A stretch of DNA of 61,476 nt from a virus: IMG/VR virus record IMGVR_UViG_3300035670_000213, positions 1 through 61,476 of that record; one strand, given 5' to 3'. Made by a program: the position numbers and the translations under genes. The notes under the pieces are model-generated. The model searched no databases. It was not told where the DNA came from and worked only from the letters and a program-made list of their open reading frames with translations. Shown one piece after another: positions 1-61,476 of the stretch. The stretch's first letter is position 1, and each line of letters starts with the position of its first letter.

Positions 1-1335
1 GAAATCTGAGTAATTAAATTGAGTTCCGAATTGGGCGAGGATATCATCATTATATTGAGATATCCTATTCTTCACAATCAATTTGATATCCGAAGCTTTG
101 AGTACAGTAGATTTTGAATTAAATCGGACAATCGAATCTACTTGTATAAAGGTGTAATTCGGATCTACAATCTCTGGGGTAACTGTAACTAGATTCTTAT
201 TTGAGATAATACTAGAAAGAATTCTTTCTTTTTCTGCGTTAGTAAGAACGAAACCATTCTGGGGTTTGAATGATATAAACACTTTCCCGTAGATTGGTGG
301 ATCGTTATCCTGCCCACCCCAAACAGAAATCGATTGAGCAAGAGGATAATCTCGCTCGATAAAGAACTTATAATCTTCGGTAGTTACGGCTCTGCCTTGT
401 GTCTTGAAACTATTCACTGCATTAATTCTGACACGATCTAAAGATTCTTCTTCCGAACCGCCATATGAAGAAACAACATTTGTGAAGATAACAGAAGAAT
501 TACCGAATCTACCATCAATAGTTGTAGATAGATTGAAATCGGAACATCCATTAGAAGCATCACCCAAAGAAGTCTGATAAGTTAAAATAACAATGTTACC
601 GGATGATAATTTGGTTCCCAATACACCATCACCGAATGATAATTCATATCTTCTATTCGCAGATTCGAATAGATAATAAATTGCAGATTCGGGTGTCAGG
701 GTCTTGATATCTGATATCTTCTCGTATGTAGTAGATCTCGTATCAGTGCTCGAATTTCTAACAACAACTTCAATTGAATCCAGATCAATATTGAAATTGT
801 CAATATAGAACTTCTCATTCAAAATACCAGTCGAAGTATATGAGATTGTAATCCAAGATCCTTCTCTGACTTTGATATCTGAGAAGCTATACACCCCACC
901 AGAAGAAGTTGCCGAATATGAGTTAATGGGGGAGAATAGATAAGTTACATTGTCTTTCTGTGAAGTGAATATGGTGTTCTTATCTATGAAAATTGTATTG
1001 CCGTTTAATTTCGTGGGATCGGTTTCTGTGATGGTGAAGGATAATTCGGCTACAGAAGATTTCTTTGATTTGGGGGTATAACCTAGTCCTTTTGCGAGTG
1101 AAACAACAGATGATCTTATTTGTGCGGTATCAAGAAAATTCTCATTAAACGCCATGTTTAGATAAACAGAGTTATAATGAGTGTTGAATGCCAACACATC
1201 TAATAGTAACGAAAGTCCAGATCCTTCATAATTGTAGTCGGTGAAATCTGAGTTATTGGCAATAAAGGCTGCTAAATTTGATCGAATTGCTTCAAAATCT
1301 AGCTCCGAGATTAGGGTGTTTCTGTTATCTGCCAT
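1..1335 (-). CDS. 6: baseplate wedge protein gp6-like (cut by window edge)
   Basis: The reading frame opens with ATG at 1333-1335 and stays open to base 1, so about 445 amino-terminal residues are visible and the carboxy end is missing. Near the amino end it carries GSGLSLLLDVLAFNTHYN, typical of T4 gp6-type wedge proteins, and further on a GGSEEESLDRVR segment found in the same family. gp6 forms the ring of the (gp6)2-gp7 wedge core in the T4 baseplate. The next gene, gp25, ends one base upstream of this start, and gp25 binds gp6 in T4, so both homology and order agree. Confidence 0.9.
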   Translation of the reverse strand, partial: MADNRNTLISELDFEAIRSNLAAFIANNSDFTDYNYEGSGLSLLLDVLAFNTHYNSVYLNMAFNENFLDTAQIRSSVVSLAKGLGYTPKSKKSSVAELSFTITETDPTKLNGNTIFIDKNTIFTSQKDNVTYLFSPINSYSATSSGGVYSFSDIKVREGSWITISYTSTGILNEKFYIDNFNIDLDSIEVVVRNSSTDTRSTTYEKISDIKTLTPESAIYYLFESANRRYELSFGDGVLGTKLSSGNIVILTYQTSLGDASNGCSDFNLSTTIDGRFGNSSVIFTNVVSSYGGSEEESLDRVRINAVNSFKTQGRAVTTEDYKFFIERDYPLAQSISVWGGQDNDPPIYGKVFISFKPQNGFVLTNAEKERILSSIISNKNLVTVTPEIVDPNYTFIQVDSIVRFNSKSTVLKASDIKLIVKNRISQYNDDILAQFGTQFNYSDF

Positions 1336-1336
1336 T

Positions 1337-1732
1337 CTACCTGACTCTTTCTAAGTTGATGCTTATTGATACTGGTTCTTCGATATTTACCACATAGAAA
1401 AATACACTAATTGCAATTTCATTAGGATTTGATGTTTCCGAAACATCCACTTTAATTAATCTTGCTCTAGGCTCGAAATTATTTATCACGTCCTTAATCG
1501 ATCTCTCTATAACAATAACCGTATCCGGTCCTATGTTTTCGAATAGCGAAGAATATACAGCAGAACCAATCTCAGAATGAAAAGGACGTTCATTGAATTT
1601 AGTCAAGATGAGTAACTTAACCGAACGCTTTACTGCATCGATATCTTTTAATGTATATATATCTGATGTTTTCGGATTCTTGGCGAATGAGATATCTATA
1701 TCTTTATATCTATCAACTATTGTAGAGGCCAT
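1337..1732 (-). CDS. 25: baseplate wedge protein gp25-like
   Basis: 131 residues, the normal length of the T4 gp25 family (gpW/gp25-like fold). The signature ERPFHSEIGSAVYSSLFE lies near residues 48-65. gp25 joins the wedge core and contacts the sheath in T4. ATG at 1730-1732 is preceded by the late-promoter-like GATAAATA with six bases between, so the transcript would have almost no leader. gp6 follows directly on the same strand. Confidence 0.93.
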   Translation of the reverse strand: MASTIVDRYKDIDISFAKNPKTSDIYTLKDIDAVKRSVKLLILTKFNERPFHSEIGSAVYSSLFENIGPDTVIVIERSIKDVINNFEPRARLIKVDVSETSNPNEIAISVFFYVVNIEEPVSISINLERVR

Positions 1733-1738
1733 AAGATT

Positions 1739-1746
1739 TATTTATC
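1739..1746 (-). promoter_or_regulatory. T4-type late promoter element (GATAAATA)
   Basis: On the minus strand GATAAATA (7 of 8 matches to TATAAATA) is followed by six bases and then the ATG of gp25. Initiation about six bases downstream of the element would fall at or next to the start codon. Confidence 0.6.
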
Positions 1747-1747
1747 T

Positions 1748-2653
1748 CTACAGAAAAGGGATCTTGGAGATTGATCCTAATGAAGTGATTGTTGTATTAA
1801 AGGTATCAATTGTTGTATTAATAGAGTTATATAATTGGACATACTCACTATTCTTAGGATCAATCGCAGCAGGTAACTGTGGTAGAGTTTTTCTCGGTTT
1901 TCTTTTTGCATTAAACGCTGTCTTAATCTTGGTTAAATTTTGTGCAATAATCTTTATATTCTGTGCAGTATTAACAAGATTATCGGCAATGTATTTTGTA
2001 TTCTGGATCGCCGCATTAACTTTATTAATCTCACCCAATGCCACATTTATATCTTGAATCTTACCAGTAGCATCTATACCCAGATCAGTAACCGATAATA
2101 TCGCAGAATTGATTGTCGCTAAATTGGAACTGAGGGTGGCAATTTCACCGTTGATATAATCATTGACTTCATCTATCTGGTTCTGGACTGCATTCTGTGA
2201 ATTTGTAATTGTCTGTAGAGAAGAATTATCATTCGCTATCTTCGTATATCCATCGATAGTCCTTGATAAAGAACCTGATTGCGAATTAAGTGTTGAAGTT
2301 ATGTTCGTAATTGAACTGATCTTCTGTGTTAGGTTTTGAGTAGTCAGAGTCGATAACTCAGTCTGGAGTGAATTGATCGTTCCGTTGACTGAATTTATCT
2401 GCGACACGGTTGAAGTTAAAACTGTATTTAATTCAGAAGATATAATACCTTCGGCGTTAAGAACACCCAGGGTAGCGTATGCAGATTGACTAATCGAAGT
2501 CCAAGAAACGCCTCTATTTATGAATGGAGCGATAATAGCAGCAGCTTCCATCGCAATCGTCGTAGCTCTTTGTATTTTAAGTGAAACTGATTTAGGGATC
2601 TTCGCAATTAGCGCAGCAAAGATAAAAGCCGATGTTGGAATATTTGGTATCAT
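1748..2653 (-). CDS. baseplate-region coiled-coil protein of unknown function
   Basis: 301 residues between gp5 and gp25. I do not recognise a named family. The first 60 residues are Ala/Ile-rich with two hydrophobic stretches (residues about 8-20 and 33-45). Residues about 75-260 are rich in Ser, Thr, Asn, Gln, Ile and Leu with heptad-like spacing, suggesting a long helical or coiled-coil section. Position inside a baseplate operon, four bases after gp5, argues for a virion or assembly role, perhaps at the hub tip or as a fibre-like trimer. No catalytic motif is visible. Confidence 0.6.
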   Translation of the reverse strand: MIPNIPTSAFIFAALIAKIPKSVSLKIQRATTIAMEAAAIIAPFINRGVSWTSISQSAYATLGVLNAEGIISSELNTVLTSTVSQINSVNGTINSLQTELSTLTTQNLTQKISSITNITSTLNSQSGSLSRTIDGYTKIANDNSSLQTITNSQNAVQNQIDEVNDYINGEIATLSSNLATINSAILSVTDLGIDATGKIQDINVALGEINKVNAAIQNTKYIADNLVNTAQNIKIIAQNLTKIKTAFNAKRKPRKTLPQLPAAIDPKNSEYVQLYNSINTTIDTFNTTITSLGSISKIPFL

Positions 2654-2656
2654 ATC

Positions 2657-4033
2657 TTATGGGTTAAAAGTTAATGGACCTACTGGTGCAGTCTTCGGGA
2701 ATTTTCTAGAAACATTCGGGGATTCCAGATTAATTCTGACTAGAGATTTAACATTAATCATCGAAGCCAATGATTCGATATCTAAATTCGTACCTGTCTT
2801 TATCCTAGTGGAAAGTAAAGAACCCATTGTGGTGCTTATTGTAGAATTTACCGAAGTGAATGCGCTATTGAGTGTCACAGAACCAACAGATCCTATTTCG
2901 GTGGATATGGTAGAATTCACTATAGTAGAAGTAACCGATGAAATATTCATGTTACCGATTGATTGCAGACCCATCGTTGTATTAGAAGCTATAGCAATCG
3001 ATCCAGTCGTTGTATTTGCCGTTAGATTTCTCGTGGCAGTCATTCGAATATTATCGGCAGTTACGTTCAAATCTCCACCAGCATCTATGTTGATATCTTT
3101 TTCTGCTGTAACCGAAACGTTCTGATGGCAATATAACGAAGTATCACCCTTCACAACAACAGTTGCCTTCTCGTTCGCCTCGACATTAATATCATTTGCA
3201 GAGTAAAGATTCACTCGTCCGTCTACCGTGATATTACAAGATCCTTGAATATAGATATTATCATCACCCACAATAATCGAGAAATTATCTCCATTAATCT
3301 TCGTTAATTTATTCGCTTTCTTTTCTCCACCATCATTAACTTCGTATACTTCATAGAAAGTACCCAGACCATGATACTCATGAATTCGGGTCTTATCTTT
3401 CGTATCATCCCATTCTTTAATATGTCCGGATTGAGTCTGGAATACTTTATTGAATGGATACTTAGCGTCGTAGATAGGATCTGGTTCAACCCAAGAAGTA
3501 TCATCTCCTTGATCTCTGGGTCCACCATTATTAGAAACTTTCTCAAGAGCAACAGGAATAGGTTCTTTAATAGCCTTATCTTTTTTCTGTTGTACGATAG
3601 TTTCGGTTATCTTTTCTGCTCTTGCTAATCTATTAGTATCTGGTTCTTTGATATATGGATCTTGCGGATAGTAATCAAATGGATCAGAGAATCCTAATCT
3701 TGGATTCGGTCTTTCTTGTGGGATGCCTCCTATCGTCCCGAATACAACAGGCTCTTGACAATTCTGACCATCACGAAAGAATCCGACAACCCAAGTTCCT
3801 TCTACTGGCCCAACCGGAGTATCACCTATTCCGTTCATAGAAGCCGAAGTAATTGGCATGATAGGATAAGCCCAGGGTAATTCAGCCGTCGGGATTTTGT
3901 TCTTTAATTCTGTATGAATACCAAGGATTCGCACACGAAGTCTGCCTAGCTTCAAAGGGTCCATTCTATCTTCTACGACACCCTGAAACCACACAAACCC
4001 ATCAAATCCCATGAATCCATTTGTACTAGCCAT
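2657..4033 (-). CDS. 5: baseplate hub / central spike protein gp5-like, no lysozyme domain
   Basis: 458 residues. Residues about 10-115 form a gp5-type OB-fold (GFVWFQGVVEDRMDPLKLGRLRVR near the start, later GTWVVGFFRDGQNCQEPVVFGTIGG in pieces). Residues about 250-455 show repeated V/I-x-A/S-x-x-D/N-I-x-V strands, the triple-stranded beta-helix of the membrane-piercing needle. T4 gp5 has a lysozyme domain between these parts; here a proline- and charge-rich linker (about 120-210) stands in its place with no Glu-Asp-Thr lysozyme motif. It overlaps the hub gene upstream by eight bases. The puncturing role is inferred from T4. Confidence 0.88.
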   Translation of the reverse strand: MASTNGFMGFDGFVWFQGVVEDRMDPLKLGRLRVRILGIHTELKNKIPTAELPWAYPIMPITSASMNGIGDTPVGPVEGTWVVGFFRDGQNCQEPVVFGTIGGIPQERPNPRLGFSDPFDYYPQDPYIKEPDTNRLARAEKITETIVQQKKDKAIKEPIPVALEKVSNNGGPRDQGDDTSWVEPDPIYDAKYPFNKVFQTQSGHIKEWDDTKDKTRIHEYHGLGTFYEVYEVNDGGEKKANKLTKINGDNFSIIVGDDNIYIQGSCNITVDGRVNLYSANDINVEANEKATVVVKGDTSLYCHQNVSVTAEKDINIDAGGDLNVTADNIRMTATRNLTANTTTGSIAIASNTTMGLQSIGNMNISSVTSTIVNSTISTEIGSVGSVTLNSAFTSVNSTISTTMGSLLSTRIKTGTNLDIESLASMINVKSLVRINLESPNVSRKFPKTAPVGPLTFNP

Positions 4034-5417
4034 TAGATCTTATATAACCTCTAACTTCTTTCTTGAGCGCATCTTTGGCACATTCCAAGGACATTGAATA
4101 TTCCGATTTATTGAATGTATGTCTTATTGCAGTAATTAGATATTTACCTTCGTAGAATTCATCTAATTTTGTTTCGCCATTTGGTTCTGGTGACGGCAAC
4201 TCGAAATAAATTATATCTCCTGCTTCCAGATACCCATCTCCAGGTAAAGATATTCTTATCTTGTAATTATTTAATGAAGCTATTCTATTCATCCTCGAAG
4301 AAGAAATTTGCGATAACCTATTCGGAGATTCAGCCGTACCAGATGGATTGAATATTGATCTCGATTCGGAATAATCGGTGAATGTCTTACCGAATCTATC
4401 TCTTACTCCGGAGTATATTTTGTAATCTGCTGTATGTTCATATTTGTCGAATTGATCTTCGTAATTAAAATTAATTTCTTTCCATTCTTTCTTCGTTATA
4501 TCATGATAGATGAATTTGCTATTGAATAATCCATAATCATTTGCCTTGATTGTGTCGAATGAATGCATTACTTCATATGATTTGGCGTTCGAAAAAAACA
4601 TGTAATAATCTGGATCGGTGGTATTTTGATTGACTAAAACAACATTAGAAGGACGATAGAATATTCTCTTTTTTTCGTCATAAGCCAACATATCATCCAG
4701 GGAAAGAAACCAGAATTTCGTAGATACATCTGTGCTATATCTCGAATTAATATATGATAATCTATCGGCTTCGGTGCCCCCATCATTATAAAGAGTCTGA
4801 TAAAAGAAGAAAGTTGAATTGTTGTTATAAGTCAAAGAAGTACTTCTAGAAGCACACCAACTAATTGCTTTGAATGGATTCCAGTCTGGAATCACGACAT
4901 CGAATTGATTAGATGTTTTTTCAAATTCATACGAAGAAGTTGTGTTGAATTCATTGAATATATTCTCGATAATTTCCAACATGGTCTTAGACTTATAAGA
5001 CTTTGATATTCTGATATTCCTATCAAGAACACCCTCTTCCGACATGAAGTGTATTTCATAATTCTGTGATCTATCGGTAGGTAGAGATTTGTTCTTGATA
5101 TCTGTTACTCTGCCGATGAATTTCAGTGGATTATTCTGTGGATCAGTCCATTTACCGCTCTCATCAATAATTTGATATGATGGCATTTCCAATTCAATAA
5201 GAATTACCTCATTACCCATTATAGGCAAACCGTATTGTTTACCACTTATTAAGTTAAGCGCCTCGGTTACAGTAACATATCCAGTGACGACTGGAGAATA
5301 TATCGACTCGAAGAAATTAATCTCATCGAATAGGGTAAATAAATCAACTGACTTACCTCCCTCAGATATAAGATAGATCGATTTTAAGTTGTAGTTTCCA
5401 GGTAGAATTTTTGGCAT
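4026..5417 (-). CDS. 27: baseplate hub protein, gp27-like
   Basis: 463 residues, longer than T4 gp27 (391). The opening (NYNLKSIYLISEGGKSVDL, then LFDEINFFESIYSPVVTGYV) is typical of gp27/gpD-type hub proteins that start with a tube-like beta-barrel, and the carboxy part (LPGDGYLEAGDIIYFELP) fits the second barrel. In T4, a gp27 trimer adapts the sixfold tail tube to the threefold gp5 spike. Immediate downstream overlap with the gp5-like gene supports this. The exact domain boundaries cannot be read by eye. Confidence 0.8.
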   Translation of the reverse strand: MPKILPGNYNLKSIYLISEGGKSVDLFTLFDEINFFESIYSPVVTGYVTVTEALNLISGKQYGLPIMGNEVILIELEMPSYQIIDESGKWTDPQNNPLKFIGRVTDIKNKSLPTDRSQNYEIHFMSEEGVLDRNIRISKSYKSKTMLEIIENIFNEFNTTSSYEFEKTSNQFDVVIPDWNPFKAISWCASRSTSLTYNNNSTFFFYQTLYNDGGTEADRLSYINSRYSTDVSTKFWFLSLDDMLAYDEKKRIFYRPSNVVLVNQNTTDPDYYMFFSNAKSYEVMHSFDTIKANDYGLFNSKFIYHDITKKEWKEINFNYEDQFDKYEHTADYKIYSGVRDRFGKTFTDYSESRSIFNPSGTAESPNRLSQISSSRMNRIASLNNYKIRISLPGDGYLEAGDIIYFELPSPEPNGETKLDEFYEGKYLITAIRHTFNKSEYSMSLECAKDALKKEVRGYIRSNG

Positions 5418-5418
5418 C

Positions 5419-5997
5419 TTATCTCATTAGATTAGTAAATGCGTTTACGAATGTATTTAAGTATCTTTCTTGAATAACTAAGATAGTTCTCTTCGATTCG
5501 TTTTGTTCTAATTCATAATCATATAGAGAAATTGATTTTCTCATCAGAATACCATTCTCGAATTGTGGAGTATCGTTATATTTCTCTTCGGGAACTTGTA
5601 CCCAGTAAGCAGCATCTTCTACTTCGTCATCTGAATATTGCAAAGAACTTGTTCTGATATAATATATGAAAGAAGTTGCAGCAATAGAAATTGAACCGTA
5701 CTTTTGTTCTATATACTGAGTTAATTGAGAATCTGTAAGAGGAAAATCATAGAATCTATCGAATCTCTTATTAATCAACATAATAACCCAATAAAACTCA
5801 GGTGATCTGTACAACTTATTAGAAACATCTTCTATTGTTTCGGTTTCTAACATTGTGTAATTGTAGAACAGAGATTTATCGTCGAGTAAAGATTCTTTCC
5901 TGACAACTAATGAAGTGATATTCTTGAGTAAAAGAAACTCGTTTTTCTCTGTGAAATCTGGATATTCAACCCAATTGAAAGTATTGAAATATGGCAT
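5419..5997 (-). CDS. 53: baseplate wedge protein gp53-like
   Basis: 192 residues, near the T4 gp53 length. The family core LYRSPEFYWVIMLINKRFD is at about residues 62-80, after the usual acidic segment and LETETIEDVSNKL. gp53 clamps adjacent wedges in the T4 baseplate. The gene starts with ATG at 5997, nine bases after the preceding cap gene ends, and ends two bases before the hub gene starts. Confidence 0.9.
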   Translation of the reverse strand: MPYFNTFNWVEYPDFTEKNEFLLLKNITSLVVRKESLLDDKSLFYNYTMLETETIEDVSNKLYRSPEFYWVIMLINKRFDRFYDFPLTDSQLTQYIEQKYGSISIAATSFIYYIRTSSLQYSDDEVEDAAYWVQVPEEKYNDTPQFENGILMRKSISLYDYELEQNESKRTILVIQERYLNTFVNAFTNLMR

Positions 5998-6005
5998 GTA
6001 TATCC

Positions 6006-6971
6006 TTATTGTGTGTTAGAATTGTTCTGGGTGTTGATTGCTGATATCGAATACTCTTCAATTGATTTCTGAATCTGCAAAATAACTTCTTTTGTGAGAA
6101 TCTGAACTTCTTTGAATTTCAGAACAAGATCTACTTCTACGGGCGCAGCAGTATCCTTGAATGTCACAAAATTATTGTTACCGGAATAATTAACATCAAT
6201 ACCAGTCAACACCGAAGTCAAAACAAATGGTAGATACTTATTCTTAGCGATAGCTCCTTTTGAATCTTTCGTATAGAAAGTAATATCAAAATCGGATGGA
6301 TATCTTAATAAGAATGATTGTCCGTCTAATTCTGGATGCATGTGAAACCTGAGTAGATTCACGATCTCTTTAATTTTCTCGGATTCCATTCTATTTTTGG
6401 CTATCAACTTATATGACATGTCAAATTCCCGAAACTTAACGCCCTCGAATAGCAACTCTGAGTGTGGGTTTAAGGACAGACCTTGATAACCACCAATAGT
6501 GGGAAGTATGGATTGTGTAATCGATGTGCCCTGAGTTGTTGCCGATTTAAATGCATTAGCAGCAACCTCCCCCAACCTAGCGCCAATTACACCGGAACCG
6601 ATGGTAGACAAAACCGATCCGATTCCACCAGCAATCTTCAATCCTTCTTTTGTTAGGTCTAGTGTATTGTAAGATACACCATAGTTAGTTTTAAGACTGA
6701 TAGGAACTGGTAGGAATATGGTGTAAGTTGTTTTTGTTTTATTGCCACCCCTATTCAGTGCCTGTCCACCGGACAAAAAACCAAACGAACTTGCTACTCG
6801 TGTTTTTTCTGTTTGTATGCCATTTACATTCTGCACAACACCCGGAGATGGGCTATAATTAACATTTGTTTCAGCAGACTCATTTATATAGATTACCATG
6901 AATTGATTTCCGTACCGAGAAGATACTTCATTATCGGTAGTTAGATTATCAGGAAATTGAATCTTTTGCAT
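6006..6971 (-). CDS. 48: baseplate tail-tube cap protein gp48-like
   Basis: 321 residues. The amino end (MQKIQFPDNL, then SSRYGNQFMVIYINE) and the later LRYPSDFDITFYTKDSKG and LTSVLTGIDVNYSG segments match gp48-type tube-cap proteins. A Gly/Ala-rich hydrophobic stretch sits at about 125-160. gp48 sits on the hub and, with gp54, starts tube polymerisation. Its ATG is five bases after AATAAATA on the minus strand, so it probably has a leaderless late transcript. It is divergent from gp4. Confidence 0.87.
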   Translation of the reverse strand: MQKIQFPDNLTTDNEVSSRYGNQFMVIYINESAETNVNYSPSPGVVQNVNGIQTEKTRVASSFGFLSGGQALNRGGNKTKTTYTIFLPVPISLKTNYGVSYNTLDLTKEGLKIAGGIGSVLSTIGSGVIGARLGEVAANAFKSATTQGTSITQSILPTIGGYQGLSLNPHSELLFEGVKFREFDMSYKLIAKNRMESEKIKEIVNLLRFHMHPELDGQSFLLRYPSDFDITFYTKDSKGAIAKNKYLPFVLTSVLTGIDVNYSGNNNFVTFKDTAAPVEVDLVLKFKEVQILTKEVILQIQKSIEEYSISAINTQNNSNTQ

Positions 6972-6984
6972 AAATATATTTATT
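6969..6984. promoter_or_regulatory. divergent late promoter pair between gp48 and gp4
   Basis: A 16-base AT block contains CATAAATA on plus (6969-6976, nine bases before the gp4 ATG) and AATAAATA on minus (6977-6984, five bases before the gp48 ATG). Each matches TATAAATA at 7 of 8 positions, and the two elements abut. Confidence 0.55.
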
Positions 6985-6985
6985 C

Positions 6986-7423
6986 ATGGCTTATTCTGGA
7001 AAATATATACCAAAAAATCCGCAGAAATACAAAGGTAATTCAAATAATATTGTCTGGAGATCTACTTGGGAGTTGAGAATGTTAAAGTTTCTCGATTCAA
7101 ATCCTTCTATTATAGAATGGGGTTCTGAGGAAGTAATTATACCATATGTTTCACCGATAGACAATAAGGTACATAGATATTTTGTTGATTTCTATGTTAA
7201 GGTAAAGTCCAAGTCCGGATCGATAAATAAATTCCTCATCGAAGTTAAACCATATAATCAAACTATTCAACCAAAGAAACCGAAGAGAATAACAGAATCA
7301 TATCGATCATCGGTTGTTACATATCTTGTGAATGGGGCTAAATGGGCTGCGGCGAAGAAATGGGCAGAAGAGCGAGGAATGTCTTTCTATGTATTTACAG
7401 AGAACGAACTATTCAATAAATAG
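6986..7423 (+). CDS. 4: head completion protein gp4-like
   Basis: 145 residues. MAYSGKYIPKNPQKYKGN, WELRMLKFLDSNPSIIEWGSE and HRYFVDFYVK are diagnostic of the T4 gp4 (50/65) head-completion family, which has a nuclease-like fold with a D-x(n)-E-x-K arrangement (FVDFYVK... FLIEVKP). It closes the filled head before tail joining in T4. No clear ribosome binding site is seen; a late-promoter-like CATAAATA lies nine bases upstream. Confidence 0.92.
   Translation: MAYSGKYIPKNPQKYKGNSNNIVWRSTWELRMLKFLDSNPSIIEWGSEEVIIPYVSPIDNKVHRYFVDFYVKVKSKSGSINKFLIEVKPYNQTIQPKKPKRITESYRSSVVTYLVNGAKWAAAKKWAEERGMSFYVFTENELFNK
7415..7422 (+). promoter_or_regulatory. late promoter element (AATAAATA) before gp54
   Basis: AATAAATA overlaps the gp4 stop codon and lies seven bases before the gp54 ATG; no Shine-Dalgarno sequence is present between them. 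Confidence 0.5.
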
Positions 7424-7429
7424 TATTAT

Positions 7430-8164
7430 ATGAAATCTCTGAACGATTTTAAGACACATATAACTAAAGAAGGCATTGTATCACAAAATAGATATGATGT
7501 TTTTTTCTACAGATCTAATAGTGATTGGAAAACGTCACCTAGAGATCTAACATTCAGATGCGATTCATTGAATATCCCAGGTATACAAATAACAACAGCA
7601 GATTATAAATTGTATGGTGGACAACCTATCTTAAAGATACCAAATTCTAGAGTCCAAGACGATGTACAGATCACATTTCTCACAATGGGGAAAATGACAG
7701 ACAAGTATTTCTTCGAAGAATGGTTGGATTCTATTTCAGATTTTTCGAGCAATTCTATAGCATATTACAACGATGTTGCATCTGATATCGACATCGATGT
7801 GTATAATGATATATATGAAGAATCTACCTCAAGATTATTACCTGATGTATTATTTGAAGAACCTACTACTGTTGTCAATGTCTCAGATATAACGAAAACG
7901 ACAAATTCGCTATCACTAGTAAATTTATTAGCAGATCAATATTCATATTTGAATGGTGTAGGTAATGGAAAAACAAAACCAATTTACACGGTAAAGTTAG
8001 TCAAAGCAATTCCAACTAGAATAGAATCTGTTCAAGTGGGTTGGGCAGATACTGATACTCCCCTAAAATATACAGTTAATTTCGCATATGAATCGCTAAA
8101 GTTTGAATCGTCAGCCAATAGAACAAATAAGATATTCAACCATCTAGATAAGATACAAAGATAA
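7430..8164 (+). CDS. 54: baseplate tail-tube initiator gp54-like
   Basis: 244 residues. The segment from about residue 20 (NRYDVFFYRSNSD, then FRCDSLNIPGIQI) resembles tail-tube-like folds of gp54 and gp19. The LNIPG motif and the following GGQPILKIP strand are typical. gp54 caps the hub and nucleates tube polymerisation. It follows gp4 by six bases and precedes gp26 by eight. Confidence 0.85.
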   Translation: MKSLNDFKTHITKEGIVSQNRYDVFFYRSNSDWKTSPRDLTFRCDSLNIPGIQITTADYKLYGGQPILKIPNSRVQDDVQITFLTMGKMTDKYFFEEWLDSISDFSSNSIAYYNDVASDIDIDVYNDIYEESTSRLLPDVLFEEPTTVVNVSDITKTTNSLSLVNLLADQYSYLNGVGNGKTKPIYTVKLVKAIPTRIESVQVGWADTDTPLKYTVNFAYESLKFESSANRTNKIFNHLDKIQR

Positions 8165-8172
8165 GGAAAATT

Positions 8173-8895
8173 ATGTTACCCAAATTGAATCATCCAAAAT
8201 ATGAAGTGAAGATTCCCTCAACCGGAGGGTCGTACAAGTTCAGACCGTATACCGTCAGAGAACAGAAAATTCTACTTATGATGCAAGATTCAACAGATAT
8301 AGATGAGTTAACTGATTGCGTCAAAGATTTGATTATATCATGTTCTTTGAACGAAAAATTCAATCCGGATTCACTCAGTTATTTCGACATTGAATATTTG
8401 TTCTTGAAGATCAGATCAAAATCAGTCGGAGAAATTACTCAGATTTCATTTAAGTGTAACAACATCGTCGAAGAATCAATATGTGGCGGAATCAATAGAA
8501 TCGATGTCTCATTAGATGATGTTGCCGTGGATTTCTCGAATACCCCATCACCAACAATTCAGATTGGATCAAATCTCTATATCAAACTAGGTTATCCAAC
8601 GATCACGTCAGCTAAGTTATTGGAGCAATACAACCACACCAAAGAAATGGATAAGTTATTGGCTGCAATTTCTATTGATGTAATTCATATCTCTGATTCA
8701 GAAAAGATATACGACGATTTCACTTCGGATGAATTAAAAGATCTACTATTATCACTTGAATTGAGCGCATTTTCTAAAATCATCGAGTTCTATGCGAATT
8801 GTCCAAAGATTAAGAAAGAAATAGGTTTCGTGTGTTCTAAGTGTGGATATGAGGAAAGAATTGTTTTATCAGGGTTATCGGATTTTTTCGAATAG
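8173..8895 (+). CDS. 26: baseplate hub assembly protein gp26-like (T4_baseplate family)
   Basis: 240 residues. MLPKLNHPKYEVKIPSTGG, then KFRPYTVREQKILLMM, is the classic opening of the gp26 hub-assembly family, and YFDIEYLFLKIRSKSVGE follows near residue 75. Two cysteine pairs (CNNIVEESICGG and CSKCG) suggest a structural metal site. In T4 this protein acts in hub assembly. The last codons contain T TTT TTC immediately before the stop, and the -1 frame beyond it stays open for 62 codons, so a longer fusion form is likely. Ribosome binding site AAGGAAA lies just before ATG. Confidence 0.85.
   Translation: MLPKLNHPKYEVKIPSTGGSYKFRPYTVREQKILLMMQDSTDIDELTDCVKDLIISCSLNEKFNPDSLSYFDIEYLFLKIRSKSVGEITQISFKCNNIVEESICGGINRIDVSLDDVAVDFSNTPSPTIQIGSNLYIKLGYPTITSAKLLEQYNHTKEMDKLLAAISIDVIHISDSEKIYDDFTSDELKDLLLSLELSAFSKIIEFYANCPKIKKEIGFVCSKCGYEERIVLSGLSDFFE
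8883..8889 (+). promoter_or_regulatory. candidate -1 ribosomal frameshift site (T TTT TTC)
   Basis: The heptamer is in the correct phase of gene 26 (GAT TTT TTC GAA TAG). Slipping back one base enters the frame of the small downstream ORF and would give a fusion of about 301 residues. An internal AGGG (8871-8874), about nine bases upstream, could act as a stimulating Shine-Dalgarno-like element as in dnaX. No strong downstream stem-loop was found by eye. Confidence 0.6.
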
Positions 8896-8915
8896 CCATT
8901 AATAATGATGATTTG

Positions 8916-9077
8916 ATGAACTATTACATTAGTAATTTTACGATGGCTCAGTTTTACAAATACTCTCTTACTGAATTAGATGATATGTATCCTTTTGAAA
9001 GAGAGATCTACATATCCTTACTCAATAAACATATAGAAGAGGAAAACGAGAGAAGAAAGAATGGCAAAAAAACTTAG
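8916..9077 (+). CDS. small tail-assembly protein, probably expressed as a gp26 frameshift extension
   Basis: 53 residues from ATG 8916, but the same frame is open back to 8889 and so continues gene 26 after a -1 slip. No ribosome binding site precedes ATG 8916 or the internal ATG 8943. The core YKYSLTELDDMYPFEREIY resembles the short second components of tail-assembly chaperones that precede tape-measure genes. The stop (9075-9077) overlaps the start of the next gene by 17 bases, as in lambda G/T-H. The role as chaperone is inferred from position and pattern. Confidence 0.65.
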   Translation: MNYYISNFTMAQFYKYSLTELDDMYPFEREIYISLLNKHIEEENERRKNGKKT

Positions 9078-11604
9078 TAAGAAAACCAGATCGATTGCTG
9101 ATATAATTGGAGCTAGTAATAGAGAAGTAGCCAAAAATATCGATGCCCTTTCTTCTCAATTATCCGAATTAACTAATCTTATCATCGAAGATAGAAAGTT
9201 AAAAGAAACCGAATCAAAGAAAAGGTCTTCATTAGATCGTAGGATAGCGATACAGGATGCCAAACAAAAAGCCATAAATCTTGCATACGAAAGCGAGTTA
9301 AAAGAATTATCATCGGAAAGAAGATCAATTGGATTCAAGATTAATTCTCTCTTAGCAGAAGAGAAGAAGATTCAAGCAGAAGAGAAAAAGAAGTCGGAGG
9401 AGGAAGCCAGAGCATATACATCTCAAGCCGAAAAAGCATATGCTTCTGGTGATTTCGTAAGTGGTTTATTCTTGTCGTTTTTGGGTAGAAATGAACCTAC
9501 AAAGGAAGAACAAAAAGAAGCAGCAAAGAAAGAAGCCGCAGTAGAACGTGAGGCCCTACTAGGTGAGTTAGAGAAACAGAGAAAAGATCTAAAAGAACAA
9601 CAAAAGGCACTTCGTTCTGAACTTAAAACAGAATTGAAAAGTGGATTTGCTACTTTCAATAAATCGCTAATTGAATTAAAAGAAGACGAGACGGCTATAC
9701 TAAGAGATACTATAGATGACGTATCTAAAGAATCAATTATACCAAAAATTATTAATGTTCATATTGTATCACTCGATAAAAAGATACATAATAAGATTGA
9801 CAAATTAATAGATGGGGTAAATGAATTAAAATACACGAATAAGGGATTCGGATTACCTTTTACCGGAAATCAAATTTTTCCTAGTGGCAATTTACCAAAA
9901 GGAACCTCTACACTAGGAAGAGTCGGTCGTCTAGCAGGAAAGGCAGCTATCCCATTAACGATTGCTATGGGCGCATATGATGCTTTTATGGGTGGCACGG
10001 ATATTGGTGTCAATAAAATACTTCCTTCCAGACGTGGAAAAGAAACCACACCTATATCTCTAGCAGAAAGAGTTAGATCCGGAAAATCTTCTATGTTATC
10101 CGGATTAACTTTAGGATTCATTAGTCCAGAGACAATCGCAAAAGCAATGGAATCTCCTTTCGGTCAGTTAATCGAGAAAATGGGAAATATACTGAACCCA
10201 TTAATCGAAATACCTTTAATACTAGAGAAATTGTATGATAATTTACCTAGCGTATTGAAAACTAAACCAAAAAAACTAGAACCATCGGATATTAAGGCAC
10301 CGTCAAGAGAATCTTATGTATCTCCTTCAGTGAAAGAATCTATCGACAAAACATTCGAAGATCCTAAACTAAAAAACATGGTTCAGCAAATAATTATATC
10401 TGAATCTGGTGGTAAGAAAGATATCATAAATGCGGTAGGTGCTGCCGGATTATATCAATTTACCCAAAGTACTGCAAAAGATATCGCCAAGAAAACTGGT
10501 AGAGAAGATATCATTAGAGAAATCGAAGGCACAAAAATAATTAAATTTACTGAAGATCCTACAGTAAAAACGTTAAGTAAACAAGGAAAGAGTGAAGAAT
10601 TATCTCAGTATATAAAAGCAACTTATCCAGAATCAACTGCTGTTGCGGTGTCTAAACTATCAGAAGAACAGCAAACTGCAATGTACAAACAATTTCTTAG
10701 ACCGCTAATTGAGTATAAAGGTTCTGATATAGCAGTCGAAGATATTAAGTCATATGGATTCGCACCAAAATATCTTGATGCAGTAAAATCAGGAAATATG
10801 AATACTGTATTATATGACAGGGATAGTCAGGCATTTAAGTGGAATCCTGTGTTTGAAAAATGGGATTTAGATCGAAATGGATTGACTGCTCAGGAATTAT
10901 TGAATGGCGTTTCGTCTATGATGAAAAACAACCAATCAAATAATACAACCAAAAAACAATCCCCTTCTAAGATTACTCCATACGAATCCACTTCATCGGA
11001 AATCAAATCACTTGAATCGGATTATAATAAGTTGGGTAATGCTCCAGAAAATTCTGAGATGCGTAAAACTTTAGCGAAAAAAATACAAATCAACAGAAAC
11101 AAACTAGTGCAAATGGAAAAACGTTCTGATCTAAGATTCAAAGAAATCGATACTGGTTCGTTAGATTACAAAACGAAGTATCCGCAGATATACTCCGAGT
11201 TAGACAAAGAACGTTCGAATGAAATATCGAGTGGAAGAATACAGAAAGATATATATGGTAACCCTTTATCTGTAGCCGAAAGATTGCGTTATAGGCAAAT
11301 ATATGAAGATAAAACCGGATTATCTTCCTCTGAAGAAGGTTTATCTTACAATAAAATTAAAGAAAGAGTTAATGAAATATTAGTCCAAAATAACACACCT
11401 AAATCTTCGTCTGTTAATGTGGGGGCTGTGGTCGAAGATCGTCGAGCAATGGAACCAAGCAATACTTCACCAATGACTAGTATAAATGCACCGACAGTAA
11501 ACAATATATCCAATAACACTGTGTCGAGCGTTAGAGAAAAACCAAGAGATGTATTCTATCCAGAATCAATGTATTTACAGAGAATATTTGGAATACCGGG
11601 TTAA
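9061..11604 (+). CDS. tape-measure-like tail protein with lytic-transglycosylase-like motif
   Basis: 847 residues. Residues about 1-230 are charged and coiled-coil (E/K/A-rich with FGF hinges); about 290-370 is Gly/Ala-rich and partly hydrophobic, like tape-measure membrane segments. Residues 444-475 read IIISESGG, then NAVGAAGLYQFTQSTA, a soluble-lytic-transglycosylase/goose-lysozyme-like catalytic pattern with candidate catalytic E448. The remainder is polar and low-complexity. It directly follows the candidate tail-chaperone frameshift pair, the classical place of a tape measure. T4 gp29 is 590 residues and lacks a muralytic domain, so the assignment rests on context and composition. Confidence 0.65.
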   Translation: MAKKLSKKTRSIADIIGASNREVAKNIDALSSQLSELTNLIIEDRKLKETESKKRSSLDRRIAIQDAKQKAINLAYESELKELSSERRSIGFKINSLLAEEKKIQAEEKKKSEEEARAYTSQAEKAYASGDFVSGLFLSFLGRNEPTKEEQKEAAKKEAAVEREALLGELEKQRKDLKEQQKALRSELKTELKSGFATFNKSLIELKEDETAILRDTIDDVSKESIIPKIINVHIVSLDKKIHNKIDKLIDGVNELKYTNKGFGLPFTGNQIFPSGNLPKGTSTLGRVGRLAGKAAIPLTIAMGAYDAFMGGTDIGVNKILPSRRGKETTPISLAERVRSGKSSMLSGLTLGFISPETIAKAMESPFGQLIEKMGNILNPLIEIPLILEKLYDNLPSVLKTKPKKLEPSDIKAPSRESYVSPSVKESIDKTFEDPKLKNMVQQIIISESGGKKDIINAVGAAGLYQFTQSTAKDIAKKTGREDIIREIEGTKIIKFTEDPTVKTLSKQGKSEELSQYIKATYPESTAVAVSKLSEEQQTAMYKQFLRPLIEYKGSDIAVEDIKSYGFAPKYLDAVKSGNMNTVLYDRDSQAFKWNPVFEKWDLDRNGLTAQELLNGVSSMMKNNQSNNTTKKQSPSKITPYESTSSEIKSLESDYNKLGNAPENSEMRKTLAKKIQINRNKLVQMEKRSDLRFKEIDTGSLDYKTKYPQIYSELDKERSNEISSGRIQKDIYGNPLSVAERLRYRQIYEDKTGLSSSEEGLSYNKIKERVNEILVQNNTPKSSSVNVGAVVEDRRAMEPSNTSPMTSINAPTVNNISNNTVSSVREKPRDVFYPESMYLQRIFGIPG

Positions 11605-11617
11605 ACTAAATAAGAAT

Positions 11618-13690
11618 ATGCCAAAAACATTCAGAGATATAAAAGAAGAGTTACTATTGGAATATGAATTTGGGTTTCTTAGACCGGGGAAGACTCCATA
11701 TAGAAAATATGGTAGTAATACTAGTAGTGGATATGACCATACGGCATTAGCACAGAAACTTGGTTATAATTACGATAAAGAACGAGGAGCCGTAGAAAAC
11801 GCATTAATCGGTGGTAATATCAGATACTGGTACATACCGAAAGGTGATTTTAATGCACTGACACATAAATTCAGTGAAATCGCTAGAGTTGGCTACGAAT
11901 TCATAAATGAACCAGACCAAAGAGAATTGGTGAACAAACATCTAAAAAAGATTCGTGGAGCAAGTGAAATTATTTTTGATATATATGACCCAACAACAAA
12001 ACGACACAAATCACAAGAATTTCGCAGTGCCGAAGATGCTTTGAAATTTCTAGGAGAATCTACTGAACCCATGATATCAGAAATCAGAAAATCAGAGAAG
12101 ATTCTAGGTAAGGAAAAAAAACTAGAGGGTTACGGTCATGCCGCCGCCTTAAAGTGGATCAAAGATAATAACATAGATCCAGACACACATGCGGTCACCA
12201 TGACTAGTATCCCCAAGGTTGGTATCAATCCTGGTTCAAAATATAATACACCAATTGGTATTTACTTTTATCCGATGGAGTATTATATTAAAACAATCGA
12301 AAAAGAAGAAAGACTACCTTTCGCACACGGTGAAAAATATATCAACATCTTGAAATTCAAATCCAACAAGATACTAGATTTGTCTAAATATGATTCGGTA
12401 TTCGATATAAATCAAATCGAATCGCTCGCCAACAATGAAAAAGTTAAAGAACAAACAAAAGATTTCATTGATTTAAGTTATACTGGTTCTAGGACAAGAA
12501 CAGATGGCGGTAGATTGTGGTATGTGCTAATGGCACTTTCTAATTATCTATCCATATCTAAATCTAAAATATTCAAGAAATCATATAAAGCTTCTATCAT
12601 CTGGAACTGGTTGATTAGACAAATGGGTTACGATATTGTCATTGATCCGGATGATGAAGGCATTATACATGAAAATGAACCGACCCAAGGATTCGCAACT
12701 TCATTAAAGAGTATCCAGTGGGTGAAAACATTCGATAATGTCGATGACTATAGTCTTAGTCAAAGAAAAGGTATATTTATATTGAATGATCCAGATGCAC
12801 CAGATTCAGAAAAAATGGATATATTGAAGAACCAACCTGAACTAATAACTGGTATGAATAATCCATCTGATGTAATGAAGTGGGCGGCTATTAAATCGAG
12901 ATCATATATCATACAATTTATAAAAAACCCTACCGAAGAAATGCAGGAGTTTGTCGTAGAACGAGATTATAATAATATCAGATGGATATTAGAACCAACT
13001 CAAAAAGTTAGAAGGTTAGTTATTGATGAAACACTCGGTAATATATTCAATAAAGTAGCCACTTCAATATTTACTGAAGATGATATGATTTACGCTGTCG
13101 AAAAATACCCAGAATCAATTAGATATATGTATGAACCATCAGAAAAAGTTCAGTTATTGGCATTCAGTAAGATTGCACCACGAAATCTAGAATGGGTTGC
13201 AGGTATCATTTTTGATGAATTATCCGACAAAGTAAAGGCTCTAATAGCAGATAGATTAGAGAACAAAAACGAAACTACGTCGGTTCTAAAAAAATATTAT
13301 CATGGAACAAGCGATATATATCTGAATAATATATTAAAATATGGTTTAAGACCAAACAAAGAAGGTAAAATTTATATTACAACAAACCAATTAATAGCAA
13401 AAGTCGAAGCCTTCAATACAACATATGGTGATATGGGTTATGGTATTATGAAATGGCCACCTGAACCACATGAACTAAAATCTAAAGGTGTTGGTGGTAA
13501 TGCGATTGTCGTTGAATTAGAATTATCGAATAAAGATGTATCCAATATTAAAAAGGATAAAGAATATTTCGATGAAGATGAAGCATATTATATCGAAACA
13601 AAAATACCGCCATCCGCCCTTGTAACATCTAAAAATTACGGAAAAAATCCAACTAAAGATGTGATCGATTATGTAACTGGTGCTGAATAA
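11618..13690 (+). CDS. large protein with two ADP-ribosyltransferase-like regions and helical repeats
   Basis: 690 residues from ATG 11618; an upstream in-frame extension would run into the previous gene and is not preferred. Residues about 180-365 contain TPIGIYFYP and, near 351-357, HENEPTQ, which look like the STS-type and ARTT/ExQ-type motifs of ADP-ribosyltransferases. Residues about 410-545 contain repeats of the form I-x-x-I-K/L-N-P-T/S-E-E-x-Q. Residues 560-690 contain YYHGTS (H562), then a Y-rich strand and EAYYIETKIP, like the H-Y-E class. It may be a virion or early effector analogous in concept to T4 Alt, but substrate and activity are not evident. A strong terminator follows. Confidence 0.5.
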   Translation: MPKTFRDIKEELLLEYEFGFLRPGKTPYRKYGSNTSSGYDHTALAQKLGYNYDKERGAVENALIGGNIRYWYIPKGDFNALTHKFSEIARVGYEFINEPDQRELVNKHLKKIRGASEIIFDIYDPTTKRHKSQEFRSAEDALKFLGESTEPMISEIRKSEKILGKEKKLEGYGHAAALKWIKDNNIDPDTHAVTMTSIPKVGINPGSKYNTPIGIYFYPMEYYIKTIEKEERLPFAHGEKYINILKFKSNKILDLSKYDSVFDINQIESLANNEKVKEQTKDFIDLSYTGSRTRTDGGRLWYVLMALSNYLSISKSKIFKKSYKASIIWNWLIRQMGYDIVIDPDDEGIIHENEPTQGFATSLKSIQWVKTFDNVDDYSLSQRKGIFILNDPDAPDSEKMDILKNQPELITGMNNPSDVMKWAAIKSRSYIIQFIKNPTEEMQEFVVERDYNNIRWILEPTQKVRRLVIDETLGNIFNKVATSIFTEDDMIYAVEKYPESIRYMYEPSEKVQLLAFSKIAPRNLEWVAGIIFDELSDKVKALIADRLENKNETTSVLKKYYHGTSDIYLNNILKYGLRPNKEGKIYITTNQLIAKVEAFNTTYGDMGYGIMKWPPEPHELKSKGVGGNAIVVELELSNKDVSNIKKDKEYFDEDEAYYIETKIPPSALVTSKNYGKNPTKDVIDYVTGAE

Positions 13691-13700
13691 TCACGATCAT

Positions 13701-14045
13701 TTAATCAGGAATCTTCCAATCGCCACCATTCACTCTGCATTTAGTAATGGTGGCTTTTTTTCGTTCACCATCAATAATTACAGCAATCTCGAATTCTTTA
13801 CATTCGATTTTCTCTTCATAAGAACATTCTCGGGTTCCTTCGGTATAAGATCTCTCCTGTGTTTTCTTACCGATAACATATCCGATAACACCCGCACCGA
13901 TACCAATGGCTGCTGCCGCCCCAGGACTCACCCTATTATCATGTCTGTAATATCCCATTCTATTCGGGTAATACTTTCGATACAACCAATGTTCGGCAAT
14001 GAGAGAATTAGATAATACTAGAAGAACCAGAATCTTTGCTAACAT
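13701..14045 (-). CDS. small exported glycine-zipper protein
   Basis: 114 residues. A signal-peptide-like start (MLAKILVLLVLSNSLIAEH) is followed by a basic Tyr-rich stretch and then AAAAIGIGAGVIGYVIGKK, a glycine-zipper hydrophobic segment. The carboxy part has four cysteines. It is probably envelope-targeted; function unknown. Its last codons double as the stem-loop of the terminator for the convergent plus-strand gene. Its first 38 bases overlap the gene upstream. Confidence 0.7.
   Translation of the reverse strand: MLAKILVLLVLSNSLIAEHWLYRKYYPNRMGYYRHDNRVSPGAAAAIGIGAGVIGYVIGKKTQERSYTEGTRECSYEEKIECKEFEIAVIIDGERKKATITKCRVNGGDWKIPD
13722..13761 (+). terminator. rho-independent terminator for the ART-like gene
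   Basis: GCCACCATT (13722-13730) pairs perfectly with AATGGTGGC (13746-13754) and is followed by seven T. It lies inside the 3' coding end of the convergent minus-strand gene. Confidence 0.85.
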
Positions 14046-14337
14046 ATTTGTTGATATCCTTCGGGTTAATGATCTTTAAATCTATGATATTCTCAATACG
14101 AAAAGATCTATACTCACTCTTATTTAGATCGAATGCGGATATGATAGATCTATTGTCTTCTTTAATCTTGTCAGTTTTTTTCTCGTATACAGGAACGAAA
14201 TCAGAACTTTTCGTGCATAACATTGTTCTGATATCACCACATTTCTTCACAAAAGTAACTAGACAAAGATTGTTGTATAACTTCTTCAATAGATCGGTAC
14301 GATATTCTAGAAGTTCTTCTACGGTATCAAATCTCAT
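14008..14337 (-). CDS. conserved phage protein (DUF2693-like)
   Basis: 109 residues. LVTFVKKCGDIRTMLCT followed by AFDLNKSEYRSFRIENI is the pattern of a family of short T4-like phage proteins (DUF2693-like, WYL/SH3-type strands) of unknown function. The carboxy tail is Ser-rich. It overlaps both neighbours, by 38 and 4 bases, showing translational coupling within one minus-strand operon. Confidence 0.65.
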   Translation of the reverse strand: MRFDTVEELLEYRTDLLKKLYNNLCLVTFVKKCGDIRTMLCTKSSDFVPVYEKKTDKIKEDNRSIISAFDLNKSEYRSFRIENIIDLKIINPKDINKYVSKDSGSSSII

Positions 14338-14630
14338 CGATCACCCTCGAATTCAAGTAGAATTTGCTTACTGGCTGACTCATGATTCATGTTAATGAGA
14401 AGAATAATATTGTGAATTGCTTTGTAGAGATCCTTAGGATTTCTGCCTTCTTTCTTTCCGTATCGAGCTAGATACTCGATAGCATTGGAAATGTAGGAGG
14501 ACTCAGCATGTCCTATAGAAGCGAGTAAATCATTAACTTGAATTCCATTCCCGCCAACATAATGAGAGGAATAAGTTGATTCGATATATTTCTCTACATC
14601 AGATAAGATCTTCTTTTCATTGTACTTCAT
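14334..14630 (-). CDS. small helical protein, DUF3310-like
   Basis: 98 residues. The carboxy half, IEYLARYGKK then PKDLYKAIHNIILLI, resembles the DUF3310 family of small phage proteins often found with nucleotide-metabolism genes. Here it directly follows the dCMP deaminase gene. Family match is moderate and the biochemical role is unknown. Confidence 0.55.
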   Translation of the reverse strand: MKYNEKKILSDVEKYIESTYSSHYVGGNGIQVNDLLASIGHAESSYISNAIEYLARYGKKEGRNPKDLYKAIHNIILLINMNHESASKQILLEFEGDR

Positions 14631-14631
14631 A

Positions 14632-15138
14632 TCAAACTCCCCATAGATTATCTAGATCTTCTTTTTCTAACATATCACCGTTCATGTTATCCTCACCGTG
14701 TATCACGAGAGAAACTTTAGCTTGCCTGAACATCTCAATCGTTCTTGATTCGTGATCCTGATAAATAGAATCCGCTTTCCTGAAAGCATTTATATTCTTA
14801 GGTGAAATAATAACTTGTTTAATACCAGATTGAATAATTCCTCTTGCACAATCCACACACGGAAAATGTGAAACATACATCGTGCATCCATTTACACTAT
14901 TTCCCATTCTAGCTGCATTATAGATAGCATTACGTTCGGCATGTTCCACCCAATGATATTTCTCAGGTTTCTCCCACTTAATCGGATCGGATTCATTCAT
15001 TCCCCGGACCATTCCATTAAATCCGGTTGATCTGATTTCATGCTCGTTTCCGACTATGATAGCAGAAGTCTTAGTCTTGTCTTTCGATTTTATTGAAATA
15101 TAATCGAGTAAATTAATGAAGTATTCATCCCAAGTCAT
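14632..15138 (-). CDS. cd: dCMP deaminase
   Basis: 168 residues. The zinc site is complete: HAE at residues 66-68 and PCVDC at 93-97, the hallmark of the cytidine/deoxycytidylate deaminase fold. Length and the opening MTWDEYFINLLDYISIKSKD match phage dCMP deaminases, which feed dUMP for thymidylate synthesis. It overlaps the NADAR gene upstream by four bases. No thymidylate synthase is in this window; a dUTPase lies at 41858. Confidence 0.92.
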   Translation of the reverse strand: MTWDEYFINLLDYISIKSKDKTKTSAIIVGNEHEIRSTGFNGMVRGMNESDPIKWEKPEKYHWVEHAERNAIYNAARMGNSVNGCTMYVSHFPCVDCARGIIQSGIKQVIISPKNINAFRKADSIYQDHESRTIEMFRQAKVSLVIHGEDNMNGDMLEKEDLDNLWGV

Positions 15139-15635
15139 GTGTAGTAGATTAATCCTAGATCGTCACGAACTTCAGTTAGAACTTGTCCTAGCCAATTTGT
15201 TCCTTGCCATTCTTGGGGTCGAGTACAACGTGGGTCTTCGATTCCCATACCAATACCCCAGATTCTATCTGATGGCGAACATTCCACAAATTCACCCGGT
15301 TCTTCCATTAGGATTTTGAGTAATCCTCGATTACTTGTGAACTTAGCCATGTTACCCATATACACAAATGTCTTCGCTAATGAATTCCAAAGATCGGCAT
15401 CGAAGTTAGGAATCATTCTCCCTAATGCCTTACACTCTGCCGGATGTTTTGCGTTCAAGATATCATTTTCCAGTGGACCTTTGAATAAGCGATTCTTCGC
15501 CCACATCATGTACATTTCTGCATTCATGAACTCAATACCATCTAATACAAAATTGGCCGGATACCATTGCGAAAACACCCCACCGTAAAATAAGATATAT
15601 CCATCTGTTGCAATATAATTATTTGTGTATTTCAT
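15135..15635 (-). CDS. NADAR / YbiA-like N-glycosidase domain protein
   Basis: 166 residues. FYGGVFSQWYPANFVLDG at the start, then AEMYMMWAKNRLF, ILNAKHPAECKALGR and a closing GTNWLGQVLTEVRDDL are the conserved blocks of the NADAR (DUF1768, YbiA) fold. Members cleave N-glycosidic bonds in riboflavin intermediates or ADP-ribose-guanine adducts; phage-encoded members have been linked to reversal of DNA ADP-ribosylation. Its neighbours include cREC, SLOG and macro-domain genes. The substrate here is inferred only. Confidence 0.85.
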   Translation of the reverse strand: MKYTNNYIATDGYILFYGGVFSQWYPANFVLDGIEFMNAEMYMMWAKNRLFKGPLENDILNAKHPAECKALGRMIPNFDADLWNSLAKTFVYMGNMAKFTSNRGLLKILMEEPGEFVECSPSDRIWGIGMGIEDPRCTRPQEWQGTNWLGQVLTEVRDDLGLIYYT

Positions 15636-15691
15636 TTATCACTCACTCCACAACACTTCTTCTTCTTCACTTCTTCTTCTTTAATCGGCAT
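15632..15691 (-). CDS. possible 19-residue peptide gene
   Basis: ATG at 15689-15691 is preceded by AAGGATT, and the stop overlaps the NADAR start as ATGA. The product MPIKEEEVKKKKCCGVSDK is charged with a Cys pair. It may be a real minigene or only a coupling leader for NADAR. Confidence 0.35.
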   Translation of the reverse strand: MPIKEEEVKKKKCCGVSDK

Positions 15692-15701
15692 AAGCAATCC
15701 T

Positions 15702-16121
15702 TCAACTAAATCCTTTATGTGTTATCGGACCGTGTAAGTCAAGATAACTTTGTTCATCTTTGATTCCTTTTAGGATCGACTGGATTTGAAGAAATGGGAC
15801 ATAATGTTTCGTCGGATTGGGCGTCCCAAAATGTTCGGCGATAATATCACACATCCTCTTAGCACCAACAGGATTCAACGAATGAACTATACATGTATCC
15901 TTTGGCCACTTATCATTTTCTAACATCCAGAGAACGAAATCGTATCCGGTCTTCTCTTCTGTTTGTTTATCTTCGTAATGTTCTGGTGCCAGATCATGAT
16001 CCAACCAAGCTTCTTCGATTTCATACGAAGACATGATAGCAACTGCTTCGTCATAATTCTTGGCGATTTTCCAATTACCGATGAAAGGACAAGGACGTAC
16101 ATCGTCTAACCAAAGTTTCAT
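15702..16121 (-). CDS. cREC-like (cyclic-phosphate-processing receiver) domain protein
   Basis: 139 residues. MKLWLDDVRPCP, then YEIEEAWLDHDLAPE, GYDFVLWMLEN and IVHSLNPVGAKRM match the receiver-like cREC domain predicted to act on cyclic-phosphate nucleic-acid ends and often seen beside RNA-repair and NAD-related genes. The acidic pair LDDVRP and the DHD triad would form the metal site. It overlaps the next gene by four bases. The function is a family prediction. Confidence 0.7.
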   Translation of the reverse strand: MKLWLDDVRPCPFIGNWKIAKNYDEAVAIMSSYEIEEAWLDHDLAPEHYEDKQTEEKTGYDFVLWMLENDKWPKDTCIVHSLNPVGAKRMCDIIAEHFGTPNPTKHYVPFLQIQSILKGIKDEQSYLDLHGPITHKGFS

Positions 16122-16516
16122 GATTCGTATTTTTCCTTTAACTCTTTGAGTAATTGGCGCTCTTTTTCTTCTTTATCGGATTGGATTCGTGCTAAAATTT
16201 CTCTTTTTTTCTGCTCGTCATATTCAATCCGCTTCTGTTCCGCTTTTCGTTCTGCTTCGATAACCTCTTCGATGGGGAGAGTTAAATATTGTGTTGGGAA
16301 CTTAATATCATGACTATCATCATAGTCATAAAAATTCTCAAGTCTTACAGTAGTTTCGAAATTTCCCACAGAGACATCGGCAGCAATATACCGTTCGTCG
16401 CATCCGGGTTTTATTAGATTTCTAATTATGGCAACCTCTATTGCTATTTTTTTGCACATAGAGTCAATCACATTTTTCGATTCTATATAATCTCGAACTT
16501 GTTTTTCCGTTATCAT
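16118..16516 (-). CDS. unknown protein with carboxy-terminal coiled coil
   Basis: 132 residues from ATG 16514-16516, chosen because it forms an ATGA overlap with the upstream stop and has GGGG at a proper distance; a start five codons earlier is less well placed. Residues 1-85 are mixed alpha/beta without a recognised motif, and about 88-132 form a K/E/R-rich helix. It is translationally coupled within the SLOG-macro operon. Confidence 0.6.
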   Translation of the reverse strand: MITEKQVRDYIESKNVIDSMCKKIAIEVAIIRNLIKPGCDERYIAADVSVGNFETTVRLENFYDYDDSHDIKFPTQYLTLPIEEVIEAERKAEQKRIEYDEQKKREILARIQSDKEEKERQLLKELKEKYES

Positions 16517-16776
16517 TGTGATACACCCCATTCCTCATGACCACAATGGTCACATTTACTAATCAACTTCTTCGCTTTCGCTTCTTCGATATAACGTTCC
16601 GCTTCGAACGGTCCTAGCGCACAATGCACAGAACTAAGACGCTTAATCTTACCTTTTGAATTTTTTCGATAAGGAACATAATTCATATGATATGAACCAT
16701 ATTCATCTTCATATGATTCATTTTCTACATAGTAGATTATCTCTTCACCATTCTCAATTCGTTTGATTTCTTTCAT
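16513..16776 (-). CDS. small protein with C-terminal CxxCGH zinc-knuckle
   Basis: 87 residues. The amino part is rich in Tyr and acidic residues; the end carries CDHCGHEEWG, a plausible half zinc site. It overlaps the genes on both sides by four bases (ATGA), so it belongs to the same cistronic run. No family recognised. Confidence 0.6.
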   Translation of the reverse strand: MKEIKRIENGEEIIYYVENESYEDEYGSYHMNYVPYRKNSKGKIKRLSSVHCALGPFEAERYIEEAKAKKLISKCDHCGHEEWGVSQ

Positions 16777-17192
16777 ATAATAATCAATCTCTTATTAAGT
16801 ATAGCATCTTTTTCTGATAATGTCAACTTTTTGAGGAATTTTTTTATCGTATCTTCTGTTCCGCCTTTTCTGTCAGGCGATACCAAAGCAATTAATATAT
16901 CAGAATCTCTTGCTATCAATCCGTTTCTTGCATATGCAACTCTGGAATATGCGACTCTTTTTGGAACACCATCAGCCACCAACCTATAATACTCTTCCTC
17001 ATCCGGATTATGAATTATGATCGGGATACCACTCGATTCAGCAATAAATTCGGCGAATGCATCACCACCTTTTTTGCAACCACCAGAAACCAGAGTAATA
17101 TCATCATCGATGAAATCCGATAACGCATTTATCAAACCAATTACATCATCACGACCTGTTCGTTTTCTGGAACCTATGATACCGATATTCAT
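16773..17192 (-). CDS. SLOG-like (LOG/DprA Rossmann) nucleotide-binding protein
   Basis: 139 residues. MNIGIIGSRKRTG at the start, VSGGCKKGGDAFAEFIA in the middle and DILIALVSPDRKGGTEDTIK near the end reproduce the G-S-R, S-G-G-x-x-G-x-D and GGT(E/x)D motifs of the SLOG superfamily, which bind or process nucleotides including NAD-derived molecules. It overlaps the macro-domain gene by four bases. Confidence 0.75.
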   Translation of the reverse strand: MNIGIIGSRKRTGRDDVIGLINALSDFIDDDITLVSGGCKKGGDAFAEFIAESSGIPIIIHNPDEEEYYRLVADGVPKRVAYSRVAYARNGLIARDSDILIALVSPDRKGGTEDTIKKFLKKLTLSEKDAILNKRLIII

Positions 17193-17680
17193 CGTCTATC
17201 GTCGTATACAACCATAGTCACTTCGATGATATCTTCGGTTTCTTCGGCGAAGTCCAAGAGAATATCAATCACCCTCGATAAGCTTCCGCCAGCCAATCCA
17301 CACCCAATCTTAGGGAATCCGATAGATATCTTTTCTTGTATATCTTGGTTCTTCTTAATCTCGATTACTTCTTCTTTAATTCGTTTTAGTACTGTCTTGA
17401 ATGCATCATATTCAAACACATCACCATATCTAGAATAAGTGTATTGAGTATATGCATTGAATATATCAAACTTACCTGTATGGAAGGCGCTGAACGTCCC
17501 GAGTTTTTCTTTATCTGCAATCTTCGTCAGACGATCCACTTCTGCCGCACCGGGATATTTGATTGCAATTTGTCCTGCGATACCGGATCCCATCGCATGA
17601 AAACAATTACAACCATGCACAATAATATGGAAGTCACCACGCTCTGCTAATTCTAATAGATCGCCTCTGATAATTCTCAT
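17189..17680 (-). CDS. macro domain protein (ADP-ribose binding or hydrolysis)
   Basis: 163 residues, a single macro domain. MRIIRGDLLELAERGDFHIIVHGCNC contains the strand-1 and N-C pair typical of the fold (given here as two parts: RGDLLELA and VHGCNC), followed by AMGSGIAGQIA, the ADP-ribose diphosphate loop, and IGFPKIGCGLAGG, the second loop. Macro domains bind ADP-ribose or remove it from proteins and DNA (DarG-type). AAGGATT precedes ATG. It leads the operon with the SLOG, zinc-knuckle, coiled-coil, cREC and NADAR genes downstream. Confidence 0.88.
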   Translation of the reverse strand: MRIIRGDLLELAERGDFHIIVHGCNCFHAMGSGIAGQIAIKYPGAAEVDRLTKIADKEKLGTFSAFHTGKFDIFNAYTQYTYSRYGDVFEYDAFKTVLKRIKEEVIEIKKNQDIQEKISIGFPKIGCGLAGGSLSRVIDILLDFAEETEDIIEVTMVVYDDRR

Positions 17681-17699
17681 GATAATCCTTTATTTAAGT

Positions 17700-17780
17700 G
17701 TACCGTGATTAACTGGCTCACGGTACCAGAAGCCTCATCGTTACCATGAGGTAACGAGCAACCTGCTAGATTACTCTAGC
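17700..17780 (-). other. cluster of three perfect stem-loops upstream of the macro-domain gene
   Basis: Three inverted repeats follow each other: GTACCGTGA/TCACGGTAC (17700-17726, loop nine), CGTTACC/GGTAACG (17739-17756, loop four) and GCTAGA/TCTAGC (17765-17780, loop four). None is followed by a T-run, so they are not simple terminators. They lie between the 17786 gene and the macro-domain gene and could be RNA-processing sites, a stable small RNA or operators. Confidence 0.6.
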
Positions 17781-17785
17781 ATTCC

Positions 17786-18004
17786 CTAACCGTTACTGAT
17801 AAAGTCGTTAAACTTCTCGGCTTCGGCAATGATTTGCTCTGTAGTTGGTAACTTAGGAAGCTTAGGATAATCAATATCCTTTCCTTCACGATTCGAATGA
17901 TATTCATCAATCAAAGCTTCTCTTGTTTGCATCACTGGAAGTTCCAGTACATCCTTAGCCAACTTCAATACTTCTAAACGAATTTCATATGGTGTTTTTC
18001 CCAT
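17786..18004 (-). CDS. small conserved phage protein of unknown function
   Basis: 72 residues starting MGKTPYEIRLEVLKLAKDVL, a helical opening seen in many short proteins of T4-like aquatic phages; a proline-rich linker and a second helix follow. AGGAG lies just before ATG. No function can be assigned. Confidence 0.7.
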   Translation of the reverse strand: MGKTPYEIRLEVLKLAKDVLELPVMQTREALIDEYHSNREGKDIDYPKLPKLPTTEQIIAEAEKFNDFISNG

Positions 18005-18009
18005 ATAGT

Positions 18010-18222
18010 CTCCTATGTGTGTGTTTTATTGTTTTTGGTGTGATTGAAATAAATCTCAATCAATTTGAAGGTCGTCTCTCCGTCCTGTCGTCAAGTCTGA
18101 TTCGTGGTGACTTTCCCTGTACCAAGTTGCGGTTATTACTCGTCAGTTTCCCCGGTTACTTGCCACCCAGTTTTTGCGTAGCGGGTTGCCCTACAGTTGG
18201 GGATCACAACCATTTCCCTAAA
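18010..18222 (-). ncRNA. structured noncoding stretch next to tRNA-Thr (candidate stable RNA)
   Basis: About 210 bases without a convincing ORF on the minus strand, less AT-rich than the surroundings. Stem-loops include TGATTGA/TCAATCA (near 18045-18066) and GTAG-GGG/CCC-CTAC with a CG bulge (around 18177-18196). T4 places two stable RNAs of unknown role inside its tRNA cluster, so an analogue is possible. Transcription and ends are not established. Confidence 0.35.
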
Positions 18223-18298
18223 TGGAGCCGGATATCAGAGTCGAACTGATAACCCCCTGCTTACAAGACAGGTGCTCTGCCAATTGAGCTAACCCGGC
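18223..18298 (-). tRNA. tRNA-Thr (anticodon TGT)
   Basis: Full cloverleaf: acceptor GCCGGGT pairs with ATCCGGC, anticodon stem CCTGT/GCAGG encloses loop CTTGTAA, and the T arm holds TTCGACT. The 3' CCA is encoded (18223-18225). The anticodon reads ACA and wobble partners. Confidence 0.95.
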
Positions 18299-18303
18299 AA
18301 ATA

Positions 18304-18447
18304 CTATGGAACAATCAATTTTACATAACTATTATAATCATTATTCTCACCAACCCATTGTTTAGCTTCTTCTTCGGTCTTGAATGCAGCTATTGGCTCC
18401 GACATACCATAATAACCGTAATCTTCGAAACAAACATAAATTTCCAT
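18304..18447 (-). CDS. small acidic protein, tandem paralogue A
   Basis: 47 residues, beginning MEIYVCFEDYGYYGMS and containing AAFKTEEEAKQWV. It lies between two tRNAs and is the second copy of a tandem duplication with the gene at 18450. The pattern (beta strand, loop, EEEAKQW helix) looks like a minimal antiparallel domain. Function unknown. Confidence 0.65.
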   Translation of the reverse strand: MEIYVCFEDYGYYGMSEPIAAFKTEEEAKQWVGENNDYNSYVKLIVP

Positions 18448-18449
18448 AG

Positions 18450-18605
18450 TTATTCCTCAACAACCAATTTTACATAGTCATTTTTTCCTATTATAGATTT
18501 GTTTTCAACAACCCATTGTTTAGCTTCTTCTTCGGTCTTGAATGCTGCAATTGGTTGCGACATACCATCATAATCGTAGTCTTCGAAACAAACGTAAATT
18601 TCCAT
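18450..18605 (-). CDS. small acidic protein, tandem paralogue B
   Basis: 51 residues. It differs from the copy at 18304 at a few positions in the first 32 residues (identical block AAFKTEEEAKQWV) and has a longer carboxy end. The stop is two bases before the start of the downstream copy, so the pair is probably translated together. Function unknown. Confidence 0.65.
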   Translation of the reverse strand: MEIYVCFEDYDYDGMSQPIAAFKTEEEAKQWVVENKSIIGKNDYVKLVVEE

Positions 18606-18708
18606 CACTCATTCCTTCATAATTTAATCTTGGTTGCGGATTTTTACAGTCTCTGGGTTTATTATTCACTCCCCTTACTGTGGGTGACTAATGCCACAAG
18701 CCGCATCT

Positions 18709-18786
18709 TGGCTCCCTTGGAGGGATTCGAACCCACAACCTTTCGGGTAACAGCCGAACGCTCTACCAGGATTGAGCTACAAGGGA
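18709..18786 (-). tRNA. tRNA-Asn (anticodon GTT)
   Basis: Acceptor TCCCTTG/CAAGGGA, D arm GCTC...GAGC, anticodon stem TTCGG/CCGAA with loop CTGTTAC, and T loop TTCGAAT are all present; CCA is encoded. One T-T mismatch lies in the T stem. Confidence 0.93.
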
Positions 18787-18836
18787 AAAAATTTAATAAA
18801 AACTTATTTTATATCTTCGAACAAATTAGATTATGC

Positions 18837-19481
18837 TTAAACTTTTCTACCTCTATACCATCCTTCTGGGATAGGATCATTATTTTTAATCTTTTTATTT
18901 TCAGAACCATTTGTAATCCAATGCGTTCCAAATTGAGAATTCAAATTACCAGAATGTTTACCTTTTTGAGAGGATGACATTTTTTGTTTCGTTTCTTCTT
19001 TATGAGTTTTACCAAAAAAAGTTCCTTTAGGATATTTTTCTTGTAATATTGCTGCTGCTTTAATTGCATTGTCTTTCATTTTATTCCTGAAAGCAATATC
19101 TGTATTATACTTATGGCTCAACCTATCGGATCTTTCTTTATTTGTCCATAATTGCTTTAGTCTTTTCTCGGTCATGAATAAATCCGGATTAGAATTTATA
19201 TATCCAAATCCACCTGTTCCACCAATGCATATATTATATGTGTTTTTGTTTTCACAAAAATCTTCAGTGACAATCTCTTTCTCTTTTTTGTCCATTAAAT
19301 CTTCATTATCGAATATAAAGAGTATATCTTTTTTGAAATTATCTTTTCCATATTTAGAAATGGCGTTCTTAATAAGTTTTCCTGAACCCATATAATCATC
19401 ATTCAAATTTTCTGTTTGGTGTTTTCCTATATAAAATTTTCCATTAATGAGGTTTGTTATTTTATAAATCGTAAAAAACAT
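18837..19481 (-). CDS. GIY-YIG homing endonuclease with NUMOD3-like carboxy end
   Basis: 214 residues from ATG 19481, which has GGAG eight bases upstream; a TTG two codons earlier is less likely. FTIYKITNLINGKFYIGKH carries the GIY-YIG-type catalytic strands (here IYK...YIG), with YMGSGKLIKNAISKYG as the conserved R/K helix region. The carboxy part has FGKTHKEETKQKMSSSQKG, a NUMOD3-like DNA-binding repeat. Placed between tRNA-Asn and tRNA-Pro, it resembles T4 Seg enzymes: free-standing and probably self-spreading. Confidence 0.88.
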   Translation of the reverse strand: MFFTIYKITNLINGKFYIGKHQTENLNDDYMGSGKLIKNAISKYGKDNFKKDILFIFDNEDLMDKKEKEIVTEDFCENKNTYNICIGGTGGFGYINSNPDLFMTEKRLKQLWTNKERSDRLSHKYNTDIAFRNKMKDNAIKAAAILQEKYPKGTFFGKTHKEETKQKMSSSQKGKHSGNLNSQFGTHWITNGSENKKIKNNDPIPEGWYRGRKV

Positions 19482-19545
19482 ATTCAAGCTCCAATATTTA
19501 CTAATCTATTGCATATTAGTATTTAGTAAATAATGAAACTCTATG

Positions 19546-19621
19546 TCTAGAGAGTGGGATTTGAACCCACGTACTTCTGTTTCCAAAACAGACGAGATAA
19601 GCCAGACTCCTCTACCTCCCG
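19546..19621 (-). tRNA. tRNA-Pro (anticodon TGG)
   Basis: Anticodon stem TCTGT/ACAGA encloses loop TTTGGAA; T stem GTGGG/CCCAC encloses TTCAAAT; acceptor CGGGAGG/TCTCTAG has one mismatch. CCA is not encoded, unlike in the other two tRNAs. Confidence 0.88.
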
Positions 19622-19634
19622 ACGATAATAGTAT

Positions 19635-19853
19635 TTATGTATCTAAATTAAACACTTCATATTCAATTCCAGGAAAATTTTTTTTGACATAATCCTCACC
19701 TGTTCCTTCTGAACATTCGAAGGATATATATTGACCCACATTGGAGTCCGATAAAAGAGTTCGTTTTGCTTTTGGTAGGCTGGCGATATATAGACAAATA
19801 GTATCTGTAGAATTGTTTCCTATATAAATGCAAATACTATCAATCGTTAACAT
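19635..19853 (-). CDS. small protein, member of a tandem pair with 19847
   Basis: 72 residues. It shares length, TDTI near residue 16, ISFE, and YVKKNFPGIEY with the upstream neighbour, which it overlaps by seven bases. No known family. The conserved F-P-G-I-E-Y end may be functional. Confidence 0.6.
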   Translation of the reverse strand: MLTIDSICIYIGNNSTDTICLYIASLPKAKRTLLSDSNVGQYISFECSEGTGEDYVKKNFPGIEYEVFNLDT

Positions 19854-20065
19854 AAACCAGTAACCTTCCTAAGATCCAGATGCTTGTACTCGATTCCGGG
19901 AAAATGCTTCTCGACGTATTCAACACCACCGCCAGCAACAACCTCGAAACTTATCATCTGTCCTTCAGATTCGAACGGCCAAACACCTTGCGGTAAATTT
20001 GTTCTCAAAAATATAGTATCGGTTTGTCCGGCTTCCGAAATAATAGAAATACATTCAATGGTCAT
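19847..20065 (-). CDS. small protein, tandem paralogue of 19635
   Basis: 72 residues from ATG 20063-20065 (an upstream in-frame start would overlap the preceding gene by about 47 bases). TDTIFLRTNLPQG, MISFE and YVEKHFPGIEY are shared with the copy downstream. The preceding gene stops one base before. Unknown function. Confidence 0.6.
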   Translation of the reverse strand: MTIECISIISEAGQTDTIFLRTNLPQGVWPFESEGQMISFEVVAGGGVEYVEKHFPGIEYKHLDLRKVTGLC

Positions 20066-20066
20066 A

Positions 20067-20261
20067 TTAATAGATCTCCATGATCTCACCAAATCTAGCA
20101 TAAACAAAATCATCTAGATTCGGATTAGAAAGAGTAAAGATTGGTGATCCGGTTGAATCGACTCGGATATTCTTCACTACAGCAGCAGCTTCGATTGCGG
20201 TCGAGTAAACCTCTTGACCGATGGAAATTTCTTTGGTTGGTTTTCTGTACCAGTTGCTCAT
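20067..20261 (-). CDS. small hypothetical protein
   Basis: 64 residues with an SH3-like strand pattern (KEISIGQEVYS, then IRVDSTGSPIFTL). It leads the short run formed with the two paralogous genes downstream. No family recognised. Confidence 0.55.
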   Translation of the reverse strand: MSNWYRKPTKEISIGQEVYSTAIEAAAVVKNIRVDSTGSPIFTLSNPNLDDFVYARFGEIMEIY

Positions 20262-20273
20262 GATTATATCCTA

Positions 20274-20549
20274 TCACAATTCAATGTCGTTGTCAAGTCC
20301 AAACAACATAGACTCCCGATCCTGTTGCATGAAATTTATAATATCCAGGATCGTTAGAGGGCGATCAGTTCTATCGTAGATTTCGAGAAAACGGACATCA
20401 TGGATACTATGAGAATTTCGAATATTGAACGAGTTATTGTTGAAATCGGCCCACCCAATCAGAGTATTCGAAGATTTATGATAGAAATCAATCCAAGTTC
20501 CAACAACTACCATATCTATTCCAGAAATAAACTCAATTCGATTGCTCAT
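20274..20549 (-). CDS. hypothetical early protein, leaderless
   Basis: 91 residues from ATG 20549. The start is fixed by a consensus promoter whose -10 ends six bases upstream, so a more distal start would lie in the promoter. Strand-rich amino half with a Trp-Asp pair, helical end. Unknown function. Confidence 0.6.
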   Translation of the reverse strand: MSNRIEFISGIDMVVVGTWIDFYHKSSNTLIGWADFNNNSFNIRNSHSIHDVRFLEIYDRTDRPLTILDIINFMQQDRESMLFGLDNDIEL

Positions 20550-20555
20550 GAATAT

Positions 20556-20584
20556 AGTATAGCGCATCCAATCTCTGTTGTCAA
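20556..20584 (-). promoter_or_regulatory. sigma70-like promoter TTGACA-N17-TATACT
   Basis: Consensus -35 and a good -10, then six bases to the ATG of the 20274 gene. The predicted +1 coincides with the start codon. The -35 lies just after the 20587 gene stop. Confidence 0.8.
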
Positions 20585-20586
20585 GT

Positions 20587-20760
20587 TCACCGAATGGGTT
20601 TTCCTAAAATATATCTGGTATATCCAAGTTCGGCTTGGTCATAACATGTTTTACAACAAACCCACCCACCGAATGCGCTTAGATATTTGTCAGGCGAATT
20701 CTGAGAATATTCCCCGCCGCACCAAATACAATACAATTCAAAATCAGGCGATTGTTTCAT
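20587..20760 (-). CDS. small zinc-ribbon protein
   Basis: 57 residues. CIWCGG near residues 11-16 and CCKTC at 35-39 form a four-cysteine zinc ribbon. The start overlaps the metallophosphoesterase end by 17 bases. Codons are typical of the region and the frame ends right before the next promoter, supporting a real gene. Role unknown. Confidence 0.65.
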   Translation of the reverse strand: MKQSPDFELYCIWCGGEYSQNSPDKYLSAFGGWVCCKTCYDQAELGYTRYILGKPIR

Positions 20761-21244
20761 GAGTAAGGTTCTCTACCAAATCATATAAATTTACAGGAAA
20801 ATAAGAAGTGTTCTCTACACAAACACAATGATATTTGTCCTTCGGTGTCCATTTGTCATGAACATGACCATATAGATATAAATCGAAATATTTAGGCACA
20901 CGATCAGGATAATGACACAGGAATATCTTCTTATCTAAGATATCCAGATACAAATCATTATGGACAGTTAGGAAGATAGATTCGTCGATGAACTTATCAT
21001 GATTACCACGAATTAAATGTATGTGTCCGTTTAACTGCGATCTATATAACCGTGATACTTCTTTACCGGGACGACCGAAACAAAAATCACCGAGGAAGTA
21101 TACTGTGTCATCGGGTGAGACGACAGAATTCCAATTAGATATAATCGTATGGTCCATTTCTTCGACAGATGCGAACGGACGGTTACAATACTTGATTATG
21201 TTTGCGTGACCTAGATGTAGGTCAGAAATTACCCATATAGCCAT
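20744..21244 (-). CDS. calcineurin-like metallophosphoesterase
   Basis: 166 residues. Motifs in order: DLHLGH (residues 8-13), GDFCFGR, GNHDKF, and GHVHD near the end, giving the complete di-metal site of the calcineurin-like superfamily. The short size fits small phage and bacterial phosphodiesterases such as the YfcE/MJ0936 type. Substrate unknown. Its start overlaps the stop of the gene before it (TAATG). Confidence 0.85.
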   Translation of the reverse strand: MAIWVISDLHLGHANIIKYCNRPFASVEEMDHTIISNWNSVVSPDDTVYFLGDFCFGRPGKEVSRLYRSQLNGHIHLIRGNHDKFIDESIFLTVHNDLYLDILDKKIFLCHYPDRVPKYFDLYLYGHVHDKWTPKDKYHCVCVENTSYFPVNLYDLVENLTHETIA

Positions 21245-21405
21245 TAGGATTGTGTCATCCCATCGTCAAAATAGTCATATCCAAATACAATCAACTCTTC
21301 TACATGATTCATTAGGAAATGCGCCATATCTTCGTAGGCGTAACCATCGATTTGCATTTCTTTATATCGCTCAACAAACTCTTCAAATTCTTTTCTTGAC
21401 ATCAT
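21244..21405 (-). CDS. small acidic helical protein
   Basis: 53 residues, beginning MMSRKEFEEFVERYKE. It lies between the RlaP-type and phosphoesterase genes; its ATG is one base after the upstream stop and its stop overlaps the next ATG, so translation is coupled. No family recognised. Confidence 0.6.
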   Translation of the reverse strand: MMSRKEFEEFVERYKEMQIDGYAYEDMAHFLMNHVEELIVFGYDYFDDGMTQS

Positions 21406-21406
21406 A

Positions 21407-22102
21407 TTAATGCTCCATGAACCAATCTACCAGAAATTTAACACAGAAGCGATTAACGCTTTCCATATCGACAGATTTGGGTAGTTTTGTATTTAGATAC
21501 GCCTCATCAACTTCTTTCTTCAGGACCTGAAGATGATTATGAAAATCATCTACAGAATACTTTCCGGATCGATATTCGGCACAAACTTCGGCACTCAAAT
21601 CCAGGACGACTTCATTGTAGGTGAATAGGTGCTTTGCTAGTTGTAGTAATCGAACAGTATGGGCGGCACCCTTCACGTCATACCCATGAGTTTCGATTAA
21701 AACCTTTCGCTTCTCTCCGAGTTTTCCGGTTACGTTCTTCGAAGCCTTTTGTTCCTGCGAAAGAGCATAACCAACCAGAGGAGCATATGCCGCCTTACTC
21801 AAGAAGGTATTCCGGAATTCTACTAATCGATGCCCATATTCGTTTGTTTCGGGTGCATAGGATTTCAGGAATAGTAGAGGAACTACATTCGGATTGAATG
21901 AAGAACACATCTGCATGAATTTCTTGAATTCATATGAGATATTATCTTCATTATCGTCGAAGGTTTGAGATGATTTCGGCGTCTTTAATCCGAAGTAATT
22001 ATCCAGATCGGCGACCGAGACAGACATCCAATCTTCGTCGGAATTTTGCGTTGCATAACCGTATGCGTGCGATCCGACTAATCCTTTGAGTATAGTTTTC
22101 AT
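21407..22102 (-). CDS. RlaP-type nucleotidyltransferase (Pol beta superfamily)
   Basis: 231 residues. LVGSHAYGYATQNSDEDWMSV at about 8-28 is the G-S-x-A-Y-G...S-D-x-D metal-binding motif (in parts GSHAYG and SDEDW) of the RNA-ligase-associated RlaP group (PF10127-like). Such enzymes are predicted to act with RNA ligases in RNA repair, perhaps on tRNA ends. The phage also carries Pnkp and Rnl1-like genes elsewhere in the window. The reaction is a family prediction. Confidence 0.82.
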   Translation of the reverse strand: MKTILKGLVGSHAYGYATQNSDEDWMSVSVADLDNYFGLKTPKSSQTFDDNEDNISYEFKKFMQMCSSFNPNVVPLLFLKSYAPETNEYGHRLVEFRNTFLSKAAYAPLVGYALSQEQKASKNVTGKLGEKRKVLIETHGYDVKGAAHTVRLLQLAKHLFTYNEVVLDLSAEVCAEYRSGKYSVDDFHNHLQVLKKEVDEAYLNTKLPKSVDMESVNRFCVKFLVDWFMEH

Positions 22103-22116
22103 GTTATTTTTGTGAA

Positions 22117-22521
22117 TTACGAAACCAGACTATTATGAATCAATACAGCACTGAAATATTTTCCGATTTTGTTGGAACTATCTCCGTTATTGTAAATAGA
22201 ATAATCATCCATGAGATGAGGATTGATGGAATTCGTTCCATTCAAAGGACCACCAATATATCTAAATTTACGATCCACAATCCGCTGACTATGACTACAG
22301 ACATATTCGCCGTTTTTCGTGTAATAGTGTGTAAATTTTTTCGTGATCCTTTCCCATTCTGTGTCCTGAATAGATTCGATTTCCTCTTCTCTCAAAAGAT
22401 CACATAGACTACAATCATTTGTGTCTAGTTTGGAAGACACAAAATCATAGAGTTTATTCCACGAACTAAATGAAATTCTCGTCGCCTTAGTAACTTTAGG
22501 CAGTGTGGTTTTGTTTTCCAT
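22117..22521 (-). CDS. hypothetical early protein
   Basis: 134 residues, no recognised family. CSLCDLLREEE at about 37-47 and a later C-S-H could bind metal. ATG lies six bases after a perfect TATAAT; no Shine-Dalgarno. Fourteen bases separate it from the RlaP gene. Confidence 0.6.
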   Translation of the reverse strand: MENKTTLPKVTKATRISFSSWNKLYDFVSSKLDTNDCSLCDLLREEEIESIQDTEWERITKKFTHYYTKNGEYVCSHSQRIVDRKFRYIGGPLNGTNSINPHLMDDYSIYNNGDSSNKIGKYFSAVLIHNSLVS

Positions 22522-22527
22522 GATTTA

Positions 22528-22556
22528 ATTATATCCTCTTTTGGGTCAGTTGTCAA
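22528..22556 (-). promoter_or_regulatory. sigma70-like promoter TTGACA-N17-TATAAT
   Basis: Perfect consensus at both hexamers and spacing; six bases to ATG 22521 predict a leaderless transcript. Confidence 0.88.
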
Positions 22557-22889
22557 CTACCAACGGGTAGACCAAGCCGGATTCTTGATTTCCGGTACGA
22601 AAGAATCGAGGCGCTTCCAACCAACAGAAGCACATTCATAGGCAATACCATTTAAAACAACGACATCACCGACACTAATTGACCGTTCGACATAATCCTT
22701 GGGGTAATCCATATTGAATTTTCGAAATATGGTTTCTAATACAGAATTGATAGAAAACCCATCAAAATATCCAACATACGCCAACTTCATGTGCGCCCCA
22801 GGGACGTACCCTTCATCTGAAGGGACATAATCTCGGGTGGAATCAAACGTCTTGTTGATGAAAAACTGATAAGCAAATGTCGTCTTCAT
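22557..22889 (-). CDS. hypothetical early protein
   Basis: 110 residues from ATG 22889, set by the promoter. GDVVVLNGIAYECASVGW near residue 80 suggests a small beta barrel (KOW/SH3-like). Unknown function. It ends at the -35 hexamer of the next promoter. Confidence 0.6.
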   Translation of the reverse strand: MKTTFAYQFFINKTFDSTRDYVPSDEGYVPGAHMKLAYVGYFDGFSINSVLETIFRKFNMDYPKDYVERSISVGDVVVLNGIAYECASVGWKRLDSFVPEIKNPAWSTRW

Positions 22890-22895
22890 ATTCAA

Positions 22896-22924
22896 ATGAT
22901 ACCAAATGGGGATTTGGATGTCAA
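22896..22924 (-). promoter_or_regulatory. sigma70-like promoter TTGACA-N17-TATCAT
   Basis: Six bases between -10 and ATG 22889. The -35 abuts the gp32 terminator, so the upstream transcript ends exactly where this one begins. Confidence 0.8.
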
Positions 22925-22954
22925 CAAAAAAATCCCCCCAAGATCGGGGGGATT
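22925..22954 (-). terminator. rho-independent terminator of gene 32
   Basis: AATCCCCCC and GGGGGGATT form a nine-pair stem with a six-base loop, followed on the minus strand by a run of seven T. Confidence 0.93.
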
Positions 22955-22974
22955 CTCTTCACAACGTATTACCT

Positions 22975-23439
22975 TTAGTCTTCGGCAAGTTTACGGAAAT
23001 ACTCAAGCGACTCATCTTCTTCTTCGGTATCTTCCGAAGAATTCCAAGGCACTTCAGTAGTCTTTGTCTCCACCTTCGGTGCTGGCTTTGCTTCTTTCGC
23101 AGGTCCAGCCGATACTGGAGGAGTAGAACCAGACTTGATTCCAAGGACACGATCAAGACGAGCAGCAAGTTCTTCGTAAGTCTTGAAATTCTTAGGATCA
23201 TGGAATTCTGATAGATTATACAACGAATTCCAAACTTCCTCAAGCTTCTTGTCATCACCGTCTAGTAGTGGACATTGATTCTCAAATGAAGAATTATCGT
23301 AGTTAGGATAGCCTTCGACTCGCTTAATCTTCAAGCGGAAGTTTGCACCCTGCCAGAAATCAAATGGATCAATTGCAGTATCACCCTCGAATACAGGCTT
23401 CATTGCTTCTTGAATCTTTTCGAAGATTTTCTTACCATA
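22975..23439 (-). CDS. 32: gene 32 exon 2: single-stranded DNA-binding protein, carboxy part
   Basis: 154 residues starting YGKKIFEKIQEAM; the next conserved block FDFWQGANFRLKIKRVEGYPNYD is the gp32 DNA-binding core (given in part: GANFRLKIKRV, GYPNYD). The end is Pro/Ala/Lys-rich and then strongly acidic (EDTEEEDESLEYF), the protein-interaction tail of T4 gp32. It has no proper start codon of its own; the junction residues LFR|YGKK read straight across when the intron 23440-24586 is removed. Both exons together give 298 residues against 301 in T4. Confidence 0.93.
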   Translation of the reverse strand, partial: YGKKIFEKIQEAMKPVFEGDTAIDPFDFWQGANFRLKIKRVEGYPNYDNSSFENQCPLLDGDDKKLEEVWNSLYNLSEFHDPKNFKTYEELAARLDRVLGIKSGSTPPVSAGPAKEAKPAPKVETKTTEVPWNSSEDTEEEDESLEYFRKLAED

Positions 23440-23517
23440 CATTATGTTCACCTAAATTCGTTATTTTTAGGCTGTAGTTTTGTTAAACCACTACTTTACG
23501 TCTCCGTAAAGAACAGA

Positions 23518-24492
23518 CTATATCATCATTTCAGATTTGTTGATATTTAAAATCGAGTCTGAAAGTTGGGCATTTCCATTCACTTGAATGTACTCCCCTT
23601 CGGGATAGTCGTTGAACCTTTCGCTTCGCTTAGCGACTTGGCTGCTGATTGTCTCTATCAATAAATTTTTAGACCGTTCTCTATCCTTTGAATTTCCATC
23701 AGCCCAAACCACACAAATGACATTGAATCCTTGTTTTATGGATTCACGAAACTTCAATTTATTAGTTTCAAGGTGATTCATTAAAGTGAATAACGATTTA
23801 ACTTCAATTAAAGTGTTCATGTGTGGTATGTATATATCGGGATGATATGTATGTAATTTATCATCAATTCCGATATATTCTACTTTTGGTATATTACCAT
23901 TATCAACAACAATATCAATAGGATTGAGTATATCAATCAACACATCTAATACTCTATCTTCATACCCTTGGATTTGGTATTCCATCCCATTAAGAATATA
24001 TGATTTATTTCTATAGGTATTTCTTTTCAATCCAATTTCGGTATAAATTCTCTTCTTTTCTTCTGCATCCATTTTTGCATATCGTTCGAGCATCTTTTGT
24101 CTCATATGTTCTCCATATGAAGTACCAACATTTCTCGAAACAGTTTCCATCCGTTTTTTGTTAATAACTTGTATATCATTATTAGCAAATCTAGAAGCTA
24201 TCATTTTATTTACGATTTCATCTTTTTCTTCTTGGGTTTTACCCAAAAACGGACCTTTATGTATACCAGATTTCGAACTACAATTTATCGAACAATACTT
24301 CCTATATGCGAATTTCACAAAAGGTATATCACAACCACAAATCGCACAAAACCCCTCATCAGGTAGTTTGTAATGTTCGTCATAATATTGTTTCTTATCA
24401 ATATTATGTTTTTTTAGTAATCTCACAATAGTAATTTTATTATGATACTTACCATCTAGTTCAGAAAAGAATTTTTTATTGTTGTTGTTCAT
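23518..24492 (-). CDS. intron-encoded homing endonuclease (PD-(D/E)xK-like)
   Basis: 324 residues. CAICGCDIPFVKFAYRKYC with C-x2-C...C-x3-C (about 48-72) is a zinc finger; GKTQEEKDEIVNKMIASR is a NUMOD-like helix. YEDRVLDVLIDI and, later, YHPDIYIPHMNTLIEVKS give an E...P-D...E-x-K nuclease core like VSR-related homing enzymes. It is contained wholly in the gene 32 intron and presumably cuts intronless gene 32. A perfect late promoter (24569-24576) stands 77 bases upstream. The stop is within the intron core. Confidence 0.85.
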   Translation of the reverse strand: MNNNNKKFFSELDGKYHNKITIVRLLKKHNIDKKQYYDEHYKLPDEGFCAICGCDIPFVKFAYRKYCSINCSSKSGIHKGPFLGKTQEEKDEIVNKMIASRFANNDIQVINKKRMETVSRNVGTSYGEHMRQKMLERYAKMDAEEKKRIYTEIGLKRNTYRNKSYILNGMEYQIQGYEDRVLDVLIDILNPIDIVVDNGNIPKVEYIGIDDKLHTYHPDIYIPHMNTLIEVKSLFTLMNHLETNKLKFRESIKQGFNVICVVWADGNSKDRERSKNLLIETISSQVAKRSERFNDYPEGEYIQVNGNAQLSDSILNINKSEMMI

Positions 24493-24568
24493 GATAGCGA
24501 TTGAATAGATTGTGGTTTTATTGCTTAACGAGAGTTTCCAGCAATTAACCCAATTTTATTTCCGCTAT

Positions 24569-24576
24569 TATTTATA
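24569..24576 (-). promoter_or_regulatory. T4 late promoter TATAAATA in the P1 loop of the intron
   Basis: Perfect consensus on the minus strand inside the loop of P1, upstream of the endonuclease ORF. It would allow late expression of the endonuclease from an unspliceable, 5'-truncated transcript. Confidence 0.75.
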
Positions 24577-24586
24577 AGAAAAATTA

Positions 24587-25018
24587 ACGGAACAGGAAAA
24601 CCTTTCCTTCATTCTGCGGATTCTTAGGATCAGAAATCACATAAATGTTAGAAATATACTGCTGCTTACGCTTACGCTTACGAACAATTTCTTTATTCGC
24701 CTCAATACCAGTTGCCCACAATTCCGAGTTCATTTCACTAATCTTATCCTGCTTGCCGATTGTTGTTAGTGAATTTTCGATATACCATCCACCCGGACCC
24801 TGAAATGAGTGCGAAAACAGTGTGATCCATGGTAGCTTATCGTCCTTACCTGCTGGTAGAAAACGAAACAATGCGGTGCCATTTCCGGTCTTTTCGTCGA
24901 TTGGTTGGGACCAAAAACGATCATCCTGGTACTTATTACCACTCGACATCTTATCTAGTTCTGCTACTAGGTTTGTTAGATTTGCCTTTGACTTCTTCTT
25001 TAGATCTGCGAAATTCAT
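24587..25018 (-). CDS. 32: gene 32 exon 1: single-stranded DNA-binding protein, amino part
   Basis: 144 residues. MNFADLKKKSKANLTNLVAEL resembles the gp32 cooperativity domain (in part LKKKSKANL), followed by DDRFW, TALFRFLPAGKD and PGGWYIENS..TTIGKQD. T4 gp32 holds zinc through Cys-Cys-Cys-His; this copy lacks an evident Cys cluster in the matching stretch. gp32 coats single-stranded DNA at the fork and binds gp59 and UvsY, both encoded upstream. AAGGAT lies before ATG, and the gene before it stops at the adjacent base. Confidence 0.93.
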
Positions 25019-25315
25019 TTAATTATCCTTCTTTCTTTTTAACTGTGCTTCTAGTTTTGCTATTTGTGCTTTGTAATCGCTAATTTGCTTTTCGTATTCT
25101 GCTACTGTATTCTTATGTGAATAATACATTCGTGCAGTCAACCCTTCGACAACATCGATTTGTTCTTTTAATTCTTCGAACAATCCGATAATTGCTGATT
25201 CATCTTCCATATAATCCTCGTCGAAGATATTGAAATCATCGGAACAGTATCCGCATCCTTCGCAATCTTCCGACTCCGGATCATCATCATCTAATCTAAT
25301 TAATTCATCATCCAT
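25019..25315 (-). CDS. small acidic coiled-coil protein upstream of gene 32
   Basis: 98 residues. Asp/Glu-rich amino part with CEGCGYC (about 18-24), then a helix with regular hydrophobic spacing through the end (ISDYKAQIAKLEAQLKRKK). GAGGAG precedes ATG. Its stop touches the gene 32 start. Not recognised as a T4 gene. Confidence 0.6.
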   Translation of the reverse strand: MDDELIRLDDDDPESEDCEGCGYCSDDFNIFDEDYMEDESAIIGLFEELKEQIDVVEGLTARMYYSHKNTVAEYEKQISDYKAQIAKLEAQLKRKKDN

Positions 25316-25374
25316 ACTAACTCCTCATAACTATGGTATAACATCATCATAACAATGTCAATCTTATTTAGTAA

Positions 25375-25995
25375 TTAATTTAAGGCTTCTTTCATCAATC
25401 TTAGTATCTTCTTTCTATCCGGTAATTTACTAACAATAAAAGGATGATATCTGTTCATGAGAGAGAATGACTCAATCCAAATCGGATCTGCATTGAATTT
25501 TTGATTTATTTTGTGTGTGAATCCGATAACCGAATCCAGACACATGAACGTTTCAATCGCTATCTCTTTTCTTATTAAGAATCTAAAAATAATAGGGTGT
25601 CCGTCTGTGATCTTGAATATCTCGGATAGATCTATATCCGATCTAAGACAATATTCTCTGATATAGGATAAATCTTTCTTGAATGAATAATCAAACGCCT
25701 CGTAGTATCCTAACCATTTGAGGTATCGATCTTCATTGTCTTTCGTCAACAAATCCTTAACCCAGAAATCTCGATTATGTATTTGTTCTACTAGTAGTTT
25801 ACCAAGAAATTTATCTCTACCGAACTTAACGGCTAACTTATCGAAATAATATCTATCTTTTCGCTTCTCGAAAGATCCGACCGATGCCTTTGTCTTTCCT
25901 CCATATTTGAAAAAATCATAGGTATTGCCTTCTGCGAAGTGAAACTTGAAAGCCAGATAAGTTACATATGCATCATATCCGGTAAAGTCACTCAT
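25375..25995 (-). CDS. 59: helicase loader gp59-like
   Basis: 206 residues, T4 gp59 has 217. YDFFKYGGKTKASVGSFEKRKDRYYFDKL (in parts YDFFKYGGK and FEKRKDRYYF) is the most conserved gp59 region; the helical rest matches in size. gp59 loads gp41 helicase on gp32-coated forks. Gene order 32-59-33 is as in T4. Four-base overlap with gp33 gene. Confidence 0.85.
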   Translation of the reverse strand: MSDFTGYDAYVTYLAFKFHFAEGNTYDFFKYGGKTKASVGSFEKRKDRYYFDKLAVKFGRDKFLGKLLVEQIHNRDFWVKDLLTKDNEDRYLKWLGYYEAFDYSFKKDLSYIREYCLRSDIDLSEIFKITDGHPIIFRFLIRKEIAIETFMCLDSVIGFTHKINQKFNADPIWIESFSLMNRYHPFIVSKLPDRKKILRLMKEALN

Positions 25996-26264
25996 AGTGG
26001 CAACGATCTTCCGTTATATTCTTTCTTGAGTAATCTGAGTTCTCTAGCAGAAGCTTCAATCTTCGATCTTAGAGAAGAAGGTATAATCTTGGATATCGCC
26101 ATAGGATCGTAATTATTCTTCTCACAGAAATGAGTCGTGGCTTCGAGATAATTCATGTTGAACTTATCGACTAACTCCGTCACTGATTGAAGAATGTCTT
26201 CGGGTTTAAGTATAATGTCTTCTATAGATGGTAAATCGTTTTGTATCATTTGTGTAAGTATCAT
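25992..26264 (-). CDS. 33: late transcription co-activator gp33-like
   Basis: 90 residues. FNMNYLEATTHFCEKNN and then IIPSSLRSKIEA match the RNA polymerase flap-binding and neighbouring core of T4 gp33 (MSYLEATTAF in T4). gp33 links RNA polymerase to the sliding clamp and is needed for late transcription, in agreement with the TATAAATA promoters in this window. ATG is six bases after TATCAT. Confidence 0.85.
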   Translation of the reverse strand: MILTQMIQNDLPSIEDIILKPEDILQSVTELVDKFNMNYLEATTHFCEKNNYDPMAISKIIPSSLRSKIEASARELRLLKKEYNGRSLPL

Positions 26265-26270
26265 ACTTCA

Positions 26271-26299
26271 ATGATAACATCTAGTTAATAAGTTGTCAA
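26271..26299 (-). promoter_or_regulatory. sigma70-like promoter TTGACA-N17-TATCAT before gene 33
   Basis: Consensus -35, 17-base spacer and -10 TATCAT, six bases before ATG 26264; leaderless transcript of 33-59-32 expected. Confidence 0.82.
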
Positions 26300-26330
26300 G
26301 AAAAAAGTTAGAAATAATTTACGAATTCAC

Positions 26331-26359
26331 TTGACAAGGGCTTCTAGAATAGTTATAAT
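26331..26359 (+). promoter_or_regulatory. orphan sigma70-like promoter TTGACA-N17-TATAAT on plus
   Basis: Perfect hexamers and spacing, pointing into minus-strand genes. The nearest ATG downstream is followed at once by TAG, so no protein is served. Confidence 0.85.
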
Positions 26360-26365
26360 AAGTAT

Positions 26366-26460
26366 GTAGCGGTTTTAAGTAATAGTATTATATAGATTAA
26401 CCGAGATACGAAGTCTAGTGCGAAGCACTAAGGGGTAAGGATATACTGAGTCCTTGAAGA
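26366..26460 (+). ncRNA. candidate antisense/small RNA from orphan promoter
   Basis: Predicted transcript begins near 26366. CGGTT...AACCG (26370-26403 area), TAGTGC-GAA-GCACTA (about 26413-26427) and AAGGA...TCCTT (about 26437-26455) can form three hairpins. It overlaps the 3' end of the 26428 gene in antisense. The 3' end is unknown. Confidence 0.4.
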
Positions 26461-26634
26461 CATTCCTTGAGTATAATCCTCAAGTAATTCTCGGAATATA
26501 ACCCTGGCTTGTACTTGACCTAGATTCTCTTTAGCAGTAATCATGATTCTTCGATCAAGTTCAACCATTGCTTCTTCGACATTCGTTGGTATAATTCGTT
26601 CATAAGAACGAGTTGGAATCTTTATAATATCCAT
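26428..26634 (-). CDS. small protein between uvsW and gene 33
   Basis: 68 residues, MDIIKIPTRSYERIIPTN then a long helix (EEAMVELDRRIMITAKENLG). It begins one base after the uvsW C-half stops. Not recognised; T4 uvsW.1 has this position but a different sequence. Confidence 0.6.
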   Translation of the reverse strand: MDIIKIPTRSYERIIPTNVEEAMVELDRRIMITAKENLGQVQARVIFRELLEDYTQGMSSRTQYILTP

Positions 26635-26635
26635 T

Positions 26636-28045
26636 TTACTTCTCCAGGTCTACGTTCACTATCTTGTAATTGAAGTTCTCTTGAACATATATCTTAGCTC
26701 TCTCAAGAAAGTGCTTCATCGAGAAATTGGTTTTGTTCTTGTACTTCAGATCATCAACGATATCAAACAGTATCGCTGGTCCTATCTTATTTATAGACAA
26801 TCTGAGTACTCTACCGATTGATTGAAGTACTCTTATCTTTGATTTGGAAGGATGGGTGAATATGATATTCTGGAGTGACGGAATATTAATACCAGTAGAA
26901 AATATCTGAGAAGAAGCCACGATAATTCCATTATCAATAGAGTTTATTTTGATTCTTATATCTTCACGAATATCTACATCAGTTCCGCCATAGATGAAAT
27001 AAACTGGTCTATCTGTATATTTCTGTATGAGATTGTATAGTATTTCGCCGTGAGTTTCTACTCTTGAGAACAGAACCAAGGTATTTCCTTTGGCACTCGC
27101 AGCTAATTTGGCTATGAATTTGTTTCTTTTATCATTAGAAATCAAAAACTTTACTTCATCTTCGTAGGTGAAATCTTTCGCCGCTTTTCTGGAAGCGTCG
27201 GAATATGAAAGAACTAGTACATTAATCTTGAAGTCAGATAACTGAGATTTGCTGATTAGATCGGCAGTTGTTGTGAATTGTTTCGCCTTACCGAATATTC
27301 CTTCTAGTTGTAATTGATGAATCTTTTCACCAGAAAGAGTTCCGGTGAATCCGTGCCTGAATCTCGCATTAACGCATTTATCGAATAATTTAGATACTTC
27401 TTTGGCAGAATACAAATGACATTCATCACCAATAATTGTTTCAACATCTTCGAAGTAACTCAGTGGTTTATCATATAAACTCTGCCAAGTACTTATACGA
27501 ATGCGTTTGTTTTCTCTCTCCATCCCAGAATATATCCTGGTTACTTTAGAAGAATGATCCCAATCGGGAAAATAATCCCCGATATCCGAATACAATTGTT
27601 CTACTAGCGAGGTGGTGGGGCAAATTAGAAGAATATTTCCTTCTGTGTTCTCGTAATAAAACTTAATTAGAGAAGATATTATGAAAGACTTACCGGAATT
27701 ATGATGAGTCAACCCAGATAGAATATACGATTCATGATCCGCATCGACAGTGAAATCGATCCAATCGTTATTGGGTTTTGGTGTTATTTTAGTTACAGTC
27801 TTAGATGAAATTTGATCTCCAATAGAGAATGAATCAATAGTTCTCCATTCTTCATTATCATCCAGAATTAAATGCTTAGTTGACCCGGTTAGAATAGTTC
27901 CATCATTAAATTCTAATTGAATACCTGGGGTGTTCTTTTTATATGCATCTATAACAGATTCCCAACCAGTTTTTGTGAATACTTTCGGTTTTCCGCCAGA
28001 TTTAACTAGGTCGTATAGTTCGTTTAAGGTTATTGTTGTTCTCAT
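26636..28045 (-). CDS. uvsW: UvsW helicase, carboxy part preceded by carboxy half of a split intein
   Basis: 469 residues from ATG 28045 (GAGA before it). Residues 1-116 are intein: block B TILTGSTKHLIL near 50-61, then VDADHESYILSGLTHHN with the terminal HN (blocks F and G). Residue 117 starts the extein, SGKSFIISSL, the second half of the Walker A loop. It continues with IIGDECHLY (DExx), FTGTL and QSIGRVLR (motif VI) of an SF2 helicase. After splicing to the 29204-29710 product the enzyme has about 489 residues (T4 UvsW 503). UvsW unwinds R-loops and branched DNA. Confidence 0.93.
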   Translation of the reverse strand: MRTTITLNELYDLVKSGGKPKVFTKTGWESVIDAYKKNTPGIQLEFNDGTILTGSTKHLILDDNEEWRTIDSFSIGDQISSKTVTKITPKPNNDWIDFTVDADHESYILSGLTHHNSGKSFIISSLIKFYYENTEGNILLICPTTSLVEQLYSDIGDYFPDWDHSSKVTRIYSGMERENKRIRISTWQSLYDKPLSYFEDVETIIGDECHLYSAKEVSKLFDKCVNARFRHGFTGTLSGEKIHQLQLEGIFGKAKQFTTTADLISKSQLSDFKINVLVLSYSDASRKAAKDFTYEDEVKFLISNDKRNKFIAKLAASAKGNTLVLFSRVETHGEILYNLIQKYTDRPVYFIYGGTDVDIREDIRIKINSIDNGIIVASSQIFSTGINIPSLQNIIFTHPSKSKIRVLQSIGRVLRLSINKIGPAILFDIVDDLKYKNKTNFSMKHFLERAKIYVQENFNYKIVNVDLEK

Positions 28046-28066
28046 AATTCTCAAAAATTCAATTTT

Positions 28067-28074
28067 TATAAATA
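28067..28074 (+). promoter_or_regulatory. T4 late promoter TATAAATA for the uvsW-gap endonuclease
   Basis: Perfect consensus on plus, 88 bases before the endonuclease ATG. It faces a minus-strand TATAAATA at 28144-28151. Confidence 0.7.
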
Positions 28075-28110
28075 ATTAATGCGGTTAGATTATTGTAGCG
28101 CAATAATCAA

Positions 28111-28164
28111 CAATAGGATAGTATATTGCTGTCCCGCAAATAATATTTATAGGATAGTATAATG
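28111..28164. repeat. 13-bp direct repeat in the uvsW gap
   Basis: ATAGGATAGTATA occurs twice, near 28113 and 28150, in the short space between uvsW C-half and the endonuclease start. It may be a regulator site or a scar of endonuclease insertion. Confidence 0.55.
28144..28151 (-). promoter_or_regulatory. T4 late promoter TATAAATA for the uvsW C-half
   Basis: Perfect consensus on minus, about 100 bases before ATG 28045. It gives the C-half its own late transcript although it is cut off from the N-half by the antisense endonuclease gene. Confidence 0.7.
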
Positions 28165-29223
28165 TTTAAACAACAATATTTAGAAAAGTTGAAAACACAT
28201 TTTAATGATGATGTAATACAACACTTATCACAAAAAGACACTAAGTTCATTAGATCGTTAATAGGGTTTAAAGATAACCTTAAAAATAATTGTGGATATG
28301 AATATGACACTAAGTCGATGAATATAGATTTAATCGAAGCCATTAAACATGATTTTAAGATATATAAAGATTCATTGATTGCCAACAATAAGAATGAAAA
28401 AATAATAACTGAAGAAAGATTTATTGTTTTTCTCAGAGATAAGATACTTGCAAAAGAACTTTATATTAAGTTTTGTATTAAGAAAACAAATAAAATGCGT
28501 GAAGTTGTAACAGAAAATCCACTATTATGTGATACTTCTCTGAATGGTTTTATCGCAAGAAATGGGGTTGAAATTGGAACAGAGAAATACTACACACACC
28601 TCAAGAATAAAAGAGAATCTAGTTTGAGGAGAATTTCTGGATGGATGAAGAAAGGTTATAGTGAAGAAGAATCTAAGATAATGCTTTCTAAACACCAAAC
28701 AACATTTTCTTTGGATTTATGTATTAAAAAATATGGATATGAAGTTGGTGTTCGAGTATGGAAAGAGCGACAAGATAGATGGCAAGCCACACTCAATAGC
28801 AAAAGTCCTGAAGAAATTGATGCTATTACCAGATCAAAAGTAACCAATCGACCTGGAGGTCCATCGTCAAAACCAGAAAAAGAATTATATGACATATTAT
28901 GTAGATCGTTTATAAATTTGGAACAACAATTCGTTCTTAGAAAAGGTAAAACTAGATTTGTATATGATTTTAGGTTTAACAATAAGTTAATAGAATTTAA
29001 TGGAACATACTGGCATTGTGATCCTAGAAAATACGAACCAGATTTTTTTAGAAAAGATTGCAAACTTTATGCTAAAGAGATTTGGGAAAAGGATAAAAAC
29101 AAAACAAATTTAGCCAAGGAAAATGGATTTGATGTTCTTGTTGTTTGGGAACTGGATTTCAAACAAAACAAAGAAGAGGTTATTAAGCAATGTATCAATT
29201 TCTTCAAGTGTCCCAAGGATTAG
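28162..29223 (+). CDS. free-standing VSR-like homing endonuclease in split uvsW
   Basis: 353 residues, opposite in orientation to uvsW. Residues about 110-235 hold repeats of the form L-x-x-C/F-I-x-x-Y/N-G-x-E-x-G (SLDLCIKKYGYEVGVRVWKE). The carboxy part GPSSKPEKELYDIL, then RFVYDFRFNNKLIEFNGTYWH and VLVVWELDF (in parts) is the VSR-like PD-(D/E)xK core common to endonucleases found between split-intein halves. Its last 20 bases overlap the 3' end of the uvsW N-half gene in convergent orientation. Confidence 0.9.
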   Translation: MFKQQYLEKLKTHFNDDVIQHLSQKDTKFIRSLIGFKDNLKNNCGYEYDTKSMNIDLIEAIKHDFKIYKDSLIANNKNEKIITEERFIVFLRDKILAKELYIKFCIKKTNKMREVVTENPLLCDTSLNGFIARNGVEIGTEKYYTHLKNKRESSLRRISGWMKKGYSEEESKIMLSKHQTTFSLDLCIKKYGYEVGVRVWKERQDRWQATLNSKSPEEIDAITRSKVTNRPGGPSSKPEKELYDILCRSFINLEQQFVLRKGKTRFVYDFRFNNKLIEFNGTYWHCDPRKYEPDFFRKDCKLYAKEIWEKDKNKTNLAKENGFDVLVVWELDFKQNKEEVIKQCINFFKCPKD

Positions 29224-29710
29224 GTTTAGTTCTCAATTTATGAAGTAGCTTAATATCATCTTCAGAAAGTTCAACATCAATTTGGGTGTCTGGGTGCAGA
29301 CACCCTGTGACTGAAACGACAATAGATCTTTTGCTACAGATACAATTCTTTAACCCATCAATCTGATAATCTCTGGCTTTAATCTCTACCCCACCAGAAA
29401 ATACTTTATTGGTTTCTAAGAATTTATCGGCCTGATCTTCAGAGAATCCTTTGTTATCGAAATCTTGATCGAAGTCGTAATCATTATCTTTCGCATATGA
29501 TTTGATGTAATGTGCAAGACCCTTACCGATTGTATTCGTTCTCTTATTGAGTAATCTTGCATACCCATCCCAAAGTTTCTTTTTGTAGATAGGCATATAT
29601 TTTGCACCAGGAACTTCGAAACTCAAGAGTTCATATAACTCTTGAATAATTCCTGGTTCGGCTTCTACAACGCAATGCGTTTCGTTTAATGATCTTAGGT
29701 ATATTTTCAT
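29204..29710 (-). CDS. uvsW: UvsW helicase, amino part followed by amino half of a split intein
   Basis: 168 residues. The first 136 match the UvsW start (MKIYLRSLNETHCVVEAEPG, GAKYMPIYKKKLWDG, ARDYQIDGL), ending in SIVVSVTG, the first half of Walker A. Residue 137 is Cys, the intein residue 1 (CLHPDTQIDVELSED), and only 32 intein residues follow before the stop: block A only. Cys1 and the C-half HN|S complete a class 1 intein. The short N-intein is the atypical split type. A perfect late promoter and a 6-bp hairpin precede ATG. Confidence 0.93.
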   Translation of the reverse strand: MKIYLRSLNETHCVVEAEPGIIQELYELLSFEVPGAKYMPIYKKKLWDGYARLLNKRTNTIGKGLAHYIKSYAKDNDYDFDQDFDNKGFSEDQADKFLETNKVFSGGVEIKARDYQIDGLKNCICSKRSIVVSVTGCLHPDTQIDVELSEDDIKLLHKLRTKPNPWDT

Positions 29711-29729
29711 GACAGGTATTTCACTGTCA
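29710..29729 (-). promoter_or_regulatory. hairpin overlapping the uvsW start codon
   Basis: TGACAG and CTGTCA form a six-pair stem with an eight-base loop; the stem includes the first base of the ATG. It would be the extreme 5' end of the late uvsW transcript and may limit translation. Confidence 0.5.
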
Positions 29730-29730
29730 G

Positions 29731-29738
29731 TATTTATA
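29731..29738 (-). promoter_or_regulatory. T4 late promoter TATAAATA before uvsW
   Basis: Perfect consensus on minus, 20 bases before ATG 29710; T4 uvsW is also late. Confidence 0.8.
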
Positions 29739-29739
29739 T

Positions 29740-30162
29740 CTATCTTTTCTTGTAGCCTTCTTTACTACCGAAAACCCTAACGGCATAGTACATCATTCTT
29801 CTTATCGGATAAGATACTCCAAGAACACCCATTGCCTCAAGAAAAATAAGATCTGATTCTTTCTTCGAGAATAATCTAACTTCACCATTAATAACAATCT
29901 CACCTTTATTTGCAGTCAGATAATCATGAACAACGGCTGCTTTGGTGTACTTACCTGTAGGTGGAAATACGCTCCACATGATTTTGGGTATTGTGGCGAA
30001 ATCGGTTTGAAATCCGGCAGGAACTTCAATAAATTCTTCTGAGTCTAAAGAACCTATGTAATAAACAAAAGTCTCTTGTATCTCCCAGATAGCTCTCTTA
30101 TCTTGTTCACCTACATATTTAACTACGAGTGGTTTTGTGAATGGTTTCGTAAAGTCGCTCAT
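29740..30162 (-). CDS. DUF1353 family protein
   Basis: 140 residues. VPAGFQTDFATIPKIMWSVFPP and then KAAVVHDYL are the defining DUF1353 blocks (PF07087), a family of small phage proteins of unknown function. It overlaps the upstream gene by four bases. Confidence 0.82.
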   Translation of the reverse strand: MSDFTKPFTKPLVVKYVGEQDKRAIWEIQETFVYYIGSLDSEEFIEVPAGFQTDFATIPKIMWSVFPPTGKYTKAAVVHDYLTANKGEIVINGEVRLFSKKESDLIFLEAMGVLGVSYPIRRMMYYAVRVFGSKEGYKKR

Positions 30163-31175
30163 TTGTTGTTTAGTAATTCTTTGTATGTGATATTAGACCA
30201 GTAATCTTTTTCTATTGTTGGTTCGCCTTTAGGAAATCGTCCTTTTAATATTTCAGTCGCATACAAAAGTGAATACTGGACATCTTTTGCTATAGCATCT
30301 TCACCTTTAGGGAACGGTCCCCCAATAACATCTCTTGCATAGTAATACGAATATTCGGTACTTTTACTTATAATACCTTCGGCTTCTGGCCAGCGACCAC
30401 GAATTACATTCTTGGCATACTCATAAATCCATTCGAGATTACGGGAAACTATAAGCTCCTTTTCAATCTGAGAATCTCTTTCGCCCCTTTTGATAACATC
30501 TGCGAATCGACTTCTTAGTGAAATTTTGGAGAATTCTTTTCTTTCAGCTTCTACTTCTGAATCGTGTGCATTATCGGCAATTTCTTCGACATCTAAACCA
30601 GTTTTTTCTTCGAAAACTTCCTTTGTTAATGGCTTATTCTTATTATCAAAAAACTCGTATAAATATGAATAACTGTAATAATTAATTTTCTTTATTTTAA
30701 GAGCAATAGCCCATTTTTCTCTCTTGTCATTCAAACAGAATATCATTATGATATTCTTATCCAAGAAATAATCTTCATAGTGTTCCTGATTTTGTTTGGA
30801 TACACACCAATCAGTTCCTCTTCCTTCATAACAGGAAGCTTCCTTATTTACCGGAATTATAATTCTCCAACCAGCCGCTTTTTGTTCTGGGGTGGTGATA
30901 TCCAGTACTTTACCTGGATCTTTTGCTTTACCCGATTTAGTTATCTCGGATTCCTTGGAATCTACGAATGACTTAAATTCATCGAAAGATTTTTTACCCC
31001 AAGTATCAATATTCTTTTCTTCGCCAGATATCCTTTGATTCTTACTCAGGGTTTTGAATCTATCGATATATAAGTTAACTTCATCTGGAGTGGCACCAGA
31101 ATCAATAAAGAACTTCGTGACTGTCTTGAAGTCTTCTTCGACTCTTATGATACTCTTGAATGATTGGATTTTCAT
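30159..31175 (-). CDS. phage protein with WCVS domain and FPxGE-type repeats
   Basis: 338 residues. Residues about 110-180 have GRGTDWCVSKQNQEHYEDYF, a domain frequent in large phages and of unknown function. Residues about 245-330 are three repeats of the form Y-A-x-x-V/I-I/L-x-G-R/P-F/W-P-x-G/A-E-x-x-I, ending close to the stop. Weak late-promoter-like ACTAAATA lies seven bases before ATG. Presumably a scaffold or binding protein; no catalysis visible. Confidence 0.6.
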   Translation of the reverse strand: MKIQSFKSIIRVEEDFKTVTKFFIDSGATPDEVNLYIDRFKTLSKNQRISGEEKNIDTWGKKSFDEFKSFVDSKESEITKSGKAKDPGKVLDITTPEQKAAGWRIIIPVNKEASCYEGRGTDWCVSKQNQEHYEDYFLDKNIIMIFCLNDKREKWAIALKIKKINYYSYSYLYEFFDNKNKPLTKEVFEEKTGLDVEEIADNAHDSEVEAERKEFSKISLRSRFADVIKRGERDSQIEKELIVSRNLEWIYEYAKNVIRGRWPEAEGIISKSTEYSYYYARDVIGGPFPKGEDAIAKDVQYSLLYATEILKGRFPKGEPTIEKDYWSNITYKELLNNK

Positions 31176-31192
31176 ATACTACTATTTAGTAA

Positions 31193-31624
31193 TTACCCAA
31201 TCTCCCCAGCATCAAACTTAATCATTGTGATAGCGTTCTTGATTGAGAATTCTCTTTGCTCGATTCCACGAAGGACCTTTTCGAGAAAGAAACATTTCTC
31301 TTTCTGGATATTGATTTTGTCTGTTAGGGTAATGATATCTTCGTCTGCTTCGATATATGTATCTAAATCTTGCTTGAGTATCTTGATATTGAGTGGACGT
31401 TCAAGATAATCTTCATCCGAAGCTTTACCTGAATAATATTCAAACTTATCCTTCTTCATACGAGCGAATTTACTATTAAGGGAATGAAGTGTTATTTTTT
31501 CGTTTCTGTATATCTCAAGATACTTCGCCAAGATTTGCGGAGTTCTTGTTGCTTCATCTACGAGATTGTATCTATCAATCTTCAAATCAACTTCAACTAG
31601 TTTGTATATATCTTCGAATTTCAC
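31193..31624 (-). CDS. uvsY: recombination mediator UvsY
   Basis: 143 residues (T4 137). FEYYSGKASDEDYLERPLNIKILKQDLDTYIEAD (in parts YYSGKASDED and ILKQDLDTYI) corresponds to the central UvsY region, and GIEQREFSIKNAITMIKFDAG to its end. UvsY loads UvsX onto gp32-covered DNA. It follows a RecB-like nuclease gene with a four-base overlap. Confidence 0.88.
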   Translation of the reverse strand: MKFEDIYKLVEVDLKIDRYNLVDEATRTPQILAKYLEIYRNEKITLHSLNSKFARMKKDKFEYYSGKASDEDYLERPLNIKILKQDLDTYIEADEDIITLTDKINIQKEKCFFLEKVLRGIEQREFSIKNAITMIKFDAGEIG

Positions 31625-32313
31625 GATAACTCCAATTTTGGTAGATGCTCTTTCAGAATATCTGCAAATGCTTTGTAATGTTTGGTACGTTGTGTCTTGA
31701 ATAACAATGGATTGGAATCATATGTTGACATGATAATAACAATGTTCTTGATTTTTATTCCGGTCATTTCTTCGAGCATTAACGAATATGCCGTACCTTG
31801 TACGAAATAATTCTCGATGTTTTCTTCTTTCTTTTCGTTCCTAGAAGTCTTGAAATCTATGATAGATAATTCGCCCTCGTACTCTCCGATACAATCGGTT
31901 CTACCAGCAACTCTTAACACATCGGAATATAATCCGGCTTCTTGGATTAAGATGTTATCTATTTTATTCAAGTAAGGTTCTATCGCATAGAACATATACT
32001 TAGCATGAGTTGTTGACTTAGATAGAAAATCCGGTTCATTATTCAAGTATCTCTCGACTACTTCATGTAGATTTGTTCCTACATCGCAAGCATATTTAGA
32101 AATAACTTCGGCTTCTTCGCCTAATGAAGCCTTCCATCTGTCTAGTGCGGGCTTAGAAACACAACCCAGGAGAGTTGTGATTGAAGGATATTTGTTTTCT
32201 TGTGGAGTTATATAATATCTTCTACCATTAATTTCCTGGGTTGTTATTTCCGGTAATTCGATTGGGTTATGTTTGAATGTCTTCACTTTCGTTTTCAACG
32301 GCTTCCTTAGCAA
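31621..32313 (-). CDS. PD-(D/E)xK exonuclease (RecB/Cas4-like)
   Basis: 230 residues. GTNLHEVVERYL (helix with H), GRTDCIGEYEGELSIIDFKTS with D...D-x-K, and FVQGTAYSLMLEEMTG with Q-x-x-x-Y form a full RecB-family nuclease core (order H, D, DxK, QxxxY). Similar genes lie beside uvsY and phoH in aquatic T4-like phages. The start overlaps phoH by 47 bases; a shorter start is possible but no internal ATG exists before the core. Confidence 0.85.
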   Translation of the reverse strand: MLRKPLKTKVKTFKHNPIELPEITTQEINGRRYYITPQENKYPSITTLLGCVSKPALDRWKASLGEEAEVISKYACDVGTNLHEVVERYLNNEPDFLSKSTTHAKYMFYAIEPYLNKIDNILIQEAGLYSDVLRVAGRTDCIGEYEGELSIIDFKTSRNEKKEENIENYFVQGTAYSLMLEEMTGIKIKNIVIIMSTYDSNPLLFKTQRTKHYKAFADILKEHLPKLELS

Positions 32314-33019
32314 TAATATATGACTTAATCAAGGCGCTTCTTACAATATCATCTATACCAAATTCAATGATATCAAACTCGTCCATCTTCTCGATAATCT
32401 TGAGGAATTTCGGCAAACCAGAAACATCATATCGACTCTTTGTTAAATCGTTCTGTTTCCAGTCACCACAATAAATCACCCTGGAATTTTTACCAATTCT
32501 CGTTGCGGTCGTATCTATCTCAGCGAATGACAGATTCTGAGTTTCATCGACGATAATATAAGTGTTATTGATAGTGGTGCCACGTAGATATGATGTGGAA
32601 CAAAACTCAACAACTCCCTTAGTTTTTAGTATCTCAAATGCATCTCCTCGCCCGAATAACTCGGCAAAGATTCCTTTATATGGATCTTCGTATACAGACA
32701 TCTTTTCTTTTAGTGTTCCTGGAAGGAAACCGATATCTCTAGAAGAAACAGTCGATCTAATTATCATTATCTTAGAAGGACCTTTAGAATCTGTTCTATT
32801 GAGCATATCACGAAGACACAGATAAAGAGATAAGAATGTTTTACCTGTCCCTGCTGTCCCACATAGTAGAAGATTGTAACCTTCTTCGAATGCATCAAAC
32901 ACATCGGCTTGTGCATCGGTAAGTGGTTGAATCTTCTTCAATGAAAACGATGAATCTATCGTTGGCTCTAAAGCAGACTTCTTAGTAGTCGTTCTTTGTT
33001 TTCTTGGTTTGATTGGCAT
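32267..33019 (-). CDS. phoH: PhoH-like ATPase
   Basis: 250 residues. Walker A GTAGTGKT at 54-61, SYLRGTTINNTYIIVDETQN with Walker B at about 160-180, and GDWKQNDL near 195-202 are the PhoH blocks. PhoH-like proteins are predicted RNA-associated ATPases widespread in marine and freshwater phages; the role in infection is unsettled. AAGGA before ATG. Confidence 0.93.
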   Translation of the reverse strand: MPIKPRKQRTTTKKSALEPTIDSSFSLKKIQPLTDAQADVFDAFEEGYNLLLCGTAGTGKTFLSLYLCLRDMLNRTDSKGPSKIMIIRSTVSSRDIGFLPGTLKEKMSVYEDPYKGIFAELFGRGDAFEILKTKGVVEFCSTSYLRGTTINNTYIIVDETQNLSFAEIDTTATRIGKNSRVIYCGDWKQNDLTKSRYDVSGLPKFLKIIEKMDEFDIIEFGIDDIVRSALIKSYIIAKEAVENESEDIQT

Positions 33020-33060
33020 TATTTTCCTTTTTCATGACAAAATAATCCACTCGTTGTAAA

Positions 33061-33336
33061 TTATATCTCTCTTGGAATCGTACTATTTCGTTCGACATTA
33101 CCTAACTTGTGATCGTTCTTGATTCTTCCGAGAACATATTTCTGAAAGTCTGCTGGTGGTCGCTTAACACCCAGTCTTACAGGATCGCATATAGCAGGAG
33201 CACAGATAGATTTCTTGACTTCCGATTTAGAACAATTCGGGCATGGTTCGGTAGTAGGAAGATCACAATCAACAATCTTTAACATTTTTTCAAATGAATG
33301 GTCACACGATACACAATGAAAATCATATAATGGCAT
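33061..33336 (-). CDS. FmdB-type zinc ribbon protein
   Basis: 91 residues. MPLYDFHCVSCDHSFEKM and CPNCSKSEVKKS form the CxxC...CxxC zinc ribbon of the FmdB family; a basic tail follows. GAGGA precedes ATG and ACTAAATA, a weak late-promoter match, lies at 33354-33361. Probable small nucleic-acid-binding regulator. Confidence 0.82.
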   Translation of the reverse strand: MPLYDFHCVSCDHSFEKMLKIVDCDLPTTEPCPNCSKSEVKKSICAPAICDPVRLGVKRPPADFQKYVLGRIKNDHKLGNVERNSTIPREI

Positions 33337-33361
33337 TTTCTATTCCTCGTGTATATTTAGT

Positions 33362-33396
33362 AAAAAAATAGGCTGGAGGGATCACCCACCAGCCTT
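33362..33396 (-). terminator. rho-independent terminator after cobS
   Basis: AGGCTGG (33370-33376) pairs with CCAGCCT (33389-33395); on minus the stem is followed by ATTTTTTT. Confidence 0.88.
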
Positions 33397-33420
33397 TAGT
33401 TGTTACTTCAAGGAGAAAAA

Positions 33421-34545
33421 TTAATCTACAATCGCACCATCACTCGTGATTTTAATCGTATCATCTACTTTCTGATATAGTGATTGGAATGCCTTCTTAG
33501 TATCTTCATCAAATCGGGAGATTGTGTACTTAATCGCCTTCGCACGAGTTGTCCCTGTCAACAGATGAAACTTTAGGGTGTGAATCAAACGACGAGTTGT
33601 AATTAATTCATCGACACCACCGAGTAGATAAGTTTCACGAATAACCTTTGCCCATGCAACTAACTTAGTAACGAAGTCTGTGTTTTCTGGAGTATTTGCT
33701 CCGAATGTATCTACGATATTAGTAAGAATTTTAATTTCAACCGAATCGCCAGGATAATCATGCTCGATTGTCACGGCGAAGCGATCTAGCAGAGCTTCAT
33801 TCAAAGTATTCGAACCAATGTAACGTCCGTCATCCGACGCCTTACCTTTTGTATTAGCAGTTGCGATAACTGAGAATCCGGGTGCCGGATGAACAACGGT
33901 ATTTGTCTTTTTTACATAAATCGGATTGCCTTCTAGGATAGGCTGAAGACACATAATCTTCGGTGAAGCAAGATTAATCTCATCTAATAGAAGAATAGCC
34001 CCACGCTTCATTGCTTCGATTGCTGGACCATCCTGCCATACAGTCTCGCCGTTAAGAATTCGGAATCCACCAACAAGATCATCTTCATCCGTTGATTCGG
34101 TGATGTTTGCACGAATCAACTCACGCTTAGTAACTACACAAGCCTGATAAACCATCTTTGTTTTTCCGTTACCGGATTCACCGGAGATATAAATCGGAAA
34201 GAATGAACCAGACGAAATAATTTTCTTTAGAAGGGGAAAATCACCGAATGAAACGAAATCTTTATCATTCTCGGGAATCAAATCGGCATCTGCGATCTTC
34301 TGGACGATTTGTTTTGTGGTTGATGGGATAGGTGCCTTCATCGGCTTTGGTAGTTCTGCAACAGCAAATTCCGAAGTAAGAGGCGCACGATAAACTCCCC
34401 ACTTAACTTTATTATTAGGATCGGCGATAAATTCTCTCGCTTCCTTCTGCATATTATACACGTTACCGACTTCCACAATCATAGGACGAGTCAATTCGTC
34501 GTTTTTTGGGAAATGGGTCTTGATAGCATTATAAAAATTTTCCAT
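33421..34545 (-). CDS. cobS: CobS/MoxR-like AAA+ ATPase
   Basis: 374 residues. Walker A GESGNGKT at 122-129; ESTDEDDLVGGF, then GAILLLDEINLA (Walker B), ATANTKGKASDDGRY (sensor 1 region) and LLDRFAVTIE (arginine finger region) are standard MoxR/CobS blocks. In cobaltochelatase CobS works with VWA protein CobT, and MoxR ATPases generally pair with VWA partners; the divergent 34650 gene is that partner here. A chaperone or remodelling role is more likely than cobalamin synthesis. Confidence 0.88.
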   Translation of the reverse strand: MENFYNAIKTHFPKNDELTRPMIVEVGNVYNMQKEAREFIADPNNKVKWGVYRAPLTSEFAVAELPKPMKAPIPSTTKQIVQKIADADLIPENDKDFVSFGDFPLLKKIISSGSFFPIYISGESGNGKTKMVYQACVVTKRELIRANITESTDEDDLVGGFRILNGETVWQDGPAIEAMKRGAILLLDEINLASPKIMCLQPILEGNPIYVKKTNTVVHPAPGFSVIATANTKGKASDDGRYIGSNTLNEALLDRFAVTIEHDYPGDSVEIKILTNIVDTFGANTPENTDFVTKLVAWAKVIRETYLLGGVDELITTRRLIHTLKFHLLTGTTRAKAIKYTISRFDEDTKKAFQSLYQKVDDTIKITSDGAIVD

Positions 34546-34563
34546 ATTTCTCCTACTTGGACT

Positions 34564-34592
34564 AGTATATCATATTGGATGTGGGGTGTCAA
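34564..34592 (-). promoter_or_regulatory. sigma70-like promoter TTGACA-N17-TATACT before cobS
   Basis: Consensus hexamers; leader of about 15 bases with AGGAG before ATG 34545, so this one is not leaderless. Confidence 0.85.
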
Positions 34593-34614
34593 ATAAATCA
34601 AAAAATATTTTTTC

Positions 34615-34643
34615 TTGACACCGATCAACCCATATGCTATAAT
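34615..34643 (+). promoter_or_regulatory. sigma70-like promoter TTGACA-N17-TATAAT before cobT
   Basis: Perfect consensus, six bases before ATG 34650. It is divergent from the cobS promoter with about 22 bases between the -35 elements. Confidence 0.88.
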
Positions 34644-34649
34644 TGATTC

Positions 34650-36902
34650 ATGATTACAACTGCACATGGAAATTTAGCAAAGTTGATGTCTACCGAAGAC
34701 ATCGGCGTTATCCATGGGAATACTAAAACGGCTTATTTTAATACTCAAACCAGAACGCTATGTATTCCTAACTGGGAAGGTTTATCTGATATCGAGGTCC
34801 AGATGTTAATTGGACATGAGATTGGTCATGCACTATATACGAATCATGAAGAATGGATGAAAGCCATCAATGATTCTGCACCAAATGAAGGAATCTTCAA
34901 GCGATATTTGAATATTGTTGAAGATGCCCGTATCGAACGCTTGGTTAAGATTAAGTATCCGGGTATGAAGAAAATCTTTTTCTATGGATACACCGAATTA
35001 CTCAATCGTGAATTATTTAAATTCGATCCGGCTAACCTGACATTCGCCGATGTTATCAATCTTCATTTCAAATTGAATGGTATTTGTGATTTACCTTCAC
35101 TCAACGAAGATCATCGATACTTTATCGATAAGATCCAGAATGCCGATACATTCGATGAGATTGTTGCTATTACGAAAGAATTATATGCATTCTGTAAAGA
35201 TCGATCTATGGTACCGAATGCTTTCGATCTAGGTGATGGAGAAACCACTCCTGAAGGCGATTCTGTGTCCGAAGAAGGTGATTCGGAAGATACAGAATTA
35301 TCTGATTCTGATTCTGGTGCTGGCGAAGAAGAATGCGAAGATAACAGTGAAGATGGTTCTGGTTCTTCAGAAGATGAAGGATCTGAAGACTCCGAAGAAT
35401 CCGATGGAGAATCTGATAAAAATGTTGGTGGTACCGAAGGCGGGGGGGATGATACACCAGCCCCGGAACCTACTACCGACGATTTGAATGAAAATCTGAA
35501 ATCAATGGTTTCATCGAATAAAATTTACTATGCTTCGGTTCCTGATCCTATCATGAAGAATATTATTATTCCTTATAAGAGAGTTATCGAGGATTTCCAT
35601 ACATTCGATACCAAACCTGCATTGTATTCCAGTAAATCTATCACCGAAGTAAACCAAAATGATGATATTCAAGATGATGGATTTGATGTAGATGAAATAC
35701 TCGATAACAAGACACTGGCTTCTTTTACAAAGAAGACCCGTTCATCGGTTGCATATCACAAGCAGTTATTCGAAATGCGAAAGAAGGCTAACGAATATAA
35801 TAAAACAATGCAATTTAGATCCGGTGTACTAGATATGAATAAGTGTTATTCATATAAGTACAACGATCAAATATTCAAGACATTCGAAGTTAAACCGAAT
35901 GGCAAGAAACATGGATTAATTTTCTTCTTGGATATGTCTGGGTCAATGGCGGGTTATATTAAGAATGCTATTGAAAAAATGATGGAGATTGTTTTGTTCT
36001 GTCGTGCGACTAAGATCCCGTATGTCGTATATGGCTTCACGACTGGTGTATTCCATGAGGATTATGTAGATGAATTTACAAATTACGGATCTATGGAATA
36101 TCGAATGGGTCTGGGGAATTTTCATTTGATTGAATTGATGAATTCTTCAATGAGTATTACTGAATTCAAGAAAATGTTCGATATCATCAAAAGGCTAGGT
36201 GGATGGAACGTTCCTCCAAATTATAAACTAGGTGGTACTCCATTAAATGAGACTGTTCTTTGTCTAGATACTATCGTGAATAAATTCAAGAGCGATACTG
36301 CCACACAGGTCGTGAATGTAGTTTTCTTTACTGACGGTGAGGGACATGGATACAATTTTATTGATATCAATAACTCACATAACTACCACACTCCTCAATA
36401 TGATCGCCGACCCGAAAAAGAATACGAGTATGTGCTTCATGATCCTAAGACAAGAATGAATTATTCATTCAATAACAAAGCTTTTGATAATGAAGACAAC
36501 TGCATTATTCAAACACATATACTGCTTGATGTTATGCGTAATAGAATGCGTGATGTGAATATCCTGAATTATTATATTGTTGGTTCTACACTTTCATTTA
36601 TCACGACTGAAGAATATGTGGAGATTTTCGGTAAACCACATAATGAATTTGATTGGTACCAGCGTAGGGATAATGTCAATGAGTTAGCAGCAAAAAAATC
36701 AATTATCATCAAAGACAATTACAAAGGATTCGATCAAGTCTATATCATACATTCAGGTTTCTTTGATATCGAAACTCCGAGGTTTAAGAAGACCGAAGAA
36801 TTCGCTTCGATCCAAGAATTGTCGAATAAATTCAAAACAAATATTTCAACAAAGAAATCGACCCAAAAGTTGATTTCTAATTTCATCGATATGATTGTAT
36901 AG
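34650..36902 (+). CDS. cobT: CobT-like protein: HExxH peptidase-like domain plus VWA domain
   Basis: 750 residues. HEIGH at 56-60, followed by a downstream EDARIERL helix that could supply the third metal ligand, forms a zincin-like site. Residues about 195-275 are almost purely acidic Ser/Asp/Glu/Gly linker. Near 425 LIFFLDMSGSMAGY gives the MIDAS D-x-S-x-S of a VWA domain, with GGTPLNE and FFTDGEG completing it. It partners the divergent CobS-like ATPase. Expressed from a strong early promoter with no leader. Confidence 0.85.
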   Translation: MITTAHGNLAKLMSTEDIGVIHGNTKTAYFNTQTRTLCIPNWEGLSDIEVQMLIGHEIGHALYTNHEEWMKAINDSAPNEGIFKRYLNIVEDARIERLVKIKYPGMKKIFFYGYTELLNRELFKFDPANLTFADVINLHFKLNGICDLPSLNEDHRYFIDKIQNADTFDEIVAITKELYAFCKDRSMVPNAFDLGDGETTPEGDSVSEEGDSEDTELSDSDSGAGEEECEDNSEDGSGSSEDEGSEDSEESDGESDKNVGGTEGGGDDTPAPEPTTDDLNENLKSMVSSNKIYYASVPDPIMKNIIIPYKRVIEDFHTFDTKPALYSSKSITEVNQNDDIQDDGFDVDEILDNKTLASFTKKTRSSVAYHKQLFEMRKKANEYNKTMQFRSGVLDMNKCYSYKYNDQIFKTFEVKPNGKKHGLIFFLDMSGSMAGYIKNAIEKMMEIVLFCRATKIPYVVYGFTTGVFHEDYVDEFTNYGSMEYRMGLGNFHLIELMNSSMSITEFKKMFDIIKRLGGWNVPPNYKLGGTPLNETVLCLDTIVNKFKSDTATQVVNVVFFTDGEGHGYNFIDINNSHNYHTPQYDRRPEKEYEYVLHDPKTRMNYSFNNKAFDNEDNCIIQTHILLDVMRNRMRDVNILNYYIVGSTLSFITTEEYVEIFGKPHNEFDWYQRRDNVNELAAKKSIIIKDNYKGFDQVYIIHSGFFDIETPRFKKTEEFASIQELSNKFKTNISTKKSTQKLISNFIDMIV

Positions 36903-36910
36903 GAGAATTC

Positions 36911-37114
36911 ATGAACTTAATGCCTATTGTATTATTGTGTTTGTTTGCAATCGGATATTCATTTTTTCATATCGGTGTATGGGTTGAAAGGAATCGATGG
37001 AAATATGGTAATCATTTCATAAACAAAGATGGAGTCGCCATGAAGATATTACCAATGAAGGGATACACTAAGTATGATAGATATTCTCCTTGTATTTTGG
37101 AGAAATTAGATTAG
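36911..37114 (+). CDS. small single-pass membrane protein
   Basis: 67 residues. PIVLLCLFAIGYSFFHIGVWV at about 5-24 is a membrane segment; the rest is basic and probably cytoplasmic. AGGAG precedes ATG and the gene follows cobT by eight bases. Confidence 0.65.
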   Translation: MNLMPIVLLCLFAIGYSFFHIGVWVERNRWKYGNHFINKDGVAMKILPMKGYTKYDRYSPCILEKLD

Positions 37115-37125
37115 GAGTAAATACT

Positions 37126-37311
37126 ATGCAATTTTCCGAATGGATTGGTAAGTCGATTAATGAAGTGGGAGAGGAGGCAAGGAATAGAGGAATTCGTACC
37201 AGAATTACTGTTTGGGACGGATCGCCTCAAATTTTGACTGAGGATTTCGTTCCCAACAGGGTTGGTCTTATCGTAGAAAATAATATTGTGACCGGGATTG
37301 AGATGGGTTGA
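37126..37311 (+). CDS. peptidase inhibitor I78-like small protein
   Basis: 61 residues from ATG 37126 with AGGAG upstream. FSEWIGKSINEVGEEA, RITVWDG, then TEDFVPNRVGLIVENNIVTGI follow the I78/potato-inhibitor-like pattern (W-G at start, D-x-x-P-x-R-x-x-x-x-V near end). Cysteines of the classical family are absent. It could inhibit a host or phage protease; not proven. Confidence 0.6.
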   Translation: MQFSEWIGKSINEVGEEARNRGIRTRITVWDGSPQILTEDFVPNRVGLIVENNIVTGIEMG

Positions 37312-37336
37312 CAAATTGATTTTGATTTGATATAAT
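37308..37336 (+). promoter_or_regulatory. sigma70-like promoter TTGACA-N17-TATAAT
   Basis: Perfect consensus; its -35 overlaps the end of the preceding gene. Short leader with GGAGG before ATG 37352. Confidence 0.88.
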
Positions 37337-37351
37337 AGTCTTGGAGGTATT

Positions 37352-37621
37352 ATGCGGAATTGGTTTATTCAGTTTCATTCCGATTATCATGAAGTTCTTG
37401 ATATCGAGGGTCCTTCGTTAGAAGATAGTTTTAAGTCGGAAGAATTAGACTTAGAAGATTATGGATATCGATACGACGAAAATTTTCCTGGGTGGATATA
37501 TTACACCGGGTTGTATTGGATGTGGGAAACTCAGAAACCAACTACCGAAGAAATCCAGCAACATCTAGACAAAAATCAAGACGGATTATCTACGTGGGGA
37601 TATGTGAAAAATGTGGAGTGA
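37352..37621 (+). CDS. hypothetical early protein
   Basis: 89 residues, acidic, Tyr/Trp-rich (PGWIYYTGLYWMWE around 50-63). GGAGG lies seven bases before ATG. Overlaps the next gene by 11 bases. No family recognised. Confidence 0.65.
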   Translation: MRNWFIQFHSDYHEVLDIEGPSLEDSFKSEELDLEDYGYRYDENFPGWIYYTGLYWMWETQKPTTEEIQQHLDKNQDGLSTWGYVKNVE

Positions 37622-37835
37622 AGATGTAGTAAAGACACTTAACGAACATCAAACAAGCGGTAAATTCCATCCTTACACTTGCGGGACTCCGGATTGTGGA
37701 AGAACCGAGTTGTGCGTTAATTGGAGGGGAGACCAACATGAAGTATTCTTCCGATCTGAATTGGTAGCAACAACGAATGGATGGATATGTCCTAACTGTG
37801 ATTACACACAAGATTGGTATCATTATTGTTTTTAA
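37611..37835 (+). CDS. small zinc-finger-like protein
   Basis: 74 residues. CGTPDCGRTELC and CPNCDYTQDWYHYC contain up to six Cys in two groups and suggest one or two zinc sites. Coupled to the previous gene. Role unknown. Confidence 0.62.
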   Translation: MWSEDVVKTLNEHQTSGKFHPYTCGTPDCGRTELCVNWRGDQHEVFFRSELVATTNGWICPNCDYTQDWYHYCF

Positions 37836-37855
37836 AGTGTACGATAGGAGTAATT

Positions 37856-38050
37856 GTGGAATCAACAATACGATATATTGTAGTGATGGATAATGGGATG
37901 GGACAGATCATTAGGTTCTGTGAATCAAAAGACTCTGTGAGAAAAATCCTGCGAGAGAATAAAATGGATTCTCCGTTCGCCGATTCGCAGGTTTTCGAAG
38001 TACCCATGAATAAATTATCATATGATGATCTATGGAAAGGAATTGTCTGA
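37856..38050 (+). CDS. hypothetical small protein, GTG start
   Basis: 64 residues from GTG 37856, chosen because AGGAG stands five bases before it; the in-frame ATG further up lies in the previous gene. Strand-helix-strand (IRYIVVMDNGMGQIIRF, then SKDSVRKIL). Its stop overlaps the next ATG (TGATG). Confidence 0.6.
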   Translation: MESTIRYIVVMDNGMGQIIRFCESKDSVRKILRENKMDSPFADSQVFEVPMNKLSYDDLWKGIV

Positions 38051-38232
38051 TGTCAATTAACATCGATAGATTTGTTGTTGTTGGGAACGATATCGTAGAA
38101 AGATCTACTGGAGAGATTATCTATTCTTCAGTTCCAAGTAATATTGAGATCAATTTTCATTGTGATGTTTTGAATGGGCGGGTCTCACCGAAATGGATCA
38201 CCCCCGAACATCTGATGTGGATTAGGACTTGA
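38050..38232 (+). CDS. hypothetical small protein
   Basis: 60 residues from ATG 38050, preceded by AAAGGAA and fused to the previous stop as TGATG. RFVVVGNDIVERSTGEIIYSS suggests a beta hairpin. No family recognised. Confidence 0.6.
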   Translation: MSINIDRFVVVGNDIVERSTGEIIYSSVPSNIEINFHCDVLNGRVSPKWITPEHLMWIRT

Positions 38233-38257
38233 CAACGACTCATGGATTAGGTATAAT
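38229..38257 (+). promoter_or_regulatory. sigma70-like promoter TTGACA-N17-TATAAT
   Basis: Perfect consensus; the -35 overlaps the previous stop codon. The -10 is followed by ATGAAT and then the ATG of the 24-residue membrane peptide. Confidence 0.88.
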
Positions 38258-38263
38258 ATGAAT

Positions 38264-38338
38264 ATGAAAGAAATGATTAAGGATTTCTCTGCTCTCCTCT
38301 TCTGCGTCGGATCGATTATTCTCTTGGCGGTATTGTAA
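38264..38338 (+). CDS. 24-residue membrane peptide in front of pseT
   Basis: MKEMIKDFSALLFCVGSIILLAVL, given in parts: a short polar start and FSALLFCVGSIILLAVL as one membrane span. ATG 38264 is six bases after TATAAT. Its stop overlaps the pseT start (TAATG), so it may couple pseT translation to a leaderless start. Either a true peptide or a leader. Confidence 0.5.
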   Translation: MKEMIKDFSALLFCVGSIILLAVL

Positions 38339-39300
38339 TGAAAGCTTATATTACCATCGGACTTCCGGCATCCGGAAAGACAACCTGGGCGAAGGATTTC
38401 GCCGATAATAATTCGACTGAGAACAATATCATTATTCGTGTAAATAATGATGATATTCGGAATGCGATTTACGAATTAGCTGGAAATCGCAATTGGTCTG
38501 GGGCAGTCGAAGATGAAGTGAAGAAGAATCGAGAAATTCTTATCACCGCTCGTGCCGCTGTCGGTGCCGATATTATCATCGATAATACTCATCTGAATCC
38601 TAAGACTCTGAACCACATCACCACCTTCTGTAAGTCAAAGGGATATGACATTGAGATTGTCGATTTTCGACACGTCTCTCTCGAAGAGTGTATTCGACGT
38701 GATTCTCTTCGTGAAGGATTTTCTAAGGTCGGAGAAAAGGTAATTCGTGATATGCATAGCAAATTTATGAATTGTGCTGTTGATCGTAACCTACCAGAAT
38801 GGGTTCCAAATTCTCTTCCTAATTGTATTATCGTAGATATCGATGGTACTGTTGCACGAATTGTTTCGAGGGGTCCTTATGATGAATCCTTAGTCTTTAC
38901 CGATGAAGTTCGTCAGCACGTTCTCTTGGTTGTTCGATCTATTATCGAGACGAATCCCGATACACGAGTCTTTTTCTTTTCAGGTCGTTCTGAGGGGTGT
39001 AAGGGTGAGACTATTCGTTGGTTGAATGCGAAGTGTAATATAGCAATCATGAATGAACCACCCATCTTGAAAGATGATTTGAATTTCAATAATCCTATGA
39101 TGATGGCTGATCTGCATATGCGAAAGATCGGTGATCGGCGGCGGGATTCGTTCGTTAAGCTGGATATGTATAACGAGGTCATCAAAGATAAGTACAATGT
39201 AATTTGCGTATTCGATGATCGTCCTCAAGTAATTCGTGAGTGTTGGAAGGTTTTGAATCTTCCTGTGTTGAACTGCGGTGTAATTGATAATGAATTTTGA
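38338..39300 (+). CDS. pseT: polynucleotide 5'-kinase / 3'-phosphatase
   Basis: 320 residues (T4 301). Kinase domain: Walker A GLPASGKTT at 8-16, NNDDIR, and IIDNTHLNP. Phosphatase domain: DIDGT at about 167 and FFFSGRSEG, typical of the HAD-type 3'-phosphatase. It heals RNA or DNA ends left by nucleases such as anticodon nuclease before ligation by the Rnl1-like enzyme at 57115. Early promoter upstream through the 24-residue peptide. Confidence 0.95.
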   Translation: MKAYITIGLPASGKTTWAKDFADNNSTENNIIIRVNNDDIRNAIYELAGNRNWSGAVEDEVKKNREILITARAAVGADIIIDNTHLNPKTLNHITTFCKSKGYDIEIVDFRHVSLEECIRRDSLREGFSKVGEKVIRDMHSKFMNCAVDRNLPEWVPNSLPNCIIVDIDGTVARIVSRGPYDESLVFTDEVRQHVLLVVRSIIETNPDTRVFFFSGRSEGCKGETIRWLNAKCNIAIMNEPPILKDDLNFNNPMMMADLHMRKIGDRRRDSFVKLDMYNEVIKDKYNVICVFDDRPQVIRECWKVLNLPVLNCGVIDNEF

Positions 39301-39354
39301 CAAACAGAGTCTCTAGACAAGTTTGTTAGTATTAATTGATATAATGGAGAAATT

Positions 39355-39564
39355 ATGAATAAGACAATGACTCAACGTGAACGTGTTCTATCGGTACTAA
39401 ATCGCAAGACTCGCAATACCATTACGGCTCGTCAAGCACGAGATCAGTTTGGTATCAAGAATCTACGTGCTCGTATTGCAGAGCTACGTTCCGAAGGACT
39501 TGAAATCGAGACTGATGTTCGTGTGAATCGTGATGGTTCTGTAGAGACAGTCTACAGTCTCTAA
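39355..39564 (+). CDS. small helix-turn-helix DNA-binding protein
   Basis: 69 residues. TQRERVLSVLNRKTRN and TARQARDQFGIKNLRARIAELRSEG form a winged-helix-like HTH; the end DVRVNRDGSVETVYSL is the wing. TATAAT (39340-39345) with only a poor -35 and GGAG precede ATG. A terminator follows, so it is a single-gene unit. Probable regulator; targets unknown. Confidence 0.75.
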   Translation: MNKTMTQRERVLSVLNRKTRNTITARQARDQFGIKNLRARIAELRSEGLEIETDVRVNRDGSVETVYSL

Positions 39565-39581
39565 ATCGGATAGGAGTTTAC

Positions 39582-39615
39582 GGGGGAGTGGTCATGAGCC
39601 ACTTCCTCATTTTTC
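39582..39615 (+). terminator. rho-independent terminator
   Basis: GGGGGAGTGG pairs with CCACTTCCTC (two G-T pairs) around a seven-base loop, followed by ATTTTT. Confidence 0.82.
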
Positions 39616-39616
39616 C

Positions 39617-40018
39617 ATGAAACTAGAAACAATTATTTCAGAAACTGCATTAGGTGAAGAACTGAGAAACCTGATGGTAACCGACACACCCGCTTTCACT
39701 AGGTTAATGAAAGGTATTTTCTTATTTGAAATCATATTCTTGATTTTATCGTGTGCCTCGGTTAGTGCCCTATTCGTTTTTCGTCCAGAAAATATCATTT
39801 GGTATATTGTGCCGACATTTTTCTTTGTCTGGTCGTTTGTTAGAGTTTGGTCTTATAACACTTACCTGACTCTATTCGTCACGAACTTTTTAATACAATA
39901 TCATGTTCTATTGCGATATCTTGAGGCGTCAGTTGAAGAACGTGAACAAGTTAATAATGTGTTCGCAGATGTACCCCTTAACGAGAACTTCAAAAATTAC
40001 ATAAATAAAAAGGTCTAA
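39617..40018 (+). CDS. membrane protein of unknown function
   Basis: 133 residues. Two hydrophobic spans (about 35-55 FEIIFLILSCASVSALFVF and 62-80 IIWYIVPTFFFVWSFV) with a short loop; both ends polar. First gene of a run of envelope-type genes (39617-41853). Confidence 0.65.
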   Translation: MKLETIISETALGEELRNLMVTDTPAFTRLMKGIFLFEIIFLILSCASVSALFVFRPENIIWYIVPTFFFVWSFVRVWSYNTYLTLFVTNFLIQYHVLLRYLEASVEEREQVNNVFADVPLNENFKNYINKKV

Positions 40019-40019
40019 C

Positions 40020-40292
40020 ATGAAATCCTCCGAACTAAAGGCTATAATCGAAACGCAGCGGTATATGATTGCATCATTGTATACATCTCTTTCTCTGGTA
40101 GAGACAACAGATTCAAATCTACTATGTATGAAATTATCTATCGAGAAGATGTGGGAAACGACTGAAATGATCGACGAATCCTTCAAACTCGGAGCTATGA
40201 CACTAGAACAAATTTTTCAACACGGAAAGGAAATTGTTGCTTTACAAAAGCTATACAATTTATCCGAATATGATAAATCTCAGATTAACTGA
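40020..40292 (+). CDS. hypothetical helical protein
   Basis: 90 residues, largely helical, no motif. Starts one base after the previous stop and overlaps the next gene. Confidence 0.55.
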   Translation: MKSSELKAIIETQRYMIASLYTSLSLVETTDSNLLCMKLSIEKMWETTEMIDESFKLGAMTLEQIFQHGKEIVALQKLYNLSEYDKSQIN

Positions 40293-40563
40293 TGTAGATG
40301 ATTTTATCAATACGAATGCTAGAACTATTGTTGCGTTCGTTAACCCAAAAACAATCCTTTCCGCTTCTACTCTTAGAATTCTGAAAGAAATAGAAACAGA
40401 TAGTGTCAAGATTGGATGGGTTGATGTTGAAGATGATAAGGGTGTATTCAGTAAATTCACTCTCCGTATTATACCTACAATTCATGTTTACAGTAATGGA
40501 GATCTGGCTGTTAAGTTAAACCTCCCATTCTCTAAGAAGGATCTGGAATGTTTGATAAATTAA
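40270..40563 (+). CDS. thioredoxin-fold protein without CxxC
   Basis: 97 residues from ATG 40270. TIVAFVNPKTILSASTLRIL, then KIGWVDVEDDKGVFSKFTLRIIPTIHVYSNG (in parts) follow the thioredoxin beta-alpha-beta layout with the cis-Pro loop IIPT, but the active-site cysteines are replaced. A TTG start at 40234 with AAGG upstream is an alternative. Redox activity is unlikely; a structural or binding role is more plausible. Confidence 0.6.
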   Translation: MINLRLTDVDDFINTNARTIVAFVNPKTILSASTLRILKEIETDSVKIGWVDVEDDKGVFSKFTLRIIPTIHVYSNGDLAVKLNLPFSKKDLECLIN

Positions 40564-41258
40564 ATCAAATCATCACAATCCTGAAAGGTGTTTCTGTAAT
40601 AGTATTCTTCTGTATAATGTCATACGGAATCATACAGATTATCGGATCAGTAACCAGAATTGAATCGAATTTGAATGCATTGACCGTACAAATAACCAAA
40701 GAAATCCCACAGGTAAGATCGGATTTTTTCGGTACTCTTTCAGACACAATCACGAAAACAAACAATAGACTATACTCAATAGAAACTAATCTATTCAAAA
40801 GGATAGACTCTATAGAATCAAAGACATTCGTTGAGTTAGAAAAAACAAACGCAAGTATACAAACAATCTCAGATTCAATAGTATCATTGTCTAATGAATA
40901 TTCGAAAATTCCTGGTGAAGTACAAAAGATTTCCGGTTCAATTGAACCTAATATTAATTGTGAAATAAACGATTACTGCTGGCCGAATCTATTCTCCGAT
41001 CTACTCATTGATTCAAGAAATATGGTCAGAGACGGATCTAATACGTTTACTTTGGTCAATAAAGAAGTACCAAAACTTACACAAGAAGTGAGTAAGGTAT
41101 CTACTTCTTTATCTGTAGAGATCCCAAAAATTACAGAAAATTCTACAAAGATTACAGACAATATCCAGAGATTGACGAAACCAAAATGGTATGATCGTCT
41201 AATCGGTTGGGGCGTCAATGGGTCACTTGTTTGGTTTAATATCAATCGTTCGAAATGA
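40548..41258 (+). CDS. membrane-anchored coiled-coil protein
   Basis: 236 residues. One span at about 13-33 (GVSVIVFFCIMSYGIIQIIG), then a long helical domain with S/T/I/E heptads to about 210, interrupted by CEINDYCW. AAGGA precedes ATG. Presumably a periplasmic coiled coil; unknown role. Confidence 0.62.
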   Translation: MFDKLNQIITILKGVSVIVFFCIMSYGIIQIIGSVTRIESNLNALTVQITKEIPQVRSDFFGTLSDTITKTNNRLYSIETNLFKRIDSIESKTFVELEKTNASIQTISDSIVSLSNEYSKIPGEVQKISGSIEPNINCEINDYCWPNLFSDLLIDSRNMVRDGSNTFTLVNKEVPKLTQEVSKVSTSLSVEIPKITENSTKITDNIQRLTKPKWYDRLIGWGVNGSLVWFNINRSK

Positions 41259-41281
41259 TAAATAAGAAAGGAGGTAATGAT

Positions 41282-41644
41282 ATGACTTGGTTAGTAAATT
41301 TTTTCAATAATGTGAAGAAATTCTTCACTAAATTGTTTGGTGCCGATGCTGAAGTTTTCATGAATCTACTAGAGAAAGTTTCTCCTTTAGTTAATTTGGC
41401 TTATCCGATTGTCAAGAAAGTTGCACAACTAACACCAAATAAAACTGATAATGAAATTCTAAAGGCTTATGAATCTTTTGGTTTTCAACACCTTTTCAAC
41501 AAGAAGATGGATAAGGGTCTTGCCCTAAGAGAGCTTTCTAAGAATGTTCTAAGAGCAGCCAATCCAGATCCAATAACTGATTATATTGCAAATACTGCGA
41601 TTGAATTGGCATATGCCAAATTCAAGGAAGAGCAGGGCAAGTAA
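41282..41644 (+). CDS. hypothetical helical protein
   Basis: 120 residues from ATG 41282, which has an excellent AAGGAGGT; an earlier in-frame ATG at 41255 lies inside the previous gene. Amphipathic start (MTWLVNFFNNVKKFFTKLFG) could bind membrane. Stop overlaps the next ATG. Confidence 0.62.
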   Translation: MTWLVNFFNNVKKFFTKLFGADAEVFMNLLEKVSPLVNLAYPIVKKVAQLTPNKTDNEILKAYESFGFQHLFNKKMDKGLALRELSKNVLRAANPDPITDYIANTAIELAYAKFKEEQGK

Positions 41645-41853
41645 TGAAATCTTGGTTTGATTTCGTCAAATCAATAGAATCTGAAGGAGGATCTGTATTG
41701 ATCCTGATCCTCCTTATTATTCTATTTGCGGCATTTGTGAAACTCGGATTTAAAGACGCAGAATCTCAATTATACTTTATTCTTGGTGCCTTAGTTGGAT
41801 TACTCAAGGGTAAGGGCGGCGCAGATCCTAATGACATTGAGAAGGAAAAATGA
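41644..41853 (+). CDS. small membrane protein, holin-like
   Basis: 69 residues with VLILILLIILFAAFVKLGF and LYFILGALVGLLKG, two short hydrophobic spans and a charged tail, a class-II-holin-like topology. The endolysin gene is 4.3 kb further, so the assignment as holin is only tentative. Confidence 0.5.
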   Translation: MKSWFDFVKSIESEGGSVLILILLIILFAAFVKLGFKDAESQLYFILGALVGLLKGKGGADPNDIEKEK

Positions 41854-41857
41854 TTTA

Positions 41858-42361
41858 ATGAATGAACTAGAATATTATAAGATATATCAAGATGTTATTG
41901 ACCCGACATACGCAACCGAATTTTCTGCTTGTTTTGATATCCACGCTTATCTGAAGACCGGACAGAAGATCAGAACATTTACACCATCGAATAAAGAAAT
42001 TCTAGTTGGTGTTACAGATGATTCTGTTTCAATTAAGCCTGGAGATAGAATGTTGATTCCTACAGGTTTGATCTTCAAAATACCTCAGGAGTATTCTGTT
42101 CGTATTCATATTCGCTCGTCGGTGGCATTCAAGCAAGGAATCTTCTTGGCTAACTCTGAAGGTGTGATTGATTCGGATTATTTTCATGAGGGATTTCTTA
42201 TGACAATCAATTCCAGTTCACAATCTGTTACAATCAAAAACGGAGATAGAATTGCACAAGGTGAGTTAGTTCAGAAGATATCTAATAGATTATCACAAAT
42301 CTTCGAGAGACCAGAGCAGATGACTGATAGGATTGGTGGAATCGGTTCTACAGGGAGATAA
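41858..42361 (+). CDS. dUTPase
   Basis: 167 residues from ATG 41858. All five motifs: ACFDIHAY (1), RSSVAFKQG (2), GVIDSDYFHEG (3), NGDRIAQGEL (4) and RIGGIGSTGR (5). Trimeric all-beta dUTPase that prevents uracil incorporation and provides dUMP; it cooperates with the dCMP deaminase at 14632. Confidence 0.93.
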   Translation: MNELEYYKIYQDVIDPTYATEFSACFDIHAYLKTGQKIRTFTPSNKEILVGVTDDSVSIKPGDRMLIPTGLIFKIPQEYSVRIHIRSSVAFKQGIFLANSEGVIDSDYFHEGFLMTINSSSQSVTIKNGDRIAQGELVQKISNRLSQIFERPEQMTDRIGGIGSTGR

Positions 42362-42367
42362 TTTAAT

Positions 42368-43351
42368 ATGATTTTGAATCGTGGTGAGTGTCTTGATTTT
42401 GATGATGTAATGATTCAACCCACAATTACTAGAATTTCTTCCAGATCAAAAGTTAATCTAGAATATGAATTTGGTACAAATAACATAACGTGGAAGGGTG
42501 TTCCCATTATAGCATCTAATATGGATAAGATTGGAACTTTGAAAGTTTCTAAGGTCTTATCCAAATATAAAATGCTGACTTTCTTGCATAAGTATTATAC
42601 AGTAGAAGATTTGAAAGGTGAAGATTATGATCCTGAATTTATTGGCATTTCTGTTGGGGTTTCTCCTAGTGAGTTTGAGAATGCTAAACAAATATTAAAG
42701 TATAATCCTAACATAAAGTTTATTTGTCTTGATGTGGCTAATGGATATATGCTATCATTTCATGATATCATCATGGATTATGTATTGGCATTTCCAGACA
42801 AGATTGTTGTTGCAGGTAATGTTGTAGATTATTCTGGTGCTTGGAAGTTATCCGAATGCGGTGCCACGTTAATTAAGTGTGGTATAGGTTCCGGTGCAGT
42901 ATGTACCACACGAGCCAAAACTGGTGTCGGTCTTCCGCAATTCACCTGTATCCAAAAATGCGTCGGAGAGTGGCCACAAACACCAATCGATATTATGTCT
43001 GACGGTGGTTGTAAAACACCCGGAGATATCGCAAAAGCTTTCGGTGCTGGAGCGAAGTTTGTTATGATTGGTGGGATGCTTGCAGGACACAATGAAACAG
43101 GAACCGAAATTTACGGTATGTCTTCAGCCGAAGCGATGAACTTATATTCTGGTGGAGTTGATTCTTACAGAACATCAGAGGGGAAGAGAGTTGTGGTCGA
43201 ATCTAAAGGTCCATTGGAAGATACTATAAAAGATATACTAGGTGGTTTAAGATCAGCCTTATCTTATACAAATTCTTCTACTTTGAGAGAATTCATCGGC
43301 AATCAGACATTCAATATAGTACGCAGACAACTTAATAACCTATTTGATTAA
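42368..43351 (+). CDS. guaC: GMP reductase / IMP dehydrogenase family enzyme
   Basis: 327 residues, TIM barrel without CBS domains. LDFDDVMIQP at the start, ICLDVANGY, then IKCGIGSGAVCTTRAKTGVG with the catalytic Cys, and MSDGGCKTPGDIAKAFGAGA are the family blocks. Length and the CTTR catalytic loop fit GMP reductase, which returns GMP to IMP for purine recycling. Uninterrupted here, although the IMPDH gene of related phages is a known split-intein host. Confidence 0.85.
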   Translation: MILNRGECLDFDDVMIQPTITRISSRSKVNLEYEFGTNNITWKGVPIIASNMDKIGTLKVSKVLSKYKMLTFLHKYYTVEDLKGEDYDPEFIGISVGVSPSEFENAKQILKYNPNIKFICLDVANGYMLSFHDIIMDYVLAFPDKIVVAGNVVDYSGAWKLSECGATLIKCGIGSGAVCTTRAKTGVGLPQFTCIQKCVGEWPQTPIDIMSDGGCKTPGDIAKAFGAGAKFVMIGGMLAGHNETGTEIYGMSSAEAMNLYSGGVDSYRTSEGKRVVVESKGPLEDTIKDILGGLRSALSYTNSSTLREFIGNQTFNIVRRQLNNLFD

Positions 43352-43352
43352 A

Positions 43353-43739
43353 ATGAAACACTTATTTCGTGAATTGAAATCTTGGGCTAAAGATCTGGAT
43401 ATAGAAGTTCAAGTGGATTCTACTTACTATCATTACGCACAAACAAAATCGGAAGATAGAATAGTAAATGGTATTGCTGGTTGTGACGGTAATATTGTTC
43501 TATATTGTGATCGTGATAATGTCGATTGGTCTTATATGATTTCTATGTTAATTCATGAAATAGGACATGTTATTTTATTTCAAGATGGAATATCCTGGCA
43601 TACAGAAAAAGATGCATGGATATGCGGAATAACAGTTGTTCCTGATAAGTTTAAGCACAATAAACTCAAAGAGCATTGTATAGAATGTCTCAAAACTTAC
43701 GATTACAAAAAATTCGGCTGGTTGGACGATCTTCTCTGA
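43353..43739 (+). CDS. HExxH metallopeptidase-like protein
   Basis: 128 residues from ATG 43353. MLIHEIGHVILF at about 63-74 is a zincin motif; WHTEKDAWICG about 20 residues on may supply the third ligand. Size and layout resemble ImmA/IrrE- or SprT-like minimal peptidases. Overlap with the GMP reductase end argues for the later ATG. Confidence 0.7.
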   Translation: MKHLFRELKSWAKDLDIEVQVDSTYYHYAQTKSEDRIVNGIAGCDGNIVLYCDRDNVDWSYMISMLIHEIGHVILFQDGISWHTEKDAWICGITVVPDKFKHNKLKEHCIECLKTYDYKKFGWLDDLL

Positions 43740-43751
43740 AAATCCGTTTGT

Positions 43752-43759
43752 TATAAATA
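43752..43759 (+). promoter_or_regulatory. T4 late promoter TATAAATA
   Basis: Perfect consensus, 45 bases before the virion-protein gene at 43805, which also has AAGGAGAAATA before ATG. Confidence 0.85.
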
Positions 43760-43804
43760 GTTATATATCCTATTATTATAGCTATAAGGATCAAGGAGAA
43801 ATAA

Positions 43805-44272
43805 ATGTCACTTTGGGGAAATAGAGAAGTAAGCTTCCTTTCAGGAACATCAGTAAATACTGGTGGTGCTACAGGTGTAACAGTTACTGGTGTAGGAACT
43901 TCCTTCCTAACACAAGTAGAGAATGGTGATCTACTCACAGTTGGATCTACGAAGGCAGAAGTATTAAGAGTCAATTCGAATACATCATTGACCGTTTCTT
44001 CTCCAGTTTTTATTGCAGCAGGTTCAACTGGTTTTTATGTAACTGAGTTACCTAAGTATCTATCCGAAACAGAAAAACTCACTCAGACATTTGGTGTAGA
44101 TACAACCGAAGCTGGTGCAACTGGCTTTAAGGGTGCTCACGCTGGATGGGTCAAGCGTACTGTAGGCACAGGGGGACGTTCTGGTAGAGTTATTGTAGAA
44201 ACTCTAGTAGCAATGGGTGTTCCTGCTGCAACAATGCGTGATGCAGAAGATGTAGCCTTCCCAGACGCCTAA
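43805..44272 (+). CDS. virion structural protein (decoration/fibre-like)
   Basis: 155 residues. The opening SLWGNREVSFLSG and the carboxy block HAGWVKRTVGTGG-RSGRVIVETLVAMG are seen in structural proteins of many T4-like aquatic phages. The middle is Gly/Thr/Val-rich beta. Perfect late promoter and strong ribosome binding site fit an abundant late product. The exact place in the particle is unknown. Confidence 0.75.
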   Translation: MSLWGNREVSFLSGTSVNTGGATGVTVTGVGTSFLTQVENGDLLTVGSTKAEVLRVNSNTSLTVSSPVFIAAGSTGFYVTELPKYLSETEKLTQTFGVDTTEAGATGFKGAHAGWVKRTVGTGGRSGRVIVETLVAMGVPAATMRDAEDVAFPDA

Positions 44273-44280
44273 ACCAATCG

Positions 44281-44298
44281 GGGGAACTTCGGTTCCCC
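44281..44298 (+). terminator. GGGGAAC-TTCG-GTTCCCC hairpin
   Basis: Seven-pair stem with UUCG tetraloop directly after the virion gene, but no proper T-run; a weak terminator or 3'-end stabiliser. The same hairpin recurs at 45029. Confidence 0.7.
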
Positions 44299-44319
44299 TC
44301 AAATCTTAAAGGATCAATC

Positions 44320-44505
44320 ATGAAATCTATCAACATCAATGATATTGAAATCGAAATAGATGATGGAATTGAAGTCGTTGTTGAAACAGACGGAAAGATT
44401 GTAATTCGCACGAAATCGCAACCACAATGGTATTACTATCCAATTTATCCTTCTTATCCAGTTATATCATATGGTCCTTCAGTAACATCCACATTAAATG
44501 GTTGA
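44320..44505 (+). CDS. small hypothetical protein
   Basis: 61 residues. Acidic strand-rich start (INDIEIEIDDGIEVVVETDG) and a Tyr/Pro-rich end (QWYYYPIYPSYPVISYG). AAAGGAT precedes ATG. Likely co-expressed with the late structural gene. Confidence 0.6.
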   Translation: MKSININDIEIEIDDGIEVVVETDGKIVIRTKSQPQWYYYPIYPSYPVISYGPSVTSTLNG

Positions 44506-44530
44506 CAATAGACGAAAAATAAGATATACT
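44502..44530 (+). promoter_or_regulatory. sigma70-like promoter TTGACA-N17-TATACT before hsp20
   Basis: Consensus hexamers and spacing, overlapping the previous stop. Leader of about 56 bases with AGGAG. Confidence 0.85.
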
Positions 44531-44592
44531 AAATAGTATACGGAACGCCTAATGGGTTCCAAATTAAATTACTCGCTTAATAGGAGATAATC

Positions 44593-45021
44593 ATGACACT
44601 AAGACGTATTAACTTAGACGCAACACTTCCAAGCCTTTTTTACAATGATGTAACTTCCTTCTGGACTCAAGAAGCAAAGTTAGCTGGTACTTTCCCGCCA
44701 TACAATCTATCTAAGAATTCGGATTCTACTCAATTCAATCTAGAATTGGCTGTTGCTGGATTCGGACCAGATGACGTTGAAGTATCTGTAGAAGATAATC
44801 AATTAGTCATCAAGGGAAAGACTACTAACGAAGGACTTAATGAAGGATGTACTTATGTACATAAAGGAATCGCCGAAAGATCGTTCACCAGAACGTTCAC
44901 TTTGGGGGAGTATGTTGAAGTTAAGGAGGTTACTTATAAGAACGGTATTCTAGATGTCTATATGGAGCTAGTTCTACCAGAACATAAGAAACCCAAGAAA
45001 TTTGAAATTAATAGTAAGTGA
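44593..45021 (+). CDS. hsp20: small heat shock protein Hsp20
   Basis: 142 residues. An alpha-crystallin domain spans about 40-135: LELAVAGFGPDDVEVSVEDN, then GIAERSFTRTFTLGEYV and YKNGILDVYMELVLPEHKKPK (in parts), ending with I-N in place of the usual IxI. Closest in style to IbpA/phage Hsp20. It is a common gene of aquatic T4-like phages and probably assists virion assembly or host protein stability. Confidence 0.92.
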   Translation: MTLRRINLDATLPSLFYNDVTSFWTQEAKLAGTFPPYNLSKNSDSTQFNLELAVAGFGPDDVEVSVEDNQLVIKGKTTNEGLNEGCTYVHKGIAERSFTRTFTLGEYVEVKEVTYKNGILDVYMELVLPEHKKPKKFEINSK

Positions 45022-45028
45022 TTCAACT

Positions 45029-45051
45029 GGGGAACTTCGGTTCCCCTTTTT
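45029..45051 (+). terminator. rho-independent terminator after hsp20
   Basis: GGGGAAC-TTCG-GTTCCCC followed by TTTTT. Confidence 0.92.
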
Positions 45052-45070
45052 ATCGAAAGGTATTATATAG

Positions 45071-45337
45071 ATGAAGATTATTAAATTTGGTGCAGAATGG
45101 TGTGCGGCTTGTAAAACTTTAGATCCTATTATCGATGAGTTGATTCCTGCAAATCCTTCACATGAATTTGAGAGGGTAGATGTAGATGATGAGAATAACT
45201 TTGAATTAACTCAGGAATACAAAATCAAGTCACTACCAACAACCGTGATTTTGAATCATCGTGGTGAAGAACTATATAGGTTTGTTGGTGTCAAGAAGAA
45301 GCAGACTATTCAAGATTATATCGATGATTTATCATGA
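45071..45337 (+). CDS. thioredoxin
   Basis: 88 residues. FGAEWCAACKTLDPI carries the WCxxC active site and SLPTTVIL the cis-Pro. Shorter than E. coli thioredoxin (109), like T4-type glutaredoxin/thioredoxins. Possible reductant of ribonucleotide reductase, which is not in this window. ATG is four codons past the AAAGG site. Confidence 0.9.
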   Translation: MKIIKFGAEWCAACKTLDPIIDELIPANPSHEFERVDVDDENNFELTQEYKIKSLPTTVILNHRGEELYRFVGVKKKQTIQDYIDDLS

Positions 45338-45549
45338 CATCCGATAAAGAAAAGATTCGAGTATACGAATCACTTCTGCATAGAATCCAACTCTATGCAG
45401 AAGTAACTATGGACAATGAACGCCTTTCTAAACTAATAAGTAATATCTGTCGATGGTCTTATGCACATCGAGCGGGTAATGGTACATTTACTGAGGACCA
45501 ACAAAATGAGTACATTGAAAAAGAATTCCATAAGTTATTGGAAGGATAA
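45334..45549 (+). CDS. small helical protein
   Basis: 71 residues, helical and charged (EKIRVYESLLHRIQLYAEV). Overlaps the thioredoxin stop by four bases. Unknown. Confidence 0.6.
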   Translation: MTSDKEKIRVYESLLHRIQLYAEVTMDNERLSKLISNICRWSYAHRAGNGTFTEDQQNEYIEKEFHKLLEG

Positions 45550-46150
45550 ATTAGAAGATTTGATTTGGGATGTTGGATCATTCTATCAAAAATGGTTGAA
45601 TTATATTCGATATCGTACAACGAGGAGATATCACATTGTTGATACTAAATTAGAACCAGGATATTATGAATCTGACGAACGTTTGTTACATGCTAGTTTT
45701 TCTATTCTTGTTGATTTCGTTGAGGTCGAAGCGGCATGGATGAAAGTAATATTTGATGATACTAGATATTCTAAGTTATCTTGGATTGAAAGAAAATTCG
45801 GATTATTCCGGTCTGCCGAAGATGGCGTGGCTTATTTGAATCATCAAATCGAAGCAGGTATGTCCAACAATCATAAGGAATTTTATAAAGACACTTTGTT
45901 CCTATATGATTGGTGGACGAAGACCCGCCCACAAAGAGAAGATCCTTTTGTTCTGGGTGGATATTATGAACTGTATCCGGACTCAGGATTGTTTATCGAT
46001 GAAATTGTTTCTGGTGATGATTCTAAGGGAATTTCGAAAAAAGTCAGGGCAATGTTCAAACGAGTGAGAAGAATTGAAGATAATTACAATAAAGAAGACG
46101 AACAGATGTTAATTCGTCTAATCAAAATAAGAAAATCTATGTGGACCTAA
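45509..46150 (+). CDS. hypothetical phage protein
   Basis: 213 residues from ATG 45509, overlapping the previous gene by 41 bases. HASFSILVDFVEVEAAWM near 70-87 and FLYDWWTKTRPQREDPF near 140-156 are conserved-looking. No motif of known function. Located between thioredoxin and endolysin. Confidence 0.6.
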   Translation, partial: STLKKNSISYWKDKLEDLIWDVGSFYQKWLNYIRYRTTRRYHIVDTKLEPGYYESDERLLHASFSILVDFVEVEAAWMKVIFDDTRYSKLSWIERKFGLFRSAEDGVAYLNHQIEAGMSNNHKEFYKDTLFLYDWWTKTRPQREDPFVLGGYYELYPDSGLFIDEIVSGDDSKGISKKVRAMFKRVRRIEDNYNKEDEQMLIRLIKIRKSMWT

Positions 46151-46151
46151 T

Positions 46152-46769
46152 ATGACTAAAGAATTAATGCAACCTATTTTAGATGCATTCGTAGCCTGCG
46201 GCATCGAAGATATCTTTCTAAAGAAGGCGATCCTTGCCAACATTCAGAAGGAATGTGGAGGAATCCCTTCTTCTGAGAATCTAAACTATTCTAAGACTTC
46301 TAATGCAAGAATTAGATCTATTTTTGGATCTAGAGTAGCTAATTTCACCGAAGAACAATTGAATGCAGTCAAGAAAACTCCTGAATCATTCGCCGAAGTG
46401 GTGTATGGTTCGAATACCACTTTGGGTAGATCAATGGGAAATACACAACCAGGAGACGGATGGAAATTCCGTGGACGTGGATATATCCAACTTACGGGTA
46501 AGAACAACTATATTGTATATGGTGATATAACTGGTTTTGATCTGGTAAATGATCCTGATTTATTGATTAATGACCGAACGATATCGGCAATTGTTTCAAT
46601 TGAGTTTGTGAAGCGTGGATTGAATAAGAAATTAACATTCACATCTCAAGAAGAAGCTAATAGAGCAGTCACACAAGTTATCGGAGGTCGAGGATTGAAC
46701 CTCAATGTCGGATACGGTGCCGAATTACTAGCCAAAGTTAATAAGTTCGCTTCAAAAATTGATTTATGA
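46152..46769 (+). CDS. endolysin, glycoside hydrolase family 19 (chitinase-like)
   Basis: 205 residues. AILANIQKECGG near 27-38 provides the first catalytic Glu, and GDGWKFRGRGYIQLTGKNNY (100-119) is the signature of GH19-type phage muramidases. No signal peptide, so export would need a holin. It would cut peptidoglycan at the end of infection. Overlaps the next gene by four bases. Confidence 0.88.
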   Translation: MTKELMQPILDAFVACGIEDIFLKKAILANIQKECGGIPSSENLNYSKTSNARIRSIFGSRVANFTEEQLNAVKKTPESFAEVVYGSNTTLGRSMGNTQPGDGWKFRGRGYIQLTGKNNYIVYGDITGFDLVNDPDLLINDRTISAIVSIEFVKRGLNKKLTFTSQEEANRAVTQVIGGRGLNLNVGYGAELLAKVNKFASKIDL

Positions 46770-47518
46770 AATATGAAGTGAATGCGCTGGTTTTATCAGA
46801 TCTACATTTAGGTACAAATGCCTGTAATGTAGATCTTATTGTTTCTGTATTGAAATTTATCGATCCAAAGATTATTATATTGAATGGAGATGTGATAGAT
46901 TTTTGGCAATTGGGTCACGCTAAATCTTGGACAAAAGATCATAATAACATACTCAGGATGTTATTTAAATTAGCCAGAGATGGCAAGACGATCATATATT
47001 GTACAGGAAATCATGATGAAATTTTGAGAGATTATACGCCATTCTCTCTGGATAATATCTATGTTGTTGATCGATATGAATATTCGTCCGAATATAATAG
47101 AATCCTATTCATTCATGGTGATGCTTTCGATTTTGTAATTAAATCTAACAAATGGTTAGCTAGAATTGGATCTATTGCATATGATTTTCTAATCATAATC
47201 AATAGTTATTTCAATAAGATTAGAAAATTGTTTGGTTTGGAATATTGGTCACTTTCTAAGTATTTGAAGACAGAGACTAAAAAAAGAATCGGTATATTGC
47301 GGCAATTCGATGATTCAGTTGTAGAATACGCCAAAGAGTGTGGATTCGATAAGATATCTGCTGGTCACATACATATCCCAGAACGTAAGATAATTGATGG
47401 GATACTATATATCAATACTGGTGATATGTGCGAAACGGGTTCGTTTCTCATTGAGGAGTTGGATGGGAAACTGACCTTAGTAACTAATTTTGTATCTTGG
47501 AAGAAAACTCTTGACTAA
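46766..47518 (+). CDS. LpxH-like metallophosphoesterase
   Basis: 250 residues. DLHLGTNACN, NGDVIDFWQLGH, GNHDEI, HGDAFD and GHIHIPE are the five metal-binding blocks, with the DFW of the UDP-2,3-diacylglucosamine pyrophosphohydrolase (LpxH) branch. A hydrophobic stretch (YDFLIIINSYF) may dip into the membrane. Lying next to endolysin it might act on envelope lipids or their precursors; substrate unproven. Confidence 0.8.
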   Translation: MKYEVNALVLSDLHLGTNACNVDLIVSVLKFIDPKIIILNGDVIDFWQLGHAKSWTKDHNNILRMLFKLARDGKTIIYCTGNHDEILRDYTPFSLDNIYVVDRYEYSSEYNRILFIHGDAFDFVIKSNKWLARIGSIAYDFLIIINSYFNKIRKLFGLEYWSLSKYLKTETKKRIGILRQFDDSVVEYAKECGFDKISAGHIHIPERKIIDGILYINTGDMCETGSFLIEELDGKLTLVTNFVSWKKTLD

Positions 47519-47540
47519 CTTACTAAGTATGTTGTATAAT
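47511..47540 (+). promoter_or_regulatory. sigma70-like promoter TTGACT-N18-TATAAT before gene 43
   Basis: One-base-off -35, 18-base spacer, perfect -10, then five bases to ATG 47546. The -35 overlaps the previous stop. Confidence 0.75.
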
Positions 47541-47545
47541 AGATT

Positions 47546-49648
47546 ATGGATAAAATTTATACTAATATACAGTCTTGGGGTAACACCCTATATATACGAT
47601 ATCTAGATGGTGGAAAAAGAGGTCAAGAAAAAGTTACTGATTTTCATCCCAGAGTTTGGATTCCTCTCTCGGATAAGAATAAACAAACTAGTACATTCAC
47701 TACTATTTCCGGATATCCTGTTGTAGAATTCGATGCCGGGAATATTACGGACACGAGAGAATTTATCAAAAGAAATCGTGATGTTGATAACTTCTCTGTA
47801 TATGGAAACATACAACCAGAATACCAATGGATTTCTCGGAATTGTGAAGGAACAATTGACTGGAAGATTGGTGATCTTGTTATTGCTTATATCGATATTG
47901 AAACTACATGTGAGAATGGATTCCCTGATATTACAGTGGCCAACGAAGAAGTTAATGCCATTACAATTGGTTTTTCTAACTTAGAAAAAAAGATTATCTT
48001 GGGTTGTGGGGAATACAATAAGACCTTACCTGGGAGTGTTTATGTGAAATGTTCTTCCGAAGAGAATCTACTCGAAGAATTTATTAAGATCTGGAAGTCG
48101 AATTATCCTGATATTGTTTCGGGCTGGAATGTTAAATTCTTCGACATTCCTTATCTCGTGAATAGAATCAATAGGTTATTCGGCGAGAATAAAGTGAAGG
48201 CACTTTCTCCCTGGAAAATAGTGAGAGAAAAGACGGTTGAAATTATGGGTAAGACGCAAATGACTCATGATTTATTCGGGATATCGATTTTGGATTATCT
48301 TGATCTGTATAAGAAGTTCACTTATTCGAATCAGGAATCATATAAGTTAGATCATATTGCATCGGTTGAGCTAGGCGAAAAGAAGTTAGATTATTCTGAA
48401 TATGGATCGCTACATCTTCTATATAAGATGGATTGGGAAAAATTCATCGAATATAACGCAAAGGACGTTAATCTTGTTGTTGCACTCGAAGCGAAGATGA
48501 AATTAATCGAATTGGCTGTTACAATGGCATATGATGCCAAAGTTAACTTCGCAGACGTTTTCTCTCAAGGTAGAATGTGGGATGTGATTATATATAATCA
48601 TCTTCTTTCTAAGAATATAGTTATTCCTGACAAACAAGATCATATGCAGGAATCTATTGAGGGGGCTTATGTCAAAGATCCTAAGCCTGGATTCTACGAA
48701 TGGGTTGTTTCATTTGATTTAACTTCGTTATATCCTCATCTAATCATGGGTGGTAATTTTTCACCGGATACCATCGTAGATAAAGTCGTGAATGTGAGAA
48801 TTGATGATCTTGTGAATAAAACTACCGATCTCTCTAAGTTGAAGGAATTCGATTTATCGATGTCTGCTACTGGTCAGTTATTCAGAAAAGATAAAAAAGG
48901 CTTCTTGAATGAATTGATGGAATGGATGTTCGCACAACGTAAAGAATACAAGAAAAAGATGATTGACTCGCAGACACAATTAGAAGAAGCGAAGAAGAAG
49001 GGACTGCCGACAAAAGAAATCGAGAACGATATATCGAAGTACAAGAATCTTCAGATGGCCAAGAAAATCGCCTTGAATTCTGCATATGGCTCAATTGCAA
49101 ATCGTTATTTCCGATACTATGACAAAAGAATTGCCGAGTCAATTACTGTATCTGGACAATTAAGTATCCGGTGGATTGCCCGAAAGTTAGATGAATACCT
49201 CAATAAGTTATTGAAAACAGATAAAGATTATGTCATAGCAATAGACACTGATAGTGTAGTTGGTGATACTCAAATTTATGTTAATGGTAATAAGACTACA
49301 ATCTCAGATTATTATGAAAGCATTCCAGATAGCAACTTAATTAAGCGAGATATATTGAACGAATCTTTCGTTAAACAAATAGATACGAATGATGTTTCTT
49401 ATGGTTTAGATAGAGATGGCATTTGTGTAAGTAAATCCATCAAATATATTATGAAACATAAAGTCGAAAAGAAGATGTTCAAAATAACTGTTGATGGAAA
49501 ATCTGTTATTGTTACAGAAGATCATTCGGTTATTGTTAAACGAAATGGAGAATATATTTCAATTAAGCCTTCAATGATCTCAATGGATACAGACACCTTA
49601 GTTTTTATAAATACTACTGAGGTATCTAATGTCAAAGAAAATAAATGA
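47546..49648 (+). CDS. 43: DNA polymerase gp43, amino part followed by amino half of a split intein
   Basis: 700 residues: 569 of family B polymerase and 131 of intein. Exonuclease motif YIDIETT near 115-121, motif A SFDLTSLYPHLI near 390, motif B KKIALNSAYGS near 507. Motif C is cut: the extein ends AIDTD (49252) and Ser 570 begins the intein, SVVGDTQIYVNGNK, so residue 1 is Ser instead of Cys. Block B is TEDHSVIV. Spliced to the 50677 product it restores DTDS-VYLN and gives about 838 residues (T4 898). Confidence 0.95.
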   Translation: MDKIYTNIQSWGNTLYIRYLDGGKRGQEKVTDFHPRVWIPLSDKNKQTSTFTTISGYPVVEFDAGNITDTREFIKRNRDVDNFSVYGNIQPEYQWISRNCEGTIDWKIGDLVIAYIDIETTCENGFPDITVANEEVNAITIGFSNLEKKIILGCGEYNKTLPGSVYVKCSSEENLLEEFIKIWKSNYPDIVSGWNVKFFDIPYLVNRINRLFGENKVKALSPWKIVREKTVEIMGKTQMTHDLFGISILDYLDLYKKFTYSNQESYKLDHIASVELGEKKLDYSEYGSLHLLYKMDWEKFIEYNAKDVNLVVALEAKMKLIELAVTMAYDAKVNFADVFSQGRMWDVIIYNHLLSKNIVIPDKQDHMQESIEGAYVKDPKPGFYEWVVSFDLTSLYPHLIMGGNFSPDTIVDKVVNVRIDDLVNKTTDLSKLKEFDLSMSATGQLFRKDKKGFLNELMEWMFAQRKEYKKKMIDSQTQLEEAKKKGLPTKEIENDISKYKNLQMAKKIALNSAYGSIANRYFRYYDKRIAESITVSGQLSIRWIARKLDEYLNKLLKTDKDYVIAIDTDSVVGDTQIYVNGNKTTISDYYESIPDSNLIKRDILNESFVKQIDTNDVSYGLDRDGICVSKSIKYIMKHKVEKKMFKITVDGKSVIVTEDHSVIVKRNGEYISIKPSMISMDTDTLVFINTTEVSNVKENK
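49606..49613 (+). promoter_or_regulatory. T4 late promoter TATAAATA inside the gp43 N-intein
   Basis: Perfect consensus, 15 bases before the endonuclease ATG with GAGGT between; it lies in the coding sequence of the last intein residues. Confidence 0.8.
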
Positions 49649-50696
49649 AGACGATATTAAGCTTAAATTGAATCAAAATTTTGCGATGTCCGATGAAGAT
49701 GCTGCTCGAATTATAGATTTCAGTAAAAATTACTCTGGTAGTCTTAATTCTATTGTAAAACATCTGGATTATTTACATACAAAACCGACTGAATTGTGCC
49801 CAAATCTTGTTGATCGCTATTTAACAATCAAAAGTCTAAAAAAAGGCATAACATTGTATAATTTTAGATTAAAACATGGTGATGAAATCGGTACAAAGAA
49901 GTTTGACGAGTATAGATTAAAACAATCAATAACAAATACATTCGAGTATAAACAACAAAAATATGGTTGGACAAGAGATCAATTTGATGAATACAATAAA
50001 TCACGTGCAGTAACAGAAGAGAATTGTATTAGGAGACATGGGGTAGAAAAGGGGAAGGATATATATAGAAAATATTGTGAAAAACAAAGATATGTTGGGG
50101 TTGCTCTTGATTATTTTATAGACCTCTATGGACAAGAAGAAGGCACAAGAATATATGAATATTGCAATAAAAGTAAAGCACACACATTAGATAATTATAT
50201 AAAGAGATATGGTGATGATGGTGTGGAGAAATTTGAACAATATATATCAAACCACTCGGTTACGGGATACTCCAAGTCTTCACAAGAGTTTTTTGTTGCA
50301 TTATATAATAACTACTACCAAAACAAAACAAATAAAATTTATTTTGCAACCCACAATAAAGAGTTTGGTATTTTAGATACGAAATCCGGAACATACAGAA
50401 AATATGATTTTGTGGACATTGACTCTAAAACTATTATAGAGTATAATGGTGATTATTACCATGCTAATCCTAAAATTTACAGACCCGATGATGTCATTTC
50501 ATTTCATAATGGTATGAAAAAAACAGCAAAGGACATATGGAAAAATGATGAAGAAAAATATGATCTAGCAAGGCAACGTGGTTACCAAGTCATATATGTT
50601 TGGGAATCTGACTGTAATGATGATATGAAAAGTGTAATAGACAGATGTGTGAGATTTTTGGAAGAGGTTAATAATTATGCATGTAAAAGAGAGTAA
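49629..50696 (+). CDS. free-standing VSR-like homing endonuclease in split gene 43
   Basis: 355 residues. About 70-215 consists of repeats such as ENCIRRHGVEKGKDIYRKYC and LDNYIKRYGDDGVEKFEQYI. The nuclease core is YRKYDFVDIDSKTIIEYNGDYYHANP (in parts YDFVDID and IIEYNGDYYH) and VIYVWESD. It overlaps the N-half by 20 bases at its start and the C-half by 20 bases at its end. It probably cuts intein-less gene 43 near motif C. Confidence 0.9.
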   Translation: MSKKINEDDIKLKLNQNFAMSDEDAARIIDFSKNYSGSLNSIVKHLDYLHTKPTELCPNLVDRYLTIKSLKKGITLYNFRLKHGDEIGTKKFDEYRLKQSITNTFEYKQQKYGWTRDQFDEYNKSRAVTEENCIRRHGVEKGKDIYRKYCEKQRYVGVALDYFIDLYGQEEGTRIYEYCNKSKAHTLDNYIKRYGDDGVEKFEQYISNHSVTGYSKSSQEFFVALYNNYYQNKTNKIYFATHNKEFGILDTKSGTYRKYDFVDIDSKTIIEYNGDYYHANPKIYRPDDVISFHNGMKKTAKDIWKNDEEKYDLARQRGYQVIYVWESDCNDDMKSVIDRCVRFLEEVNNYACKRE

Positions 50697-51609
50697 AGAT
50701 TATATTATAGAAGATTTGGGTGTACAAGAAGAATATGTTTACGATATAGAAGTTGAAGATGTGCATAATTTCTTTGCCAATGATATCCTTGTGCATAATT
50801 CGGTGTATCTGAATCTCAATGATCTAGTCAAGACTTTTATCAAGAACAAATCGAAAGAAGAAACCATCAACATCTTAGATAAGATATGCGAAGAACGACT
50901 CGTTCCATTCATCGATAAATCATATGAAGAATTGGCAGATTATATGAATGCTTATTCACAGAAGATGATTATGAAGCGAGAAGTTATTGCAGATCGTGGT
51001 ATCTGGACTGCGAAGAAGAGATATATCTTAAACGTACATGATTCTGAAGGCGTAAGATATACAGAACCAAAGTTAAAGATCATGGGAATCGAAGCCGTTA
51101 AATCTTCCACTCCTGCATTCTGTCGGACGAAGATTAAAGAAGCACTCAAAATCATGATGACTAAGGATGAAGCCGACTTAATCAATTATATCGAAGAAGT
51201 AAAATCTGAGTTCTTCGGACTCAGACCTGAAGATATTGCTTTCCCTAGAGGAGTCAGTACACTTCATTCATATTCTAATTACGATACGATCTATACCAAA
51301 GGAACTCCTATTCACGTCAGAGGATCTTTGTTATACAATAAGATGATTAAGACAAAGGAACTAGACAAGAACTATTCAATAATCAATGAAGGTGATAAGA
51401 TTAAGTTCTTGTATCTAAAAGAACCAAATATCATTCGGGAGAATGTTATATCCTTTCCTTCAATTCTACCTACGGAATTAGGGCTTCATGAATATGTCGA
51501 TTATCAAACTCAATTCGATAAATCATTCATCGAACCACTTTCTATTATCCTGAAGGCGATTGGATGGAATCATGAACGAAGAGCTTCGCTGGATTCGTTC
51601 TTCGACTAA
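50677..51609 (+). CDS. 43: DNA polymerase gp43, carboxy part preceded by carboxy half of a split intein
   Basis: 310 residues: 41 intein and 269 extein. YVYDIEVEDVHNFFANDILVHN (in parts YDIEVEDVHNF and ANDILVHN) is intein blocks F and G, with HN|S at the junction. The extein starts SVYLN, completing motif C, then holds KKRYILNVHDSEG (thumb/KxY region) and the end typical of gp43. GAGG precedes ATG inside the endonuclease gene. Confidence 0.95.
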   Translation: MHVKESKDYIIEDLGVQEEYVYDIEVEDVHNFFANDILVHNSVYLNLNDLVKTFIKNKSKEETINILDKICEERLVPFIDKSYEELADYMNAYSQKMIMKREVIADRGIWTAKKRYILNVHDSEGVRYTEPKLKIMGIEAVKSSTPAFCRTKIKEALKIMMTKDEADLINYIEEVKSEFFGLRPEDIAFPRGVSTLHSYSNYDTIYTKGTPIHVRGSLLYNKMIKTKELDKNYSIINEGDKIKFLYLKEPNIIRENVISFPSILPTELGLHEYVDYQTQFDKSFIEPLSIILKAIGWNHERRASLDSFFD

Positions 51610-51655
51610 GTAAACGATGTGGTAGCTCCACTTATTAAAACAGCAAAGGAAAAAA

Positions 51656-52708
51656 ATGAACAAACTATTAGATAAATTAATGAAAGCCGGGACAATTAAA
51701 TCGGCTGATGTATTGAGTGATACACCATTTTTCAACATGAAGGATTGTGTTCCAACCGAATTGCCTATATTGAATATTGCATTTTCTGGTGATATTGATG
51801 GTGGACTTGTTCCTGGTTTATCAATTATTGCTGGCGAATCGAGATCATACAAGACTCTTCTTTCGCTTTATTGCATGAAGGCTTACTTCAATAAGTATCC
51901 TGATTCAATTGCTTTATTATATGATTCTGAATTTGGTATTACACCAGAATACTTAGAAATGAATGGTATAGATGCATCTAGAATCATTCATATTCCAATC
52001 GAACATATTGAACAACTTAAATTCGATATCGTGAAAAGATTAGAGCAAATTGAACGGGGTGATAAAGTATTCTTCATGATCGATTCGATTGGGTCTCTTC
52101 CATCGAAAAAAGAAATTGATGATGCGTTAGAGGAATCTTCCGCCGCTGATATGACCAGAGCAAAGGCAATCAGATCTCTTCTTCGTATTATTACACCACA
52201 TCTTACAATGAAAGATATTCCTTGTTTGGCCATAAATCACATTTATAAGACAATGGAAAAATTTTCCAAATCCATCATAAGTGGTGGACAATCTGTTATG
52301 TTATGTGCAAATCAAGCTTTCATTGTAACTCGTGCGCAAGAGAAAGATGGAACTGATTTGGTTGGCTATAACTTCACAATCAATATCGAGAAGTCACGAT
52401 TCGTCAAAGAAAAGAGTAAGCTAACTTTTCAAGTTAAATTTGATGAAGGTATTTCTAAGTATTCTGGATTAATGGATCTCGCACTTGAATCTGGACATGT
52501 TATTAAACCAAAACAAGGTTGGTATCAGATTCCTGGTGATGAAAAGAATTATCGATTCGCAAACACAAATACCCCCGAATTCTGGGACAGAATTGTGTCA
52601 GATAATTCTTTCAAAGAATTTATTACATATAAGTTCAAGTTAACTTCAAAGTTACTTGAATTGGAAGAAGATGAACCAACCGAAGAAATGATTGAGGGTG
52701 AAGTATAA
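51656..52708 (+). CDS. uvsX: recombinase UvsX (RecA-like)
   Basis: 350 residues. Walker A GESRSYKT at 60-67, FFMIDSIGSLPS (Walker B) near 143, then the loop region EESSAADMTRAKAIRSL and NHIYKTM. UvsX drives strand exchange and origin-independent replication in T4 with UvsY and gp32. AAAGGAAAA precedes ATG. Its stop overlaps the next ATG. Confidence 0.93.
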   Translation: MNKLLDKLMKAGTIKSADVLSDTPFFNMKDCVPTELPILNIAFSGDIDGGLVPGLSIIAGESRSYKTLLSLYCMKAYFNKYPDSIALLYDSEFGITPEYLEMNGIDASRIIHIPIEHIEQLKFDIVKRLEQIERGDKVFFMIDSIGSLPSKKEIDDALEESSAADMTRAKAIRSLLRIITPHLTMKDIPCLAINHIYKTMEKFSKSIISGGQSVMLCANQAFIVTRAQEKDGTDLVGYNFTINIEKSRFVKEKSKLTFQVKFDEGISKYSGLMDLALESGHVIKPKQGWYQIPGDEKNYRFANTNTPEFWDRIVSDNSFKEFITYKFKLTSKLLELEEDEPTEEMIEGEV

Positions 52709-53091
52709 TGCAATTGAAAAAAAGAAATAAAAAAGTCAAATCGAATGACACTGAGATCGTTCGTCCGACTAGCACCCCTATCCATGTTCCGGATTTGAAG
52801 GCTTCTTTCTTTGTTGCTGACACCGATGATTCGGAGAAGATAATGGTCAGGTTAGATGAGGGTCGATATAAGGGAATTATTATCGAGTTATGTGATTTCG
52901 AGTTTGTGGATGATGCGTCATCCACAATGAATTTCACGTATGATGTTGTTTATTCTCCAACCGGAACTATTCCTAATGATAAGACATTCGAAGTTATAAT
53001 CAAGAAAGTATCTAAAAAGATTATCGAATATGCAGTCAATAAAGCGATGGAAGTCGTAGATACATCAAACTTGACACACATAACAAAGTAA
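52708..53091 (+). CDS. hypothetical protein between uvsX and gene 41
   Basis: 127 residues. Very basic start (KKRNKKVKS), then strand-rich region to about 105 and a helical end. T4 has gp40 here, a membrane-associated protein, but no resemblance or membrane span is seen. A long perfect hairpin lies within the coding sequence. Confidence 0.6.
   Translation: MQLKKRNKKVKSNDTEIVRPTSTPIHVPDLKASFFVADTDDSEKIMVRLDEGRYKGIIIELCDFEFVDDASSTMNFTYDVVYSPTGTIPNDKTFEVIIKKVSKKIIEYAVNKAMEVVDTSNLTHITK
52904..52927 (+). repeat. perfect 10-bp inverted repeat inside the 52708 gene
   Basis: TTGTGGATGA and TCATCCACAA with loop TGCG. No T-run follows. It could be an RNA processing or protein binding site. Confidence 0.7.
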
Positions 53092-53099
53092 GTTATACT
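53071..53099 (+). promoter_or_regulatory. sigma70-like promoter TTGACA-N17-TATACT before gene 41
   Basis: Consensus hexamers. TTATACTAT is repeated 11 bases on, so a second TATACT abuts ATG 53111. No Shine-Dalgarno. Confidence 0.78.
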
Positions 53100-53110
53100 A
53101 TAGTTATACT

Positions 53111-54439
53111 ATGAATATTGAACATGTTATCCTGAAGAACCTCATACACGATGAAGAATATGTAAGATGTACAATCCCGTTCATTAAACCGGAGTATTTT
53201 TCCGATACGAATGACAGGACAATCTTTAAACTTATCTCTAACTTTGTATCAGAATACAATACTAGACCATCAATTGAAGCCATGAAACTCATGGCTTCTG
53301 AGTCTAAGCGAATTACTATTGAGAACTCCGATGAAATTTGTAATTTGTTGGATAGTTGGTCAGAACGAGATGGGTCTAAGTTGGAATTTCTCATTACAGA
53401 AACAGAAAAATTCTGTAAAGAAAAAGCAATCCACAATGCTATATTAGAGTCGATCAAGATTATATCTGACGACAAAGACAAACGTGAGAAAGGTGCGATT
53501 CCTGAAATACTCAAAGATGCCTTGGCTGTTTCGTTTGATCCTAATGTCGGGCATGATCTCCTGGACAATGCCGAAGCCAGATATGATTTTCATCATAAAA
53601 CAGAAGAACGTATTCCTTTTGATATTCAGAATTTAAACCTCATTACATCAGGTGGATTGCCACGTAAAACATTGAACATTATTGTGGGTGGAGTCAATAC
53701 AGGAAAATCACTCGTAATGTGTCATATGGCTGCATCGAATTTGTTGATTAACAAGAATGTTTTGTATATAACATGTGAGATGGCAGAAGAGCGAATCGCC
53801 GAGAGAATTGATGCGAATCTATTGGATATCACAATGGATACCTTGAAGAGCATATCTAAGAAACAATTCTTAAGGTTGGTTGATGGACTCAAAGACAAAA
53901 CAACAGGTAAATTAGTAATCAAAGAATATCCCACATCTACTGCCTCGGCATCGAATTTTCGATTCTTATTACATGAACTAGAGTTAAAGAGAAACTTTAT
54001 TCCGGATATCATTTATATTGATTACATGAATATATGTGCATCATCCAGAATCAAGAACAACGGTAATGCAAACTCATATACATTAGTGAAAGCTATTGCC
54101 GAAGAATTGAGATCATTGGCTGTCGAAATCAATCGACCGATAGTTTCAGCAACACAATTTACGAGATGTCTTTCTACAGAAACTTTGGTCGAAACCCCAG
54201 AAGGAAGTAAGAAAATATCCGAATTATCTATTGGAGATAAGATTTTAGGTACTAATGGATTCGTTGATGTTATTAATGTATACGAGAAAGAAATTACTAA
54301 AGTATATAGAATTACAACTAAATCTGGAAAACAAATTGAATGTTCATCTAAGCATGTCTTTCCAACGAAAAGGGGAATGATTTCCATAAATGCTGGCCTA
54401 ACTGTTGGTGATATATTATTTACTGCTACTCATGAGTAG
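53111..54439 (+). CDS. 41: replicative helicase gp41, amino part followed by amino half of a split intein
   Basis: 442 residues: 352 of DnaB-type helicase and 90 of intein. Walker A VGGVNTGKSLVM near 193-204, IIYIDYMNIC (Walker B) near 298. The extein ends SATQFTR and Cys 353 (54167) begins CLSTETLVETPEGSKKISEL, with block B CSSKHVFP. The intein half closely resembles the N-half of gp41-1, a known fast split intein from phage metagenomes. Spliced length about 467 (T4 475). Confidence 0.95.
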   Translation: MNIEHVILKNLIHDEEYVRCTIPFIKPEYFSDTNDRTIFKLISNFVSEYNTRPSIEAMKLMASESKRITIENSDEICNLLDSWSERDGSKLEFLITETEKFCKEKAIHNAILESIKIISDDKDKREKGAIPEILKDALAVSFDPNVGHDLLDNAEARYDFHHKTEERIPFDIQNLNLITSGGLPRKTLNIIVGGVNTGKSLVMCHMAASNLLINKNVLYITCEMAEERIAERIDANLLDITMDTLKSISKKQFLRLVDGLKDKTTGKLVIKEYPTSTASASNFRFLLHELELKRNFIPDIIYIDYMNICASSRIKNNGNANSYTLVKAIAEELRSLAVEINRPIVSATQFTRCLSTETLVETPEGSKKISELSIGDKILGTNGFVDVINVYEKEITKVYRITTKSGKQIECSSKHVFPTKRGMISINAGLTVGDILFTATHE

Positions 54440-54452
54440 CAGTAAATAAATT

Positions 54453-54460
54453 CATAAATA
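54453..54460 (+). promoter_or_regulatory. late promoter element (CATAAATA) before the gene 41 endonuclease
   Basis: 7 of 8 match, five bases before ATG 54466; the endonuclease transcript would be leaderless. Confidence 0.6.
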
Positions 54461-54465
54461 GATAT

Positions 54466-55809
54466 ATGGATGTAGAAAAAATACTAAAAAAACTAAAAAG
54501 AAAAAAAGATGATTTGACAATATCTCAGTATAACGAAATTGTTATGTTTTCACAATGTATTACAAAAAACAATGATAAAATATCAGATTCGTATATAGTT
54601 AGAACATTATCTAGACAACTAGATTTAAATCTGACTAATTTATATGAAAAATATGTTACATATATAAAAACAATAAAACCTAAGGATTCGACTTCGTTAC
54701 ATTCATTTGTTGTTAGATTTGGTGAGCAGGGTAAAGCAATGTATGATGAGCGCATAAAAAGCTGTCCCCCGAAGCTATCATCATACATAGAGAAATATGG
54801 TGAAGATGAAGGTAAAAAGGCATTCGACCAATATAAAAAGTCTAAATCGATGTCATTAGATAATTGTATAAGAAGATACGGTTTAGAATTAGGTACTATA
54901 AAATATAAAGAATATTGGGAAAATACATCATTTGGAATGAGTAAAGAGAAGTTCAAAAAGAGATTTGGTCTTGAATGGGAAAACGAATATAATAAATTTG
55001 TTGATGCTTGTAAAGGCAGAAAAAATCAATTAATTGAGAAATATGGTGAAATTGTTGGTAACGAAATATGGAATGATATTCAAAATAAAAAAGCATTATC
55101 ATGCAGTAAAGATGTATTTACAACAAAATTGACTGATCAAGGATATTCAATCGAAGAAATTGCTGATTTAGTGAACAACAGATGGAATACATTATCTAAA
55201 GAATCGTTTATAAGAAGATATGGTAATGATGATGGTGTTATAAAATATGACGAGTTCTGTATGAACAATCGAAAAAATAATAGATTATGTAGAGAATATT
55301 ATGACAATATGTCACTTTCTGATGACGAGATAACAAGTAAGATATTAGATGAACAAAAGAGAATGAATTCAAATATCAAAAAAAGCAGCAAAGCAGCATA
55401 TAATTTATTAAGGCCAATAGCAAATAAATTCATTGAAACTGGTTTATGTGATTCATATAATTTGGATGATGAGTTTAGAATTGATTTAAGTAAGTATGAA
55501 AATGAAATTTCAGGTAATCATTTTTACTATTATGATCTAACATTCACTGATTTAAATTTGATTATTGAATATCACGGTAAAATGTATCATGAAGATGTTG
55601 ATTATTTATCAACAACAAATCTTTCATACGAATATTTTGAAAATAATTTTAATAAAGATTTATTTAAGAAATTTGTAGCAGAAAGGCGTGGATTTACGGT
55701 TATTGTAGTCAGAGAATGGCTCTTAAAGACAGATAAATTGGAATTATTCAAATTTATCAAAAACACATATAATATTGAGGAAAATCAATGGGTACATCTA
55801 TTTGTTTAA
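54466..55809 (+). CDS. free-standing VSR-like homing endonuclease in split gene 41
   Basis: 447 residues, the largest of the three. At least six repeats of about 25-40 residues with the core (C/S)-(I/F)-x-(R/K)-(Y/F)-G-x-(E/D)-x-G are present between about 75 and 285 (for example LDNCIRRYGLELGTIKYKEYW). The nuclease core is YYYDLTFTDLNLIIEYHGKMYH (in parts YDLTFTD and IIEYHGKMYH) and TVIVVREW. Its end overlaps the C-half start by 22 bases. Strongly AT-rich compared with the flanking gene 41 halves. Confidence 0.9.
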   Translation: MDVEKILKKLKRKKDDLTISQYNEIVMFSQCITKNNDKISDSYIVRTLSRQLDLNLTNLYEKYVTYIKTIKPKDSTSLHSFVVRFGEQGKAMYDERIKSCPPKLSSYIEKYGEDEGKKAFDQYKKSKSMSLDNCIRRYGLELGTIKYKEYWENTSFGMSKEKFKKRFGLEWENEYNKFVDACKGRKNQLIEKYGEIVGNEIWNDIQNKKALSCSKDVFTTKLTDQGYSIEEIADLVNNRWNTLSKESFIRRYGNDDGVIKYDEFCMNNRKNNRLCREYYDNMSLSDDEITSKILDEQKRMNSNIKKSSKAAYNLLRPIANKFIETGLCDSYNLDDEFRIDLSKYENEISGNHFYYYDLTFTDLNLIIEYHGKMYHEDVDYLSTTNLSYEYFENNFNKDLFKKFVAERRGFTVIVVREWLLKTDKLELFKFIKNTYNIEENQWVHLFV

Positions 55810-56267
55810 TTGAAGATGATATTGTTTCTATCGAAGAGTTGCCGCAAATGTGTGAAACAATTGATATTACTGTTTCTGGTGACAATTTGTTTGTTGCTAA
55901 TGATATTCTCACTCATAACTCTGGGATGTCTAATTCGGATGTCGAAATGACAGATATTTCCGAATCTATTGGTACTGCTCAGACTGCCGATCTCGTTATT
56001 GCCTTAATCAATACCGAAGAACTAGAAAAACTCGGTCAGATCATGATTAAGCAATTGAAGAATAGATATAATGACGTAACAAAAAATAAGAAATTTCTTG
56101 TTGGTATCGATAGATCTAAGATGAGAATATATGATATAGGTAATGTTACGATTGATGGTGAATATGGAATCCAGGATAACGTTCCCGATTACGGAAAGTA
56201 TGATGATTGGAATGATTATTCCGATTCACCCAAACAATCTAGTAAGTTTTCTGATTTCAAATTTTGA
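55788..56267 (+). CDS. 41: replicative helicase gp41, carboxy part preceded by carboxy half of a split intein
   Basis: 159 residues: 44 intein and 115 extein. ETIDITVSGDNLFVANDILTHN (in parts IDITVSGDNLF and ANDILTHN) are blocks F and G, with HN|S. The extein SGMSNSDVEMTDISESIGTA continues the helicase motif 4 region directly from TQFTR, and a gp41-type acidic end follows. GAGGAAA precedes ATG inside the endonuclease gene. Confidence 0.95.
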   Translation: MGTSICLIEDDIVSIEELPQMCETIDITVSGDNLFVANDILTHNSGMSNSDVEMTDISESIGTAQTADLVIALINTEELEKLGQIMIKQLKNRYNDVTKNKKFLVGIDRSKMRIYDIGNVTIDGEYGIQDNVPDYGKYDDWNDYSDSPKQSSKFSDFKF

Positions 56268-56273
56268 TAAATA
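56266..56273 (+). promoter_or_regulatory. late promoter element (GATAAATA) before the GNAT-like gene
   Basis: 7 of 8 match, overlapping the gene 41 stop, five bases before ATG 56279. Confidence 0.55.
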
Positions 56274-56278
56274 CTAAA

Positions 56279-57085
56279 ATGGAATTCAGATCATTCAGAC
56301 AAAAAATAAACGAATTAGAGCGTAATGTAATAGGGAAAGACTTTTCTACTAAGGAAGGCACTTTCCCTTCTTTTTTTGAGTTTGACAAAAATTACAAAGA
56401 TTTTCCGCAAAAGATATCATTCAAAACGAAGTCTGGTAATGTGATCCTTAGATACTATCAGAAAACAAAAGATACGGTTTATGTTGTTCCTTGGTTAATG
56501 GATGGCGACGAACCACAATCAATCGGAATGCTGCACCTATACAAGAGACCAGTCTACAACGCATTCGGTTATGATTTGTATGAAGTCAAGAATGCTTATC
56601 TCAAAGAAGATCATCAAGGCATGGGTATTATGCCACGAATTTATCGTGAGATTGTTGCACAAGGATATAATATCGTCGCATTAGATACACAATCGACAGG
56701 TGCGAGAAAGATGTGGTCTAACTTCTACGGCAAAGAAGGATATGATGTTTGGGGAATTATTGGGGTGAGATTTTTCGTAGAACCGGAGAGAGGTAGAACA
56801 AAAGAAGATTGGATTGAAACTATTAACATTTCGAATAAATTCATAACTCTACCAGAGAATCCTGAGTTGTCTGCTGTTGTTCTTACGGATAACGGTGTCG
56901 AAGAAGTTAAATCAATGTATGTGGATACTGAAGGTTATGAGGAATTAGAGAGTGCTTTGATACTTACTGCACCTGGATCGGATCTGAGTGAAGACCTGGA
57001 ATCGATGATGAATCTAGAAGAATTTCCAGAAGAAGAAGCATTGTATAAGACCCTGACTAGTATGTTACTAGTGAGTGCTGGATAA
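56279..57085 (+). CDS. GNAT-fold acetyltransferase-like protein
   Basis: 268 residues from ATG 56279. LYEVKNAYLKEDHQGMGIMPRIYREIV near 98-124 gives strand 4 and the Q/R-x-x-G-x-G/A acetyl-CoA loop (HQGMGI), and NIVALDTQSTGARKMWSNFYGKEGY strand 5 and helix 4 (in parts). The carboxy 90 residues are acidic. The late-type promoter suggests a late or virion role. Substrate unknown. Confidence 0.7.
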   Translation: MEFRSFRQKINELERNVIGKDFSTKEGTFPSFFEFDKNYKDFPQKISFKTKSGNVILRYYQKTKDTVYVVPWLMDGDEPQSIGMLHLYKRPVYNAFGYDLYEVKNAYLKEDHQGMGIMPRIYREIVAQGYNIVALDTQSTGARKMWSNFYGKEGYDVWGIIGVRFFVEPERGRTKEDWIETINISNKFITLPENPELSAVVLTDNGVEEVKSMYVDTEGYEELESALILTAPGSDLSEDLESMMNLEEFPEEEALYKTLTSMLLVSAG

Positions 57086-57086
57086 A

Positions 57087-57115
57087 CAAAAAAGGGAACC
57101 CGAAGGTTCCCTTTT
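57087..57115. terminator. bidirectional rho-independent terminator
   Basis: GGGAACC-CGAA-GGTTCCC with A-run on the left and TTTT on the right; it serves the plus-strand GNAT gene and the convergent RNA ligase. Confidence 0.9.
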
Positions 57116-58221
57116 CATAAATTAATAGTCACATCTAATACTTTTTCTGGTTGAAGTGCAGCCAACCATTCGGTTGCATTCTTCACCTTACCTGATCGTC
57201 GCATATAGAAGTAAGAATGAACCTTCGGAGTGAAATTATCCTGGACATACAAGGCGAATTCCTTTTGGTTCTCGAATACCTCAAAATCAATTTCCGAATA
57301 CCAGAAATCATCTAACATAGCGACAGTCGTATCCACATACTTCTTAATCTCATCGAAACGAACACGCAAATCAGGGAAGTATGCAAACACTTCGGAATCT
57401 TCGCCAGTGCGAATCAATTCAACAATTCGCTTGTCGTTAATTGTGTCCTTTAAGTGATGAATCAAAATGTACTTCTCAGACTTAACCTTGATTCGATTAA
57501 AATTAGAATCGACCAAGACGAAACCTTCTTGGTGAGAAGGATCTAGTTCCTTTGCAGCAGATACAATCTCATCGATAGTTGACATCGAGAAAGATCGAAC
57601 TACATCAAAGCTATCTTTATAGATATCAACCGGAAAATGAATTCCGGATTGAGTATCACGTACACCAATAAGAGTTAGCTTACCTTCATTATCAATCTGA
57701 TTAGTCACAACACGATTGTACTTCGAAGTTAACTCAAAAAGATAAGTGTTACGAGGATCTAGATCGGATTCAAAATAAAGTCCTTCATTGAAGATCTTCC
57801 AGAACAGATCGGCGAAAGTGAAAGATTCTTTTCCGACATTGCCGCCAGCATCGGGTGAACCCTTCGTTGCGACATTCCACTTTCCGGCATAATGATAAAC
57901 AATCATCAAAGAACCATCGATCTTCTCCTGAGCAACAAATGAGTTCCAGTTAAAGATATCCTCATCCACATTCTCGCCCCAATTAAAGAATCGATCAAAA
58001 GGACGTGCGACAATCTTCCAATCATTTGCACGATCAAGAATGATTCCACGAGCCTCCCGGACCATAGGATGATCCTTGATCTTCGACGATTCAATTTGAT
58101 CGTAAGTGAATTGATAGAGATCGGGATATTCACGGTGCTGCTGAGAATAAATTCCGTACTCGGAAGATAACTTCAGCCGATCACCCCAATTTTCGATTAG
58201 AAATTTCTGTAGATGAATCAT
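57115..58221 (-). CDS. rnlA: RNA ligase 1 (T4 RnlA-like)
   Basis: 368 residues (T4 374). Nucleotidyl lysine K100 in EKIDGS (T4 K99), then EARGIILD just before, FELTSKYNRVV, EGFVLVD and IKVKSEKY give motifs I to V. With PseT it reseals tRNA cut by host anticodon nuclease. The start overlaps the next upstream stop by one base. Confidence 0.95.
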   Translation of the reverse strand: MIHLQKFLIENWGDRLKLSSEYGIYSQQHREYPDLYQFTYDQIESSKIKDHPMVREARGIILDRANDWKIVARPFDRFFNWGENVDEDIFNWNSFVAQEKIDGSLMIVYHYAGKWNVATKGSPDAGGNVGKESFTFADLFWKIFNEGLYFESDLDPRNTYLFELTSKYNRVVTNQIDNEGKLTLIGVRDTQSGIHFPVDIYKDSFDVVRSFSMSTIDEIVSAAKELDPSHQEGFVLVDSNFNRIKVKSEKYILIHHLKDTINDKRIVELIRTGEDSEVFAYFPDLRVRFDEIKKYVDTTVAMLDDFWYSEIDFEVFENQKEFALYVQDNFTPKVHSYFYMRRSGKVKNATEWLAALQPEKVLDVTINL

Positions 58222-58502
58222 TATCCTAGTTTCTCTTCTGTGAAAATTTGAACTTTTAGCTTGGCTTCTGTGATATTTGGATATGTACCCAAATATTGTC
58301 CTTTGTAGTAAGTTTTAAATTCTACAAAATGATCTACAACATATAGATCTTCCTTTTGACACTCAGAACAATCGCAACACCCACCAGCACGCTCTGTTCG
58401 CTTGAATGAGCGAGTAATGGTATTTCCTACAACTGTTCCGATCTTTATATCATCGACCAGTAGCTCATGATTGTTGTTCTTCCGACGCCATTCGAATTTC
58501 AT
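58221..58502 (-). CDS. hypothetical protein with Cys cluster
   Basis: 93 residues. GGCCDCSECQKED at about 41-53 has four Cys in close spacing and could bind zinc. Strand-rich otherwise. Overlaps the RNA ligase start. Unknown. Confidence 0.6.
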   Translation of the reverse strand: MKFEWRRKNNNHELLVDDIKIGTVVGNTITRSFKRTERAGGCCDCSECQKEDLYVVDHFVEFKTYYKGQYLGTYPNITEAKLKVQIFTEEKLG

Positions 58503-58520
58503 TCGTGATACCTTTTCCTT

Positions 58521-58946
58521 TTACTTCTTCAGATTTAATAGTTCGATTTCTTCCGGAGTCAACTTAGCAAGAGCGAGGGAAATCTTCGCTTCCTTTGCTT
58601 GGAGTTCTCTTTCTTTTTCAATTGCCGCATTCAACTCAAATGTAACATCATCCAACCGATACATGATATTATCATCGTATTCGTCTGGTAGAATTAGCGG
58701 AAGACTGCGTTTTTCGCCATAAGAACCGATTTTGCGAAAGGTGAATCTATCGTCTCCGTACGAATTATTTGCTGTCAATTCTAGCAAATGAGGATACATC
58801 ATGTATCCATGAACAAGTTTCAAGAGTGTAGATGGGTAAGAATTCGAAAATTCTTTCCACCCCATCAACACTTCAGCCTCTTTACGAATCATTTCCTGCT
58901 GCAAACGCACACGGCGCTCGGCTGCACTTTCACGTTTCTTTTTCAT
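58521..58946 (-). CDS. hypothetical early protein
   Basis: 141 residues; basic helical start (MKKKRESAAERRVRLQQEM) and a helical Ala/Glu-rich end. ATG is six bases after TAAAAT, no Shine-Dalgarno. Unknown. Confidence 0.62.
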   Translation of the reverse strand: MKKKRESAAERRVRLQQEMIRKEAEVLMGWKEFSNSYPSTLLKLVHGYMMYPHLLELTANNSYGDDRFTFRKIGSYGEKRSLPLILPDEYDDNIMYRLDDVTFELNAAIEKERELQAKEAKISLALAKLTPEEIELLNLKK

Positions 58947-58952
58947 ACTTTT

Positions 58953-58981
58953 ATTTTACCTCACCCGAATGCAGTTGTCAA
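58953..58981 (-). promoter_or_regulatory. sigma70-like promoter TTGACA-N17-TAAAAT
   Basis: Six bases before ATG 58946; leaderless transcript for the 58521-57115 operon including RNA ligase. Confidence 0.8.
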
Positions 58982-58982
58982 A

Positions 58983-59234
58983 TTAAATGTTCTTCCACGT
59001 CACCAAATGCCGTTTGGCTACAATCTCACCACGTTCAAATACGTTCCAGGTGCCTTCGATTATATACCGTTCATGAACATCTTCATCTGATCTGACGGTA
59101 ATTATAGAACTCATGTGTTCTTGGTCCCATGGGGCAGTAGATAATCCAGAACCACTACAAGCACCACATTTATGTGGGTGTGGATTCGGATTTACCCCTA
59201 CACCATCGCAAATTGAACATTTGGTATTAGTCAC
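58983..59234 (-). CDS. DnaJ-type zinc-ribbon protein, GTG start
   Basis: 83 residues. CSICDGVG and CGACSGSG are the CxxCxGxG motifs of DnaJ/TsaD-like zinc modules; the rest is strand-rich. GTG 59234 lies exactly six bases after TATAAT, which supports GTG as start without a leader. Confidence 0.68.
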   Translation of the reverse strand: MTNTKCSICDGVGVNPNPHPHKCGACSGSGLSTAPWDQEHMSSIITVRSDEDVHERYIIEGTWNVFERGEIVAKRHLVTWKNI

Positions 59235-59240
59235 CCTTTA

Positions 59241-59269
59241 ATTATAGAACGCAAAAAAATATTTGTCAA
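59241..59269 (-). promoter_or_regulatory. sigma70-like promoter TTGACA-N17-TATAAT
   Basis: Perfect consensus; six bases to the GTG start. Only three bases separate its -35 from that of the divergent plus-strand promoter. Confidence 0.88.
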
Positions 59270-59272
59270 GGA

Positions 59273-59301
59273 TTTACAAAATTCTCTTCGTTAGCTATAC
59301 T
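59273..59301 (+). promoter_or_regulatory. sigma70-like promoter TTTACA-N17-TATACT
   Basis: One mismatch in -35; ATGAAT then ATG 59308 follow the -10. Confidence 0.72.
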
Positions 59302-59307
59302 ATGAAT

Positions 59308-59511
59308 ATGAAAACGTTCAAGGTGATCTGGTACAATCTGGGATATGGTCCCGAGACGACGTTCTATAGTGTCGAGGATGCTCTTGCATTCATTAAATGC
59401 AAGGGATTCGAAGGTGCCGTATGGGAAACCATTGACGGCGAACAACGCCTTATTTCTTCTTGGTCGCCTATTGGAGGAACTCGTTGGCACCAAGAATGGA
59501 AGTTTGATTGA
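59308..59511 (+). CDS. hypothetical early protein
   Basis: 67 residues from ATG 59308 (the earlier ATG directly touching the -10 could not be in the transcript). VEDALAFIKCKGFEGAVWE is a helix-strand unit; Trp-rich end. Unknown. Confidence 0.6.
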   Translation: MKTFKVIWYNLGYGPETTFYSVEDALAFIKCKGFEGAVWETIDGEQRLISSWSPIGGTRWHQEWKFD

Positions 59512-59536
59512 CAAATCCGTAGCGACCAGCTATAAT
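59508..59536 (+). promoter_or_regulatory. sigma70-like promoter TTGACA-N17-TATAAT
   Basis: Perfect consensus overlapping the previous stop; leader of about nine bases with GAGG before ATG 59552. Confidence 0.87.
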
Positions 59537-59551
59537 GAAATAGAGGAAAAC

Positions 59552-59863
59552 ATGAAATTCTTTCACTTCAGTCAAAATAATTCTTTCGGTCGATTCGAAG
59601 GACCGCATAATCTAGTCGTCGAAGCCGAATCTGCGACGGATGCGAATGAACGTGCCCAAGATTGGGGCGTTTATTTCGATGGTGTAGAATCAGGTCTAGA
59701 TTGCCCTTGTTGTGGTGATCGTTGGTATGAACTATGGGAGGGAGAATCCGGAAAAGATTTTCCTCACGTTTGGGGGGAACTCGTTTGTCCAATAGCCTTT
59801 AAGACGAACACCCTAATCATATACGCCAATGGTTTTCAGATGTATGCTAAATTATTGGAATAA
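59552..59863 (+). CDS. conserved phage protein with CCGDRW motif
   Basis: 103 residues. NSFGRFEGPHNLVVEAESA, ANERAQDWGVYFDGVESGLDC (in parts WGVYFDG) and CPCCGDRW are the blocks of a small family frequent in tailed phages, of unknown function. Two Cys pairs may bind zinc. GAGGAAAA before ATG. Confidence 0.7.
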   Translation: MKFFHFSQNNSFGRFEGPHNLVVEAESATDANERAQDWGVYFDGVESGLDCPCCGDRWYELWEGESGKDFPHVWGELVCPIAFKTNTLIIYANGFQMYAKLLE

Positions 59864-59874
59864 TGGAGTATCAT

Positions 59875-60141
59875 ATGCCACCAACCAAAGAACATTTTTT
59901 CGATAGAGTCAAGTACTCAACCAATCAGATTGATTATGATTCATTCTTCAATTCATTCGAGAAATTCATCGCCGAACTCGAAGAAGATGAATTAATAGAA
60001 TTCGTCGATGAGATGTACGATGTGGTTCTTCAGTACTATGATCCCTTCTACATTTATTCGGAGAATGGAACTGACTATAAGTTTGGACAAATGCAGCAGC
60101 GAATCATTGAACTCTGTAAGGAAATCTTAGATGAAAACTGA
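59875..60141 (+). CDS. small acidic helical protein
   Basis: 88 residues from ATG 59875 with GGAG seven bases upstream; an ATG four codons earlier is possible. FIAELEEDELIEFVDEMYDVV is a strongly acidic helix. Overlaps the next gene by 11 bases. Unknown. Confidence 0.6.
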   Translation: MPPTKEHFFDRVKYSTNQIDYDSFFNSFEKFIAELEEDELIEFVDEMYDVVLQYYDPFYIYSENGTDYKFGQMQQRIIELCKEILDEN

Positions 60142-60352
60142 ACACGTGGCAACCTTTTATCGTAGAAGCGAGTCTTTAGATTATACCTTTGGCCTCGATC
60201 TTCTACGCCAGACCCAGAACTCTGGTAGTGATGAACACGAATTGTGGATTCTCGACTATCCGTATGATTCCGATGTAAGGCTACAATGGAATTATTGTCC
60301 ATCGATTTCAGAAATTCATCGGGCAATCGAAAAAATCATGCGAATTAATTGA
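60131..60352 (+). CDS. hypothetical protein
   Basis: 73 residues, mixed; ISEIHRAIEKIMRIN helix at the end. AAGGAAA upstream of ATG within the previous gene. Unknown. Confidence 0.6.
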   Translation: MKTEHVATFYRRSESLDYTFGLDLLRQTQNSGSDEHELWILDYPYDSDVRLQWNYCPSISEIHRAIEKIMRIN

Positions 60353-60377
60353 CATTCACACAATTAGACGCTATACT
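60349..60377 (+). promoter_or_regulatory. sigma70-like promoter TTGACA-N17-TATACT
   Basis: Consensus -35 overlapping the previous stop; six bases to ATG 60384. Confidence 0.83.
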
Positions 60378-60383
60378 ATAATC

Positions 60384-60497
60384 ATGAGCAGCGAAGATCT
60401 CTCCTACATGATTAACTACTGGGATTTTCTGATGTCTGAAGAAGAGTATGCCTTGTACTCTTCTTTGATTTCCGGAATCGTTTGTGAGATGAATTAA
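60384..60497 (+). CDS. 37-residue acidic early protein
   Basis: MSSEDLSYMINYWDFLMSEE begins an acidic helical peptide; ATG is six bases after TATACT. Short but has the same promoter geometry as its neighbours. Confidence 0.55.
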   Translation: MSSEDLSYMINYWDFLMSEEEYALYSSLISGIVCEMN

Positions 60498-60515
60498 GGA
60501 CGAGGAATATATAAA

Positions 60516-61007
60516 ATGACTTGCAAACCGACCCTCACAGAAAAAGAATTCTCTGACGTGCATAATGCGCTTTGTTATTTACGTTTCCTTCAGAATGATC
60601 TAACACCAATTCTGAACGAAACCTATTCAGTCAAACTCTCGGATATCATCAAACTATTTGAGGGTGGATTGGCTGGTGCATATGCACAGGATAATGCGTC
60701 ATTCGATCAGAAATCAGAATATTTTGAAAATATTGCTGATGGATATGGATTTGACAGTACGTGGAGTATATACGAAATCTCTTGCCTCAATGAGAGGCAT
60801 CCATTTCCTAAAAATATCGAATTGAAGTATAGAGATCATTGGGGTCCTGATATAGTGATTCAGGAAATCCCTGGAAACACTTGGTTGGATCTGTGGCGTG
60901 CTGCCGACGAAGCAATTCGAAAGAGCGAAGACGGACACCACATTTTCATCGAAGGTTTCGAGTTGTCTGAAGATGGGCTATATTTAGAACTTTCTACTGG
61001 CAGCTAG
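60516..61007 (+). CDS. hypothetical protein
   Basis: 163 residues. Helical first half, GYGFDSTWSIYEISCLNE and GNTWLDLWRAADEAI near the end. GAGGA before ATG. No family recognised. Confidence 0.62.
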   Translation: MTCKPTLTEKEFSDVHNALCYLRFLQNDLTPILNETYSVKLSDIIKLFEGGLAGAYAQDNASFDQKSEYFENIADGYGFDSTWSIYEISCLNERHPFPKNIELKYRDHWGPDIVIQEIPGNTWLDLWRAADEAIRKSEDGHHIFIEGFELSEDGLYLELSTGS

Positions 61008-61036
61008 TTGACATTCTGCCAACGAGTTGCTATACT
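61008..61036 (+). promoter_or_regulatory. sigma70-like promoter TTGACA-N17-TATACT
   Basis: Consensus; nine bases to ATG 61046. The -35 begins right after the previous stop. Confidence 0.83.
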
Positions 61037-61045
61037 AAAAGAGTC

Positions 61046-61261
61046 ATGAAAAACATCACCATTCAAAAAGTGCAGACTGGAATCTTCCAGTCGTTCATTA
61101 ATGGAGTTAAGACCGATTGGGAGATCGTCAACGGTTGTATGGGTACTTCTGGACGTGGACAGAATATCTATTGCATGTACAATACGAAGACCGGAAAAAT
61201 GATTCCCATCGGTTCTCTTCAGGGTGCGAAGAAATCTCTGATCTACACCCTTTCGAAGTAG
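61046..61261 (+). CDS. hypothetical early protein
   Basis: 71 residues, strand-rich (VQTGIFQSFINGVKTDWEIV, then NTKTGKMIPIGSLQGAKK). Unknown. Confidence 0.6.
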   Translation: MKNITIQKVQTGIFQSFINGVKTDWEIVNGCMGTSGRGQNIYCMYNTKTGKMIPIGSLQGAKKSLIYTLSK

Positions 61262-61290
61262 ATGACAACCAACTAAAAAGAGGATATAAT
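61262..61290 (+). promoter_or_regulatory. sigma70-like promoter ATGACA-N17-TATAAT
   Basis: One mismatch in -35, perfect -10, six bases to ATG 61297. Confidence 0.75.
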
Positions 61291-61296
61291 AAAAGT

Positions 61297-61476
61297 ATGA
61301 GTATGAATTTCTCTTACGTACAATCAATAATTCCTGGTGCTGTTGAGTCTGAATGGCACCAGCACCCTAATGGTGGCGGATGGGTCCAGAACACCGCTAC
61401 GGTAGATGAGACAGCTTTCGTTGGTGTGAAAGCATTGGTTTATGGTAACGCCATGGTCTATGATGACGCCATGGTA
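61297..61476 (+). CDS. beta-helix repeat protein (cut by window edge)
   Basis: 60 residues visible. From about residue 33 the sequence becomes a six-residue repeat (TATVDETAFVGVKALVYGNA), the pattern of left-handed beta-helix or polymer-forming phage proteins built of G/D-N/D-A-x-V units. It continues past the window. ATG six bases after TATAAT. Confidence 0.6.
   Translation, partial: MSMNFSYVQSIIPGAVESEWHQHPNGGGWVQNTATVDETAFVGVKALVYGNAMVYDDAMV

Follow-up and report, generated by a model that had tools for sequence, protein, structure and literature searches.

The window analysed here is an entire record of 61,476 nt from a T4-like virus, the record itself being a fragment. Within it, split inteins interrupt three genes, encoding the DNA polymerase gp43 (pol), the helicase gp41 and UvsW; a free-standing EDxHD/Vsr-type endonuclease lies between the halves of each, and gp32 contains a group I intron with an endonuclease of its own. 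A sequence-only reading of this DNA had proposed three split-intein replication genes and one intron gene, with endonuclease ORFs at 24492 (-), 28162 (+), 49629 (+) and 54466 (+). The ORFs are genuine, and the arrangement is confirmed. A fifth endonuclease gene, absent from that reading, is located in the tRNA cluster (18837-19481, minus strand).

Table. Features of the fractured and intron-bearing loci (window coordinates)
Feature	Position	Strand	Details
Group I intron in gp32	23440..24586	-	exons 24587-25018 and 22975-23439
gp32 intron endonuclease, another family	23518..24492	-	DUF7487, phrog_15137
TATAAATA before intron endonuclease	24569..24576	-	gp32 intron positions 11-18
gp33-type late-transcription coactivator	25992..26264	-	phrog_254 E=6e-18
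UvsW C half (uvsW-C)	26636..28045	-	ResIII, Helicase_C
TATAAATA, late motif of uvsW endonuclease	28067..28074	+	
Late motif TATAAATA specific to the severed half uvsW-C, which it faces	28144..28151	-	not in the sequence-only reading
uvsW endonuclease, EDxHD/Vsr-type, antisense to uvsW	28162..29223	+	phrog_22677 E=8e-16; alignment A1
UvsW N half (uvsW-N)	29204..29710	-	Pfam UvsW_N; short intein N fragment CLHPDTQI... after VTG
TATAAATA before uvsW-N	29731..29738	-	not in the sequence-only reading
gp43 N half (polN)	47546..49648	+	Pfam DNA_pol_B, DNA_pol_B_exo1
Predicted RNA hairpin in pol read-through transcripts	49586..49633	+	z -1.85
TATAAATA, late motif of pol endonuclease, within polN coding sequence	49606..49613	+	
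pol endonuclease, EDxHD/Vsr-type, between pol halves	49629..50696	+	phrog_22677 E=1e-68
gp43 C half (polC)	50677..51609	+	intein C fragment ends VHN/S
gp41 N half	53111..54439	+	Pfam DnaB_C; gp41-type intein N fragment CLSTETLV...
CATAAATA, late motif before gp41 endonuclease	54453..54460	+	
gp41 endonuclease, EDxHD/Vsr-type, between gp41 halves	54466..55809	+	phrog_22677 E=8e-14; alignment A1
gp41 C half	55788..56267	+	intein C fragment ends THN/S

Each pair of halves would be rejoined by split-intein trans-splicing. In polN, a Ser1 intein N fragment starts SVVGDT after AIDTD and matches PDB 9hth (E=1e-32); the pol halves join without gap or overlap when compared with uninterrupted pol (L003/L004; 38 uninterrupted sites). 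The joined gp41 halves likewise match the uninterrupted gp41 of L001 (TQFTRSG), with no gap or overlap, and for both pol and gp41 the intein fragments score above cut-off for TIGR01445 and TIGR01443. The gp41 intein is homologous to the gp41-1 split intein (PDB 6qaz; E=1e-27), whose host is also a T4-like helicase, although the window sequence is divergent and a search of phage records gave no match for its endonuclease. In uvsW, an intein C fragment of ~115 residues, with HHN/S at its end, precedes the C half; the joined intein has no profile match, and just Cys1, HHN and Ser+1 are visible by eye. The uvsW halves nonetheless join without gap or overlap, VTGSGKS being uninterrupted in L148-L159, and no fracture was found in relatives, the gene being uninterrupted at this site in 12/12 close relatives found. 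Conserved catalytic motifs are the usual insertion sites of inteins, and the three insertions here fall, as previously claimed, within such motifs: motif C of pol (DTD/S), Walker A of uvsW (VTG/SGKS) and TQFTR/SG of gp41. The gp32 intron is matched by Rfam Intron_gpI at 23494-23792 (59.2 bits; gathering score 50), is bounded by a U before the intron and a G at its end, and leaves an exon-exon join that matches the intron-less gp32 of L148-L159.

Residues D260, E271, G274, H278 and D307, which we take to be the catalytic residues of the EDxHD motif, are invariant across the 12 sequences compared, among them the three split-intein enzymes of the window. Foldseek comparison of one structure model, that of the pol enzyme only, returned Vsr (1cw0) with a probability of 1.00 and a weak E-value of 0.02, and I-Bth0305I (3r3p) with a probability of 0.96, a TM-score to target of 0.69 and a weak E-value of 0.32. 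By residue pattern, and for the pol enzyme also by modelled fold, the three split-intein enzymes appear to be EDxHD/Vsr-like nucleases, and would be expected to cut DNA. Neither a protein search of phage records nor a direct scan detected relatives of the gp41 endonuclease, and these were instead recovered via its intein. In 2009 Dassa et al. reportedly described fractured genes with split inteins, together with a previously unrecognized family of endonucleases. The loci here resemble those in that the host is split inside the intein, a free-standing endonuclease separates the halves, the hosts include gp41 and polymerase, and the nuclease is Vsr-like; they differ in that the endonuclease has its own late motif, and in that the uvsW insertion is antisense, with late motifs on both uvsW halves.

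The T4 late-promoter motif NATAAATA is found within 100 nt 5' of 4/4 of these endonucleases, with motif-to-ATG gaps of 76, 87, 15 and 5 nt (77, 88, 15 and 5 as previously read). Since the gp41 motif is just 5 nt from the ATG, its late transcript would be leaderless; the expected transcription start, 6 nt past the motif, coincides with the ATG. The genome-wide count proposed alongside the original claim gave a divided answer. In total, TATAAATA occurs at chance (9 observed vs 8.9 expected from shuffles) and ATAAATA falls below expectation (23 vs 34.8), such that raw counts are uninformative. Placement is preferential: ATAAATA lies within 100 nt upstream of 12 gene starts, from 23 occurrences overall, and its share before gene starts is the top among 21 same-composition seven-mers. 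It precedes virion genes of the baseplate, head and tail. The shuffle probability of finding ATAAATA in each of the four endonuclease upstream regions is 6-18% (product 1.3e-4), so from the window one could still argue, given these per-region values and the chance-level total, that the motif arises by accident in AT-rich junction DNA.

Across relatives, ATAAATA is found within 60 nt upstream in 45/97 endonuclease clusters, against 20/97 for the best same-composition control seven-mer and 9 for its own reverse complement. Other genes of the same loci have it in 56/616 cases (9%; p=2e-17 vs endonucleases). Amongst pol-splitting endonucleases the motif is present in 36/58, where 4.7 are expected and the maximum in 200,000 simulations was 18; after clustering at 50% identity it is still present in 19/35. 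It is absent from all HEG-free pol sites, both uninterrupted (0/38) and with HEG-less inteins (0/3). The observed rate far exceeds that in controls, shuffles, same-locus genes and HEG-less alleles, and the simulations refute an origin by chance at the family level, leaving it the least probable of the alternatives considered. These counts are slightly low, because L081 was scored motif-less by automatic start choice although AATAAATA is visible by eye directly before its GTG start. TATTTAT, the reverse of the late motif, precedes free-standing endonucleases near uvsX (L118-L137) and was excluded from the counts. The motif is not universal: it is missing from six cultured phages whose pol is arranged in the same way (Aes508, CP21, PTm1, VPALA, KP13-7 and SRB7757). 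The Aes123/Aes508 PolB loci (JN377899, JN377894; intein PMC11923092) share with the window the gene, the order of N half, endonuclease and C half, the overlaps, a Ser-type intein and a VSR endonuclease 41% identical to the window's, but NATAAATA is absent from the 130 nt preceding their endonuclease. By contrast, the same TATAAATA is present in L172/L173, whose endonuclease is 60% identical to the window pol endonuclease, and the homologous gp41 HEG in L180/L181 has AATAAATA 35 nt upstream.

The motif is found in each of three coding phases, across the stop codon or past it, which argues that the DNA motif itself is under selection. On a tree of the endonucleases, in which L081 is scored as motif-bearing, the motif is unclustered and requires 16 changes. 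These data suggest that fracturing parasites may have repeatedly evolved to switch on after the replication machinery is made. The motif might alternatively act in RNA, as an AU-rich leader or translation element, given its position 9-60 nt ahead of the start codon and the hairpins surrounding the ribosome site in some loci. Its spacing is, however, too variable for ribosome binding, its strand bias is strong (45 vs 9), and its sequence is that of the T4 late -10 element, which also precedes virion genes in this phage; we regard a purely RNA-level role as very improbable.

Which gene the motif serves is a separate question. The start of polC overlaps the end of the pol endonuclease by 20 nt, an overlap present in most of 58 relatives, and the two would share a transcript; moreover, the window has a separate TATAAATA for uvsW-C. 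The late promoter might therefore mainly restore late supply of the severed C half, with the endonuclease merely carried along. Against this, the motif marks the endonuclease start and is nearly absent from host-gene starts (polC 1/59, polN 0/20). L001 has a split intein and both pol halves without an endonuclease; at the position of TATAAATA in the HEG-bearing L172/L173, its sequence is TATAAAGG. A promoter kept for the C half is consequently unlikely, although it is the strongest of the competing explanations. That the motif marks the endonuclease start and is missing in HEG-less alleles upholds the earlier proposal of selection for late-type endonuclease expression.

The accompanying claim, that the host genes are early or middle ones, does not hold for uvsW. 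Ten relatives whose uvsW is intact keep TATAAATA 12-20 nt before its ATG, and a TATAAATA-like -10 element is found both there and before the window virion genes; from this conservation, uvsW itself is probably a late gene. A motif of the type facing uvsW-C was not found at the corresponding site in intact relatives. The claim that all of the enzymes are timed late stands as regards the late-type motif; expression may not be late only, since the pol and gp41 endonucleases are co-directional with their hosts and reachable by read-through. Nothing in our analysis supports the suggestion of coordinated superinfection exclusion.

Read-through may itself be controlled at pol. A predicted hairpin comprises a 5' arm (49586-49602), a loop containing the motif (49603-49615) and a 3' arm covering GAGG and the ATG (49616-49633). 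For this hairpin the duplex test gives p=0.015, and the accessibility test is not significant (p=0.13). Family-wide, the duplex test for hidden ribosome sites gives p=2e-6 with the motif and 0.99 without; ribosome-site accessibility against shuffled upstream arms in 42 cases is not significant (p=0.14), nor are hidden ribosome sites for the gp41, uvsW and intron endonucleases. In a subset that includes the window pol endonuclease, the motif thus lies in the loop of a predicted hairpin that would mask the ribosome site.

Taken together, we propose, with a probability of about 0.8, that the fracturing endonucleases owe most of their expression to dedicated T4-type late promoters (NATAAATA) at the junction of half-gene and endonuclease. 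PolN and the gp41 N half would be made by early and middle transcription, and the motif would give the endonuclease, and in pol and gp41 also the overlapping C half, an added late start. Read-through pol RNA could fold with the endonuclease ribosome site hidden in the stem and the promoter in the loop, whereas the late transcript would lack the 5' arm of the hairpin. In line with T4-type late promoters, the window also encodes a homologue of gp33.

Late timing is already known for the T4 intron endonucleases: the genes for I-TevI, I-TevII and I-TevIII lie inside an early or middle gene and directly behind a late or middle promoter, and read-through RNA of I-TevI conceals the ribosome site in a hairpin (PMC2988022). 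The principle is therefore not new; its application to endonucleases of split inteins, however, appears novel. In both systems a promoter motif directly precedes the endonuclease, and the hairpin predicted over the ribosome site of the pol endonuclease may be a further likeness, yet the T4 enzymes are GIY-YIG or HNH proteins in group I introns, whereas these are EDxHD enzymes between split-intein halves. The free-standing T4 seg and mob enzymes are also phage endonucleases between genes, and segB has a predicted late promoter, but seven T4 free-standing endonucleases are described as promoter-less (PMC2988022), in contrast to the motif-bearing enzymes of the window.

The late promoters of T4 intron endonucleases have been explained partly by protection of intron splicing, from work on I-TevI (PMC2988022). 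Because split-intein endonucleases interrupt their hosts at the level of protein, late timing here cannot be attributed to RNA splicing. Shared timing in another kind of element suggests some broader pressure, either to spare early replication proteins or to act amid many genomes, co-infecting ones included; the 58 HEG-bearing pol loci and 41 HEG-free pol sites make this question directly testable. On balance we lean, narrowly, towards a general and recurrently evolved rule of late expression for T4-like split-intein endonucleases, in which the junction carries a promoter, often accompanied by an RNA switch, and which independently matches T4 intron-endonuclease control. If so, the two kinds of mobile element arrived at one timing by convergence, and an allele that loses its endonuclease also loses the promoter but stays split, L001 representing the type of remnant left after parasite loss. 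For annotation, NATAAATA at a junction helps to recognize fractured genes.

A late motif before the endonucleases is a real finding, and for the pol-type fracture, judged from sequence, it extends beyond the window genome to uncultured T4-like phages in general. Fractured genes are known, as is late control of homing endonucleases; their combination appears to be new, and a literature search, with the founding fractured-gene paper outside its scope, found no report of it.

The window comprises a complete viral contig record of 61,476 bases. By gene content the window phage is a T4-like myovirus, encoding baseplate, tail-tube and head-closure proteins as well as UvsX, UvsY, gp32, gp41, gp43, PhoH, a helicase loader and a late coactivator of the gp33 type. 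The nearest annotated matches of gp41 are from Pelagibacter phage HTVC008M and cyanophages (~50% identity); relatives closer than these are uncultured contigs. The genes for the polymerase gp43 (pol), gp41 and uvsW are split inside an intein, all three with an endonuclease ORF between the halves. When the halves are joined, the gp41 intein matches gp41-1 (6qaz, E=1e-27) and the Ser1-type pol intein matches 9hth (E=1e-32), probably the PolB1 intein of Aes123. Neither profile nor structure searches found a match for the uvsW intein, which we infer from Cys1, HHN, Ser+1 and uninterrupted relatives, in which VTGSGKS falls exactly at the joint; its split point, after ~32 residues, is atypical. All three intein-associated enzymes belong to phrog_22677, with D260, E271, G274, H278 and D307 invariant in a 12-sequence profile of the family, and the enzyme of the gp32 intron belongs to a different one, DUF7487. 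The modeled pol enzyme (mean pLDDT 84) has a Vsr endonuclease as its top structural match, and its best matches also include the I-Bth0305I catalytic domain. The pol layout itself is already known, because cultured Aeromonas phages carry an annotated VSR endonuclease between split polymerase halves.

The sequence-only reading placed a late motif before each of four endonucleases, and NATAAATA indeed lies upstream of all four. Counted genome-wide, as that reading proposed, TATAAATA shows no overall enrichment (9 vs 8.9); position before starts is informative, and ATAAATA, the core of the T4-type late-promoter motif, has the strongest start association among 21 same-composition seven-mers in the window. 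Among the other genes that carry it are those for the baseplate wedge, tail-tube cap, head closure and tail tube, and none was found before polN, uvsX, gp41N, gp32, UvsY or PhoH. Of the genes for replication and recombination, uvsW alone departs from this pattern: its upstream TATAAATA is kept in ten relatives, 12-20 nt from the start, amid differing flanking sequence. This conservation suggests that uvsW is probably late in the window phage, as it is in T4, and the supposed contrast of late enzyme with early host fails for this gene. The uvsW endonuclease is antisense to its host gene, and the C half, severed from the promoter, has its own facing TATAAATA, which intact relatives lack.

Further loci were gathered from a 16-enzyme alignment and reduced to 97 clusters at 80% identity. 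ATAAATA occurs within 60 nt upstream of the endonuclease in 45 of these, compared with 20 for the next control seven-mer and 9 for the reverse complement, and before 56/616 other genes in the same loci (p=2e-17 versus the endonucleases). Enzymes between pol halves carry it in 36 of 58 cases, whereas shuffling these 60-mers gives an expectation of 4.7. The motif was found at 1/59 polC starts, and was absent from polN starts (0/20), distinct uninterrupted pol sites (0/38), inteins that lack a free-standing endonuclease (L001, L099 and L175; 0/3) and the region before the endonuclease in six cultured phages with the pol arrangement (0/6). It lies inside the N half in one phase, spans the stop codon of that half in two further phases, or comes after the stop, and is therefore conserved as DNA rather than protein. 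On the enzyme tree the trait requires 16 changes and is unclustered, and 19 of 35 groups retain it at 50% clustering. The endonucleases would thereby be timed late; the further suggestion of superinfection exclusion is unsupported. A second uncultured phage (L177-L179) apparently has three fractured replication genes (pol, uvsX and gp41), with late motifs preceding its pol and uvsX endonucleases.

In L001, a relative's locus, the halves of the split pol intein overlap directly, with no endonuclease. Its flank is nearly identical to those of endonuclease-bearing L172 and L173, which have TTTTTATAAATAATAATTGAGG at the promoter position versus TTTTTATAAAGGATGG in L001, and the gene likely stayed split after endonuclease loss. 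The promoter is missing together with the endonuclease (lost or never present) though polC still needs expression, which argues that the predicted late promoter at the pol junction serves the endonuclease.

In the read-through RNA of the window pol locus, ACACCUUAGU is predicted to pair with ACUGAGGU, hiding the ribosome site and leaving TATAAATA in the loop (direct duplex test, p=0.015). The same test gave p=2e-6 for 51 motif-bearing loci versus 0.99 for 27 without the motif. The clearest hairpin is that of L179, where uvsX is fractured and the endonuclease is of another type: a stem of 13 bp surrounds the ribosome site, and TATAAATA sits at the loop. A ribosome-site accessibility test of the same idea was not significant, so this control layer is likely present in only a subset of loci. 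The predicted layer would be equal to that controlling I-TevI in T4 (PMC2988022). Seven relatives (L083, L232, L240, L242, L244, L248, L250) have an imperfect palindrome, ATGnnGATAGGAGTATCnnCAT, directly before the endonuclease ATG, with the ribosome site in its loop and spanning the expected late start site. In free-standing relatives (L104-L109, L118-L137), some of which are flanked by uvsX and a 5' exonuclease gene, small hairpins containing TATTTAT may form immediately upstream of the start codon.

Coordinates of features in the window and in two loci of relatives
Feature	Position	Strand	Remark
Late-type gene	1337-1732		NATAAATA 5-9 nt before ATG
Late-type gene	6006-6971		as above
Late-type gene	6986-7423		as above
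Late-type gene	7430-8164		as above
Late-type gene	54466		as above
Late-type gene	56279		as above
Fifth endonuclease gene, phrog_314	18837-19481	-	tRNA cluster, between tRNA-Asn and tRNA-Pro
CATAAATA	19632-19639	-	~150 nt upstream of the fifth endonuclease gene
gp32 group I intron	23440-24586		between Arg and Tyr; relatives without intron
Two facing TATAAATA	28046-28161	opposite strands	putative promoters of uvsW-C and endonuclease
Complementary leaders	~28080-28138		predicted uvsW-C and endonuclease leaders, ~58 nt, structured
Strong hairpin	54416-54444		over gp41-N stop codon, just before late motif; fold z-score -5.3; without T run
L001 split pol intein	2135-3458
L099 pol intein	~3001-5300		Vsr-like domain in frame; contiguous form of the element

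For late-type genes with so short a gap between motif and ATG, transcription would be expected to begin at the start codon or immediately upstream of it, and their late mRNAs are possibly leaderless; gaps of 3-10 nt number 12 in the lineage versus a control mean of 2.6. The hairpin over the gp41-N stop codon may insulate the gp41 endonuclease from read-through. The fifth endonuclease gene, with a possible hairpin just upstream, recalls T4 segB.
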